Assembly (NCBI GenBank): GCA_963971425.1
Contig: OZ020522.1
Coordinates: forward strand, 4,686,168 to 4,750,167
Length of the DNA stretch: 64,000 bases
Source of the DNA: Bryoerythrophyllum caledonicum
Taxonomy: Eukaryota; Streptophyta; Bryopsida; Pottiales; Pottiaceae
Reading direction: 5' to 3'
Positions 1 to 64,000 of this stretch are shown here, piece after piece. The notes beneath the pieces were generated by a model, which saw only the letters and a list, made by a program, of their open reading frames with translations, did no database searches and was not told where the DNA came from. Position 1 is the stretch's first letter, and each line of letters starts with the position of its first letter. A program made the position numbers and the translations under genes.

Positions 1-781
1 GTTCAGGCTGCATGGCTCCCTTGGCAACAAGCTCTCTCCAAAAGTAGCGAAGCACTGCCCTCTTCATCGATCTCTCACACTCGGGCTGCGTTAGAAACTC
101 CTCGGTCTTCGTGAACCCAATCTTCTTCCCCACATGGGCAGAAAACGCTTTGTCCCACAGCCTGATGCACCACGATTCGATCCATGCTCCAATCCCTTTC
201 ACGGGATTGGGAAGCCCTTCCGTCTGGATGACAAGATTGTCCTCCTGGACAATCTCCGCAAATTTCTTCTCACATTCGTCTTCCAGCTGAAACCAACCAA
301 ACAACAAGTTAGACATAGAAAATATTAGCAATGAAAATCTACATTAACTAAAATGCCATGATATGGAAAACTTACCCCAGCCCAGAAGGCAGCTCTATCG
401 ATCCACCCTCGAAGACTTGTGTCTGAAGCTGGAGATTTTGGGAAGTGATACTCCTCCCTGCTCAACTTGCTCATGTTCCACCACTTACACCAGCGTGCCT
501 TGAACTTTGATGGCACCTTCGCGGTACAAAAGAGTTGTAACTTCTCCGATGTCATCTCCGGCTTGAACTGGTAAATGTCAAAATGACGCAACACCTAAAC
601 AAAAGACCCACAAAATTTGTGTCAATTTGGTATACATTCAAACTAATTTGGAAATAAAAAATATGAGAAACAATGAATAGGACTGTGGACAGTAAGAAAA
701 CTTAAAAGATCAAACCTCTTTGAAGAAGTCTTCGCCATTAACCGGATTGGCAACTGCCAATAGTCGATTGAAACTGGTTTG
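1..781 (-). CDS. ParB/DNA-methyltransferase cargo gene of element A, middle exons (continues beyond window)
   Basis: Three exons are readable on the minus strand: 781-716, 594-376 and 286 to the window edge, separated by GT-AG introns with matching phase. The protein contains the block KFKARWCKWWNMSKLSREEY, which aligns with AMKVKWLERWNMKPS in the element B gene, and a later segment (GAWIESWCIRLWDKAFSAHV) that aligns with B's DWVEQMRIQLWEIAF. This is the centre of the protein, between the ParB-like domain and the methyltransferase domain; its own function is unknown. The reading frame continues exactly from the exon ending at 33400, on the other side of element B. The methyltransferase part would lie left of position 1. 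As it stands the gene is split by 32.6 kb of B. Confidence 0.75.
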
Positions 782-856
782 ACACGAGACGGGGAAAGCT
801 ATTTTGCGTGCCTTGAGCCGTGAGCCGTGAGCCTTTGGACGTGAGCCCAAAGCCAA
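782..856. repeat. Left target duplication and terminal inverted repeat of element B
   Basis: The duplication ACACGAGAC (782-790) is followed by GGGGAAAGCTATTTTGCG and by TTGAGCC-GTGAGCC-GTGAGCC units, with a further GTGAGCC after a short spacer. The right end (33330-33399) is the inverted counterpart. The heptamer units differ slightly between the two ends. Confidence 0.9.
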
Positions 857-1625
857 AAAGTTGGAGAAAAAAAGTAAAAGATAGTAATTTTTTATGAAGA
901 TATTTATAATTTTAGTATAAAACTTGGACCTATTACCGTGGATTAAATAACAAAAGTTTCAGTGCTTACAGTTATTTTAATAAAAATTTACGATGGAACA
1001 CTCCATATATTTTCATATAAAGAACTAAAGGTTTTAGGTTTATGGAACCTTAGGGAGAAGGAGAGGTCCGGATGTGGATGATTACGGTGAGGGAGAGGTA
1101 TGGAAAGAGACAATTAAGGAGATGCCCTTGTCTAGTTTAGGGACAATTTTGGAGAGAAATATTCTATGGTCTCGGAGAATTATTGAGAGTTCTAGACAAG
1201 GATAATAAGACAATCAGAAAGTTTAGGATGGAGAGGATTGAGGATAAGGGAAATTACGATAGGGAGACTTCATGGACACGGATAAGCAGGTAGGAGGACT
1301 GCTGGAGAGACAGACTTTGAGATTGATAGAGAGATGGAGAGTTTGGAATAGGGATAAATAGGGAGAAGAAGAATTTAGAATAGGAAGTAGGTATGGGTGG
1401 AATTTAGGGTTGAGGATTTAGGGCGTAGATGGACAAAAGAAAGTGATATAGACGAGGGCATTGGGTTTAATGTAGCGGGGAAGTATTTTCCATCATCAAA
1501 TGGTGCATGCAGGGTTTAGAGTAGTGAGGTATGTTATTTAAAACTCAAAAAACTGTGGCCCTTGTAGTCTCACAGCATTCTCATAAGTAGTAGTACAATA
1601 CAAAGTTCTGATACACTTGAGATTA
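857..1625. other. Subterminal region of B, no gene seen
   Basis: This purine-rich stretch (many GGAGAGA and GGATAAGG runs on the plus strand) lies between the terminal repeat and the transposase stop codon. It probably holds the transposase 3' untranslated region. The matching interval in element A (61930-62611) has similar length, about 0.7-0.8 kb. No convincing reading frame was seen. Confidence 0.6.
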
Positions 1626-4600
1626 CTAAGGACCATAATGTTTAAGAAGTAGAACTTGGAGAATCCGCATAATCTCGTACCAACTAAAACTAGGACTGTG
1701 GATGAAGACATCTACCTCCGGATCTAGTCCACAAACAATGTTGAGGATGTAGTATAAGTGCTTACAGTATGCCCATGCCCCACGTTTGCCAAGTGACTTC
1801 TTCAACATCTCTGTAAACGCTGAACAATCGCAACTTGGAAACTGTCCAATGGTAACCAAATACCTTGATACTTGTGAAATGGATTTGGACTCGAACGTGA
1901 CAATGCAACCCAATGCGTTAGGAGGAACCATACGAATCCTACAAATCTTACCAACAATAGACAATGCAGAAGCGCAACTGTTGAGCTGCTTAGTAGTAGG
2001 TGCATTGGCATTCCTGCGGATATTTTTACCATACCTCTTCTTAGGGTGCTCGTCAGGGTTGGGAGGAGTAGGATAGGCCTTGAGGTCCAAGGAGGCGACT
2101 TCGTCAACAAAAAGCTTTCGAGGGGAAAGCTCCACGTGTTTAGCTAGGCAAAAACCTGCATTCTCCAAGGCAAGAATCTCCTTCTTTGTGAGGTTTGTTC
2201 CCATCTTGATAGGCCACACGTCTGGTACTTGTGGCCTGGTCATTACCCACCTCCGTCTTGTGCCCTTCACACATCGCTCAATGTCGTCGTTGCAAAAGAA
2301 GAATTGCATTATCTCTTCCCTAGCCTTCCTGAAGTTATCCATGATACCAATGTACGTAGGGGCGGCGGTGGGCTTACGTTCTTGGATGATCATGGCAACG
2401 CATTTCTTATTCGTTTGCGCTTGTTGAGCAAAACATTTTTTTGCAGATCGGCTGTGGAGTCTAGCGATATGCCACTGCCTTTCATTGCAGACGGTCTCCT
2501 GAACTGCTTTGACATGCTGAATTCGAGGCGAAGAAGGTGGAGTCTTGGACGGGACGTTGTCTTCAACCTCTGGCACTGCATCCAACTCCTGGGGGCAGTC
2601 CTCCTTGGTCAGGTCCACTATTTTGCGATTACTTTGTCGTGTTCTGACCCGAGGCCGTGATACACTAATCTTATCAGGTGGGTGGGAGTCAAATTCTGAA
2701 CCTGGAGGAAGGTCAGCCTTTTGTTTTAGAGAAAGGAAGACTTCCTCACCTTCAAGGTGAGGTTCACGAGTACAGAAGGTGGCAGCGCCAGGCATGTTGG
2801 CGAGGGCCACGTGGAGAACTTTTGCATTTCCAGACCGCTCTGCTGTACGTTGGGCGGTACGTAGTCGAAGTTCTTCCTTGGTTGGTCCGGTCCCAGCCTT
2901 CTCACCCTTTAGAAATTGATAGTAAGCAACAACTTGCATGAAGGCACGTACCATGTCATCGACGGTTGCCACATACAAATCATTGCCTCTCTTGCCTGAT
3001 TGTTGCAACCACTTGTTGTGGATGGTTTCGGCAAGATTGCAGGAAGGCATCTCCGCCAACTCGGATAGGGACATATTCTGCGAAGACGACAAGATGTTAG
3101 CTCCAAATAATAATTACGTGACCTGGCGTACATGTGAACATTGTTTGGAAACTCATCCAGATGCACCACTCAAGGTTTAGGACCATGCACTCTTACAATG
3201 ACCACCTTGGAGGTGGTGTCGTTAGCAGCACCTTCATAAAAGGGTACACTGGGTATTCATGATCATAGGAAAAGAGTAAGGCTGAAAAAATATATAAAGG
3301 TGAATAACAAGTGCAGAAGACTTACAAGTTCCATAAAGCCCCCCCATTGTCTATATCGAAAATGCCAGAACGCCAGCCACAGATCAAGACGTGGGAGGCC
3401 CTCCTCTGTTGCTGCTCCTGATGATAACCACCATGATCGGATTGCAAGGTACTTTGTTTCAGCCTCTTCCATTGACTTGGAGTCCTTATATTGTTTGCAG
3501 AGTCGTTTGTGTTGATCGCGTAGGTCTGCCCTGATATCTGCCTGTGTGTGTTTTTCCAAAGATTGGACCCAATGGAAAAGGCACGTGCGTTCTCGATTGG
3601 GCATGTGGACCGTCTTGTCGCCATTCCCATAAATTATGCGCACTGCAATCCAGTTCGATTGGGCGCTGTAAGCCATGAATCCCTTAAAATTGGGATTTTC
3701 AATGCCGTGACGAGCAGCAACTGCGTTGAGATTCTTCCAGAATAGCACTTGGGCATTGGCGTCTTCGGACATCATGTCGCACACAGCAATTGTCATCACT
3801 CGACAGTACGTGGAGTCGTACACATGACATGCCATCGTAGTCCATGCCTTGTGGCGCTTGACGTGGTCAAACATCATCCACGACTCCTCCAAATCACCTC
3901 CAGGCTGCATTCGATTCACCAAGTCGACGCCACTCGCTGGTCCCAATTCTGACATCTTGAATATGAATACCTTGTCATCTTCTTTACCTTGCCCCGGAAA
4001 GCGGTTTTCCTGTACAAAGGCCCAGTTGCTCGAACCTCTGAGCTTGGTGATGCTACCCTGTTCCCCGTAACGGCGGAGGTGCCTAAAAGTAGTCACCTCA
4101 TTCCGGATACTCGGAGAGGACATCTGCTTGAATTTGTCTAGCAGTGGGACAAGTTCAACAAAACTTAGCGTCTTCTTTGTAACACCATCAGGGCAGAGAA
4201 GTAACTCTCCAAGATAGTCTTTGCTTGCCTCAAGGACAATGGACGAGCTTGTTGCGGTAGGTGTCCTCTCAACCTGCTCTACGATGCGAGTCTTGAGTAT
4301 GTGTGCTGATTCCCTGCAAATTCCCGTCCTAACCAAATGACTGTGGAATCCCAGATGGACACACGCTCGGCTCTGATGACTCTGGCCGAGGACATAGTAA
4401 ATTTTAGCGGGACACGTTTTTAAGCAAGTAGGAGGGGTCCGACATATCGAACAGACGACAGTGGAGTTAAGAGGGGGGTCACAACCAGGATCAAAGGGAG
4501 AGTCCGCGGTGCCCTCCCATTCAGTTTCATTCTTTGGAGAAGTGCGATGGATTCGACTCAGGTAGTCGCAAGTGGGATTGGTGCACTGGAGATTCCCCAA

Positions 4601-5449
4601 GCAAGAGGACATTCTAAACGTGAGGTTGTACTCGGACTTAATGTGGGACGTGATTGTCCGGGTCCAGGCATTACCGTCATAAGCTTTGTCCATCCCCTCC
4701 AGAAGTCCAGCCTTAGACGATCGCTTGTAGTTACCCAGTGAAGGAAGCTCAAAGATCCGGTCACCGTCAAAAGTAACAGGAAGGACGTTCACCTGTTCTA
4801 TTGTCATGGCAGTATAATCTAATTTACTCAATACCGACCTAGCTCTTTGACGAGTACTGAGATTTCGGAGGCATTCCACTATACTAGCAGGAGCTAGTCT
4901 AGACGGTGCAAAGGGTGGTTTCATTCAAGAAGGGCCTGCAGAAACAGAAGGAGTCGCAATCGGAATGTGTGGACTAGGCTCCGACTTTGGAAATGTGCTA
5001 CTTGGGGTACTAGGAAAGCACTCAGTGTCGGAGTCGTCACTGAGAATAAGGATGGTATCTTTATTGGGTTCAATTTTCACCTTAGACAAGAGCGGTGTCA
5101 CCTCTTCAACAGTTGAGGGTTGTCTAGGAGTCAACATTACAGATGGAGTACCGGATTCACTAATCCTTGTCCCATACACTCGGTACTCTCCTGATTTCAA
5201 CAACCACACTTCGCAATCCTCACAAATACTAGAGATCTGAGCTACAGTATGGGAAATCTTTCCACTCTCCTTATGATAAACATCCTTATCAATGTGCAAG
5301 CCTCTCTCTGCTAGCTGAAATCGTGAAGCTAGTCAACTAGACTTTACAATAGCGTATCCATCCTCAGATAGATCGAATGAGATAGGTACTTCCTGCACAT
5401 TTCCACGGATGAGTACACTCTGGCCAAGATGATCCTCAATAGTAGCCAT
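1626..5449 (-). pseudogene. MULE transposase of element B (decayed)
   Basis: Two exons are inferred: 5449-3326 and 3077-1626, with GT-AG junctions at the same place as in element A. The protein would cut and paste the element using a DDE/RNase-H fold. In order there is a Cys-rich segment (SCLGNLQCTNPTC; CSICRTPPTC), the MULE core (first acid in MMFDHVKRHKAW; CLFHW; EEAETKYLAIRSWW) and a C-terminal SWIM zinc finger (CDC near codon 1860 bp, YCKHLYYIL near 1760 bp). Signs of decay: an in-frame TGA at 5335-5333, another at 4927-4925 directly before the next ATG, and the second catalytic acid region reads FMAYSAQSNW where element A has FMADSAGANW, so Asp is replaced by Tyr. It is probably inactive. 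The start at 5449 (MATIEDHLG) was chosen by alignment with A's MASLTSHQG. Confidence 0.85.
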
Positions 5450-6049
5450 GACAATAACCGGACCACTAACACAACAAAGTTTGAAGAGGAAGAAACAAGA
5501 GAATGTGGAGGCTTATATGGGTTTCACTACGAGAGCCTGAAGGTCGAGGTAATTACGTGGTAATAAACGGAGGGGTAAAATGCATCTATTAAATAGAGCA
5601 AGAATTGATAATTGGCTCTCAGTGGCGCCATCGTGTGTTAAGTTGAGTCACGCACTCTATGTTCTTATTTTGGATCAGTAGGGAACAACGTCAGATATTT
5701 ATTAAAATTAAGAATTGGGATCCAATTTGGCGGGCTGGATGGTTTAGGAGATTACAATAAATACGATACATCTTGGACGTAAGTCCAATAAAGTGATCTA
5801 AAGACGGCTATATGTTTGAATAGGAACTATGGTTATCTAATTCAGTTAGAGGTGATGGATGCATAGTAATAGAAATCTCGCCGAGGGTTCATCATTTAAT
5901 TAGTTATGGAGGTGGCTGCGGTGGCAATATTAGTTAAGTATGGAAAATCTTGATTGCAGCTGAGTCAAATATCTTTTGGTAGTGATGTGGTTTACTGGCA
6001 GATACGTTTGCCTCGATAGGTTAAGAGGTCTCGCTAGGATGCAAATTAA
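5450..6049. promoter_or_regulatory. Divergent spacer between transposase and cargo gene of B
   Basis: About 600 bp separate the transposase start (minus) from the first proposed cargo exon (plus). In element A the corresponding spacer is about 570 bp. A shared bidirectional promoter is an inference from this arrangement. I see no convincing conserved core-promoter motif. Confidence 0.4.
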
Positions 6050-9000
6050 ATGAGTCATTGTGAGAGAATGCCAAGGAAGAAGTTTTGTTTCAGTAATAGG
6101 AAGACCATGTTGAGGAACAAAGTGATGAGAGAAAAGAAGCAGAGTGCTAGAATTGCAGAGATTGGTGAGACGGCGAAAGTGTTAGAGTTCTCCGATCATG
6201 TTGTTCAGAGTGGGAAAATGAGTGAAGAGGATAGTCAAGACCTCGAAATTATTCCCGCGATTGTCCAGGGCCTTGGACAACTGGAACATGGATCCCTTAG
6301 TAGAAGCGAGAGTCACAGAACAACACTCGAAGCAGACATGGCATCTGGAGACCCATACTCAAGGCAACCTTCTTTACAATCACGTAATGTACATGATTGT
6401 TAACCTTCTAGACATTAGTACATGTGAAGTCAATAAATGCGAAAAGATATCTAGAGACTCTGAATTACACCGTGAGAACCAGAAGTGGTAACAAGAAGTT
6501 TTTGTTCCATGTCCTAAAGTGTTTAGCTCATATTGTTTAGAAGTCAAAGAAATCCACACATTGAGAAGTTTTCATTTGCAGCTTCGAAGATATAACTTCA
6601 GCTTATAGTTTTGTGTCATTTTCAAGCTTGGAGATGTTTGCAAGTAATGTTGGCGGCTCTCTATTACATTGTGAGTTGTGTTTTTAGAAATTGAAGTGAT
6701 GGATGAATACTCTCTTTCATTGTCAGCATGTATGATTCCTCATTATGAAGTTTACAGAACTAGGCGGCTGATATAGGGTTTGGTCAAAGCTGTTGGTGGT
6801 GTTTGAGGTCGTTGTGGACAGTGGAGTAGGAAGGTTGCTCGCAGTCTTGTTTGAGGTCGTGGTTGACAGTGAAGTAGGAAGGATGCTCGCAGTCAGAGTA
6901 TATAATTGAAACAAGTTACTACTAGAAGGGTTCCGAAATTAGGTTTTCAACTTGGATCTAGGAATTGGAATTTGAACTTGTAATAGGGTTTTGAACTTGG
7001 AATTTGTTGATGTTGATTTGCAAGGGAGAGGTATGGAGGTTTAAAGGTGGGAGCTAAACTCTTGTTGTTGCCGCAGACGAAGAAGAAGAGATTCAGACGC
7101 AGCTACGGCGGAAGCGAAACTCATCACGTGCGAGGGTTACCATGGCAGGTCAGTTCATTGTTTTGCAAGACTTACTAATTTGGATTATGAATGTTTCCAC
7201 AAACATCTTAACTTCGAAGGTCTGAACTTAATGTAAAGGTCTGAACGAGGTCTTAAGAAGTTTGAAGAGGTCTGAATATAACTTAAGTCTGAACTGGGAG
7301 GTCTAGAATATCCTCTTGCAAAACTAGGAGGTCTAGACTCGTAGCTTAAGTCTGAACGAGGTCTGAAGAGGTAGTTTAAGAATGTAACTTAAGTCTGAAC
7401 GTAACTTAAGTCTGAACTAAATGTAAAGAAGGTCTAAACGAGGTCTGAAGAGGACTGAACGAGGTAGTTTAAGAAAGTTCATTAGTTACAAGTTTATGGA
7501 ATCAACCTGAACTACAGCAACAACGTTATGTTCTAGCTAGAGTTAAAAGTGTGATATTCTAGCAATCGTGGTGCAGACGAACTTCTAGCAGAAACCCTTG
7601 AATTGAATGTGTAGATGTAGGTTCACTATATATTCCTTTGTTTGGAGTTGATTCATGTTCATTTTTTGGCAAAGTACAATACTAAAGGTTATCATGCAGT
7701 TGAAGTCAGATATTGCAGTAAGATGATAAGTTTGTTATCGCAGCATCTAGGTTGTGGACAGGAAGTTAGATACACAATGTTGAAACGAGTCGATAGCACA
7801 ATGGTCTGAAACTCATGATACTGAAGTAAGATACTCATGATAAATGTCGGCAAGAAGCTTGGTAAGATACTCATGATACTCATGATAATGAATCTGCGGT
7901 GAGATACTCATGATTCAAAAAGCTAGGTTCTCGGCGATGATGGTGTAGAATGTTTTATGGTTTTTTTTTTTGCTTGAACTCTGAGCCTGGGTTGATAAGA
8001 ATCCGGAGCTCTCGAAATAATGTGTTATGGAAGAAACTTATGATACAAACTCATGAATCTTCGGTGAGATACTCATGATTCAAAAAGCTAGGTTCTCGGC
8101 AGTGATGGTGTTGAATATTTTATCGTGTTTTTTTTTGCTTGAACTCTGAGCCTGGGTTGATAAGAATCTGGAGCTCTCGAAATAATGTGTTTTGGAAGAA
8201 ACTTATGATTCAAACTCATGAATCTGCGATGAGATACTCATGATTGAAAAAGCTAGGTTCTCGGCGATGATGGTGTAGAATGTTTTATCGTGTTTTTTTT
8301 GCTTGAACTCTGAGCCTGGGTTGATAAGAATCTGGAGCTCTCGAAATAATGTGTTATGGAAGAAACTTATGATACAAACTCATGAATCTTCGGTGAGATA
8401 CTCATGATTCAAAAAGCTAGGTTCTCGGCGATGATGGTGTTGAATATTTTATCGTGTTTTTTTTTGCTTGAACTCTGAGCCTGGGTTGATAAGAATCTGG
8501 AGCTCTCGAAATAATGTGTTTTGGAAGAAACTTATGATTCAAACTCATGAATCTGCGATGAGATACTCATGATTGAAAAAGCTAGGTTCTCGGCGATGAT
8601 GGTGTAGAATGTTTTATCGTGTTTTTTTTGCTTGAACTCTGAGCCTGGGTTGATAAGAATCTGGAGCTCTCGAAATAATGTGTTATGGAAGAAACTTATG
8701 ATACAAACTCATGAATCTTCGGTGAGATACTCATGATTCAAAAAGCTAGGTTCTCGGCGATGATGGTGTAGAATGTTTTATCGTGTTTTTTTTGCTTGAA
8801 CTCTGAGCCTGGGTTGATAAGAATCTGGAGCTCTCGAAATAATGTGTTATGGAAGAAACTTATGATACAAACTCATGAATCTTTGGTGAGATACTCATGA
8901 TTCAAAAAGCTAGGTTCTCGGCGATGATGGTGTAGAATGTTTTATCGTGTTTTTTTTGCTTGAACTCTGACCCTGGGTTGATAAGAATCTGGAGCTCTCG

Positions 9001-12000
9001 AAATAATGTGTTTTGGAAGAAACTTATGATACAAACTCATGAATCTTCGATGAGATACTCATGATTCAAAAAGCTAGGTTCTCGGCGATGATAGTGTAGA
9101 ATATTTTATCGTTTTTTTTTTGCTTGAACTGTGAGCCTGGGTTGACAAGAATTTGAATGTGTTTTGAGAGAAATTGAACAAGCATGGCTTCCTTCTACGA
9201 TCGTGCAGCAAGTCAGATTTTGTAGTAGAAGTCAATTATCGTAACTGTTGAGTTGAGTCATGCAACATTGAGTTAGATTATCGTCCAGCGTCGAGTTCAA
9301 ATACAGTTACTGCTGAGTTGAGTTCAGATTGTCGTGCAATGCACTGTTGAGTTGAGTCCAGGCTACAATGATCTGAAACTGATGATACTGCATAGCTTAT
9401 GAAACTTATGAAACTTAGAGTCTAGATTAGAGTGAGAGGTCGTGGTGTTGTGGAAGACACACTCCGATTGTGGATTATGCTTCTACTCGCTAATGCGTTT
9501 TTGTTACAACTATCAGGTTGCTTTCTAAGTTCTAACATGTCTCGAAGGAGACAACGAACTTCATGAGTCCTGTCACCGACGGTGTGCTTCTGATACATCA
9601 AACCACGACTGAAATTAAGTTGTGGTTTGCCACAACTTTCACGTAAAACAGGGATGATATGCCCCTCGTTCAGAAAAATCATTAACGGAGCAGTGTATTA
9701 ATGGAGTAGTGGTTTAATGGCCGGTTTGGTGAATTGTACGAGGACACCTGTGAAGCAAGTGCCGCTGGCGGCACCTCCTTCACAGGGTCCTACCTAACAA
9801 GTTTGCAATCGGTACTGAGTAGAGTGACGTATTTTGCTTTGTCATGTTCATGAATCAATCAGTCACAAGTTAACTACTATAATTTGAAGTCCACTTTAGA
9901 AGTTGAAGTTCAAGTTACTACTATAAGTTTATGTTGTGCATCTTGAACTTTTGTAACCGTTTTTTGGATGGTCATGTGCATTTCCAACATTGTGTTCTTG
10001 TCTCTTGCTTCATGTGCAATACTGAAGATACTTCATGATACTTCTGATATTGAGAACTTATGAAATTCATGATACTTTATGATACTTCTACATGTATAAT
10101 ACTGATGATATTGCAATGAGATGAGTAGAGGCTTTTATGTAGATTATCGTGTAGCAAGTCGGATACTGCACTTGAAGTCATATACCGTAGCATCTAGCTT
10201 GTGAACTGGAATTTTGAAACGCTTAGTTGAGATGAGTCGAGGTTCAACTCATAAGTTTCAGATCATTACAGAAGTTCAAGATCATAAGTTTCAGTTCATA
10301 AATTCAAGGTCATAAGTTCAAGATGAGATGAGTAGAGGTTCAAGATCATAAGTTACAGATCATAAGTTTCAGATCACTGTTGAGACGGGCAGGTGAATTA
10401 TACGAGGACACCTGTGAAGCAAGTGCCGCTAGCGGCACCTCCTTCACGGGGTCCTCCCAAACTTGTGAGTGTTCCCTACATGCACGAAATTGGCATATTG
10501 GCACTGTTTCACTTATAATTTGTAGGCATGTTTATCAAGGCTCGTACCTTGGGTTTGCTGATTATTCAACCATCTTTCATTTCAATGTCACTTCACTTGA
10601 GATCTTTCAGGTTTTTGAATTGTCAATTAGAGAGCTGAACCACTTCATGATTAAATTCAACAACATTCATGTAGAATATTTAGGCAACCAGTGATGTATA
10701 TTTGTGATTTGATGGCAACGAATATGCATGCACTTATTCCTTCATATAATCATATCATCAATGACTATTTGTTGGTGTTTGTCCCACTGTTAAATTAATA
10801 GTTAACCCGAATGCTTTGTTGCAGACATGGAGATTGAGGGCGTGGAACGCGAAGTCGACCAAGTAGACAACGAGCAACCTCCAATTCGAGAAAATTCAGG
10901 TATCAAATGCAACTGAATTGTTGGAAGCGGTTCCGTAATCTCCACTTTTTGTTTAACCAATCTCTAGATGCAGGGATCAATCACAATAACAATGAAGACA
11001 ATGAGATCAATTTGGAGGATGAGAACGCCGATGATGATCTTCGGGAGGAAATGTCAGCCGAGGATTTGGGGAGAGAGATGGACACACTAGTATTGCAGGA
11101 ATCAGTGAACACAAGTCTTGTTCTGGAGAAGCTACGGATGAAGCCACGGAAGAAGTCCAAGATTGATATCCCATTGTGTCGAATGAAGGAAGTATTGGCG
11201 GTGAGGCCGCCCCTCTCAAACGACGTCAGCTCTTTAGGGGCTCACTTTGTGAGCACTGGGTACATGGAGGGTCATGGCGTTTTCTATGTTGCATTGCAAA
11301 ATGATCAGGGAAAGACACTTGACGTTAGCGAGGAGATTATTCTTGGATGGAGTCCATTGTGGAAGAAGAAGAATGAAGAGTTTGAGGCACAATTGCTCGC
11401 AGATGAAGACTTGATGAAGTACTCGGGTAAGATGTTCTATGTTTGGGATGGGAACCATCGTCTCAAAGCTTGGCTGGAGATCATCAATAGAGACCACGAT
11501 GATGACAGTGATTGGCATTACGCAGTGGAGTCGATTATCTTGGATGTTCCAACAGGTTCGACAGGACCTCTCGTGACTGCACTCCACCAAGTCAACTGGT
11601 AAGTTTTGATTTCTTGAAATTTTTAATTTTTTTAAATTTGTCTATTTTGTCCTCTAACTCCACCCACTCCTTATGCAGGCGGAACCAGAGGTGCCACGTA
11701 AAATCAAATCTGGTCCACAAGCTTTATAGAATTCAACGAATTGCTGGGCAACCCCTCTCTTATTTTGAGAACCTTGTGACCAAAGCTGAAATTGATGATG
11801 CGATTGCAAAACAGGATAGAACTCCAACATGGTACACGCTTACTCTTAAGGGACTTGTTGGAGTACTATATCAGGTACTATTCACCTGTAAGAACTACAT
11901 TTTATTTATTTGACAACCTTTATCAATCAAATGTTTGATCATTCTCCTTGAAAAGGCCTTGAAGAGGTAGTTGTATGCCATCAACACCTCCTGAAGGGAG

Positions 12001-15000
12001 TGCCGCCAACGGCACTTCCTTTAGAGAATGCTTAAAGCTATTTTGAGGCAGCCTCTAGTGGTAGAACTGCCATTGACTCATCCTTTTGGAGGTGCAAGTG
12101 TCTTGCTGAAGGCATCCCATAGAGAGAGTGCCGCTGGCGGCACCCCCTTCATGGGATGTTGATGGCTTCTTGAGGCAGCCTCTCGTGGAAGCGTTACCAA
12201 CGGCTCACCTTTTACGAGGTTCATGTAGCTTGCTCAAGGCATCCCATAGAAAGAGTGCCGCTAGCGGCACCTTCTTTTTGAGGTGTTGATGGCTTCTTTG
12301 AGACAGCCTTTAGAGGCAGTGCTGCCAGCAGCTCACCCTTTTAGAGGTGCAAGTGGTTTGTTCAAGGCAGCCTGTAGAGTAACTGCCGCTAGCGGCACTT
12401 ACTTTTTTAGAGGCTGCAAGGTACTCTGGGGTAGTCTGAAAAGGGGTGCCGCTAGCGGCGCCTCTGTTGGAGTGACAAGGGGTTTCTCCCTCTAACCCCC
12501 TTCAACGGTGGTACAGTTGGCGGAACTTTAAGTTGGTGAATCTTCTAGTAGTTCTCAAATCTCTTGTACAGGGTCTTCTAATGATATTTGTGTTTCATTA
12601 CTGGCATCTTTTGTGGAAATGTACAGCAAGAGATTGGTGAAGCAGCAGCGCATGCCAATAGAATGTTCATTGAGAAGTATCCAGAAAAGACAACTCAGTG
12701 GAACAGGAAGGATTTGCACCACGAAGTCTTGGAAAAGGTGAAGAAGGTGAAGAAGGACTATGTCACTGAGGTGAAGAAGCAGCTGCCTCCATCTGATCCT
12801 AAGCACACTCCTGAGTTTCTCAATCAGGTTAAAATCCATTACGAAAAGCGGGAAGATGACCGGGAGATGTCGCAAGAGAAGTTGTTCTACTTGGCAACAT
12901 CCGCAATGTCTGCAGCGATGAAGGTTAAGTGGCTTGAGCGGTGGAACATGAAGCCCTCTGTTCGAAAAGCTGTGAGATTTCCTGAAACCAAATTCAACGA
13001 CCACGACTTCCCCATTTGGCTAACTCGGGCTACCTGGTGGGCACAGGTGTGTTGATTTAGATACCTTTTTCAGTTTTCACATGTTTGATACTTTCATGTG
13101 TATTAAAATCATGCGTTATGTGGGATTTCAGATCTCTTCTGAAACAAGCGATCTTCTTCATGGAACATTGGCTGAACTAAACGAGACTGTCAACTATCAC
13201 CCGGTTGATGAAGATGTCATTCCAACTATTGTTGACTGGGTTGAGCAGATGCGCATTCAGCTTTGGGAGATTGCTTTTAACACTGAGTTGGCAACCACGG
13301 GTGTCTCTAAAAACAACACTCCAGATGAGCAAAAGTTTTTGCCTGAGGCTGTCAATCGGACTTTATACAGGTACTTCCACTATGTGTTGCTTCCGAGGAA
13401 GGCAGTTTCACGAATTCCCCCTTTCTTCGCAAACTACCTGGATCCTACTAGTGACAGCTGCATGTTCACTGAGGAGAATATGAAGGATTGGGATAGGGAG
13501 CACTGGAAGAAATGTGGATGGTACTTAGATTGTCCGAAGAATAGACCTCCTTCGTTTGACATTCCACTGCGGAATTCTATTCAGCCTGCTCTAGCAGGAA
13601 CAGAGTTGGTCTCGGTTGTGACAGAACCCATGAAGATGACTAGAGGGGCACGAAAAAAGGCAGCCGAGGAAGATGCAAAGAAGAAGAAAGCCGCTGAGGA
13701 AGAGGTCTCCAGGAAGTTGAAGGAGGCCGAAGAAGAGGTGGCGCGGAAGCTACAGGCCACAAATGCGGCGGAGGCAACCGCATCACGCAAAGCAGCAGCC
13801 TTGGAAGCACAGCTCGCGGCAAGAGACGCAACACCAAGACGGCAACAAGTGCATGCAGCTTTGCCCTTCGATGGCGACGATGATCATGATGTTCAAGAGA
13901 CATCCTTCTTAGCGGCACTCCCCGAGACTCATCAAGGTTTTTCTATCTCCCCCCCTACTCATACTCAGCTTATAGACTCGTCCGGTCCCATATCCATGGG
14001 TTTCAAAAGATTGAAGAGGAAGATGGCCACTGGAAAATCCACCGAGCAGCGTGGCGTGGACTTGGTATCCTCAACGCTTATTGAGAACACGAGCCTCACA
14101 AAGATAATGGATGTTCTACCGCAAGTGCACCCGGTTCTAGCTAACATGAACAAGTTCTGCATGGAGGTAAGACTACCAATGTTCAATAGTTGTTCTTTTG
14201 TTTGCATGCATGGTTTAATCCTCGATTCCTACTTACTTGCAGAAACAAGCTTTGACCACTACCTTGGAACGTTCGGAGGCTTGCCCGCACGGTGGCTTCA
14301 ATTTCATCATTGGAGACTTCCCTGATGGGATGCCCGTACCCTCAATATCCACACAGCCTACTGTCGTTCCTACATGGAACAACTACAACACGAAGGATGT
14401 TGAGTCTGTTTTCGAGTTTGGGCATGAATTTCTTCACCGTCACGGTAGTATTTTGGCCTTTGCACCTGAATGTCCCAAGGTCCGAACTGATATTCTGAGC
14501 TATGCCGATGCGTACGGTTTCTACATGTTGCGGGAGTGGTGGGGTATAAACGAGCTCCCGTTGCATTCGAGTGTGGATCCAAAAATAAAGGTAACAGACT
14601 AACATTATTATCATCAATTTTTAGTTGCTACACATTCCTCTCAACTTCTATACACTCTTCTCACTTTTATCATTCATTTTTGGCAGTCCCGGCGGTTTAG
14701 GGTTCAATTATTCGTGCCCAAGGTAGTTCAGCCGGATGATTTCATCATTGCGCCAGATGAGACTCTCTCGGCATTAAACGTCGACCTCTCCGATTCTGAT
14801 GTTATTTTCAATTACACCTCCCTGGAGTCGCAGTCTATGAATGGAAACGTCCCATGGAGGGGTCCCCGCGAAAAAGATACCGTCGTTCTCCGAATGCTCA
14901 TTGTAGCTCTTACTAAGCCGGGCTCACTTGTCCTTGATGCGTTCGCGTCTACAGGTAATACTTGTGATATGCTTTCATCCATTAAATTTGCATCCACGAT

Positions 15001-15619
15001 TTTAAATATTAACAATTCTCTTCACTTCACTTTTGTCAGGGAATTCCATTCAGGCATGCAAGGACATTGGGCGCCACATTGTGGCTTTGGAGCAAGACAA
15101 TGACGTCTTTGAGGCCATGTTGAAGCGTCTTCGTGCAATAATGCGTGATACTCCAATGCCTACTACATCTTCGTCCATTAGTCCCCGCCTTGCCGACGAG
15201 ATCCAAATCCAACCGGTGGCGAAGCGCAATAGATTCAGTACGTAAGCTCCTTCTGTCTTTTAAACAATTACCATCTTTGATTTGGAAATATTCTCAAGGT
15301 TTGTACCTTACTGTGCTCAAATTTGTAGCTCTATGTGTAGAGTAATGTGGACTCTAATGGCACCTTCTCACGTTTCCTCTACTTTGGTTGTGGCATTTGC
15401 AGAATGATGGCCAATGTTTGTTCCCCGTCTAGAGAATTCATTATGGCTCCATGGCATGCAGAAGAGGCCCTTAGGCAGGCAGCTGCATCATCCCCGTGTT
15501 TTAAAAGTAGAAAACGTTCACATGATCCGCGTGTTCTTCAATTCATAGACGATGAAGCTGACGTAGAGCTACATGGAATTTCTTCGTCGTCCGGAAGCTC
15601 TGAGGACATGTCATGTTAA
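6050..15619 (+). CDS. ParB-like / beta-class DNA methyltransferase fusion protein of element B
   Basis: Eleven exons with consistent phase are proposed: 6050-6164, 7077-7148, 10825-10899, 10968-11598, 11679-11874, 12627-13046, 13132-14166, 14243-14590, 14687-14954, 15040-15241 and 15403-15619, giving about 1190 residues. The first two exons are the least certain; ATG 10827 is an in-frame alternative start. Domains: a basic N-terminus; a ParB/Srx-like domain with FYVWDGNHRLKAWLE (near residue 245; compare NGHHR in bacterial ParB); a middle block shared with element A; an Ala/Lys/Glu coiled coil (about 675-765); then a circularly permuted (beta-class) amino-methyltransferase with the motif IV position first (FIIGDFPDG, near 873) and the AdoMet motif I later (SLVLDAFASTGN, near 1047, followed by GRHIVALEQD). 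The usual (D/N/S)PP(Y/F) is replaced by DFPD, so catalysis is doubtful or altered. ParB-methyltransferase fusions are known in bacteria and phages. It is open throughout and fully spliced, so not a bacterial contaminant. Confidence 0.8.
7195..7480. repeat. Short imperfect repeats of GGTCTGAA type
   Basis: Variants of AGGTCTGAAC and AACTTAAGTCTGAAC recur many times with irregular spacing, just after the proposed exon at 7077-7148. It is intronic in the proposed gene model. No coding potential was seen. Confidence 0.7.
7880..9165. repeat. Tandem array, about 8 copies of a 164-165 bp unit
   Basis: The marker GCTAGGTTCTCGGC occurs at about 7922, 8087, 8252, 8416, 8581, 8745, 8909 and 9073, a spacing of 164-165 bp. 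Each unit holds GAGATACTCATGATTC, a T-run, and GCTTGAACTCTGAGCCTGGG. Two subtypes (TATGATTC and TATGATAC) alternate in the first copies, suggesting growth by dimer duplication. It lies in the long intron 7149-10824 of the cargo gene, the same intron position that holds the 126-bp array in element A. Confidence 0.9.
9728..9795. repeat. Palindrome-bearing repeat, copy 1
   Basis: A segment of about 65 bp with GTGCCGCTGGCGGCAC at 9759-9774 is repeated nearly identically at 10391-10458. The flanks (CGAGGACACCTGTGAAGCAA before, CTCCTTCAC after) are also shared. Confidence 0.8.
10391..10458. repeat. Palindrome-bearing repeat, copy 2
   Basis: This is the second copy, with a perfect 16-bp palindrome GTGCCGCTAGCGGCAC at 10423-10438. 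It lies in the intron upstream of the exon at 10825. Confidence 0.8.
11990..12480. repeat. Palindrome array in cargo-gene intron of B (about 63-bp units, 127-bp dimers)
   Basis: Within intron 11875-12626, palindromes related to GTGCCGCTAGCGGCAC occur at 12000, 12128, 12255, 12383 and 12446. More degenerate sites lie between them near 12065, 12190 and 12318, so the basic spacing is about 63 bp with a 127-bp higher-order period. Units share GGCATCCCATAG, TTGAGGCAGCCT and GAGGTGCAAGTG. The longer period almost equals the 126-bp period of the array in element A. Confidence 0.8.
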
Positions 15620-16558
15620 ACTAACATTCCTATAATCCAAGATATTTGCAAAATTTTACAACCACTAATGTAGATATTCTATTTGCTTTGCTAATACTCT
15701 TATTCAATACCCCTTCTAAGTTCTTTCCCTTGTTCTTTGCTCTACTCAACCTAAAGCCGTTGTCGTTGTAGTTGGTTTGTATAAGTTGTAGGGTTGTCAT
15801 TTAAAGCCCTATCATTGGTCAAATAAATATTGTAACTATAAGACATAACTTGGTCGAAATAGAGTTGGGACTCCAACCTACACAATTTGATTTCAAATCT
15901 TTGTCTTTACATATGTTTAGACAATAAAATCCATAACAATTCATGAAAAACACATGTAACAACTGAGTGCTAATGGAGATGATGACCTTTTATAGTGGTG
16001 TCGAGAAATATATATTATGCCAATCGACGAATAGCAATTTATTGAAAGTCAAATAATTTTGGCATAATTTCAGCAAGGAAATGGATTGACAATTTATCTC
16101 CACTACCGCCCGTTCTAACTTTAAGTGTAAAGCATACTAAAATCTCAACATATGAGTTCCTCCACAAATAAAATAAGCCGTGAAATACATGGTGCGTTCA
16201 TCTAGAACTGTACTCTAATATGTCACGGTTTCAAGACCAACTTAACCCCTAAAAGACCAAGTATCAAAAATAGGCTTTTGGAAAGTTTGGTCAGGTTTCT
16301 TTGGTGTCAATTTCCAACCATCTACTTTGAAAGTTTTACTGTAAGAGGACATTACTAAGTCCTCAGTGGGAGATCAATTTTTGAGTAAATCCGGCATTTA
16401 ATGAAAAAGTTATAGGGTTTCGAAATTCAAATGGGGCGAGCAGGCACTTTGGGCACCTCATAAAACTTTTGCTACGACACTCAATTGAATGTTAGATTTT
16501 CAATTCTACCAAGTAATATTTTTCTCTTCATAATGTAAAAATAAATTTTTGTCTTTAG
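15620..16558. other. Downstream region of B cargo gene, no gene seen
   Basis: The first few hundred bases are probably the 3' untranslated region. A TTAACCCCTAAAAGACCAAG segment near 16242 resembles the ends of the inverted-repeat element at 18950-19772. No supported reading frame was seen. Confidence 0.5.
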
Positions 16559-16570
16559 TGAAAAATAGCA

Positions 16571-16928
16571 AGAAGGAGAAGAACTCTGGTTTCCAAAGGA
16601 GATTGGCTTGAATTTAGTGAACTTTGTTCAGTCTCTTCACTAAGCATATGGCCACGGGACATAGGCTAGTTTAATAGAACTACTTCCCCCTCCTGAGGGT
16701 AGGTACTTTTCTAATCTAAGTGCTTCCCTACACTAATTGCCTTAGAGACAACCGACATGTCATCTCCCCCAAGGGCTTTCTGGGTCCCCATACAACGAGG
16801 CCTTGGAACCCCCCACTATAATTGGGTGGACTATAGTGGTAGGCACCACGCCGGCAATATGACTTGAACTTCAACCACCTCACTGGTGTGCCATTACCAC
16901 TACCACTACACCAAGGTCGTGGTGCCTT
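16571..16928 (-). mobile_element. tRNA-derived SINE
   Basis: Reading the minus strand from 16928, an A-box-like TTGGTGTAGTGGTAGTGG lies about 14 bases in, and a B-box-like GAAGTTCAAGTC about 50 bases later. This is the split internal promoter of a tRNA-derived SINE. The body is flanked by a perfect 12-bp target duplication TGAAAAATAGCA (16559-16570 and 16929-16940), typical of LINE-assisted insertion. There is no open frame. It is too long and lacks a cloverleaf, so it is not a tRNA gene. Confidence 0.85.
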
Positions 16929-16940
16929 TGAAAAATAGCA

Positions 16941-17966
16941 TATTAACCCAAGTCAAACATTTTAACACATTAGAGTTTTCCTGAAAGTCTGAGTTTAAAG
17001 GGTGGCTACCTTGTGTCAACCAAAAAGACCCGGTCCAGCCTCCTTTAAGGACCTTGTATCTTTCTCTATTCACCAAAGCACGGTGAGATTTAAATACGGC
17101 AATATTTGCAGGGTGAAAATTCTCACCTTCCATATTTTATGGGCCACGCGCATGGAACAAGCTAATGTAACCAAATTAGTAATTTGGAGTCACCAATGCC
17201 ACCTTGCATCTATGTTTGGACGGTGACTGGGCCTAGATGATTAACCCTGTAGCATGTTGGTTGGCTGACAAAGGACCATGATTTATGGAATAAACCCCAA
17301 AGTTAACCAAACCACCATGTTTCTCAAAAACAAGTGGTCTTTCACGTGTACAATCCCTATCAGTGTTTTGGGGTGACAGTCAGGGTTTAAACCCTAAGTA
17401 CTTTCAGGATAACTCTATTGTCACACATTGTCGGTACCAAAAAAACTTCTTCTTTCCCACATAAAAAACTCTTCTTTTCCCTAACATCATGCTCAACACA
17501 ATGGTAATGGATTTATACCTTGAGTAGTGCAAATATTTGACACCGTGAAGTCAAACATTGTTGATTCACTTAGCGTAGGAAAGGAAATGAACCATTTGTT
17601 TTACTTTAAACATTATAATCTTTCAATCCGTGCGGTCAAATTTTATGAAATTCTGTGAGTATGTTACTTATTAAGTCATAATTGAGAGCCTTTGGTCAAA
17701 ACTAGAAATGAAAGTTTTTTTTTCCTTCTTGATTCATTGCATTTGAATTAAACAGTTTCGAAGTGTTTTTGATGTGAAAGTGTCACGGTACGTTAGGGAT
17801 TAAATTGTACGTCTTCATTTTCCTTCCTCACAGGCCTCAACAGCCTTGCTTTTCAGCGCCCCCGTCGGGCCACTTTACATGCTTATTTTGTTCACCTATA
17901 TTTAGTCACCTTCTATGTTAATTTTTTCTCTTTGCCTTCTTGTATTTCCATGTTATGTATTATAGC
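16941..17966. other. Intergenic region inside B, no gene seen
   Basis: No supported coding region was found. The segment CTTTCAATCCGTGCGGTCAA near 17620 recurs near 19590 inside the inverted-repeat element at 18950-19772, so an older relative of that repeat probably lies here. Confidence 0.5.
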
Positions 17967-18938
17967 AGGTAGCTAGTGGCGGTGTTCGAGATAGTTCAAT
18001 CTCTGGAATTGTGGACATGGTTTAGGATTTCAGGGTTAACAAAGATAGTGTTGAGTTGTTTCCTTCTTCGGTTGCTTTCAATGAAAATAGCACTGCCGCT
18101 CGCGGTGATGTTCACGTCAACAAAATTCCTACAAGGTAGGTGCATCCGGTGGACGTGATGTCGATCAAGAAAATACTCTATGTTGGAGTGTCTGCCGCCC
18201 CTCCCCCCGACACTTGATTTTCAACTTCCTAGGATTGTTGTCGGTCTTGTTTGTGTTCCTTTTTAACATTTAACTAATTTGCAAGGCTTTCTTATGTCCA
18301 TGTGGCATAATCGATAAGGTTTTATTGGCCCACCTTAGTTGTGGTGTAAGGATCCTTCCATTTGTACTACATTGGTATGACCTAAAATAAATGTCTACCT
18401 CAAATTAAAAGACTCCCTACCTATAAGGATTGCATACCCTTCCCTTTATTGCTAGTGTGACGGTTTACAACAATGTATTAGAGGAACATTACGTACTAGT
18501 TTTGTATAAATGGCTAACTTTTGTGAAGATGAGATTGTCACCCTCGAAGATGTCTACATCCCATCAGGGTTGCTAGAGCAATTGTTAGACGAGTTTGATA
18601 GGGAAGATCAGGATGAGCAAGGTTGTACGGATGAAGCACTTCTGACAGGTATGGCCGATGCAAGCAATGCGGAGAGGCAAGACAATGTAGTGGTCGTTGT
18701 AGAGCCCAAGTGTGATTGTGGGGGAACAATTCTTCTCAAGAAGAGTATTGCATATAGCATTCCTTCCAAACACCAAGACTATTTCATTGGAGAGGAAGAA
18801 AGATCCGACATGCCTATACACCGCCCTAATCATTCGGAATCAGTGCACATGACGTGTAGATATAAGGTAACTCCCTTACTGAAGAGGCGCAAGGTCAAGG
18901 AAGCTTCACATCTTCTAAGAAACCTAGATCATATTTGA
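17967..18938 (+). pseudogene. Unrecognised small gene remnant, two exon-like segments
   Basis: A segment at 17967-18135 begins after an AG acceptor (ATTATAGCAG) and ends at a good donor (ACAAG|GTAGG). It translates to a non-repetitive peptide including VELFPSSVAFNENSTAARGD but has one in-frame stop. An open frame at 18510-18938 codes for 142 acidic residues (MANFCEDEIVTLEDV..., EPKCDCGG). I do not recognise either. They lie downstream of the methyltransferase gene on the same strand and could be a third cargo gene of B in decay. Whether they were ever joined is not clear. Confidence 0.35.
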
Positions 18939-18949
18939 GTAAAAGCATG

Positions 18950-19772
18950 TTTAACCCATAAAAGACCAAAGTCCCCTCGGGGGACATTTTGAGTTTGGGT
19001 AAGGTACCACGTTCTCAATTCTAGGCATTATTTTCTGAGAATTTTTATTGAATGGACAACTTTTGATGAACTTTGCGTAGACACAAATATCTTAGAATTC
19101 TGACTTACGGTTCAAAAGTTACAATTTATTTTCACTTCAATATACAAATAGTGCAGCAGTTTAGTGTGACATATCCCAAATATTGTCACTGAACTTTATT
19201 AACTTCTAAATTCAATAGAAATTCGAGTTTTTGTCCATATAAAAGAAAGAAAATTTCCTCTTTGAAAAGAAATTGAGATCTTTGCATCTACCGTACCGAT
19301 TTGTGAATTTCAAAAATTTGAGAAGGATATGATATATGCAAAATATGAAATGTATTGTTGATTCTCAGCACATAGCTGCACTGCACTATATTATTTTTTA
19401 GGACATCTTCTACACCTCTTCTACTTCTAAAATTTGGTGCACATGTGCCTAACATGATCCTTTTCAAGCCAACATAATAAATTCACGGCCCATAGTGCAA
19501 AAAGTTGCCATAGAAGGTGGTTGAAGTTTGTAGAAGGTGTATAGTATGACCTCAAAAAGAGATTATGTCTCACTTTAAAGGCTGATATCTTTCAATCCGT
19601 GCGGTCAAACTTACGAAAATTTTCACCACACACTCTCATGCAACTCTAGTACAAGATCCTACGGTTAAATTTTCAGAAAAAACATTTTGTATCATTTCGT
19701 GTTGAATGCGTTGAAAATGGCAATTTTGGAGTGACTTTGAGGGGGAAATATCTTGGTCCTTTAGAGGTTAAA
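18950..19772. mobile_element. Non-autonomous element with about 20-bp inverted ends (MITE-like)
   Basis: The left end TTTAACCCATAAAAGACCAA matches the inverted right end TTTAACCTCTAAAGGACCAA, and both are followed by C-rich runs. The body is AT-rich with no coding potential. I could not see a clear target duplication, so the superfamily is unassigned and the exact borders are tentative. Confidence 0.55.
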
Positions 19773-19803
19773 TTCAAGGCTTCTTCGTCTGCTCTAGTGA
19801 AGT

Positions 19804-22560
19804 TGTGAGTGGCCAAAGTGGGCCCTCACTCTTTTTTCTTTGTTTTTTTCGAGTTTTTGATAGTATTGACCCAATTTTAGTTAAAGTAGTAGTCAATCCA
19901 TCTACTAGAGTCAAATTCCTAGAGTAATAAACTTAGTGCCATGATGTCACACTACGGTTCGTATTTTTCCTCTTCCCTACTAATATGCTTGAAAGTGTAG
20001 TGGAAGTGGAGTGGGAATGAAGAGAAAGATAAAAAAGGGAAAAAAAGGTCCTTGGAAAATGACTAAAAATTGAGAAATGGGACAAAAATTATGGAAAAAA
20101 TTGAGAGAGTGTCTCCTAGCAGGTAGAAGTAGTGGTAAAATTTCTAGAATTTTCCGAGTTGAATTACTATTTAATTCTAGGGGTTGACTAGTTAGTCGAC
20201 GGGTTGACCACTCGGAAAAAATACTTAATGAACTCCAAAAATGCTAGGAAAATTTGTGTAGACTAATTAGGGTGCTAGGAGTCCAGCTATGTGGTTAGTT
20301 TTTGAAGTTATAAGTAAATTGCAAATCATCAGTAGATAGTAGTAGATCTAGGGTAATGGTCGTTAAAAGATCAAAAGGAAAAGAAAAAAAAGGGGAAGAA
20401 AAGAAAAGAAGGTGGTTGGGTGTGCTTCCCCATGCACATGCCACATGACAATTCTTGCCACCATGGAATTAATTTTAGGGAGGCTTGTCAGGAGCAAAGC
20501 GGCGAGTTAATGCTAGTAATAAACTAAAAACATGCAAAAACGGCTGTAAGTGGCCAATCCTGCACTTCTGTGAGAGGTCATGGGCTGCCTCATTTAAACT
20601 AAGCCAGTCTTGTCGGGGAAGAAAAACGAGAAAGACCAAAAGAAAAAGAAAAAAAAAGAAATAAAAGAGAACCAGCCAGGCTGAGTCGCTGGCGAGAGAG
20701 CTGGGGTCACGGGATTTTCGGGGGGCCGTTTTTGGAGCGAGGAGGAGCTCCTGCGAGCAGGAGAGAGGGCTGGAGCTCTCGTTTTTTCTTTGGGTTGGGT
20801 TTGTTTTGTTTGGTGGTTGGTGGTGTGTGCGCCCTGGGCGCGAGGGAGAGCTGGCCTCTCTGTTTTTTTTTCTTTCTTGGAAGAGCTCTGTGGGGAGAGG
20901 CGCGCTCTGAGCGCGTGAAGGAGGTCTCGTGTTCGGGGAGCTGGAGGAGGAGCTCCGGCGCGAGAGAAGAGCTGGACTCTTCTGTTTTTTTTCTTCTTCG
21001 TTTTTCTTGTGCGAGGCTCCTGTGCAAGGAGAGTCTCTCGTCTTTGTGGTGAGCGCACCGGCTGCGCGCGAGGAGGGTCTGCGCCTGCCTGCGCGAGGAT
21101 GTCTCGTGTTCGGGGAGCTGGAGGGTGAGCTCCGGCGCGAGAGAAGAGCTGGACTCTTCTGTTTTTGTGTGTGCGCGGGGATCGGAGCTGGGGCTTGCAC
21201 GAGCTGGGCTCTGTTCCGGAAGGCTGCTCGGCGAGGGGCGCACCTGTGCGCGCAAGGGTCCGTGATTGTGATCACGAGGTCTGGCTCTGAGCACGGGAGA
21301 GAGAGCCGTGTTTTCTTTTTTTTTGTGGTTTTGAGAGAGCGCGCTGGAGTGCTCCTGCGGTGGGAGCTTCGGTGTGGAGGCGCTGTTGAAGGTCGGCGTT
21401 GGTGATCGTGGAGCCGTGTGTGCGCGCGGTGGTGTGAAGGTGCCGCGAGCTGAGAAGACTCGAGCTGGAGGATCCAGGCGAGAAGAGGCTGCGGCGCTCG
21501 GACCAGGGAGTATTTCCTGGGTGAAGCTACCTTCCCTAATTCCTACCTGCATGCGGTCGTTGCGGTTTCCTTCTTGTGTTGATTGAATTTGTGGGATCTC
21601 TAAACTTGTGCGGAAGCGCTGGAGGATTTTTTTTGACATTAGGGTTCCAAAACTTGGTGATGATTGCTCGCTGGCCGATGCAAGAATGCTGATGCTTGTA
21701 AGTTGGTGCTTGCTGGAATCGTTGAGAATTTGGTGAATGGTGTTCCCAATTGAATGATGTGTGAGCTCATGAGGAAGCTGTGAATACTTGTTGTGGTTGT
21801 TGGGTCGCCGCTGTCCGTCTGTATGTGGCAGTCCTCAAGGTCTGGTTGGACATTCTGAGGAGTCCATCGTCAAGAGCACGAAAAACTAATAAGATTAGAA
21901 GTTGAAAACGCTCAATTCGGAGTTAATCCTAGGAAGTTAAGATGTTTTAAAAAAAAAAACAAAACCTGGGACTCACAGGGACTGTCTGCTGCGACTGCTG
22001 GTGGAGGCCGGTATCAATCTCAAATTAGGTATTTAGTGTTTTAACCAAGTTGGAATTGAGCTGGTGATCATTTTAAGAGGAAATTTTTTGGTATTCGGAG
22101 TCCCGAATCAATAGATAAAGGCTGCCGAAGTTGCTGCTCCAACCAGGGTCTGGATCAGGCCTGATCAGCTGACCTAAACTAAAAAAAAATAAAAAAAAAA
22201 AAATAATAATAATAAAACAACAAAAAATTAAAATAAATAAATAAATAAAGAATAAGTAATAATAATCATAATAACTAATAGCCATAATAATTAGATAACA
22301 ATTAATTAATTAACTATTCATACCTATCTAATTTATCCAGAGTTAAGCCTTTAAATACCAAGGAGGGTTAATCGAGTTCACTTAACTGGATTAAGATAAT
22401 AGTACTATTGATTTCTAAATATATAAATGGATATGCCAAGATCCAAATCCAGTAGAAATTAGGGTTTACAGTTAAGCATAAGGAATGGTAAGTGGTGTAA
22501 CAATAGGACCTCGTAGGTTTAAAAATGGATTCTCTTAGGGGGTTTATTTTTGGGCTTACA
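19804..22560 (+). repeat. Left LTR
   Basis: It is 2757 bp. The middle (about 20700-21550) is GC-rich with repeated GAGCTGGACTCTTCTG-type units (near 20961 and 21145). Near 22180-22260 there is an A-rich AATAAATAA tract. Long antisense frames in the GC-rich part are low-complexity and are not annotated as genes. Confidence 0.95.
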
Positions 22561-23611
22561 TTTGGTGCGTCCGCCGGGAGGAGCTTTTGTTTGGTTCATT
22601 GCTTGGAAGGTGTTTGTCTTACTGCTGGATTGCTAAATTTAGGGTTTCTAGGGTTCTGAATGGTCTATTTCTGACCTAAACCGTGAATGGAGTGGTTTTT
22701 GCCACATATGGGGAGTGGAGTGCGCTATTGCTTGAGGTAAGTTGCTGAACTACTTTTGTGCATATATCCTTGTATGAAGTGTTTTGTCCAAGTTGTAATG
22801 GAGGTGGGGAGTTAGAAGGGTGTGTGGAATTCCCGACCTCCTAACACAAGCACATTGTGTTAGGCGGACCACCTTCTAACTCTTGTGCTTTGGTTGAGTT
22901 AGGGGGCTTAGGGGTGAAAGGTTGAGGCCCTCCCACGATTGCTTGAAAGTAATCAGTGAGCTTCTAAGCCAAAGAGGGAAGGTGCATGTGCCCGGGCATG
23001 GGACAAGGGCGCCCTTCCCTTCCCCCCCGAACTTGATCTACCACCAAGGTAAGAGCAACTTGCGTGCTATCAATAGCCTTGGTTGTTGAATGGGATGAAT
23101 GTTGCATACATGGAATGATATGCATGTTGAAGGGGTCGTGAGGAAGGAGCACGGCATAAGGTGAGTACACGAACCTTCCTCACTACACCAAACCCTACAC
23201 TAGGCACTTAGATTCGCTTAGGGATCGAACAGGGATGGTGAAATTGCAGCCAGGTACGTTCTTCCCTTCTTAATGAACAAATTGTGATGAACCAATGAAG
23301 GATTTTTCGTACATGTTGGTGTCGTTTCTCTTAAGTTGGTGATGCCATCCCTTGGAGAGAATTTGGGGATACCTTGATACCGAGGAGAAACCTCCAAGTA
23401 GGTGGTCAGCCCAACTAAGAGTCTGTATCGTATGGGGCATAGTGGGTGTACCTCGTCCGGAGGTTAGCCCCACATGTAACCTTCTGTTTTGTTTACTTCC
23501 CAGCATGGGGGAGTTTGGGAGAAACTTGGAATCATTGTAAGTCAATTATTGGTGTTTACGAAATGTCTTCACATAGGTCTAGAAAACTAAGAACGGCAAC
23601 TTAATCGTTAG
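22561..23611 (+). other. Primer-binding site and untranslated leader of the LTR element
   Basis: Directly after the LTR is TTTGGTGCGTCCGCCGGGAG, which resembles the TGGCGCCGTTGCCGGGGA type of primer site complementary to tRNA-Asp used by several plant Ty3 lineages. The remaining leader of about 1 kb has no supported coding region before the gag start. Confidence 0.6.
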
Positions 23612-26600
23612 ATGAGCCCTGTGACTCGATCTGGAAGATGTTATAGACCGCTTCCCCTTCCCCTAATTTCTACTACTCCAACTTCATTTCCCAATCCTGA
23701 GACATTAGAAGGAGGTTCTAGTACAAGAACCAACTCGGGAGGCCCAAAAGACCGTACAACCGTTGAGGAATCAAGCTTTAGGTCTTCCTCCTCTCCTCAC
23801 TCTTCCCCTCTTCCTAGTCCTGGTGACATGGAAGATCCAATTGTCAACCCACCCCTAAACCCCTTGGTTCAACCAAGGGGTTTGCCTATTGTAGTTCCTG
23901 AAGGGCTTCAAGCTGCCCCTATGCCCCCAAATCTTCCTAGTTTCAAGGGAACTAGGGATGAGGATCCCTCGATGCATGTGGAGCGGTTTATAGAGTTATT
24001 GACTACGTGTTTGATAACCGACAACCGTTACTACTTGGTGTGGTTTCCAACCACACTCAAGGAATCGGCTTACGAATGGTACCGCAATCATGCGGCATCC
24101 ACCTTCCGTGATTGGGATGGCCTCATGAGGTCATTCTTGGAACAATACAGACCCGAAGTAGGCCAGAGTGCAGCCTTGACAGCCTTGGCAAGCTTTAGAC
24201 AAGGGAAGGATGAGGATATTTCATCCTACATCCGTAGGTTTGAACAAGTTGTCACCCGGTTCGTGGGTGATTTGCTCACGGATGATACCTTGAGACACTT
24301 TTTCCTTCAGGGGTTTTATCTAGAGAAAACGATACGGGAAATCCTCCAGACAAGGCCCACCACCTTAGAGGAAGCTAAGGAGGCAGCTAGGACCGTGGCA
24401 GCGGTGGCAACAGAACACGAGAAACTATGGAGGAAGGAGAATGAGAGCATTCCTAGCTTTATTCCCATCCATGCCCGGGAGAAGTCAGACTCAGTTGAAC
24501 CTCCACCTGGCCCAACAGTGTATTCTCCACCTGTGGTGAATACTATTCCTCTTAATGTCAGGCCCCCCGTTCCTCTACCCGCTCTTACATATGGACCCAC
24601 TTGGCGTCATGAGATGAAGAAGGAGATCCACGACGCTCAGCAAGGGTTCCAAGACCAACTCCAACAACAATTGAGGGCAATGACAGATCAGATGGCTCTT
24701 CTACTCAAGAACCAGAACCCTAATGCCCCACCTCCTCAGATAGAGTCAGGTAGGCATTCTTCTGGTATGTGGTGCACTTCATGCGGCGAGAATGGTCACA
24801 CCATGCAGTTTTGTACCACCTTCCCACACCATTCAAAAGTCTATCAACCCCCACACCGGAATCAACCACCTAACCGTGGTCAAGGTCTGAGGTCCCAGCC
24901 TCGTTGGGAGATCTGCCAATCCTGTGGAAGAAGACATCCACCTGGGAGTTGTTGGTTGGAAAATGGGGTAGTGTGTGGGAATTGCGGTGGTAATCATCCC
25001 ACAATTAGATGTAGGGAGAAGGACAAAGTCATTCCTATGAGGCCAATGAGAGGGAATTTTGCCCAACAAGCCATGGATAACCAGAGAGGGGCTCGAAACT
25101 CTTCGAATGACCATAGTCTCCATCCTCCCAACATGTACTATGATTATAATAATCATCGTCAAAACCACCAACCTCCCCAGGGCTTACAAACCCAACACGG
25201 TTTTGTGCCTTTTGGCCAAAACCAGGCACCTAACCAAGATGCCCGATTTGCATCTCCTTCTTCTTCATCTTCCTCTACCACCGTCACATTGACAGAACTC
25301 GGGTCTCAAGGAGCTCCTCAGAGTTCTACCTCTTCTCAATCCCATTTTGTATCGCATGAACCTGTCATTCCACATCAAGTGGCTCACCTTTCACTTCCCG
25401 TAAATGCGGTATTGACACGAGCCCAAAAGGCCAACCAACCCTTCGTAGCTCAGGAATCAGATGCTAGCTTCGAGGATTCACCACACTTATCAGAACTTAA
25501 TGATGTAGTTCATGAAGCCTTGAAGTCCACAAAGGAGGCCAACCAGAAGGTGCCTCCGGTAAATCCGTTGATGTTAGATTCCACCCCTTCTGAAGGAGGT
25601 GAAAAACCCCAGAATCCCCACACACCCGAGCCAACCTGGGAGGGTCCAACAATTCCCATTCAAGAAATGGGGATTAAAAACCCTTCATCCACCCCCACGT
25701 TTAGACCGTATGATCTTTGGGAGGACTTGAATAGGTTGAATGCCAACATTACCATTGCCCAACTCATCCACTTGGCTCCCTTGGTACGAAAGGAATTGAA
25801 GAAGAAGATTCCCCTAGCCAAAAGGGTAAAGGTCAAGGCCAATTTAGCTGCTAGAATGAGCTCTTCTAGGAAGCCTTCTAAAAAAGCATTTGAGGTTCGT
25901 GCGGTAGAAATTGAGGCCACTATAGTGGATAAGGTGTTGCCTAAAGTATTGGTGGATGGTGGTAGTGGTGTGAACATCATGCCTCTTCACACCATGGAAC
26001 AATTAGGGCTAGAGATCACAGAGCCCTCACCTTATGTGATCAACATGGCCAACCAGATTCCAGAAGCACCAATAGGCCAAATTTCTGGGTGTAAGATGAA
26101 CACAGGAGGGGAGGACTACACGATCACCTTCCAAGTGCTTCGAATGCACTCGAACAAAAATTCCTTTCCCTTGCTTCTAGGGAGACCGTGGTTGAGGGCA
26201 GCCAATGCTAAGGTAGATTGGAGTGGCGAAAAACCTCACATCACCTATGGTGTGGGGTCGAATCTAACCAAGGTTTATATTCAACCTAGCTTCCCTAAGA
26301 CCTTAGGATCTTCTAGCTCATCATCGGAGGATGAAGACCACGTGCCCCGCGGTGCTAGGAAGACAATCAAGGGGGTCAAGTTCGCGCTTCCAAAAGTAAC
26401 AAAAACCACCACTTCTCCCTCATTGAGTTGCTTGGGGCCTAGTCTATACGAATGGGAGGATGATGGAGAATTCTCTACTTGGTTGGCTGAGCACCCGCAC
26501 ACTGAGTCTGACCGATCCATGGATACGTTTTTCATGGAAGAACTTAGTGGTGATCCTCTCAAGGACATTGACTTAGCCATTCTCGTAGATGACCTACGTT

Positions 26601-29587
26601 ACGAGGATGTTTGTGGTGTCACCTTAGATGGCACACAATTGTCCAATGTAGATCCTATCTTGGATGAAGAAGCCCTCATTTCTCCGTTGCACTTCAAATC
26701 CACTTCATCAGGAATACAAGTGGGAAGTGATCTACCCATCTATCCACCAATCCCCCATGATTGGTACAAGGGACCAACGGAACAACCTCATGCGAGTCCA
26801 AAAGATTGGCAAGAGATAGATGTATCGTTTGAGGGAGAAGGGCCGCGAATGATAAAGGTTGGGAGCCAACTCACAAGGGAAGGATTAGAGCCCTTTAGAG
26901 CCCTAGTCATGGAGTATCGCGATGTGTTCGCATGGTCTTATAGAGAACTCAAAGGCATCCCTCCAGAAGTGGTGCAACATCGAATTCCCTTAATTCCAGG
27001 CTCAGTGGCCATTCGCCAGAAAGAGCGCCGAATGAATCCACAACTCCAACTTATAGTTAAGGCGGAATTGGAGAAACTCCTTCAGGCTGGATTTATCCGC
27101 CCAGTAGAGATTACCGACTGGGTTTCCCCCATGGTGATAGTCAAGAAGAAAAACGGAAAGTTGAGAGTTTGCATAGACTATCGCAAACTTAACCAAGCCA
27201 CGCAAAAGGACCACTTCCCTCTTCCTTTCATTAACACCATTTTGGAAGAAGTGGCTGGTCATGCACTTTACACCTTCATGGATGGTTATTCTGGTTATAA
27301 CCAAATATCCATACACCCCGATGACTACCACAAAACAGCCTTTACCACTCCTTGGGGCACCTTTATCTATGTAGTCATGCCATTTGGATTGTGTAATGCA
27401 CCATCCGCCTTCCAGCGGGCTATGACCCATGCCTTCTCTGATCTCCTACACACATCTATGACAGTGTTTATAGATGATTTTAGTACCCAATCATCAATTG
27501 AGGAACATTTGGCATGTGTTCGAGGAAGCTTCGAGCGGTGTAGGAGGACGGGCATCGCCCTTAATCCAGACAAGATCTTTTTAGCCGTTGAGAGGGATGT
27601 CTTGTTGGGTTATGTGGTCTCCAAACATGGTAGGGAACCAGATCCGGAGAAGGTCAAGGTGATAGTTGAACTGCCTCCACCCACAGATGTTAAAGGAGTC
27701 CAAAGGACTCTTGGTCACATGGGATGGTATCGGGAATTAATTCCTGACTATGCGACAATTTCATTACCCATTAATCGGTTGCAACAAAAGGCGGTAAAGT
27801 TTGAATGGACTCCAGAGTGCCAAGGGGCATTTGATATCCTTAAGACCAAGCTTAGCACCTTTCCAGTGTTAAAACCTCCAAACTGGAACCTGCCCTTCCA
27901 TGTTTATTGCGATGCCTCCTCTATGGCGGTAGGGAGTGCATTATGCCAACCAACTGGAGAGAAGGAGAAGGACTACCCCGTGGCCTTTGCTAGTCGCCAG
28001 TTAAACCCGGCAGAAAAAAATTACACCACCACGGAACGAGAATGTCTAGCCATGGTGTTCTCTTTGAAGAAATTTCGCCACTATCTATTGCTAAATCGGG
28101 TGGTCTTCTTCGTAGACCACATGGCCATCAAATACTTGGTGAACAAAGCCGACCTTAGCGGTAGGATTGCTCGATGGGTACTCCTCTTGGAGGAGTTTGA
28201 TTATACCGTGCAATACAAACCGGGTAGGAAACACTTGCAAGCGGATCACCTATCTAGACTATCTGGAGATCCAATTACCACGCCCATCGATGATAGCTTG
28301 GTAGATGAGAACCTCTTCCTGGTCTCTTCTTCTCCTATTTGGTACCAAAACATTGCGGAGTTCCTCAAAACCCAACAAATGCCGGACAACTTGGGGAAAA
28401 ACGATCGACGGAAGGTGCGCATTAATAGCCGCCACTTCGCCCTTGTAGGTGGCCGTCTCTATCGCCGAGGCATTGATGGCGTTTTGCGTAGGTGTGTAGA
28501 GGCCATGGAGATTCCAGCTATTTTGGCTTCTTGTCATGATAGTGCATGCGGGGGGCATTTTTCTGGTACCTTAACAGGCCAGAAGGCCTTACGCGCTGGT
28601 TACTATTGGCCTTCCATGTTTCGGGATGCCCATGGTTACACTCGACGTTGTGATGCTTGTCAACGTTATGCTAGAAATGATCTACGCATAGAGCTGCCAC
28701 TTCATGTCTCTCTTCCCCTCGTCCCCTTCGAGAAGTGGGGAGTGGATTACATCGGAGAGATTCATCCCCATTCGAGTAGAGGGATGAAGCACATAGTGGT
28801 GGCGACAGAGTATCTCACCAAATGGGCAGAAGCCAAAGCGGTAAAATCAAATGATGCCAAGAGTGCTGCTACGTTTTTGTTTGAGCAAGTGATAACCCGG
28901 TTTGGATGCCCTAAAATCCTCATTAGTGATCGAGGCAAACATTTCCTCAATGAGGTGGTTGAGGACTTAACCAATCGGTTTCAAATTGACCACCGTAAAA
29001 CTACACCCTATCACCCTCAGACAAACGGGCACACTGAGAGGGTCAATCAAACCTTGGCCACGATCCTGAGGAAAACGGTCGTAGACTCGAAGAGAGATTG
29101 GGATGTTAAACTCCCCGCTGCGTTGTGGGCTTACCGAACAACGTACAAGGTGACCACCCAAGCCACTCCGTTTTCATTAGTCTATGGTGTAGAGGCTGTA
29201 CTTCCCATAGAGTTTGAAGTGCCATCACTTCGAATAGCGATAGACACTCGATTGACCACCAAGCAGTCCCTGATCCATCGATTGGAACGGTTGGAGAAAT
29301 TGGATGAGGATCGTAGACTGAGCGCACAACACATTGAGGTTGTCCAGAGGCGCCGGAAAATTGCGTTTGATAAACGCCACAAGAAGCGGACATTGTCGCC
29401 AGGGATGTTGGTTTTGCTTCAAGATGCGAGAAGGCTAGAATTCCCTGGGAAGTTTGATGCGTTGTGGTTGGGCCCCTATCTCGTTACCAAGGTGTTTCCC
29501 AACAACTCGGTCCAACTCGAAACCCTGAATGGTGAATCATTTCCAACGCGCACGGCTGGGAGTCGTTGCAAGGAATACCGGACATGA
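23612..29587 (+). CDS. gag-pol polyprotein of the Ty3/gypsy element
   Basis: One frame of 1991 residues. In order: a gag capsid region (about 90-290); Cys-rich knuckles (CTSCGENGHTMQFC near 386; CQSCGRRHPPGSC and CGNCGGNHPTIRC near 434-470); aspartic protease (VLVDGGSGVN near 780); reverse transcriptase (CIDYRKLN near 1185, FIDDF near 1285); RNase H (YCDASS near 1430); integrase with its zinc-binding segment (CDACQRY near 1690) and catalytic core (WGVDYIGEI near 1710, ISDRGKHF, HPQTNGHTERVN near 1800). No chromodomain and no envelope-like gene were seen. It looks whole. Confidence 0.95.
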   Translation: MSPVTRSGRCYRPLPLPLISTTPTSFPNPETLEGGSSTRTNSGGPKDRTTVEESSFRSSSSPHSSPLPSPGDMEDPIVNPPLNPLVQPRGLPIVVPEGLQAAPMPPNLPSFKGTRDEDPSMHVERFIELLTTCLITDNRYYLVWFPTTLKESAYEWYRNHAASTFRDWDGLMRSFLEQYRPEVGQSAALTALASFRQGKDEDISSYIRRFEQVVTRFVGDLLTDDTLRHFFLQGFYLEKTIREILQTRPTTLEEAKEAARTVAAVATEHEKLWRKENESIPSFIPIHAREKSDSVEPPPGPTVYSPPVVNTIPLNVRPPVPLPALTYGPTWRHEMKKEIHDAQQGFQDQLQQQLRAMTDQMALLLKNQNPNAPPPQIESGRHSSGMWCTSCGENGHTMQFCTTFPHHSKVYQPPHRNQPPNRGQGLRSQPRWEICQSCGRRHPPGSCWLENGVVCGNCGGNHPTIRCREKDKVIPMRPMRGNFAQQAMDNQRGARNSSNDHSLHPPNMYYDYNNHRQNHQPPQGLQTQHGFVPFGQNQAPNQDARFASPSSSSSSTTVTLTELGSQGAPQSSTSSQSHFVSHEPVIPHQVAHLSLPVNAVLTRAQKANQPFVAQESDASFEDSPHLSELNDVVHEALKSTKEANQKVPPVNPLMLDSTPSEGGEKPQNPHTPEPTWEGPTIPIQEMGIKNPSSTPTFRPYDLWEDLNRLNANITIAQLIHLAPLVRKELKKKIPLAKRVKVKANLAARMSSSRKPSKKAFEVRAVEIEATIVDKVLPKVLVDGGSGVNIMPLHTMEQLGLEITEPSPYVINMANQIPEAPIGQISGCKMNTGGEDYTITFQVLRMHSNKNSFPLLLGRPWLRAANAKVDWSGEKPHITYGVGSNLTKVYIQPSFPKTLGSSSSSSEDEDHVPRGARKTIKGVKFALPKVTKTTTSPSLSCLGPSLYEWEDDGEFSTWLAEHPHTESDRSMDTFFMEELSGDPLKDIDLAILVDDLRYEDVCGVTLDGTQLSNVDPILDEEALISPLHFKSTSSGIQVGSDLPIYPPIPHDWYKGPTEQPHASPKDWQEIDVSFEGEGPRMIKVGSQLTREGLEPFRALVMEYRDVFAWSYRELKGIPPEVVQHRIPLIPGSVAIRQKERRMNPQLQLIVKAELEKLLQAGFIRPVEITDWVSPMVIVKKKNGKLRVCIDYRKLNQATQKDHFPLPFINTILEEVAGHALYTFMDGYSGYNQISIHPDDYHKTAFTTPWGTFIYVVMPFGLCNAPSAFQRAMTHAFSDLLHTSMTVFIDDFSTQSSIEEHLACVRGSFERCRRTGIALNPDKIFLAVERDVLLGYVVSKHGREPDPEKVKVIVELPPPTDVKGVQRTLGHMGWYRELIPDYATISLPINRLQQKAVKFEWTPECQGAFDILKTKLSTFPVLKPPNWNLPFHVYCDASSMAVGSALCQPTGEKEKDYPVAFASRQLNPAEKNYTTTERECLAMVFSLKKFRHYLLLNRVVFFVDHMAIKYLVNKADLSGRIARWVLLLEEFDYTVQYKPGRKHLQADHLSRLSGDPITTPIDDSLVDENLFLVSSSPIWYQNIAEFLKTQQMPDNLGKNDRRKVRINSRHFALVGGRLYRRGIDGVLRRCVEAMEIPAILASCHDSACGGHFSGTLTGQKALRAGYYWPSMFRDAHGYTRRCDACQRYARNDLRIELPLHVSLPLVPFEKWGVDYIGEIHPHSSRGMKHIVVATEYLTKWAEAKAVKSNDAKSAATFLFEQVITRFGCPKILISDRGKHFLNEVVEDLTNRFQIDHRKTTPYHPQTNGHTERVNQTLATILRKTVVDSKRDWDVKLPAALWAYRTTYKVTTQATPFSLVYGVEAVLPIEFEVPSLRIAIDTRLTTKQSLIHRLERLEKLDEDRRLSAQHIEVVQRRRKIAFDKRHKKRTLSPGMLVLLQDARRLEFPGKFDALWLGPYLVTKVFPNNSVQLETLNGESFPTRTAGSRCKEYRT

Positions 29588-30225
29588 TAGAGTGGATTCA
29601 CTATCACTAGCCCACCTCACTTCGTGACAATTGGCCTCACAACGGGGAGGACATGACTCTTCCGATTCAACTAAGTGCCTTTTGACCACTAGTTGCAGCC
29701 GGTCATCTCTTCTCCATGGGTCAACCATACTAGTTTCATCACTACACTAGAGACAAGTGTTTTCCTTTCTCCCAAATTCTTATCAAAAATATAGTTTTCT
29801 CTCCTTGCTTTCCTTACCTTCCAAAGAGATTGGAACTTCTATCTCTCTGTAGTCCAAGTTCACTCCGATGAAGGCGGAAGGCGGTTTTGAAATCTTTTTT
29901 GGCTGTAGATTCAACCTGGGTCCGTCCAGGGCGAATGGGTTTAACTCAAAAATTGGGACGTGCATCCATTCTGCTAATCTTTCAATTCTTTCTAGTCGAA
30001 TGCCGTCTCTATTTTCCCTATTTTTCTCTCATTTTTTCCCCCTTCTCTATTGAAATTTCCTAGCTTTTCTTCAATCCCATCACTTTTGTCTAACTTCCTA
30101 GTTTTCTTCCAAATTCCATAATTGTCTTTCTACATCTCTTTATTTTTTCTCATTACCGTGTGCCGTAGTGAGCAAGAGGTCTAGGTCCACTCTCCTCTCA
30201 CGAGTCGGCCCAGATGGTCGCCATG
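29588..30225 (+). other. 3' non-coding region of the LTR element
   Basis: A pyrimidine-rich region between the polyprotein stop and the right LTR. No coding region and no obvious long polypurine tract next to the LTR were seen. Confidence 0.6.
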
Positions 30226-32982
30226 TGTGAGTGGCCAAAGTGGGCCCTCACTCTTTTTTCTTTGTTTTTTTCGAGTTTTTGATAGTATTGACCCAATTTT
30301 AGTTAAAGTAGTAGTCAATCCATCTACTAGAGTCAAATTCCTAGAGTAATAAACTTAGTGCCATGATGTCACACTACGGTTCGTATTTTTCCTCTTCCCT
30401 ACTAATATGCTTGAAAGTGTAGTGGAAGTGGAGTGGGAATGAAGAGAAAGATAAAAAAGGGAAAAAAAGGTCCTTGGAAAATGACTAAAAATTGAGAAAT
30501 GGGACAAAAATTATGGAAAAAATTGAGAGAGTGTCTCCTAGCAGGTAGAAGTAGTGGTAAAATTTCTAGAATTTTCCGAGTTGAATTACTATTTAATTCT
30601 AGGGGTTGACTAGTTAGTCGACGGGTTGACCACTTGGAAAAAATACTTAATGAACTCCAAAAATGCTAGGAAAATTTGTGTAGACTAATTAGGGTGCTAG
30701 GAGTCCAGCTATGTGGTTAGTTTTTGAAGTTATAAGTAAATTGCAAATCATCAGTAGATAGTAGTAGATCTAGGGTAATGGTCGTTAAAAGATCAAAAGG
30801 AAAAGAAAAAAAAGGGGAAGAAAAGAAAAGAAGGTGGTTGGGTGTGCTTCCCCATGCACATGCCACATGACAATTCTTGCCACCATGGAATTAATTTTAG
30901 GGAGGCTTGTCAGGAGCAAAGCGGCGAGTTAATGCTAGTAATAAACTAAAAACATGCAAAAACGGCTGTAAGTGGCCAATCCTGCACTTCTGTGAGAGGT
31001 CATGGGCTGCCTCATTTAAACTAAGCCAGTCTTGTCGGGGAAGAAAAACGAGAAAGACCAAAAGAAAAAGAAAAAAAAAGAAATAAAAGAGAACCAGCCA
31101 GGCTGAGTCGCTGGCGAGAGAGCTGGGGTCACGGGATTTTCGGGGGGCCGTTTTTGGAGCGAGGAGGAGCTCCTGCGAGCAGGAGAGAGGGCTGGAGCTC
31201 TCGTTTTTTCTTTGGGTTGGGTTTGTTTTGTTTGGTGGTTGGTGGTGTGTGCGCCCTGGGCGCGAGGGAGAGCTGGCCTCTCTGTTTTTTTTTCTTTCTT
31301 GGAAGAGCTCTGTGGGGAGAGGCGCGCTCTGAGCGCGTGAAGGAGGTCTCGTGTTCGGGGAGCTGGAGGAGGAGCTCCGGCGCGAGAGAAGAGCTGGACT
31401 CTTCTGTTTTTTTTCTTCTTCGTTTTTCTTGTGCGAGGCTCCTGTGCGAGGAGAGTCTCTCGTCTTTGTGGTGAGCGCACCGGCTGCGCGCGAGGAGGGT
31501 CTGCGCCTGCCTGCGCGAGGATGTCTCGTGTTCGGGGAGCTGGAGGGTGAGCTCCGGCGCGAGAGAAGAGCTGGACTCTTCTGTTTTTGTGTGTGCGCGG
31601 GGATCGGAGCTGGGGCTTGCACGAGCTGGGCTCTGTTCCGGAAGGCTGCTCGGCGAGGGGCGCACCTGTGCGCGCAAGGGTCCGTGATTGTGATCACGAG
31701 GTCTGGCTCTGAGCACGGGAGAGAGAGCCGTGTTTTCTTTTTTTTTGTGGTTTTGAGAGAGCGCGCTGGAGTGCTCCTGCGGTGGGAGCTTCGGTGTGGA
31801 GGCGCTGTTGAAGGTCGGCGTTGGTGATCGTGGAGCCGTATGTGCGCGCGGTGGTGTGAAGGTGCCGCGAGCTGAGAAGACTCGAGCTGGAGGATCCAGG
31901 CGAGAAGAGGCTGCGGCGCTCGGACCAGGGAGTATTTCCTGGGTGAAGCTACCTTCCCTAATTCCTACCTGCATGCGGTCGTTGCGGTTTCCTTCTTGTG
32001 TTGATTGAATTTGTGGGATCTCTAAACTTGTGCGGAAGCGCTGGAGGATTTTTTTTGACATTAGGGTTCCAAAACTTGGTGATGATTGCTCGCTGGCCGA
32101 TGCAAGAATGCTGATGCTTGTAAGTTGGTGCTTGCTGGAATCGTTGAGAATTTGGTGAATGGTGTTCCCAATTGAATGATGTGTGAGCTCATGAGGAAGC
32201 TGTGAATACTTGTTGTGGTTGTTGGGTCGCCGCTGTCCGTCTGTATGTGGCAGTCCTCAAGGTCTGGTTGGACATTCTGAGGAGTCCATCGTCAAGAGCA
32301 CGAAAAACTAATAAGATTAGAAGTTGAAAACGCTCAATTCGGAGTTAATCCTAGGAAGTTAAGATGTTTTAAAAAAAAAAACAAAACCTGGGACTCACAG
32401 GGACTGTCTGCTGCGACTGCTGGTGGAGGCCGGTATCAATCTCAAATTAGGTATTTAGTGTTTTAACCAAGTTGGAATTGAGCTGGTGATCATTTTAAGA
32501 GGAAATTTTTTGGTATTCGGAGTCCCGAATCAATAGATAAAGGCTGCCGAAGTTGCTGCTCCAACCAGGGTCTGGATCAGGCCTGATCAGCTGACCTAAA
32601 CTAAAAAAAAATAAAAAAAAAAAAATAATAATAATAAAACAACAAAAAATTAAAATAAATAAATAAATAAAGAATAAGTAATAATAATCATAATAACTAA
32701 TAGCCATAATAATTAGATAACAATTAATTAATTAACTATTCATACCTATCTAATTTATCCAGAGTTAAGCCTTTAAATACCAAGGAGGGTTAATCGAGTT
32801 CACTTAACTGGATTAAGATAATAGTACTATTGATTTCTAAATATATAAATGGATATGCCAAGATCCAAATCCAGTAGAAATTAGGGTTTACAGTTAAGCA
32901 TAAGGAATGGTAAGTGGTGTAACAATAGGACCTCGTAGGTTTAAAAATGGATTCTCTTAGGGGGTTTATTTTTGGGCTTACA
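30226..32982 (+). repeat. Right LTR
   Basis: It is 2757 bp and nearly identical to the left LTR, followed by the duplication GAAGT at 32983-32987. Confidence 0.95.
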
Positions 32983-32987
32983 GAAGT

Positions 32988-33329
32988 GTGGAATCAATTT
33001 TCTAGTTTTTAATACTACATATGATATAGATATGCCTTCTATTACAATATGTTGTGTAACCCTTACACGGTCATAGGGTACCTATCATCTTCATGACAAT
33101 TCATTATTTCGACAACAATCCATACTTTCTAAGGAATTCCACGATAGTAGGCCCTTATCCTCAGACGATAGTTCAGACTTTCAATTGAAATGTTAATTTA
33201 TGGAAAACTTTTACTTTTTTTAACTTTTTTTTTAACTTTTTTTTTAACTTTTACTTTTTAACAACTTTTTGTTTACTTTTACTTTCACTTTAATGATATT
33301 CTTTTCCAAAAAAGGGTCCAAATTGATTG
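32988..33329. other. Right subterminal region of B, no gene seen
   Basis: AT-rich, with a run of TTTTTAACTTTT-type short repeats near 33210-33270, just inside the right terminal repeat. Confidence 0.6.
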
Positions 33330-33408
33330 CTTTAGGCTCGCGAACGAAGGCTCACGGCTCATGGCTCATGGCTCAAGGCACGCAAAATAGCTTCGTCCGA
33401 TACGAGAC
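33330..33408. repeat. Right terminal inverted repeat and target duplication of element B
   Basis: GGCTCACGGCTCATGGCTCA-type units lead into GGCACGCAAAATAGCT, the inverse of the left end. The duplication ATACGAGAC follows at 33400-33408. Confidence 0.9.
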
Positions 33409-36400
33409 CTTCTTCTTCTGCACCGCGTCTGTGCACTTACTCACCAACTCAGCAGAACTCCCTTCGCGGTCCTCACCATTGCCAGTAACGAGAGTGTCCC
33501 TATACTGTCGAATGCATTCCTCCTGAACGGCAATTAAATCACGCTGCAATTACCAACTCATGAAGTATTAGATTTAAAGTATGAAAGTACAAGAAACTAC
33601 AGGGAGCAATAGGCATGAATCAAGAGTATGAGTTAGTTGTTGAACCTCGAACATGAGCCGCAGAAATGCATCGTGCGTCATGTGATACCATTTTTTCTTC
33701 GTTGCCTTCCCCCATTCTGCAAGGCTGGCCTCGTAGTCAGACTCGCTTATCAGACCTTTGAGCTGCTCAAAATCCAATAATCCAAAATGCTGGATCCTCT
33801 TCAACTCATGGGTAAGCTGCTGACCGATATGATCTGTCTCCTTTTGCCTGAAGGACATGATATAGAATTCAGGTGAAATAGAAGCATGTATTTAATAATG
33901 AAAATAAATTAGAGATGGAATTAAGGAAAAGTGCTTACTTGTTCCAATCGGTCATCGCATTAAGGAGAATGTGTCTGTTCTCCACAGTCGGCTCAATGAC
34001 AACCGCCCTCACCGGCACATGGAACTCGGAATGAGTGGCATGAAGACTGGATATCACCTCCATCCATGCAGTGTGGCGGTGATTCCCATCCCAGACAAAA
34101 AAGAACTTGTTGCGAAATGGCGCATACTCCGGTTGACTCGCGAGAAGAGCCTCAAACTTCCGTTCCTCCTCTTGCCACAATTCGGACCACAAAGCTCGAA
34201 CATCTGGTGACACATCCTTCTCCACCAACGAGAAGCTCTTCACTGCGACGTAAAAGCAAGCGGAGCCAGGCCGATACCCCTTTACAAACTCCCCCTTAAG
34301 CTTCTCGACATCGCTCCGTAGCGGGACTCTCACATCGGGCATTGGGAGCATGCGGCAGAGTGGGATGTGGAGTTCTTGAGCGTATGCGCAAGTGGACTTC
34401 TGCAATACGTCGTAAGAAGTCCCACGCAGGGACCTCCGTAATGCCAGCTCGGTCGTCTTCAACCCTGGATCTTCCCCAAATTCTAAAACTTGAAGAGCCA
34501 TATTGTTTCCATCACCCCGTGATGAGGAGCCCATATGCACGTCTCTAGTTTGCATTGAGTAAACAAACTATCAGAAACTCTTCCTCTCAAAAATATAAAC
34601 ATCCGGGTCATAATCAATGGAGCTATCAAAACACAAGAATTCAAAACATGCATAACACCACGCATTCAAAGAATATGAAATATGCATGAAAAGCCCAAGA
34701 ATTAGTGAGGATGAAGTTATGAACTAGGTGCTTCTTAGAAGAGCTAAGTTACAAGAAAGAAAATTGCAGTTGCAACCAAATTTATACAAGGAATGGGTAT
34801 TTCATTGTTTTAAAAAATTTCAGTGACCTTTAGAAACCACCTTCGGATCCGAAGGTGGTTTTCAAGGAGCACTGAAATTTTTGAAAACATGGCAATCCTC
34901 GGCAGCCCACATTCGAGCTCCACGGAGTTCTATGTTTTCAAAAATTTCAGCAACCTTAGAAACCACCTTCGGATCCGAAGGTGGTTTTCAAGGAGCACAA
35001 AATTTTTGGAAAACATGGCAATCCACGGCAGCCCACATTCGAGCTCCACGGAGTTCCATGTTTTCAAAAATTTCAGCGACCTTAGAAACCACCTTCGGAT
35101 CCGAAGGTGGTTTTCAAGGAGCACAAATTTTTTTGAAAACATGGCAGTCCACGGCAGCCCACATTCGAGCTCCACGGAGTTCCATGTTTTCAAAAATTTC
35201 AGCGACCTTGGAAACCACCTTCGGATCCGAAGGTGGTTTTCAAGGAGCACAAAATTTTTGAAAACATGGCAATCCACGGCAGCCCACATTCGAGCTCCAC
35301 GGAGTTCCATGTTTTCAAAAATTTCAGCGACCTTAGAAACCACCTTCGGATCCGAAGGTGGTTTTCAAGGAGCACAAATTTTTTTGAAAACATGGCAGTC
35401 CACGGCAGCCCACATTCGAGCTCCACGGAGTTCCATGTTTTCAAAAATTTCAGCGACCTTGGAAACCACCTTCGGATCCGAAGGTGGTTTTCAAGGAGCA
35501 CAAAATTTTTGGAAAACATGGCAATCCACGGCAGCCCACATTCGAGCTCCACGGAGTTCCATGTTTTCAAAAATTTCAGCGACCTTAGAAACCACCTTTG
35601 GATCCGAAGGTGGTTTTCAAGGAGCACAAAAATTTTGGAAAACATGGCAATCCACGGCAGCCCACATTCGAGCTCCACGGAGTTCCATGTTTTCAAAAAT
35701 TTCAGCAACCTTAGAAACCACCTTCGGATCCGAAGGTGGTTTTCAAGGAGCACTGAAATTTTTGAAAACATGGCAATCCACGACAGCCCACATTCGAGCT
35801 CCACGGAGTTCCATGTTTTCAAAAATTTCAGCGACCTGTAGGAACCACCTTCGGATCCGAAGGTGGTTTTCAAGGAGCACAAATTTTTTTGAAAACATGG
35901 CAGTCCACGGCAGCCCACATTCGAGCTCCACGGAGTTCCATGTTTTCAAAAATTTCAGCGACCTTGGAAACCACCTTCGGATCCGAAGGTGGTTTTCAAG
36001 GAGCACAAAATTTTTGGAAAACATGGCAATCCACGGCAGCCCACATTCGAGCTCCACGGAGTTCCATGTTTTCAAAAATTTCAGCGACCTTAGAAACCAC
36101 CTTTGGATCCGAAGGTGGTTTTCAAGGAGCACAAAAATTTTGGAAAACATGGCAATCCACGGCAGCCCACATTCGAGCTCCACGGAGTTCCATGTTTTCA
36201 AAAATTTCAGCAACCTTAGAAACCACCTTCGGATCGGAAGGTGGTTTTCAAGGAGCACTGAAATTTTTGAAAACATGGCAATCCACGACAGCCCACATTC
36301 GAGCTCCACGGAGTTCCATGTTTTCAAAAATTTCAGCGACCTGTAGGAACCACCTTCGGATCCGAAGGTGGTTTTCAAGGGTCATAGAATTTTTTGAAAA

Positions 36401-38045
36401 CATGGAAATCCACGGCTGTGTACATTCGAGCTCCGCGGATTTCCATGTTTGTGAAAAATTTGGTGACCAATGAAAACCACCTTCGGATCCGAAGGTGGTT
36501 TTCATGGGTCACCAAATTTTTCTCGAACATGGAAATCCACGGCTGTGTACATTCGAGCTCCGCGGATTTCCATGTTTGTAAAAAATTTAGTGACCAATGA
36601 TAACCACCTTCGGATCCGAAGGTGGTTTTCAAGGGTCACAGAAATTTTTGAAAACATGGAAATCTGCGGCTGTCTACATTCGAGCTCCGCAAAATAAAAA
36701 TCAAAAGAAGTGTTCACAGGAAAGTGGAGTATGACATACATGATTGTCGTCACCCTCTCCGCTAGTCGCCATCCCAACTCTGGAGTCTCCTCGAATTGAC
36801 CTCGTCTCCACGACCTACATAATTCCCACAATCAGCAATCAATTTGCGCGCAAAAATCAAAATACGGAGAAAGTCGATGAAGGAAATTGGATTACTTACC
36901 ATTTGATACCGGTATGGCCGTCTAAACTGAAGTGGGTTTCAGCGCCCAATATCACTATCAAGACTCATTCACAGAGAAAAGGCCTCACAATTCGAAGACA
37001 CAATGAACTTTCATCGAACTACAATTCAGGTCGCTGAAAATTTACCCGCGACCGGACCCCGATCGCAGGTAAATTTGGCCACCGCCTATTTACCTGTGCT
37101 TGCCCGAATTATGTACAAATTATTGATTTATGTTGAAATGAATTCTACATTATAGAAAAGAATTTGTTTAACATCTTCAAAGCTAAGAAAATCTTCATAT
37201 GAAAGAGCAAAATGAATGTTAATGGAAGGTTTAGCATAAGATTGTTGCTCCCCATATTTCTTAGTTCTAACTTATAGTCGTACTACTTTCAAATCATAAA
37301 TCTAAATATAATAATTAAAATACCTACACCATGCTCTTAGCAGTGCAACTTGTAAACATATTCATTTATTTTGAAAATAATTGTATAAAAAAGTACCTGA
37401 ATCGAACGAACTTGCCCCGACTCCTGCAATACCATCGTGATGTTGTCCGCGCTTCCATGACGACACTGACCTGTAGACAGCATTGTCCTTGAGGAGGAAC
37501 CATTTCTAATCCTTGAAGACCGTAACCGATTCTCAACGTTGACGGGAGCTTCAACCGTGCCCCCGCTTTGAACTTCAAAGTCTTCAACTTCATCATTATC
37601 ATCCCTATATCCTCGATGCGAGCTCTCCGATGCCATTGATCTCTCTGTTCTGCTCATCAGATTTGTTTGCAAAGAGTCTATTTCTTCTTGATTCTCAAGA
37701 GAGTGCACAAAACTAGGTGTCACCTACAAAACATTTAAAGCAGCAAAACCAAATATCAAAAGATGATTGACACAAACCCTACGCTTTCCACACTATATAA
37801 GTAGATCACAACTAGTCAATCAAATAGAGACATACCTAAACCCTTGATGATACTCCAGGGTCTCCTTCATGGATACTATTCAACTCTCTGAATCGCTCAG
37901 CCCAATCAGGTTTGTCTACTTCTCTATTTTGAGATTCCAATAAGGCCTTCTGTACTCTACGTTTTTTCAGTGCAGCGGTTTGCTTGGAATTTGAATAATG
38001 TGTTGTTCGTCTCTGCCCTCTAACTTTCCTAGTCATCCTCAGCAC
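33400..38045 (-). CDS. ParB/DNA-methyltransferase cargo gene of element A, 5' half
   Basis: Minus-strand exons with continuous phase: 37723-37397, 36814-36740, 34567-33939, 33847-33646 and 33543-33400. A further frame at 38045-37836 (basic: KVRGQRRTT, KKRRVQK) may be the first exon but needs a weak donor. The ParB-like domain is in 34567-33939, with FFVWDGNHRHTAWMEV matching element B's FYVWDGNHRLKAWLEI. Upstream, LRSSRIRNGSSSRTML matches B's QLRRKRNSSRARVTMA, which supports these 5' exons. The last exon runs into the 9-bp duplication at 33400, and its frame resumes at 781 on the far side of B. The 126-bp palindrome array lies in intron 36739-34568. The gene is divergent from the transposase that starts at 38614. 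Confidence 0.75.
34815..36690. repeat. Tandem array of 126-bp units, each with a 26-bp perfect palindrome
   Basis: Fifteen palindromes with half-site AACCACCTTCGGA and its exact complement (centre GGATCC) occur every 126 bp, from 34835 to about 36625. Between them, CCATGTTTTCAAAAATTTC and its inverse form a second, wider inverted repeat around ATTCGAGCTC. Two copies carry TTTGGATCC and one GGATCGG. The last three units are more diverged (GGGTCAC, GCGGATTTCC). Since 126 is divisible by three, long frames appear on both strands; these are artefacts. Confidence 0.95.
37038..37076. repeat. Imperfect 39-bp inverted repeat
   Basis: AAATTTACCCGCGA and TCGCAGGTAAATTT face each other across a short GC-rich centre. 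It is a single copy in the intron between the exons ending at 37397 and starting at 36814 of the element A cargo gene. Confidence 0.6.
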
Positions 38046-38613
38046 TAAATCTCAAACTATCGAGTCCACTCTACAAAAACATCCCCACCATGTTAAGACA
38101 ACCCTAAATTTATTGACGCTTCTCCTTCGACAGATTGTCTGGTTTTATGAATCCTTATCGCAGCCTTCACATGTGCGAGCGCAAGTGCTTTGGCTATATT
38201 AAACGATGTTGTCAGCCTTTATTTTGAACTCAAACTACATCCCACATGGCGTGCCCTTTCTATTTTATGGATCAGCCGTCGTATAAAATTATACTTCACT
38301 TTTACCAAAACAATTTTAGAATAGCGCCGCAATACTCCCTACACCTTTAAGAGGCATACGCAAAGTTGTTCTATATTTAATTTCATTGCTTTGCTAATCT
38401 AAGTTTCTTGTCCTTAGCCTTTTGTCATATTCATTCATGACACTTTTGAAAGACTGCATGACAATAGCCATTTCCATGAATACATGTTTCCACCGTAATC
38501 ACACTTTATGAACTTCTTCACTTCAAAGAGGACGCTAAGAAAGCCTCTTAGTGTTTGCGCATTCCTGAGTCATCGTCCATAGCTGAGGAATCAATCATTG
38601 AGAGTCGGGGTCT
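38046..38613. promoter_or_regulatory. Divergent spacer between cargo gene and transposase of A
   Basis: This spacer of about 570 bp separates the minus-strand cargo gene from the plus-strand transposase, as in element B. No coding region was seen. A bidirectional promoter is inferred from position only. Confidence 0.4.
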
Positions 38614-40062
38614 ATGGCTTCACTAACTTCTCATCAAGGGGGCGTTCCGTTTATTATGTCCGTTTCTCAAGATGGCAGTGTCATTGTCCGCGAGTCATTG
38701 CTATGTCTTCGATTTGGATATAGGATTGGAACAGTTGAAATTGAAGAAGAGGTGTTTGATAGTAATCTCAATCTCGTCCAGTCCATTTACCAAGTGAAGG
38801 ACCATGATGCCGAAGGATTCGTGTGGAATTTATGTCGCGGTTCATTCAGAGTATACGGAGTCTCAGATGCTCAAATGTCCGATCACGCATCCACAGCCAT
38901 TATGACTCCTCCGGTCGAATCCGGTGATACTTTAGTTGGGCCTGGTTCGGGCACAATATCCAACCCAAGCGTCCACATTCTGAGGGATACTGAGGATGAC
39001 GATGTCTCTGGCTTGAACTTAGGTCAGTCAAGCAACCCGTTCCATTCCCAAAGATCAACTCCTCTCGATGTGTCTACTCTACTTCCTTCCATATCCAAAA
39101 TGTCTCCATCTGTATCCTTAGGTAAGCCTCCTGTCCATCCTACGTCTAGAAACGTACGAAGTATCCTTCTGCATGTCCGTACAACTAGTCTTAGAAAGGG
39201 GTCCAGGTCTGAATTATCACGTCTTGATTTAGATAGCTTGGATTTACAGCGAGTGAAGTATCTGCCTCCAAAATATAATGGAGACGTGATATTTGAATTG
39301 CCACCTCTTCCAGAGGGTATTCCTCTGCAATTCGGAGGAGGCCTCGATGGAATGAGTAAACAGTACGACGGTCACACATGGTGTAGGACTCTGACGACAA
39401 ATATCAAGAACGATTTCGGCCTCACGTATCGGAAGTCAACATGTACCGGACATCTTCAATGCCCCAATTTTCATTGTGGTTACAAGTGCAGGAATGATGG
39501 TCGCACGAATCAAACCGAGTGGAGCGGGTTTGCCTTCATCCCATTTCCATTGAACGGAGCACCATCCGACAAATCAACGTTGGCATGTAAGTTGTGTCAA
39601 ACCCCTCCAATTTGTCTCGCCTTTTGTGATGCTCGAATTTATTACGTTACGTCTAGCGATCCAGAACGCACGCGTGTCGCCATCCATCTTGGGCATCATC
39701 ATCATCCCATTTCAAAAGGCGTTGATCAAACGGCAATGGACGTCATGCACGATTGCGTTGCAAAGGAAGTCCAGCGTACACCAAAGGGTACTAATTCCGC
39801 TATCATCATGGCTGCGAGTAAGACGTTCCTCTCCGACTACTTGATCCGTCCGGGCTCCGGATCGTCGGGCCTAGCTGGAGCATCTATGGATGTTGTCCTC
39901 GATCAATTTGAGACTCTTTCTTCTCCAAACATCAGAAACCTTGTGTCAACATGCAAGAGGTTCTATAGCGGAGGAAAAGGTGTGATGGACAACATCATGG
40001 ACCTGAAGGAATCGTCCAAGTTCGAGTTTATTCATGAAAACAAGTTTCCGGGTCAATCTAAA
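38614..40062 (+). CDS. MULE transposase of element A, N-terminal part (interrupted by element C)
   Basis: About 483 residues of transposase are open from MASLTSHQGG to FPGQSK, where element C is inserted. It aligns throughout with the element B transposase (for example CTGHLQCPNFHCGYKC against CLGNLQCTNPTC; CKLCQTPPICLAFC against CSICRTPPTCLKTC). The Cys-rich block may be a zinc-binding DNA-recognition module; that is inference. The frame beyond 40062 runs into the terminal repeat of C and is not part of the original protein. The rest of the gene lies at 59817-61929. Confidence 0.85.
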
Positions 40063-40092
40063 AACACCGTATTCGTTATATTGGGAGATTTA
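40063..40092 (+). repeat. Left terminal inverted repeat of element C
   Basis: Begins AACACCGTATTCGTTATATT and continues GGGAGATTT. The target duplication TAAA precedes it. Confidence 0.9.
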
Positions 40093-41070
40093 GTGACTCC
40101 CGAATTAACACATGTAGATAATAAGAGCTAAAGTGCACATCTAAACTCTACAATATGGAGGGATATGAGTTTCCATTAAATTGGGAGGTAATGTTTTCTA
40201 CAAAAACCCGTAGAAAAATAAGTACTACGGATAACATTACATTACGAATCTAACTATAATATTGAAAAGAAGAACACATTAGTTGACACTTCTTTTATAC
40301 CACATGTGTTCATTGAATATGAATAGCTAAATATTCACCCTCGATCCTACTAACCCGTATTAATACCATGCTCCAATTTAGCTAAAAGTGAGCTAAATGA
40401 CGGACAAATATCCACTTGTAAGAGAATTAGCTTAACACATTTTGATGAGCCCTTTTTGATTTAAAGGAATTTCAATTCTCCTTCTGGAATTCACATTGGC
40501 CAAAAAAATATATAACGAGTTTCAAATGATGGTGCTCAGAACTGGGAAAAAAATTGCACACACTACCTCTTTTCGAACTAAAGTGTCCCCATCACTTAGA
40601 GGTGCAATGAACTCAAAAAGGAAACTCCACACTTTAGCTCCACTTGACCTAAAGTGCGCACCATTACTAAGTACACTGAACTAAAAAGAATGGAGAGCTA
40701 AAGTGTCAATAAGAAGATTTGCTCACACTTTAGCTCCACTAGAGCTAAAGTGCGACCCAACATTTACTTTCTATCATTCACCATAAAGGCAATTACTGGT
40801 ATTATTGGTTTCAAGACTAGAAGCAATTTACCACATTGTTATTATAAAAAGAAAATAAAACATACTGCAAATTATCACCGATACACAAAAAGAATGGAGA
40901 GAATATTTCATAGCAATCATTGGCATCACATATTATAGTCATACAGAGTGTAAATTAATGAAATACAAATATCTATAATCCCAGCACCAATGGATCTAAC
41001 CATACTACATGAAGTATTACGCATCAGAATCTAAAATCTAGGAAAAGGAAACTCCATTTATCTAAGTCTA
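40093..41070. other. Left subterminal region of C with two palindromes, no gene seen
   Basis: AT-rich. Palindromic sites of the ACTTTAGCTC-n-GAGCTAAAGT type lie near 40630 (imperfect) and 40728-40752. The region probably includes the transposase 3' untranslated region. Confidence 0.6.
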
Positions 41071-43902
41071 TTACAATTCGGACCTGGCAAGTGCTTCCAA
41101 AGAAGCCTTGATAATTGCTACTTGTCCCTTCGGAATTTTTGTAGTTGAATCTTGCACATGACCTCCATCCCTCTTTGAAGACCTAGGTTTCCATGCTGTC
41201 AAGATTGAATCGGTACTCTCCCACGTTATGGCTATCCCCTTTTCAATTGTCCAACGAAGGTTGCAATCTGTGTCCCAATCTTTATAGAACTTCATAACAT
41301 CCCGATCGCGCGATATAGGGCGGAAGAATTGGATACGCACGGTGTTTGGCATATCCGGGTTAGAATTAGGATCTGAAACTGCTTGAGCAATCCAAAATGG
41401 GCGCTCGTCCCCATCACAAGGACGCAATGCAACAAAATAGCCAGCAAAAAGATCACGACCAACTCTAAAAGAAGGAGGTGGACGATCGCGCCTTTGGCCA
41501 ACAAAATGCTCATCTTCACGGTACTCCTCACGAACCTCACCCTCCGCTGAGAACTCATCTTCAATGGCATGGGCAATTCGCGTCGTCGGCCAAAAGCCGT
41601 CTACCAATGATATCGGCGTATCCATTGGAATAATCAGAGCAGCTCTAACATCACGCCAATAATACGAAAGTGGCTCAAAACGCGATCGGGCTTCAACAGA
41701 CTCCCGAGATGATTGCTCCCAGTGATCGATGAATCCTGAAAGTCCCTTCACCACCTCATGGAGATGCCGCATCATAGAAGGCTTCAATGCATCAGGTTCT
41801 CCACGAGGCCATAAAGATCTTCCTTCACAATCCTCCTTCCACAATTTGATGCCACTACCTTCTCCTCCCTTAGGAAGCCAATCCTCATCATGACAAAGGA
41901 TTTTATACTTCATTACCGGACAACCACTTGAATCCACATAAAACTTGAACTGATGAGCCTTTGTATGACCCTCCAAAGCTTCATCACCGTCCGCAATCAT
42001 ACCCCCAATGAACTTCTTAAAGTCAGGAACCTCTTGGATGAGATGCGGGATTGTGGGAACACTCTCATTTTTCATAGACGACCTCATGAGCAAAGGAATA
42101 GTTGGAAAACTCTCCTTCCTCAGTGTCATACTCCAACGTCCAAATAATGCATCTATATCATCATGTGTATGCCCAACTAGCATAAAATTAACATACACCT
42201 CGCGAAAGATGCGTTTTGCAACAAGGAGAGACCAAAAACAGAAAATAAATCTATTTTTGTTATCACCAACTGCATTGTCTATTTGAACATTCAGTATTGG
42301 TGGCAAAGGCCTCCCTGGAACTAGGATATCTGGAATCGGCCCTAATGGATCCAAACACATCTCCGCACCCCGTAATACCGCCGCATACAATGGATGAGAA
42401 CTAGATTTTGGGAAGAGTTGCCGGGACGATGACTTCGGAGGCGCCTCCAGGTCACGCAATAGTTTTGCGAACGACCCGACCGTGTAATTGGCATCATGGG
42501 AGTATAAATCAAGGCCGTAATGGGCGTAACGCTGGTCCACATGACCATGGGCAAGCATACCTGTGATTGCAAGAGGCAACTTCATAAGCCCATCTAGGTG
42601 CTTTGTTTTATGTGAAAAAACCGGGGAGGCGGTCTTTGAATGATCCATCTTATCATGCATGATGGTAAGAACCTCCTGAGGCGACGACTTTGATCGAAAT
42701 CGGTTCAGGTAGTACAAGTCCCGATGTGAGAAAGCAGAATCAATGTGAACCTGCATCTTCTTTTGCCATAGCAGTGATGCTTGTGTTCCAGGTTGAGTAA
42801 GCTTCTTCTGATCCTGGTATTTGTCACAAGTAGAACAACGGGCAAAGTTGTCTCCACCTTTCTTGGCATAGTACTCAGGGAAGCTCACACGCCGAATCTT
42901 ACTCAAGCTTGAGGTTGAGATTGGCGGCAATCCGCAATCAGCGAGATGATCATCAAGAAGCGGTATCTGATCCTTCCACTTAAAACTTGCAGGGAGGACC
43001 TTTGCCACAGCCTTCTCCCCATATGGGAGAACACGAGACTTGTGAGGCATGTGGTCCGCATGTCTATCGAGAATGGCTCCAAGAGCGGCAGTAGCCACAA
43101 CCGTATGACCTCTAGGCTTACGCAAACCGGTATTCCCGTGGTGTTGAGCGGCATGACCAGCGGCAGCGTCCTTCGCATTCCGATAGAAAGTACTCGAACT
43201 TACACCCATGATTTTCATCCACGCATGGGCACAAACGTCCACACCCTCTAGGGTCACAACCTTCCTACCCGCAGCGTCTCTATGAAACTGCCTGTGAACG
43301 TCGAGTTTGATATGATTTCTGAACTGCACGATGGTCTCACTGTACAAGCGCGTCCGAAGGGTTCTTATTTTATCTCTAGGGTAGTGTTGAACACAGTTTT
43401 GACTGCAACAACTATTGCTCGCAACAGCGTTAATGGAAAGAGGGGTCATGAGAAATTCAGCATTCCTGGACACTGTTGGACGTGTATTCCTTGAGGAATT
43501 GTCGTACGAACGGGAGCTCCCACCTAGAGGTCTGTTACGCTCAACCAACCAGACATTATAAATGTCCCGAAGGCAATGATGGAAGAGACTCACACCGTTT
43601 AAGAAGACTTGTTGAATAGGCCAGGTTTTAAACGAGTACCTCCACTCATCAGGAGCTTCGTCTAAAACAAAAGTACTGGACACCTGTACTACAACATTCG
43701 AATCCCCAAGAGGACCAGAGGAACCCAGAAGTGCACTGGACCGGACATTGCGAACCAACCCCTCTGCAACGCGAACACCCGAACCATTGTGAAGCGAAAC
43801 AGTCAGCCCGACCCAGAGACGGCGAGGAATAACATCAAACTCAGGCAGGTCTGGATTCACGGGAGCGTCAACATGAACATCGTCGCCCTCCGAAGACGAC
43901 AT
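41071..43902 (-). CDS. Sola-like (DUF7869-type) transposase of element C
   Basis: The frame is open from an ATG at 43902 (MSSSEGDDVHVDAP) to 41071, about 943 residues. I chose this start because the sequence upstream in frame is hydrophobic, palindrome-rich and unlike coding sequence. A middle segment has a Cys pair (RCSTCDKYQDQKK). It is followed by the hallmark block LNVQIDNAVGDNKNRF and, about 40 residues on, FMLVGHTHDDIDALFGRW. The D-N...NKN...GHTH-D-I-D pattern is what I associate with DUF7869/Sola-type transposases, which cut and paste elements with 4-bp duplications. It looks intact. It is transcribed away from the cargo gene at 51331. Confidence 0.75.
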   Translation of the reverse strand: MSSSEGDDVHVDAPVNPDLPEFDVIPRRLWVGLTVSLHNGSGVRVAEGLVRNVRSSALLGSSGPLGDSNVVVQVSSTFVLDEAPDEWRYSFKTWPIQQVFLNGVSLFHHCLRDIYNVWLVERNRPLGGSSRSYDNSSRNTRPTVSRNAEFLMTPLSINAVASNSCCSQNCVQHYPRDKIRTLRTRLYSETIVQFRNHIKLDVHRQFHRDAAGRKVVTLEGVDVCAHAWMKIMGVSSSTFYRNAKDAAAGHAAQHHGNTGLRKPRGHTVVATAALGAILDRHADHMPHKSRVLPYGEKAVAKVLPASFKWKDQIPLLDDHLADCGLPPISTSSLSKIRRVSFPEYYAKKGGDNFARCSTCDKYQDQKKLTQPGTQASLLWQKKMQVHIDSAFSHRDLYYLNRFRSKSSPQEVLTIMHDKMDHSKTASPVFSHKTKHLDGLMKLPLAITGMLAHGHVDQRYAHYGLDLYSHDANYTVGSFAKLLRDLEAPPKSSSRQLFPKSSSHPLYAAVLRGAEMCLDPLGPIPDILVPGRPLPPILNVQIDNAVGDNKNRFIFCFWSLLVAKRIFREVYVNFMLVGHTHDDIDALFGRWSMTLRKESFPTIPLLMRSSMKNESVPTIPHLIQEVPDFKKFIGGMIADGDEALEGHTKAHQFKFYVDSSGCPVMKYKILCHDEDWLPKGGEGSGIKLWKEDCEGRSLWPRGEPDALKPSMMRHLHEVVKGLSGFIDHWEQSSRESVEARSRFEPLSYYWRDVRAALIIPMDTPISLVDGFWPTTRIAHAIEDEFSAEGEVREEYREDEHFVGQRRDRPPPSFRVGRDLFAGYFVALRPCDGDERPFWIAQAVSDPNSNPDMPNTVRIQFFRPISRDRDVMKFYKDWDTDCNLRWTIEKGIAITWESTDSILTAWKPRSSKRDGGHVQDSTTKIPKGQVAIIKASLEALARSEL

Positions 43903-44234
43903 CCTGCATTCCAATGAGATACATAATAAAAAACCCTGACAAATAAAAATGGATAACCCCTTGAAGGAATAGACATTTATGAAGCAGCATAGGAGGAGGG
44001 TAATTGATCTCGAATCGAGGTAAGGTCTGGCGCTTGAAAAAAAAAAGGTATGATTCAAGTGAGCTGACATGGCAGACCATGTAAATTTAGCTCGACTCGA
44101 GGTAAACTCATGCGGTATAAGATGACAAGTATAAAATTTCATGCAATTAGCTATAAGCCGAATATGAAATTATTTCACCCTTGACAAAGACAACTAAGCC
44201 CGACCCGACCTAAATTTATGACTACCAGACTGAT

Positions 44235-44600
44235 TGTTATATTAACTCGAGTCGAGTTAAACAGAAATAGGACATCAGGTATGTCAGTTTAGCTCGAGTC
44301 GAGCTAAACTTTCCTTCAAAAGAAGGTAAGACAATTTAGCTCGACTCGAGCTAAACTGTCGATAATAATATTTATCGACAGTTTAGCTAAAGTCGAGCTG
44401 AATTGAACTAGGAAAGAAGGTATGACAGTTTAGCTCGACTCGAGCTAAAATATCAATATAATAATGTAAGACAGTTTAGCTCGAGTCGAGCTAAACTGTC
44501 TTACCATCATTCCAAGGACACTTTAGCTCGACTCGAGCTAAAATGTCAATACAATAATGTAAGATAGTTTAGCTCGACTCGAGCTAAACTGTCCTTCCGT
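44235..44600. repeat. Cluster of TTTAGCTC/GAGCTAAA palindromes upstream of the C transposase
   Basis: About eight palindromic sites lie within 370 bp. The best is at 44466-44504: half-site GTAAGACAGTTTAGCTCGA, one central base, then its complement, so 39 bp are symmetric. Others are at about 44246, 44288, 44337, 44383, 44427, 44521 and 44566. They lie in the 5' flank or leader of the transposase. Confidence 0.9.
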
Positions 44601-45208
44601 GATTTTCGGCGTCTTTTTAGGGATTCATATGGTAAAACTCTTCAGCATATGAATGTGACTCTCTGTGTACTACAACCCAAATCTTCCCGTTAGTCGTCAC
44701 GAAACTCGCAGTGATGCTTAAAAATCACAGTAGCAACTGGAACCACCGCAAATAACCCTACACACTGTCACATCCTAATTGCTAGAGACTGTGCACAGAG
44801 AATGCAAGAAGTACACATTGTGTACCTTATGAAGAAGACAACTGGTGCGTTGTTGCCTCGCGCAAGCGCCCTGCTCAACCGTGCGTAACCTGTAGATGTT
44901 ACCCTCCTCAACCTCCGACAGTTCTTCTCCCTCCAAGCCTCTCCACAACAACCTTGCACAGCAACCAAAGTGAGAAAGGAAAGAAATGAAGAAAGTTTTC
45001 GAGGATCGGCGAGGTCACTCACGGATACACGACCGTTTCAGAATTGGCGGGAGGAAACTTCAGAATTGGCGGGGGGGCTTTTCCACAGCCCCTGAAAAGG
45101 TGCAAATTCGAAATCTTAGCGGGAAACAGAATCAACTATTTCCTGGCTGACTAAAATAAGGAAGAGTACATACCTCGAATATACTCGCACATGCGAGTTA
45201 TATACAAG
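44601..45208. other. No gene recognised
   Basis: Short frames only. A near-perfect inverted ACTCGCACATGCGAGT lies at about 45183-45198, just before the telomere-like tract. The region could hold the promoter or leader exon of the transposase. Confidence 0.4.
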
Positions 45209-45345
45209 GTTTTAGGGTAACGCTCAGGGTTTGGGTTAGGGTTAGGTTTAGGGTTTAGGGTTAGGATTTTGGGGTTTAGGGTTTAGGGTTTGGTATTTAA
45301 GTTCAGGTTTTAGGGTTCAGGGTTTAGGGTCCTTGGTTTAGGTGT
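45209..45345 (+). repeat. Degenerate interstitial telomere-type repeat (TTTAGGG)
   Basis: About 137 bp of TTTAGGG units with TTAGGG, TTCAGGG and TTTGGGG variants. It lies inside a transposon and is degenerate, so it is not a chromosome end. The unit is the common plant telomere repeat, which supports a plant origin. Confidence 0.85.
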
Positions 45346-47351
45346 TATCTTCTGATGTCATTTCATTTCAATATAATAATACTTTGAACATTCAAGATAT
45401 TGACAATTCAACTAAGGTATAGGGAAATGTCGAGAAGATATTGAGATGATTAGAAATAATTTGTATTACAATCCAAATAGGACTTATCTATTATGTTGAA
45501 ATCAAAGACCTTAACAAACAAGTAGCTTTTTTTTAAAAAACATATTTTATGTGCACGTGTATTTTTAGCAAAAATTTATGTATTCAAACATGCTTTGGAC
45601 ATCATTTCTTTGGGGTTTTAAAAATGTGCATCATGTTACTATTTTGTCATCAATCTAGAATGTGCATTCTTTGGCAAGAATCCCAAGTGTCTCCATGGTC
45701 TGGATTTGGAATTGAAATTGGTTACTAATATTTTGAATTAAAATATCTTATATTTGAGTTCGCATTGCATTATCATGAGTTTAGGGTGTGGCAGTCTAAG
45801 CATGACTTGAAAGATGGAAGAATTCTTGACCATACACAATTTATTTCATGTTTTGACGTGAAATTAAAGACTTTGTCATTTGTAACACATAGAGAGTGGA
45901 ACAATATTAAAAGATTTCAACAAGGAACGGAGAGACCTCCTCATGACAAAAAAAGGATAATCAAAATATAAAATATAACTAATACAAAGTGTATCACTTA
46001 GTGCATCAGGCATAATTTAATGTTCGTAATGTAAGTAATTTTGAATTTATTGATACAAGCAAAAACGGAATAATTAGTTTTTGAGCACGTTCTAGTGGTT
46101 GCAAATTATTTTTGACATTCTCAAAATTTTGTAGAAGGATGATAAAAGTCATGAGGCATAATTATATTTTCTCAATGAACGTCTTCAATAAAAGTTATGC
46201 GAGCCAAAAGAGAAACTTCTCGATTGCCGGCACGTCGAGCAACCTGAAAAATGTTTTGCTATGACTCAGTATGGAATGTGATATTTTGAATACATAGAAG
46301 TAATATTAGAACGAATGATATTGTGGATAAACATGTTATTCTTCTAGTGAAAAATAAGATTACATCCCAATTCATACATTTTCACACATTGTCACATATT
46401 ATTGATTTAGGGTACCAAGAATACTTAGACTTCATATCCACTAAAGACTAGGGGATCGTCATATTTTTTTGCTTTTTAATATTACTATTGGAGATTTAGA
46501 TCCACATATTTTGAAAACCCTTTTAAAATTCAAAAGATTACGATTTCACTTGTGAAATACTTAACCATAAAGAGAAGTACGGAGTTCAAAATGATTGTTT
46601 GTAGAAGTGGATATACACATTGCACATACATCAGCTCGATTTTTAGCAAAGGTGTTCACCATCACTTTGTGCAATGAACCAAAAGGAGTGTGTGCACACA
46701 CTTTAGCTCCAGTAGCGCTAACGTGTGCCTCATCACTGGGTGTAGTGAACTAAAAAGAAAATATGCACAGTTTAGCTCTAATAGCGCTAAATTGTGCACC
46801 ATCACTAAATGGAGTAGATTAGAAAGCAAAAATGCACTATGTAGCTCCAGTATACAGAAGATGGCTTCTAGAGAAGTGGACACTAATTAGGAATCCATAC
46901 AGTAATTGTAAAATGAACAATAAGTGTAGTGTCAAAACTATACATCACCCAATGTCAACTACTACTTTAAATGTCAATCCTAGTAAATAGTGGAACATAA
47001 AGTTTTTTACTTGTGGACAATTAGTTTAGGAAACCATAATCATGGTTTGATTACATCTTGAGCATCATAGTAAGGAAGGGTTGAGTGCATGTAGAAAAGC
47101 AAGAATTTGCAAGAAAGAGCTTGGGAATAATCGGACGTAGGTATGGAGCAAACGAAAAATATCAAAAATTGGACAAAGTAGAATGTAAAATATGGAGGGA
47201 AAATGAAACTGCAAGTAGAAGATTGGAAATATAAGAACATTCTTCTGGAAACGAAAATGAGAAAAGAAAGGAATATTGGAAAAGGAAAAAACTTAAACAT
47301 ACAATAAATATAGAAATACAAGTAAAATACTCATTAGATATCCATCACATA
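45346..47351. other. AT-rich interior of C, no gene recognised
   Basis: No supported coding region. Two imperfect palindromes of the CACTTTAGCTCC-n-GCTAAxGTG type lie near 46697-46725 and 46765-46795. Confidence 0.5.
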
Positions 47352-47355
47352 TTAT

Positions 47356-47592
47356 AACACCATACTCATTTTATTGGGAGATTTCCAGGATTTTGAAAGT
47401 TATGAACGGTTTTTCCAATACATTTTTTTGGTGCACATTCAGCTCGACTCAAGCTGAATATGTACCCATATTGTAGATATTGGACAAATTGCATTGTGCA
47501 AATTTACTAAATATTTCCATATTTAGGTCATTCTCAAGCTTCAAATATTATTTTGGGAGGCTCCCAATCTCCCAATATAATGAATATGGTGT
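47356..47592. mobile_element. Sola-type MITE (237 bp)
   Basis: Both ends match the inverted ends of element C (left AACACCATACTCATTTTATT; right inverse AACACCATATTCATTATATT). The target duplication is TTAT (47352-47355 and 47593-47596), again 4 bp and AT-only. There is no coding capacity. It contains one imperfect copy of the element palindrome (ATTCAGCTCGACTCAAGCTG near 47438). It is probably a deletion derivative mobilised by a transposase such as the one at 41071-43902. Confidence 0.85.
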
Positions 47593-47596
47593 TTTA

Positions 47597-48219
47597 TGCA
47601 TTCAATGTGCATTACATATTCAGTAAATATTCATTAAATACTTATTGAATATTCAACTACACATTAATTTTACATTAGAAATTTATGCACTATTCATTAT
47701 CTATTCATTAACAGTGCATTAAATACTCTATAAATAATCATTAAATATACAAATATTAATTAAACTATCCTAAAATATACTTTTAAAACTTCAAACATTC
47801 ATTAAGTAAAATTTAAATATTCTTTAATTGTGCATAGAAGTTTTAGATATACAAATATACATGAAGTATCCTATAAAAAATCATTACAAAGTCATTAGTT
47901 ATTGGCTAATTTTATGATTACACATTAAATATTCATTTGGATAATATTAAAAAATATTTAAAAAATGCAAGAGATGGGAATGAGAATAGTTGTGGATAAG
48001 ACGATAAGAAATTGAGGTTGAAGATGAGACGAAGAATAAATGCATGGCGTTCGGTAGGTATAACATATTGAGCTTATACAATTTATCAAGTATCAAAATT
48101 GTGTGCTAGGGAAGAGTTTTGATAGAGGGCTATTACAAAATGAACTGTAGTAGGTGAACAAATGAGGGATAATATTCATGACAATGGTGGCTAAAACTAG
48201 TTGCCAACTTGTTGACTAA
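47597..48219. other. AT-rich region, no gene seen
   Basis: Many short CATTAAATATT-type runs; no coding region. Confidence 0.5.
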
Positions 48220-48987
48220 TCATACTACTAAAATCATAATCCACGCAGTGAACCACGTAGTCAACCGTGCGGTGAACTACATAAACAGTGCAGTCAAACG
48301 CGCAGTTAATTGCGTAGTCAACCGTGCAGTGAACCATGTTACCTTTTTATTATTTATAGTTTGTATTATAAAAATGTCATTATAATGGTTGGACATATGC
48401 GTTGCAAAGCAAGCGCCAATTGCTAGGAACGGTGCAGCCAACCGCACAGTGAATCATGTTATCTTTTCTTTAATATAGTTTGTAATATAAAACCACGCAA
48501 TGAAGTTGGAGTTGTGATCTTGGAGGTTGGCATACAAAGTTGGAGGTACAAAATTGCATATTCGAGTTGTGGAGATTGAAATTACAAGTTTTGAGGTGAG
48601 ATTGCAAGTTTTGAGATTGTAATTGCAAATTGAGTTTGTGAGTGTATAAAATTGAGATTGTAATTGCAAGTTGAGTTTGTGGGTGTGTGAAATTTGCATT
48701 TGTGTGTTGCAATTTGTGCTTACCCAAAATAAATTTGAAACTCTTAATTACAAATTTGACGTTCATAACCTTTTTGAAATTCCATGTTAAAATGTAAAAA
48801 AATCTAAAACGTAATTAATTTTTTTCTATTCTATTCTATTACATTATTAAAATTCATGCATAGGTTTCAAAGATATATTTTTATTTTATGTAGATTGTTG
48901 TTACCTTTCTTTTTTAATATTTTGTGATTTAAAAACTACATGAAAATGGTTGAACTAATGCGTTGCAACGCAAGCGCCAATTGCTAG
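48220..48987 (+). mobile_element. Non-autonomous Helitron (768 bp)
   Basis: The 5' end reads TCATACTACTAAAATC after an A. The 3' end has the hairpin GCGTTGCAACGC followed by AAGCGCCAATTGCTAG and a host T. This is the Helitron signature: TC start, hairpin, CTRR end, insertion between A and T, no target duplication. A second, older-looking 3' terminus (GCGTTGCAAAGC ... TTGCTAG) ends at 48426, so the element may be composite. Near 48240-48345 there are short repeats of GTAGTCAACCGTGCAGTGAA type. No helicase gene is present. Confidence 0.75.
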
Positions 48988-49003
48988 TAGTGTACTAGAA
49001 ATA

Positions 49004-49389
49004 GAGAATCTCCACCGCGGCCGAGGGACCGGGATGCGAGAATAAACACGGTAAAGCCCACTCCGTGAGGCCTAGGCCGGTGTATCGGCCCATAGGAGTG
49101 GCGGCGCCGGTTCTTCTAAACAATAAATTTACAGAAAGTACAGGGGAGACTAAAATTCCCCGGGAGCATGTGTTCAATCATGTAATTACACGAGGGAATT
49201 AAAAAAAATCAATAAAAACCCCAAAACAAATTAGCCTACTATGGCGTAAGTGTTGGGCGCTGGCGTTCCCTCACAGTGGCCAATTCGGTGACGGTGCGGG
49301 GGGAAATGGATAAACCCCCCTCCCTTCATCTCAAACTTGGGCACCTTCCCGCTGGCGTGGAAAATTCCCCGTCAGGGGTGGAGATGCTC
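49004..49389. mobile_element. MITE with 13-bp inverted ends
   Basis: The left end GAGAATCTCCACC and the inverted right end GAGCATCTCCACC bound 386 bp of GC-richer sequence. Flanking TA at 49002-49003 and 49390-49391 fits a TA or TAA-type duplication, so PIF/Harbinger or Tc1-mariner is possible. There is no coding capacity. Confidence 0.7.
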
Positions 49390-49439
49390 TAACTACTGGA
49401 TTTGTACCGTTAAAGTGAAAGCAAAATGAAGTGAAAAGT

Positions 49440-49560
49440 AAAGAAAAAATCACACTTTAGCTCTATTAGAGCTAAAGTGTGCACCATCAGGAAATGTAGG
49501 AAACTAAAAAGAAAATATGCACACTTTAGCTCCAATAGAGCTAAAGTGTGCACCGACATT
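49440..49560. repeat. Two palindromes of the ACTTTAGCTC type
   Basis: CACTTTAGCTC-n-GAGCTAAAGTGTGCACC sites lie near 49451-49478 and 49519-49547, with the shared spacing sequence GCACCATCA/GAAACTAAAAAG seen also near 46700 and 40660. These may mark an older internal duplication in C. Confidence 0.7.
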
Positions 49561-51330
49561 TATTTTATAATTAAACAATTGCAAGATGTGGTCTTAACAT
49601 ACTTAATGTCAGTTCGATTCTCAAAGTATATAATATCAAACTCATAAATAATCAAAACGTGAATTCAAAGTAATAGAATCTTAAAATCGTAGCTTTAAAA
49701 CTCTCTTAAGTGTGCTTCACCTAATAATTGGTGTAGGAGGAACTTATATACATCGATGGTAATGAATGTACTCCTTCTGTAATGCAGAAATTGAAATCCA
49801 GTCAAGTGAAAGCCAGCTGATCCACTGAAAGCATGACAGAAAACTAAACACTATAATCCTATTTGTAACAGTAAAGACTATAATCGTTCACTTCCGTCCA
49901 ATCCAAGTTTGTGTATTATTGAGAAAATGCCAATTTAGAAGTTTTAATTGAGATCATACGAATGAAATTGGAAATAATCACATTTCTTTTGCTATCTGTT
50001 CGTTGCCCCAGAATATGCAAAATTGTAGTGATAATGGCCAAGAAAAATTGCGTAGGAAATTTACGAGTACAGAAATACAACACGCGCGTAATATCTAGAA
50101 CTTACATTAGAAAGATTAAAATGGATTCTTGAAACTCCGGGTATCAATAATGAAGGTGAATAATTTGTGGTGCATCCATCTAAAATATCCGAGGGTCTCA
50201 CCCGAATATCACGAAGGGTATCCCGAGGGTATCTCGGGAGCACCACACGGCCACAGGGTTTCGACCCTCACGGCTTTAGGTGCCCCCGAAGGTACCCTAG
50301 AAACTCCTGGCGCTCTCATTTTCTCTTCCTTTCCGTTGCTGTGAGTTTTGTGTGTGTCCGTGTACGCTCTTGTTTTGTGAGGGTTGTGCGTTTATGCGTC
50401 GGTTCGTCGTGGTTTTGTGTGTGTTTGTCTAGGCGTTGTTGATTTCTGAGGCGAGTTTGCGGTTTGTGTTGGTTTTGTAATGTTCAGGGTCTGTTAAGTT
50501 TGTGTATATTGTACTGCTGCGTTTAGGCTTTCGTGCGTTTAGGCTTTCGTGGACGTTAGGGTTTCCTGGAGATAGGGTTTGTAGGACGTGTGATTCTTAA
50601 TTGTGTGAGTTCGTGTCCACTGTAGCTGTGGAGTTTAGGGCTGTTTGTGTGAGATTGTGAGGGTTTCTGTGAGTTTCTGTGAGTTTGTGTGAGTTTCTAG
50701 GAGTTTCTGTGAGTGTGTGAGTTTCTAGGAGTTTCTGTGAGTGTGTGTGAGTTTCTGCGAGTTTCTGTGAGCACGTACAGTCTGAAACGGCGGTGCTCGG
50801 AGGATTGACGTGAAGAAGGAACAAGACTTGCAGCTTTTTCAGTCGGATTTCATAGTTTTAAAGGTAACTGCACTCATTCAGTCTTGCATTTCTTTTGATA
50901 TTTGTGTAGTTTTGCTTTAGATATGATGTATTGAAACAGTATGATAGCATTGCTTTTGATGTATGTGTGAGAAGGTAGATGAGATTGTGTATTCAATGTG
51001 GTGGTTTGAATGTGGTAGTTTGAATGTGGTGGTTTGTGGTGGTTTGTGGTTTTTTGTCGTGGTTTGTGCTAGTTTAAATGTGCTGGTTTGTGCTAGTTTA
51101 GATGTGCACATTGAATTCAATGTCGTGGTTTCAATTGCTAAATTCAATGTGCTGAATTCAATGTGTTAATTTCAATGTGCTCATTTGAAAGTGCTGATTT
51201 CATTGTGAATGATTTCAATGTGTTGGTTTCCATGTGCTACTTTGTTTGATTTTGTGTGTGTGGGTTTGTTATCGTTGTTGCAGGACTTCTAGTTCCACCA
51301 GAAATTGTCTGGGATTCAGGTTCATAATCA
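49561..51330 (+). promoter_or_regulatory. Upstream region and probable leader exon of the C cargo gene
   Basis: The first 600 bases are AT-rich without coding potential. From about 50190 the sequence becomes GC-rich (CCCGAGGGTATC repeats), followed by TGTGAGTTTCT-type short repeats (about 50645-50770). A good donor TTTTAAAG|GTAACTG near 50861 and an acceptor GTTGTTGCAG near 51282 suggest a non-coding first exon and intron; that intron holds GTGGTTTGAATGT repeats (about 50990-51100). The translation start follows at 51331. Confidence 0.5.
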
Positions 51331-54300
51331 ATGGCTGAAAGGTAAAATCCATGCTTCTCATCCAGGAGCCCTAAACCCTACGCCTTCAATATCATATAAC
51401 GAAAGACGGATCTGACAAACTGCAATAAATAAGCTCTTCAATGAACACAGTTTAGCTCGAGTCGAGCTAAACTGGGACATCGATATTGCACTATTGTCCA
51501 CACTTTAGCTCGACTCGGGCTAAAGTGGGCTTCCACTGTGCAAAATGGGTCACACTTTAGCTCGACTCGAGCTAAAGTGGGGCCACCACTGAGCAATATG
51601 GCCCACACTTTAGCTCGAGTCGAGCCAAAGTGAGATCCCCCGTGTGCTCTTGTGGCTGCATTAACCTCGACTCGAGATAAAGTGCGCTCTCCAGTACTCC
51701 TTAGGCTTTATTTAAACTCGACTCGAGGTAAACTATGGCCAATAAAGCACACTGGAGAGGGCACTTTAGCTCGACTCGAGCTAAAGTGTGATCAATAGTG
51801 CACAATGGACGCCCTGTAAAGCTTGAGTCGAACGGAAATGTTCGACTTTATACGTCTATGGTTGCGCCAAAGCCGGCTACAGGAACAGTAATCATAATGA
51901 CTTCTTTCAAACTCTCGGTGTGAAAAATGTCATGGCCTTCCAGTAAAGCCAACACTCTTTACCTCGAATCGAGCTAAAGTGTATGACAATAAACTTAAAC
52001 AACTCAAACACAACTACACTCAAACTTTAAACACTCCAAAGGTATAGTAAACCAATGATATCGACGACCCAACTCATGTCCACTTATCGTCAAAATCTCA
52101 CATGTAAGCAAGAGCTTCAGTCACGCTTCAACCACTTGAGGACCTCAAAGAGTGAGGTTCGTGAGTGATTTAAGGGTGAACTTAAGCTCTTTCGCAGTTC
52201 TGAGAGTTAAACGATAAGTAGCCATGATTTGAAAATAGATGTATAGGAATTTCGTTTGAATGAATATTGTAAGTGTCAGAACTGTTCAGCTATGCAATCC
52301 ATGCATGAGCACTTTAGCTCGAGTCGAGCTAAAGATGAAGCTAAAACTTGAATACAACATTGATACATTGGTGTCATTGCAGTCTCCTAACTCAACTCAC
52401 GTCTACTTTTCGTTCACCTCTCATAAATCGTGCAAGAGCTTCAGTCCCACTCCAACCACTTGAGAACCTCAAAGAGTGAGGTTCGTGAGTGATTTGAGTG
52501 TGACCTGAAGCTCTTTCACAGTTCTGAGAGTTGAACGAGAAGCAGGCATGAGTTGATTGTAAGCGTCTAAGCGAACGGTCAAATTGACTAGATTTTCTTG
52601 CAGAGCATTATTTACATACTTGAATTCAGTTACACATTAGCTTGAGTCGAGCTAATGTGTGACCTCGCCATCCTAATCGGATGATTATTAAAACAATCTA
52701 ATGTTTGTGCTCCGTTTCGTGTTTGTACAGATCTGAGAGGGACAGGATGGTGTCTCAACTGCAGCACTTCTTCCAGCCAAAGCCTGTCGACATTGACGAT
52801 GACGATGGAGATGACAACAACCACTTAGATTGCTGGGAGCTCAAGGATCCTTCGATGACACTGAAGTGGACGCTGCTGTGGGCCCCCTACACTAAGAATC
52901 TAGTGTTTGGTCAGACCTTCGCTGGTGATATCCATGAACCCCAGCACATCGACTTCAAGACCAAAATCATTGATGTAGTCCACGAAGATAACGATATAGT
53001 GAAGTTGTCGTGTGAGACAACCACTGAGTCTGTCGATCCTTATATGTTCACTATTGTAGTGAACAATACTTCGTCTCCCTTCTGTATCTTCGACTTAGTC
53101 AGTTCTCTTAGGGGGTCACAGTTTGATGACATAGTGGCTCAGGTCGACCAGGAAATCTCCCAAAAGAAATGGGAGACTAGTAGTGGTCAGCTGCTGAAAG
53201 CAAAGGCTGTCGCGAACAAACTCCGCGTCATTCTTTCCAGAATGAGTACTTTTGCCGCTCTTGAGAAGGCGAAATTAATCGCGTCTAGGCGCCCAATAGA
53301 ACTTTCGGTAGTTTCTGGTGCCGTAACAGGTAGCCAGAATATAAGTCAAGCATCGGTACCGGTAAGAACTCCAGGTGCAAGAGCAAGTCGAAGCACCCTG
53401 CGCAACACGCTGTCAGCGTCTCCTGTCAAGAAGCGCTCAGCTGCCAAGAAGCCGGAGACTTCTTCCAGGAAGAAGACGAAACTCGTTTCAGAGGAAGAGT
53501 TGGCCAATTCGATGGCCTCTGCACTGTTGGAACTCCCTTCGGCGCTCGGGTTCGGAGAGGTAACAGACTACACCAACGTCCAACAGATATATCAGAAATT
53601 CTGGATGGAGTGTCAGAGCTGTTTTTTCCAAGGAGACAGAGAGATGAAGATCGAGCTTGATGTGATGAGGCTGCATAATGCACCGCCGGAGTGGACGATC
53701 CGTGCATTCGAACCTCGCGGTATGGAAGAGTTGAAGCATTACTACCTCGAAATGCCGGACAAGACTCAGAAGCAGACTCTCTACGTCATGCCGAAGCTCG
53801 ATCATATGCCAACGAAGGTTGAGGAGCTCAGCGACTGCGACTTCTATATCATCAACGGCCAGCACAGCGTTGCTGCATCAAAGTCGATGATAAACGGTAC
53901 CGTGCCGGAGGTTATGAGAAGGCACTTCCGGACATGGCAGTGTTACATTGTCTGGACGGAGGACCCTGAGAAGCTGAGGAAGATTTCCGCGTATAATAAT
54001 CGCGTAAATCACTTGGTCCAATTCAAGCCGACCTGGGCAACAAATATCCTTGGCTCTCGCGCGTTGTGGATCCAAGCTGGAAGACCGATGCCGAAGCACT
54101 CCGCCGCAGGCATTCACGGGTCCCATAGATCAGGTCGGAGAACGGCAGTGGAGATTGCCAATGACAAGAAGTTTGAGGTAATTACTCTTAACGACGGTCA
54201 TGCACTTTAGCTCGACTCGAGGTAACTTCTGTGCTTGTCCTTCTTAGTAATGTTCTGTATACAGATTCGAGCACTTAGAGTGTACACTCTCCGGTTCCAA

Positions 54301-57300
54301 GTTAGCTCGACTCGAGTTAACCTACATTTTTGGTTCCTGCTGGTTTTGTTTTTTTCCCTCTGTGGTTGTACGCTAAATCAACACTGCCAATGTTCTGCGC
54401 AGCCATTTCTAAACGCGGTTCGTGAGCGCTTCGCAATGATTGACGTCGCCAAAAGCCAGGCAGCGCTCAAGAAAGCCGGAAAGGCGAAGGAGCTCTCGAT
54501 TACGAACGAGGTGAAGATTATCACCTCGTCCGATGAGACCTTCAAGCTGTGGTCGGAAGTCATCTCTTCGGCGGCACAAGGCGACCTCATCAACGTGGAT
54601 TCAACAACGTCGCCCTTGTCAAAGTTTAAGGACGCCAAGTCCTGGGTGCCTGAGAAAGATGGGGTATTGACGCGCGAGTTCTTCAAATTTTTCGGCAATA
54701 TGACCGAGGCTGATCACGCAATGCTGTGTAAGCATATTCTTAATCGATCAGGGCCATCGCGAAAACTACCTTATCCAAAGGTGGTTGTAAAGCAGCCGCA
54801 ATCAGTGCTGGAGGATTGCTACAGCGCCCGGGACTGGGTCGATCGAAGGAAGAGGAAGGAGGTCGCTCGGATGGAGCTTCAGTTGATCAGGCCGGAGCTC
54901 GCCTTCTTCAACAGCACTAGGGCGTACAGTTGTTCCAACTGGCGAAAGTTCAAGAAGGACTACAACGTCAGCAAGGCCTCGAAGCGTGCCCTCTTGGATT
55001 GGGGTCCACCGGATTCGTACTACGCAAACTCAAGGCAGACGCAGTTTCGCAACTGCAAATGTGAAGATCTCTCTCCGTATGCGAAGGAGTTCTTCAGAGT
55101 CTTCCTCGATGTGCGGGCGCGGTTCGTTGCACCTGTGGGGGCCTTGCACTTTCGTCCATACAAGGCGGCAACCAACTCGCTCGGTGGATGGCCCTCGGAT
55201 GCGTGGCGTAACTTGGGCTGCAACGTGAAACTCGGCATCATCGACTTCCGTAATATCCCTGGGTTTGCAGGGAAGGCGACGTCATCATTGGAGAAGCCCT
55301 TCTTCGACGAGTTCATGACAATGTTCGCATCGAAAGGGCAGCCTTCTCTCACCGGTCTTCCAGCGTGGCTCTTCATTTGCGGCGACGAGCAGTCACACCT
55401 TCAAGTGACAGCGTTTGCTGAGGGCCCGTCGTTGTGCCATGCGTACGACGTCCTGCAGTCGAAGTATCTTCCCTCCGACAACGAGCGCTTGGGGGGATTC
55501 GCGCCGAAGACCAACAACGCTCTCGACCCGGTTCGCCTCCTTTTTCTCTTCAAGAAAGAGCTTACGCAGATCCCGGCCGTGAAGAAGATCTACGCAGCTC
55601 CGGAGCATGTGTTGCACACCAAGCTACGCAAGTACAACGAGCTGGCGTACTCCATGAACATGAACGAGCTGAGAATGGAGTTCTTCATCAAGGTTCTGGA
55701 GCTGTTCTGCAAGAAAGGGGATTCTACTGTCCAGCTCTTCTGCGGGACGAAATTACTGACTGCGAGTGTGGTGAGTATCCTTGCAGTTTAGCTCGACTCG
55801 AGCTAAACTGTTGATCCCTCTCTCTGACTGTGAATGTATTGTTTCAGAGAGGTCGTCTCTCATGCTTTGTAGCGTGGCACTTTAGCTCGAGTCGAGGTAA
55901 AGTGCCGGCTTATACTTATGTGGTTTTTTTAGCATTCCTCAATCGCGTCATATTCTTCCATGTTTTAATGGCTGCGTTTTCATATCAGTGTTCTTCTGTG
56001 CTCACTTTAACTCGAATCGATCTAAAGTGTAACTTTTTTAATCCATTGGTGTGCAGATGTTGGATCTGGAGGCATTCTGCATATCCCACGACACCGATGA
56101 GCAGGACCTCGACGACGCCCAGGATGTAGCGTTGACGTTGGATCGGGCCGATTTCGTTATTGGTTCATATCACATCAGCGCGGAGATCTTCCCTGAGCTT
56201 GGAGAGGCTATTGCCAAGGGGAAGGGGAAAGTGATTATCGATCTCGTCGATGAGGAGGAGGAGGATGTGGTCCCGAGCTCCATTGGTGTGTGCCCGAGCA
56301 CCAGTACGGTCACACCTGATGCCGATTCCCATGATGACTTCGATACCAACACTCCGGCGGAGCTTCATAGTGGCTCTCAGTCTGAAGCGGGAGAGACAAT
56401 GGGTACCTCGCGGCAGCGGCTCGATTTCGTGGAGTTCGAATCGCTTGATATCTCCGAGAGGCCTCATTCAGCTCCGACCTTGGGTGGGTCATCCGCTCGC
56501 CCCGCAGCCAAGAAGAGGAAAGTTGCCAGCGCGACCGGCCGCTCACCGTTGGCAACTGCGAGCAGTGCTCAGGATGACATCAGGTTTATCGCCCTCGAGA
56601 AGAAGCTCGAAGAGGAGGCCACCCGGATGAGGTTGATGGAGCAGCGGCTGGCGGAGCGTGACGAGGAGCTCAGGGATATGCAGCGGAGGCGTGACGAAGA
56701 GATGAAGAGGGACCAGGACCAGAGGCATAACGACATGATGCTGATGATGCAGAGATTCATGACGGCTACTATGCCTCCTGTCGCCACGACACAAACCGTA
56801 GTGAATTCTACGATCCCTCAGCCTCCAATCTCAGGTGACGATGAGACTAGGAGTCTGCCTCGCGGTTCGCTTCTGCCGTCTCCGGCAGGTTCCTCCCCCG
56901 TCTCCACGGGAGCTCAATCGCTGCCTGATCCCCCGTCGCCCGCTCGGGATGATTCTGTCGTTGATGTCCCCAGCTCATCGTCAGGTTAGTGTAACATAGT
57001 TGCGAATGTATAGAGCCAGAACATTTTGTAAATGTCCAATTTTGTACTCCAGTATTTTTGTTAATATTACAGTGCTCAGTGATCACTTTAGCTCGACTCG
57101 AGCTAAACTGCTTGACATGTGACGACTCTGACATTGTATCAGTGTCCAATGTGCGCATGAGCTGATGGGTTGAAGTTGTTGAATTTTTCAGATCTTAGTT
57201 TTGGTGATGACGCGATTGCTCAACCAGTCGTAGATGAGGTCGTCCAAACTGCAGTCCCGGTCGTAGAGGATGTCGTCCAATCTTCGGCCGTGATCGTAGA

Positions 57301-58287
57301 CGAGATCAATCGTGATTCTCCTGTCCAAGAGCCCGCTCTTCTTGTCCCGGAACCGTGCCCCCAAATGGTTCTGGAGCATTCGAGGGCCCTTGACACCGTC
57401 CAACTTTCATTGGAATCGATGGGGGTCCGAAACGAATTGCTTCAAGACGATGAAGTTCTCGAGGTGCTCCTCTAACACTATCCACACTCTGCGCTTCCCC
57501 ATGTTGCTTCCCCCCCGTTTGCTCTCTTCGTTCTACATTATGTTGACTTGTCGTTGTTAATGAATCTTTAGTAATATTGTTCGTTCTCCTGGCGTTTCCG
57601 AACCAGGTCTGCGAGGCATCAATAAGTGGTGCCAGTAATTTAGAAGAAATACCTAGAGTCTATTCAGATTCCGAGGGCAGATGGTTGAATGTTGTGCTGG
57701 ACCTAAATGGGATTCTATGCACTTGTAAGCCATCGTGGCAGGCCAGGGGGTCCAGGGGCTCTATCCCGTCCATTCACTCGGCCTCGCTGTCGGCCGAAGT
57801 AGGCCCTAAGCTTGTTTGGGTGCGCCCTGGTTGTGCTGAATTCCTTACGAAGTTGTCTAAGATTGCCACCATCACGATCTGGAATTCAATGATGGAATCT
57901 ACAACACGTGAGATATGTCAATATCTTTTTCAGCATAGTTCTGCGTATCCTCTCAGGATCTTTGGTCAGGAGAGTTGCGATAGGGTTCCCGAGGGTAGGG
58001 TCGGTAACAGAACAATCTACATGAAGGAATTTGGCACTCAGAAGGACATCTTCTTGAAGACGTTATCGAACCATCTCTTTAATAGGTTGGGCCGTGAGTA
58101 TACTCCGTCAAATACACTTGTCATTGACGATAGCCCGATTAAGCATGTCCTTAATTTGCCGGAGAACGTCCTTCTTCTTCCGTCATGGTCGCACAACCAC
58201 GATGGCGCGAGACATGATTCTGTACTGCTGGAGGATTTGCTACCATATCTCTCTGACCTTCATCAATTTTCGGGTGGCCTAGCGTAG
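51331..58287 (+). CDS. ParB-like / methyltransferase-like / FCP1-type HAD phosphatase protein of element C
   Basis: Exons with continuous phase: 51331-51341, 52731-54177, 54403-55770, 56057-56984, 57192-57463 and 57607 to a TAG ending at 58287, giving about 1570 residues. Order: a basic stretch (KKRSAAKKPE, SRKKTK; about 230-260, likely nuclear localisation); a ParB-like segment with FYIINGQHSVAASKSM (about 375; compare DGNHR in A and B); a long helical region; a beta-class methyltransferase-like part with VKLGIIDFRNIPG at the motif IV position and STVQLFCGTKLLTASV at motif I, both degenerate; acidic linker; coiled coil (EKKLEEEATRMRLMEQRL); then a HAD/FCP1 domain (VVLDLNGILCTC, ITIWNSM, LVIDDSPIKH). 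In the HAD signature DxDx(T/V) the second Asp is Asn. Introns carry the element's palindromes. The methyltransferase assignment is weaker than for element B. Confidence 0.7.
51440..52650. repeat. Cluster of TTTAGCTC/GAGCTAAA palindromes in the first coding intron of the C cargo gene
   Basis: At least ten sites with half-site CACTTTAGCTCGA, or close variants, lie in intron 51342-52730, near 51446, 51500, 51550, 51605, 51660, 51713, 51763, 51955, 52312 and 52635. A longer duplicated segment (AACCACTTGAGgACCTCAAAG) occurs near 52130 and 52455. Single sites recur in later introns near 54203, 54303, 55785, 55876, 56003 and 57085. Confidence 0.9.
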
Positions 58288-58667
58288 TATCGTGCTGAGC
58301 ATCCCTCGGGTCGGGAGATGTTCTATAATGATCAGAAGACGTGTGGTCAGGCTGCGAGTATTTGTAACGCAATTCAAGCCTATCAGAATCTCCGTTCCTA
58401 ATGTGGTTGGAAGCGCTTAGATCCTTAATACACTTTAGGTCGAATGGAGCTAAAGTGTTTCGTTTGACTGCAACTCGATTTTGTAAATTTTGTTGGGCCG
58501 TGTTTTGTATATATTTTTTGATAATACAAATGGTGATGTTTCTCCACCGAATTTATTGTGCGGATTGGATACCTACTGCTGGTGGAATGTCGTCCTTTTT
58601 TTAATGTTTGGAATTTTATCTATTGTTCTGAGGTATGTGAGTGTCACTTTTGTTGAAATTTCTACAG

Positions 58668-59522
58668 GGCTGTGATTGTCGGGCGTCCGTGGATTCCTTG
58701 TTGGGTCCACATGAGTTCGCCCTTTCCCTTCGGAGTAAAGGGCTTTTGTTGCACTCTGCTGCAACCGCGCAATCAACCATGGATTATTCGACCATGGCAG
58801 TGGACGACGGAGTTGTTGAAAGCCCTATTGCGCGGGAGCCAATTCATGAAATGAACAATTCACCTTCGCCGCAGTGGCCTCGTTTAGTTCCGGGGTCTCC
58901 GCCCCTAAACTTGGATAATTGTATTCCGGCAAAGCGTATTCTCTATGACGGTTTAAGGGATGCCACTCACCAACACTCGCTCACGGTGCGTGTTATGCTG
59001 ACCTCCAAGTTATTGCACTATTGAGTCGTTCTTGCCTAGAGAGTCTTGGTTTGTTGTTGAGGTACCTTGCACTCTTGTAGTTTTGCTTCATTTGAGCTTG
59101 TTTTTGTGCATTGGATATTAAATGTGCTCTGTGAATTTCACCTTCTGCATTTTAGCTCCATTTGAGCTAAAGTGCACTAGGATGGATCTTGATGATACAG
59201 TTTTTTGGTGTTGTCGTGTAGGTGTATTCGACCTAAAGTGTATTTGTTTGGATTGTTTGTGGCGCCTATTGTGCAGGAACCATCTGGTAAATGTCTTCGC
59301 CCCCGTATTCTCTCAAGAAATGCTGCTGGAATCACATGCTCTCCTTCTGCTCCCACCCGCCGTCACTTGCTGCCCAAATCAAACACGGACGAGGTGCGAA
59401 GGCGGGGTTTGCAGCGTCTTCTTGAGAGTCCATTAATGCAAGAGAATGGCGCAACATGGACTCGGCAACGTCAGAGGGCTTTTCTGAAGACGCGTATAGA
59501 GGCTTATGGAGGGACTTCCTAG
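58668..59522 (+). CDS. Two further exons or a small downstream gene in C
   Basis: Segments 58668-58985 and 59277-59522 each start after a good acceptor, and the first ends at a donor (CTCACG|GTGCG). Both are phase 0. Together they give about 187 residues ending EAYGGTS (including PRLVPGSPPLNLDN and KCLRPRILSRNAAG). I recognise no domain. They may be 3' exons of the cargo gene by alternative splicing around the HAD exon, but I found no strong in-phase donor there, or they may be a separate small gene. The intron between them again contains a palindrome (TTTTAGCTCCATTTGAGCTA near 59150), and another lies upstream near 58431. Confidence 0.45.
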
Positions 59523-59782
59523 AATGTTTGATTAGTAATAGGGCGATTGTGGTTTGCGTCGAGGTAAATGAGTGTTGTGTGTGACTTTTTTCATGGAGTT
59601 TTGAATAAAGCTTGGATTAATAGTATATGCTTCCTTTATCGTTACCACTTTTTTGGACGATAAGCTATTTTGGTCCATCCATGGTAAAAAATACAGTATT
59701 CTTGATACATTGTTTTTATGCTTTGCACTACAAATGTTTATATTTATTGATACTTCAACAACCATATTTCTCCATAGTCATG

Positions 59783-59812
59783 GAAATTTCCCAATATAAC
59801 GAATATGGTGTT
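59783..59812 (-). repeat. Right terminal inverted repeat of element C
   Basis: On the minus strand it reads AACACCATATTCGTTATATT then GGGAAATTT, the inverse of the left end. The target duplication TAAA follows at 59813-59816. Confidence 0.9.
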
Positions 59813-59816
59813 TAAA

Positions 59817-61929
59817 GGTAAAGTTTTTGTTTTTAAGATGTCTGTTGATCGTCCAGGTAGTGGTGTTGACCTTGTAAAGCGTATGCAAGCCGGGGGGGAT
59901 CTCCAAGATTGTTGGTTGATGTTTGATCATGTAAAGCGAGTGAAGGATTGGACTACCATGGCATGCCATGTCTATGATAGTAAGTATTGTAGAGTCATGA
60001 CAATCGCCATGTGCGACATGCAATCGGAGGACGTTGAAGCCCAGCAACTGTTTTGGGAGAATTTGAATGGCACAATGAAGAACCACGGGCTAGAGGAGAC
60101 AAATTTCAAAGGCTTTATGGCAGATAGTGCTGGAGCGAATTGGCACGCCGTCCGGCGAGTTTATGGCTCCGGCGACAAGGAGAAGCCTATGGATAACAAA
60201 GAACGGACTTGCTTATTTCATTGGACCAAATGTCTTCAGCGAGCCACCAACAAAAACATTCTACCCAGCTTCAGAGAGCAACACATCGCCCTTTGCAAAG
60301 TCTGGAAGAACGCAAAGACTCAAGAGGAGGCTGAAGCGCAGTACAACGTAATTCGTGCATGGTGGGTGTCTTCTGGTGCCACAACCGAAACTGGTCGTCG
60401 TGCCCTAGAGGATTGGATGGCGTTCTGGCACTTTCGATATCGACAATGGGGCGGTGCTATGCAACTTGTAAGCCCTCTTTACCCATTACTTTTAAAAACT
60501 CCCATGTTCAATATAAGTGAGACTTTTGATCATTTTTGTGACATTTATTGTACTTTCTCAGGATCTCACGCTTGACGAGAGAGCCGACATGCCTTCCTGC
60601 AACCTTGCGGAAACAGTCCACAACCGGTGGCTGCAACAATCTGGAAATACAATGACATGTTTGTACGCGGCAACCGTGGACGACCTCATTCGTGCTTTCA
60701 TGCAGATCACTATGTATCGGACATGGTTGAAGGGTGGCACGTTTGGTAAAGGCCCGGACAAAGGTACGCTTCGTTTGCGGTCTGCGCAACGTTCAGGTGA
60801 TCCTAAACTCATTGCTGAGGCTGTTAGGAACTTTCCTGGGGCTGAGGATCTACTAACCAGGACGGACGGCTTAGAAGGAGCAGAAATTTTTGGGTCCACC
60901 AAGCGCAAGCTTGACATGCCACCTGGGTCTGCCCATGATTCCCACAGATCTGATACGGTAAATTACTCTATCCCCCGTGATGGCCGAAGGGTGACTCGAG
61001 CGCGTATTGAAGAAGCCTTCACCAGACAAGACTTTGGAGTCCAACATACAACATCCGTTTTGGAATCGGATTGTGATCCATCGAAGTGGCACATTGCCCG
61101 CCTCTCAAAAAAGTCTGCTCGAAAATGCCAAGCCTTGCAAGCTCACACTAGTGAGGAGTGCAACACTAAGGTTGGGCGTGGCAGTCATGGGACTCCAGCC
61201 CCCACATATGCTGGTATGAAGAAAGATTACAGATCACCACGGAATGTCTCAGCTGAATTCTGGTTTTGTCCCGATGACATTAATCGTTGTGTGAAGGGGT
61301 CGAAAAAACCATTTGTGGTTGATTGGCCAGCAATTCCAATGACTTGGCCTGTGAAGCTTGGCACTAATTTAACAGTGCAGGAGGTACAAGCGTTGGAAGA
61401 AGTAGGTTTCCAGTTGCAGCAGCGTGGAGTTCTTTCACCACGAAGACAATTCCAAGTGTCTATGGACATGCCCCTTCCGCGATCGCACTTTCCTATTCCA
61501 GTGAACCCGAATTCTTACCACACCTTTCGAAACGGCTATGCGATTCGTAGAACAACAGATGTTCCAACAACTGAGCAACGCAACAAGTGGTCAAGCGCCG
61601 CTCTTATGAATAATTGTTACGTCTCCAACCTCTATGCCATACCGTATCCCGGATGGGGATGCGTTATCACTCTTCATTCAGGAAAGGACAAGTCCTATTG
61701 CATCACCTTCACAGACCTTCCGGGGTGTTCATGCCCTGATTTTTTGAAGATGCAATCGGAGGCATTGGGAAAGAAGGGACAATGGAAGTATTGCAAGCAT
61801 GTCTATTACATCTTACGTTACCTTTGTAAAATGGATTACAAAGAGGACTTATTCATACATGCTCCAAGCTACAGCTTCAACGAAGTCATGCGGATTCTAG
61901 AGCTTGCAAACATTGCCGAACAAGAGTAA
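59817..61929 (+). CDS. MULE transposase of element A, C-terminal part
   Basis: The exons are 59817-60467 and 60562-61929, with a GT-AG intron at the same site as in element B. The part begins GKVFVFKMS, directly continuing FPGQSK at 40062. Catalytic core: CWLMFDHVKRVKDW (first acid), FMADSAGANW (second acid, present here but lost in B), CLFHW, and EEAEAQYNVIRAWW (candidate third acid). A C-terminal SWIM zinc finger reads CSCPDF ... YCKHVYYIL (about 61730-61820). All recognisable motifs are intact; the only obvious damage is the 19.75-kb insertion of element C. Confidence 0.9.
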
Positions 61930-62611
61930 GAAACGAAATGATGTCGTATTTCTCGAAAAAATCTACAATCTTAGATTGCTCAGACGTAGTTGCAGATTCG
62001 TAGACGTGCACGTGAATTTAGTTCATGTACTTATTGAGTTTGTTATGATTTGTTAATTGGCGTACTTCACATATACTACCATACGCAATGGAGAGTTTTG
62101 TACTAGTTGAATTCAAAGTGGAGACTATGAACCTTTTCTAAAAATCCCTTTGGATTTATGTAAGTGATCCCATTTACTGCCCATGTGATGATCTTGTAAT
62201 ACGTGGATGATATCCAAGTAATGCCTATGTGATACCCGTTATAAACCTAGGCAATACCCTTTTGATACCTATGTAATACCCTGCAGTATACCTTGTATCC
62301 AAATTAGTGGATATTTATACATAATAAATTTTGTCATGCCTAAACCAACATTTTAAACCTGATGTACAAGATTTAAATGTGATCATTCTAAATTTAAAAA
62401 TAGTAGACGTAGATTGTAACAAAAGCACAAGAAGAGAAGAAGGCCCAATAGTCCAAAAAAATTGTTCCACAAGTGACCACGGTTATAGGGTATTTACTTA
62501 ATTTAGCAATTAGAAAAGAAAAGTGCTCCAAAATTCATAGTTTTGCCCAAATTGCCGAAAATTTCACACTTAAAAAAAAAACTGTGATTTTTTTCCAGTT
62601 TTCAGAGTTTT
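61930..62611. other. Right subterminal region of A, no gene seen
   Basis: Contains short repeats of TGATACCTATGTAATACC type (about 62160-62290). It probably includes the transposase 3' untranslated region. Confidence 0.5.
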
Positions 62612-62664
62612 GTACGCTCGCCGCTCGCCGCTCACCGCTCATCGCTCACAAGATAGCGTCGCTG
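62612..62664 (-). repeat. Right terminal repeat of element A
   Basis: Read outward on the plus strand, units GCTCGCC-GCTCGCC-GCTCACC-GCTCATC-GCTCAC lead into AAGATAGCGTCGC. The inverse (GCGACGCTATCTTG then TGAGCG units) matches B's AGCTATTTTG then TGAGCC units. The exact outer base is uncertain by a few positions because the left partner is outside the window. Confidence 0.75.
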
Positions 62665-64000
62665 CTTAATACCTTGGCACATCCCGGAGGATGACTTCCC
62701 TGGTACCTTAGTTACCGGTTATAAGTAACCACAAGTGTTTCAGTTAAACTCTGTTGAGCTTCAGAGTAGTTTTCCGGTAAGTTTTTACGGTGCCCGGAAA
62801 GTCATTGCCCTCCGTTCTTGCAGTTCAGAGGCCACAATATCCACAATCTAACCCTACACCTTAAAAGAGTTAACAAGGTCGTAGCCGGTTTACCGGTCTT
62901 TACAATCAACCGAGAGCTTGTCTCGGTAAACCGATCACACAAGCCCGGGTTCCAACTACAACCACACCCAATGAATCAAACCAAGAAGATACAAGACTTA
63001 CAACAAGTTAGTACTAAGCAAATCATATGAGCAAAACAACTTTCCACGGGGATGGTCGGAACTCGTCTACTCCAAGGGTAATAACCCCGGAATCCTCCGG
63101 ACTCAGGCTTAGCCGGAATCTCTTCCGGTGTATCGAAAGGGAGGATATCACCCTCCTCGCCACCAATCCTAACACTTCTCACTTAAGGGACGCTATCATA
63201 AATAGCCGTGGCCGGGCTTCTCGGATCCCATCCGATAGAGCAACTCTTCCCGGTCTCACCGGTGAATGGTCAAGAGCATAGATCCCGGATCTCACTCCAT
63301 CTTCTAACCTAGATATCCCTACACCTTCGGGATGTCTCTACTCACACTCAATCACATAATACACAACAAGTCACGACCTTGCACACCTAGCAAAGACACA
63401 TTAGGAAGACTAAACTCTCTTCCGGTTTACTCACACAAGCTCAACAAAGACTCTACACACAAACAATGAAGGCAAGACACGAGCAAATCAACAAAGATAA
63501 GAGTACTTGACACAAAAGCCCAAGGCACCTTAAGTACACAAAGAGTACTAGCTACCCTCCAAAACTAAATCCCCAAAGATGAAAATAGCATTTAGAGCGT
63601 GCACTAAAGTCAATAGTTACCCTCCAAACTAGATCCCTAAAAGATGGAAATGGCATCTAGAGAGTGCACTAAAGTCAATAGCTACCCTCTAAAAGTAGAT
63701 CCACTAAAAGAAAAAACGGCATCTAGATCCTAAAATCAAAGATAGCCTAGTCACCGGCGGATTACCAATAGACCGGTAAACCGAAAGACTCTCGGTCCCG
63801 GGACCGCTGAACCTTTTCCTATTAAAAGTAAGTAGCCGGAGAAACCACTCAAGTGGTAATGACCCGGTGCGCAATGGGCCCCATTGACATCACTATTCTC
63901 ACCCTAGTCTTTAAATCTAGCAACTTAAAACAACATCCCACCAATTCGTGGGATAAATGATAAATCAACAATAACACATAACATATAACAAAGGGTCAAC
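62665..64000. other. Flank outside element A, no gene recognised
   Basis: Rich in CCGG and ACCGGTAAACCG-type motifs (near 62888, 62925, 63765). No supported coding region. It may be host DNA or part of another repeat. Confidence 0.4.
63548..63735. repeat. Tandem repeat, three copies of about 65 bp
   Basis: TACCCTCCAAAACTAAATCC-type units begin near 63551, 63617 and 63681, each followed by a GATGGAAATGGCATCTAGA-like segment and GTGCACTAAAGTCAATAG. Confidence 0.75.

Follow-up and report, generated by a model that had tools for sequence, protein, structure and literature searches.

Nested moss transposons carry spliced ParB/methyltransferase-like cargo genes and element-specific palindromes that may serve self-recognition

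The window, by which we mean the whole 64,000-nucleotide stretch of Bryoerythrophyllum caledonicum DNA that was analysed, holds three stacked transposons: the MULE-like element A lies in the cargo gene of the likewise MULE-like element B, and the Sola-like element C in the transposase of B. Each has one transposase gene and one divergently transcribed, spliced cargo gene, an arrangement that an earlier note had described and with which our coordinates, nesting and open frames agree. Element A (791..33399) has inverted ends that align over 38 bp at 94.7% and a 9-bp target duplication (GTCTCGTGT/GTCTCGTAT, 8/9 identical). Its transposase (1626..5449, minus strand; exons 5449-3326 and 3077-1626) contains two in-frame stops before its end, and its Cys/His tail appears SWIM-like. 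Within A we also find tandem repeats with a 164-bp unit (7888..9249, plus strand) and a gypsy LTR element (19804..32982, plus strand), whose LTRs of 2757 bp are 99.9% identical and which is accompanied by a 5-bp duplication, GAAGT.

The cargo gene of B is read on the minus strand from 34567 to 33400 and then, past the A insertion, from 790 to 1, where it leaves the window. Its 5' exons (33400..34567) encode a DGNHR ParB-like motif (FFVWDGNHRHTAW) and its middle exons occupy 1..790, while the remainder lies outside. The B transposase (38614..61929, plus strand; pieces 38614-40062, 59817-60467 and 60562-61929) is interrupted by C; with C and one intron removed, it reads as a continuous frame of 1155 aa. 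The left end of B lies beyond the window; inverted ends and duplication were read for A, the transposase match to PF00872 reaches only E 0.013-0.17, and the MULE assignment of A and B is tentative. Element C (40063..59812; 19,750 bp) has inverted ends AACACCRTATTCGTTATATTGGGARATTT, and its transposase (41071..43902, minus strand) contains DUF7869 (PF25273, E 4.2e-41); a 4-bp duplication, TAAA, together with DUF7869 as a putative Sola transposase, suggests that it is Sola-like.

The A cargo gene (10827..15620, plus strand) comprises nine exons with GT-AG introns and encodes 1127 aa in an open frame, with a DGNHR ParB-like motif at residue 183 and a C-terminal beta-class methyltransferase in which DFPD replaces DPPY. 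The methyltransferase matches PF01555 at 28.2 bits (cut-off 26.7) and, in the PDB, DpnA at E 1.5e-6, with CcrM also among the matches; profile-profile comparison gives P 9e-14, and motif I (SAM binding) is present with its preceding P-x-x-K context. The C cargo gene (52747..56987, plus strand; exons 52747-54177, 54403-55770 and 56057-56987) encodes a ParB-like region with INGQHSVAAS and a methyltransferase-like region with DFRN at the position of motif IV, and is followed by a NIF/FCP1-like phosphatase exon (57607..58289, plus strand, border approximate; PF03031, E 3.6e-18). In moss relatives of the C cargo, phosphatase, ParB-like and methyltransferase-like regions occur in one predicted protein. 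Moss cargos are mostly 1040-1590 aa long, with one predicted protein of 716 aa.

These assignments differ in strength. In the C family, the methyltransferase region is diverged and has no Pfam match, but small purpose-built profiles match both regions (ParB P 0.00097 with an 11-sequence profile; methyltransferase P 0.0008), whereas crossed comparisons give P 0.46 and 0.19; another comparison for ParB scores 29.3 against a maximum of 18.5 over 40 shuffles. For the ParB part of A and B, by contrast, P is 0.058, or 0.085 with the loci of 20 relatives added (no gain), and PHROG ParB matches have E 0.39 and 0.46; we therefore treat this assignment as motif-level only. No ParB domain was found in any cargo protein by Pfam search. 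The earlier note's reading of the cargo as ParB plus beta-class methyltransferase is borne out in part, by a clear methyltransferase in A and by ParB- and methyltransferase-like regions in the C family, with the reservation that ParB in A and B is seen at the level of a motif and that motif IV is lost. Its statement that the methyltransferase of one Mutator-like element falls outside the window is true of the outer element B (labelled 'A' there), while that of our element A lies inside.

The loss of motif IV is general: an intact DPP[YFW] is absent from every copy read. In all 17 readable A-type loci out of 20 (L028 was left out as misaligned at motif IV, L030 and L033 as uncovered) we find DFPD, EFPD, DIPD, DLKD, DLRD or DVPE instead, and in six C-family rows DFRN, DFRF, DFWF or DLRE, whereas six of seven bacterial or phage relatives keep D-P-P-Y and the seventh has D-L-P-Y. 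This is evidence that the methyltransferase part of the cargo is probably no longer an ordinary enzyme.

As the earlier note had anticipated, homologs lie beside transposases elsewhere. In the host genome, the A-type cargo stands divergently beside the transposase in 20 of 20 A-type loci sampled from 78 listed (one, L041, is partly inverted), and the C cargo exon has 93 copies among the matches listed. The A-type cargo is under purifying selection: of 13 pairs run, seven diverged pairs are quoted here, whose dN/dS is 0.02-0.10 for the ParB region and 0.08-0.23 for the middle part; six of the seven also have a value for the methyltransferase, a region where values may be inflated if matches extend into introns. 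Of the other six pairs, three were saturated. For the pair of L037 and the window copy of A, only the methyltransferase region was usable (0.33), and two very recent pairs gave 0.37-0.67, plus one methyltransferase value of 0. Stops in aligned cargo codons number zero in 9 of the 20 A-type loci and one to nine in the others, a count that is too high because the open window copy also scores one. Across mosses, the C-family cargo keeps an open frame, at identities of roughly 31-50%; its homologs include P0017-P0020 of the laboratory moss Physcomitrium patens. Since the A-type dN/dS is low and the C family open across mosses, the cargo appears to be kept for its usefulness to the element, in line with the earlier note, and self-recognition is the likeliest service. 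Among 5.8 billion proteins, no homologs of the A cargo were found at E<=1e-3, a search perhaps swamped by a coiled-coil stretch, nor at E<=0.1, with some 8000 candidates scored in each search, and a search of viral contigs with seeds A1 and A3 and a ParB seed confirmed no match.

The note further proposed that the cargo had been exchanged between element types, which the comparison of A and C does not establish: their ParB parts match at P 0.029-0.03 and their methyltransferase parts at P 0.089 (A alone) or 0.0072 (MULE-type profile). Because these matches are weak, independent capture or a very old divergence fits as well.

Each element also carries its own palindrome. A has seven (AGTGCCGCTAGCGGCACT, <=4 mismatches; 9758..12462) with the core TGCCG-N4-CGGCA, two upstream of the cargo gene and five within its third intron; the 164-bp repeats lack it. 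B has 15 (AACCACCTTCGGATCCGAAGGTGGTT; 34835..36627), a single copy in each 126-bp unit of a tandem array, and C has 31 (CACTTTAGCTCGASTCGAGCTAAAGTG, <=6 mismatches; 40630..59174), all non-coding: 21 between transposase and cargo, eight in cargo introns and two past the transposase end. All matches lie in their own element (7/7, 15/15 and 31/31; none in 20 shuffles), none of the 53 overlaps a coding exon as drawn here, and the gypsy element has none of the three at the same thresholds. For the C core, three window matches fall outside C at <=3 mismatches; at <=2 mismatches, two occur in five control stretches and two in MULE loci. Many of the palindromes have CpG or GANTC/GATC-like centres. The A and B sites are not independent, since they lie partly in tandem arrays. 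Array periods are regular (46-47, 52-53, 63-64 and 125-128 bp). Helical phasing was noticed in the arrays.

The A dyad is common to the A-type relatives and its spacing is exact. In the 20 loci, 106 pairs of exact half-sites have a spacer of 4 and none a spacer of 0-3 or 5-12, compared with one at spacer 4 and one at spacer 2 in the controls and the rest of the window. With one mismatch allowed, window A and the 20 loci contain 179 dyads, none of them inside cargo-coding matches ('coding' here means cargo matches only, not transposase exons); at this setting B, C and the gypsy element have 0, 1 and 0, L017 has one, and 50 kb of control DNA has none. L035, L036 and L043 have just one or two sites within their 10 kb. 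Of 116 distinct dyad sites, 65 have a complementary outer base pair; over 1000 shuffles the mean is 36.7 and the maximum 53. The central N4 is self-complementary in 34 of the 116 (shuffles: 28.3, maximum 44), which is not above shuffles, and it was rejected as part of the palindrome.

In L016 and L017, which are possibly from one species, the C core is present in the same two cargo introns as in the window, and the rest of these introns cannot be aligned with the window's. The masked z ranges from -1.2 to 2.0, with intron pieces cut one or two bases off; the value of 2.0 may be raised, as the first intron piece of L017 held about 48 exon bases. In the alignment of C sites, which leaves out one L017 site with three mismatches, 58 cells are altered on both arms, against 22.2+-3.6 in shuffles. 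Two stricter measures of covariation show no clear excess: pairs changed on both sides number six (reached by 173/500 shuffles; window alone three, 180/500), and further pair types number 19 (29/500; window alone 106/500).

We lean slightly towards the view that the transposon encodes, as its cargo, a protein for self-recognition, VANC-like or parS-like, which acts via the element's own palindromes. A cargo dimer would bind dyad sites across the element's own introns and intergenic DNA, namely TGCCG-N4-CGGCA in A-type MULEs and, in the C family, palindromes centred on AGCTCGASTCGAGCT. Its action would then extend over the entire element, where it would most likely counter silencing by the host, much like VANC in VANDAL MULEs. 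Dimerisation or loading onto DNA may be the task of the ParB-like part, and the methyltransferase-derived part, its catalytic motif lost, may read the palindrome. We infer from sequence that the cargo rather than the transposase is the binder, that the effect is anti-silencing and that the domains divide the labour in this way.

The main rival, which we think rather unlikely, has the transposase bind the palindromes, as transposition enhancers or for synapsis, and the cargo do something else. Some plant transposases do bind repeated sites in their own elements, and because each locus sampled has both a transposase and a cargo, the candidate sites fit either protein; co-occurrence in 20/20 loci cannot separate them. 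However, the sites crowd upstream of the cargo gene and in its introns, and they are far from the element ends: at least 567 bp in C, thus not subterminal, while for A the distance is about 9.0 kb on the left and, with the LTR element uncounted, about 7.8 kb on the right. A role as subterminal transposase sites was rejected on these distances, and the weaker form, transposase binding as such, is what we keep as the rival. We regard it as improbable that the palindromes are ordinary promoter or enhancer elements through which a host factor drives the divergent genes: many sites do lie between these genes, but others lie in far-downstream introns and past the transposase end, and a single host factor is disfavored because the palindrome differs in each of the three elements and the sequences change symmetrically.

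The idea of the earlier note and of the Ectocarpus authors that the cargo is an active amino-methyltransferase, which marks its own DNA at the palindromes, draws on the clear homology in A, on CpG or GANTC/GATC-like centres and on CcrM, an enzyme that methylates GANTC, among the PDB matches. Against it stands motif IV, which is never DPP[YFW] in the 17 readable A-type loci and six C-family rows and is kept in bacterial and phage relatives; as none of the readable copies has DPPY, such marking is very improbable. Least probable of all appears a neutral origin, by which RNA hairpins, tiny mobile palindromes or quasi-palindrome correction spread through tandem duplication. It would account for the regular arrays, but not readily for a core retained in otherwise unalignable introns, for the exact spacer, or for a gypsy element and other elements without sites. 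RNA hairpins in particular were rejected: among the imperfect cells, A-C pairs (18) outnumber G-U pairs (9), so there is no RNA signature.

Self-recognition by the cargo could be carried further, albeit tentatively and as something we would not bet on: moss transposons might run a eukaryotic ParB-parS-like system, in which a cargo protein that joins a ParB-type module to a dead methyltransferase of the beta class reads element-specific palindromes, loads at them and coats the element, so that the silencing machinery or chromatin sees a non-target. Two apparently unrelated transposon types would have reached it, with protein and palindrome changing together between families. For the way in which transposons tell their own from host DNA and escape silencing, VANC is a known plant example; the cargos would add an apparently independent second protein type, bacterial in look, with listed candidate sites. 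Through these sites, the idea of a protein binding its own transposon, proposed for algae, becomes directly testable, and an element-specific dyad with its reader could become a means of labelling loci or of countering silencing in plants.

Accessory ParB-methyltransferase genes are already published for algal transposons, including Sola1. As described in PMC12477816, Ectocarpus Sola1-1_Ec32 carries such a gene, with self-binding proposed there and green and red algal cases cited (Iyer 2011; Petroll 2025). Both it and C are giant DNA transposons (21.5 kb there, 19.75 kb here) whose cargo, some 1100 aa long and encoded on the other strand from the transposase, has ParB-like and N4C/N6A-type methyltransferase parts; the likeness to the algal proteins is one of architecture. 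Here, by contrast, the genome is that of a moss, MULE-like elements are also involved, the catalytic motif is missing, a NIF phosphatase is fused in C, and candidate binding sites are named; 'palindrom' does not occur in the main text of PMC12477816. A prokaryotic fusion, the DNA modification methylase of Streptococcus phage Javan486, likewise has a ParB-like N-terminus followed by a beta-class methyltransferase, but is compact (388 aa) and has TDPPYN, whereas the moss cargos are long, spliced in the window and without DPPY.

With ParB-parS, as presented in PMC7022226, the moss elements share a ParB-like protein and palindromic sites near its gene, to which it may bind. They differ in lacking a parS sequence and a Pfam ParB domain, in being eukaryotic transposons, and in an altered arginine patch: the CTP-binding patch GERRFRA of Spo0J corresponds to NGQHS in the C family, and DGNHR of A and B retains one Arg. 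No ParA was seen in the ORFs inspected. Compared with VANC, the sites here are fixed-spacer dyads, binding and anti-silencing are putative in moss, and no VANC-type domain is among the Pfam matches of the moss proteins. The VANC21 motifs, according to the account in PMC5735166, are element-specific, lie in introns and intergenic DNA and were multiplied by tandem repeats. The moss cargos thus resemble VANC of the Arabidopsis VANDAL MULEs in being MULE accessory proteins that are accompanied by an element-specific, short non-coding motif, multiplied in tandem and diverging between families.

The DNA is of plant type, with introns, and holds three nested elements. Each pairs a transposase with a long spliced gene, here called the cargo, a pairing that the earlier note proposed and that is confirmed here. 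B, a MULE-like element like A, is outermost, with its cargo on the minus strand (34567-33400, 790-1) and its transposase on the plus strand (38614-40062, 59817-61929), the latter open over 1155 aa once C and one intron are removed. A (791-33399) interrupts the B cargo gene; its ends form inverted repeats with 94.7% identity over 38 aligned bp and are flanked by a 9-bp duplication, alike at 8 of 9 positions. The Sola-like C (40063-59812) lies within the B transposase, with a TAAA duplication, and A in turn holds a gypsy element at 19804-32982, whose LTRs are 99.9% identical and which has a GAAGT duplication. At 47540-47600, the terminal repeat of C (CCCAATATAATGAATATGGTGTT) recurs as a third, internal copy, and C may contain a nested or composite relative.

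The nine-exon A cargo is open over 1127 aa. The A transposase (1626-5449) has two in-frame stops; its exon occurs at least 78 times in the host genome (437 Mb, 894 contigs; from 3068 first-look candidates), many of these relatives also carry stops, and A-type elements are possibly mobilised in trans. For 20 of these transposases, 98 to 70% identical to that of A, 10 kb of 5' flank was sampled; A-type cargo matches were found in all 20 loci, the aligned codons being stop-free in nine. Nei-Gojobori dN/dS was computed for 13 pairs: in seven diverged pairs the ParB region gave 0.02-0.10, the middle 0.08-0.23 and the methyltransferase region 0.19-0.42 (six values, probably inflated), and two very recent pairs gave 0.37-0.67. 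The second cargo exon of C occurs at least 93 times (from 1627 first-look candidates; 88-100% identical), 53 of the 93 being stop-free among the matches listed. The 20 homologues listed for the C cargo are all moss proteins (16 from Ceratodon purpureus, 4 from Physcomitrium patens), which makes a moss the probable host; one Ceratodon cluster at 90% identity, P0001, represents 139 sequences.

The earlier note had described the cargo as having a ParB-like segment and a beta-class methyltransferase-like part, which holds to different degrees in the different elements. The methyltransferase is well supported in A: the cargo C-terminus reaches 28.2 bits against N6_N4_Mtase (cut-off 26.7) and matches the DpnA and CcrM structures, PHROG DNA methyltransferase families (best E 4.6e-9) and a profile of eight phage and plasmid enzymes (P 9e-14), with motif IV preceding motif I, the beta-class arrangement. 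The C family (window, Ceratodon, Physcomitrium and two contigs, L016 and L017, discussed below) gives a diverged match to our methyltransferase profile (P 0.0008) and matches our 11-sequence ParB profile across 76 columns (P 0.00097), while crossed comparisons gave P 0.46 and 0.19. Without L016 and L017, the scores are 29.3 (ParB) and 25.8 (methyltransferase), the maxima of 40 column shuffles each being 18.5 and 21.5. The A and B cargos share the DGNHR motif; profile comparison found no wider ParB match in them (P 0.058 and 0.085). In the C family, the same predicted protein includes a NIF/FCP1-like, CTD-type phosphatase domain, encoded in the window at 57607-58289 (PF03031, E 3.6e-18); of the 22 aligned members, 16 match PF03031 at E up to 10, the best at 2.3e-12.

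Catalytic motif IV, by contrast with the expected DPPY, reads DFPD in A. Seven bacterial and phage enzymes aligned with A have D-P-P-Y (six) or D-L-P-Y (one), and the 17 readable of the 20 relatives' loci have DLKD (8), DFPD (3), DIPD (3), EFPD, DLRD and DVPE (1 each). The six C-family rows show DFRN (window, L016, L017), DFRF or DFWF (Ceratodon) and DLRE (Physcomitrium). Because DPPY is replaced in A, in every readable relative and in the C family, the cargo methyltransferase is probably a pseudo-enzyme, barring some chemistry not yet known.

Each element has its own palindrome: AGTGCCGCTAGCGGCACT in A (7 sites), AACCACCTTCGGATCCGAAGGTGGTT in B (15 sites in a 126-bp array) and CACTTTAGCTCGASTCGAGCTAAAGTG in C (31 sites). 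With up to 4, 6 and 6 mismatches allowed, respectively, no palindrome matches outside its own element, and none matches at all in 20 dinucleotide-shuffled versions of the window; none of the 53 sites overlaps a coding exon as drawn. The sites stay clear of the element ends, by at least 567 bp in C and, with the LTR element excluded, by about 9.0 kb and 7.8 kb in A. Array periods are 46-47 bp (C, 44285-44591), 52-53 bp (C, 51448-51788), 125-127 bp (B, 34835-36627), 127-128 bp (A, 11999-12445) and 63-64 bp (L045, an A-type relative); 52.5 and 126 are multiples of the helical turn, 47 is not. Palindromes on both sides of the internal terminal-repeat copy in C have another centre (TATTA/CAATA), and eight 164-bp tandem units in A (7888-9249) lack the palindrome. 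A minus-strand ORF upstream of the B cargo exons (37337-37723) is perhaps their 5' exon, which would make the B array intronic.

A search for TGCCG-N4-CGGCA with one mismatch allowed found 7 dyads in window A and 172 in the 20 relatives' loci (1 to 21 each; 1-2 in L035, L036 and L043, all of one family), with none of the 179 in cargo-coding matches. Elsewhere there were 0 in B, 1 in C, 0 in the gypsy element, 0 in L016, 1 in L017 and 0 in five control stretches (50 kb). Exact half-sites occur 106 times at spacer 4 in the 20 loci and never at spacers 0-3 or 5-12, with five divergent arrangements over all spacers; controls and the rest of the window have one each at spacers 4 and 2. The half-site is common to the families, while flanking and central bases are family-dependent. 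Among 116 distinct sites, 65 have a complementary first outer pair (1000 shuffles: mean 36.7, max 53) and 48 a complementary third pair (mean 36.0, max 49); at the centre, self-complementarity stays within the shuffled range (34 vs 28.3).

L016 (CADCWO010000269.1) and L017 (CADCWO010000243.1) are two of 52 pattern matches that the C family produced in GTDB, both filed under the Synechococcales MAG AVDCRST_MAG81. Since they encode an intron-bearing C-type cargo (identity 42% with the window and 77% between the two contigs), we read them as misplaced moss DNA, probably eukaryotic contamination of the bin. Each has eight clear sites with the core AGCTCGASTCGAGCT, and L017 adds a ninth at 3 mismatches. 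Some occupy the two cargo introns in which the window also has sites; the rest of these introns does not align with the window copies (z -1.2 to 2.0). The arms are ATTCAGCTC..GAGCTGAAT, against TTTAGCTC..GAGCTAAA in the window. The 47 sites compared contain 58 cells in which both arms have changed (22.2±3.6 in shuffles), and the covariation score is 0.253 vs 0.098±0.013 (0/500 shuffles), far above slid controls. Two stricter measures do not rise clearly above shuffles, either here (6 pairs with both sides changed against 5.2, and 19 further pair types against 16.0) or for the window sites alone. As related sites inflate covariation tests, the cross-species arm change is the better argument.

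Dyad symmetry, a fixed spacer and symmetric change together point to the site of a symmetric protein dimer. This protein is presumably specific to its element, as each of the three nested elements has a different site. Either the cargo or the transposase could be the binder. We favour the cargo because the sites crowd around and within its gene, away from the ends, and because of the parallel with VANC21, an anti-silencing protein of Arabidopsis VANDAL elements: a cargo dimer would bind its own element's palindromes as candidate sites, and the outcome may, by analogy, be anti-silencing. Most sites hold at least two CpGs (A 7/7, B 13/15, C 22/31), given which binding could be sensitive to CG methylation.

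VANC21 motifs are likewise element-specific, lie in introns and intergenic DNA, and are multiplied by tandem repeats (PMC5735166). ParB-methyltransferase accessory genes of transposons are a known type. PMC12477816 describes the same gene type in Ectocarpus Sola1, where this gene and the transposase lie on opposite strands, names green and red algal cases, and proposes self-binding and modification; a study of polintons and transpovirons has ParB and DNA methylase among the terms in its text (PMC3671162). Among the matches listed from the open-licence PMC literature, no title concerned other such genes of eukaryotic transposons or palindromic sites. Compared with the known cases, what is new here is the moss host, the MULE-like as well as Sola-like carriers, the inactive-looking methyltransferase and the likely target sites.
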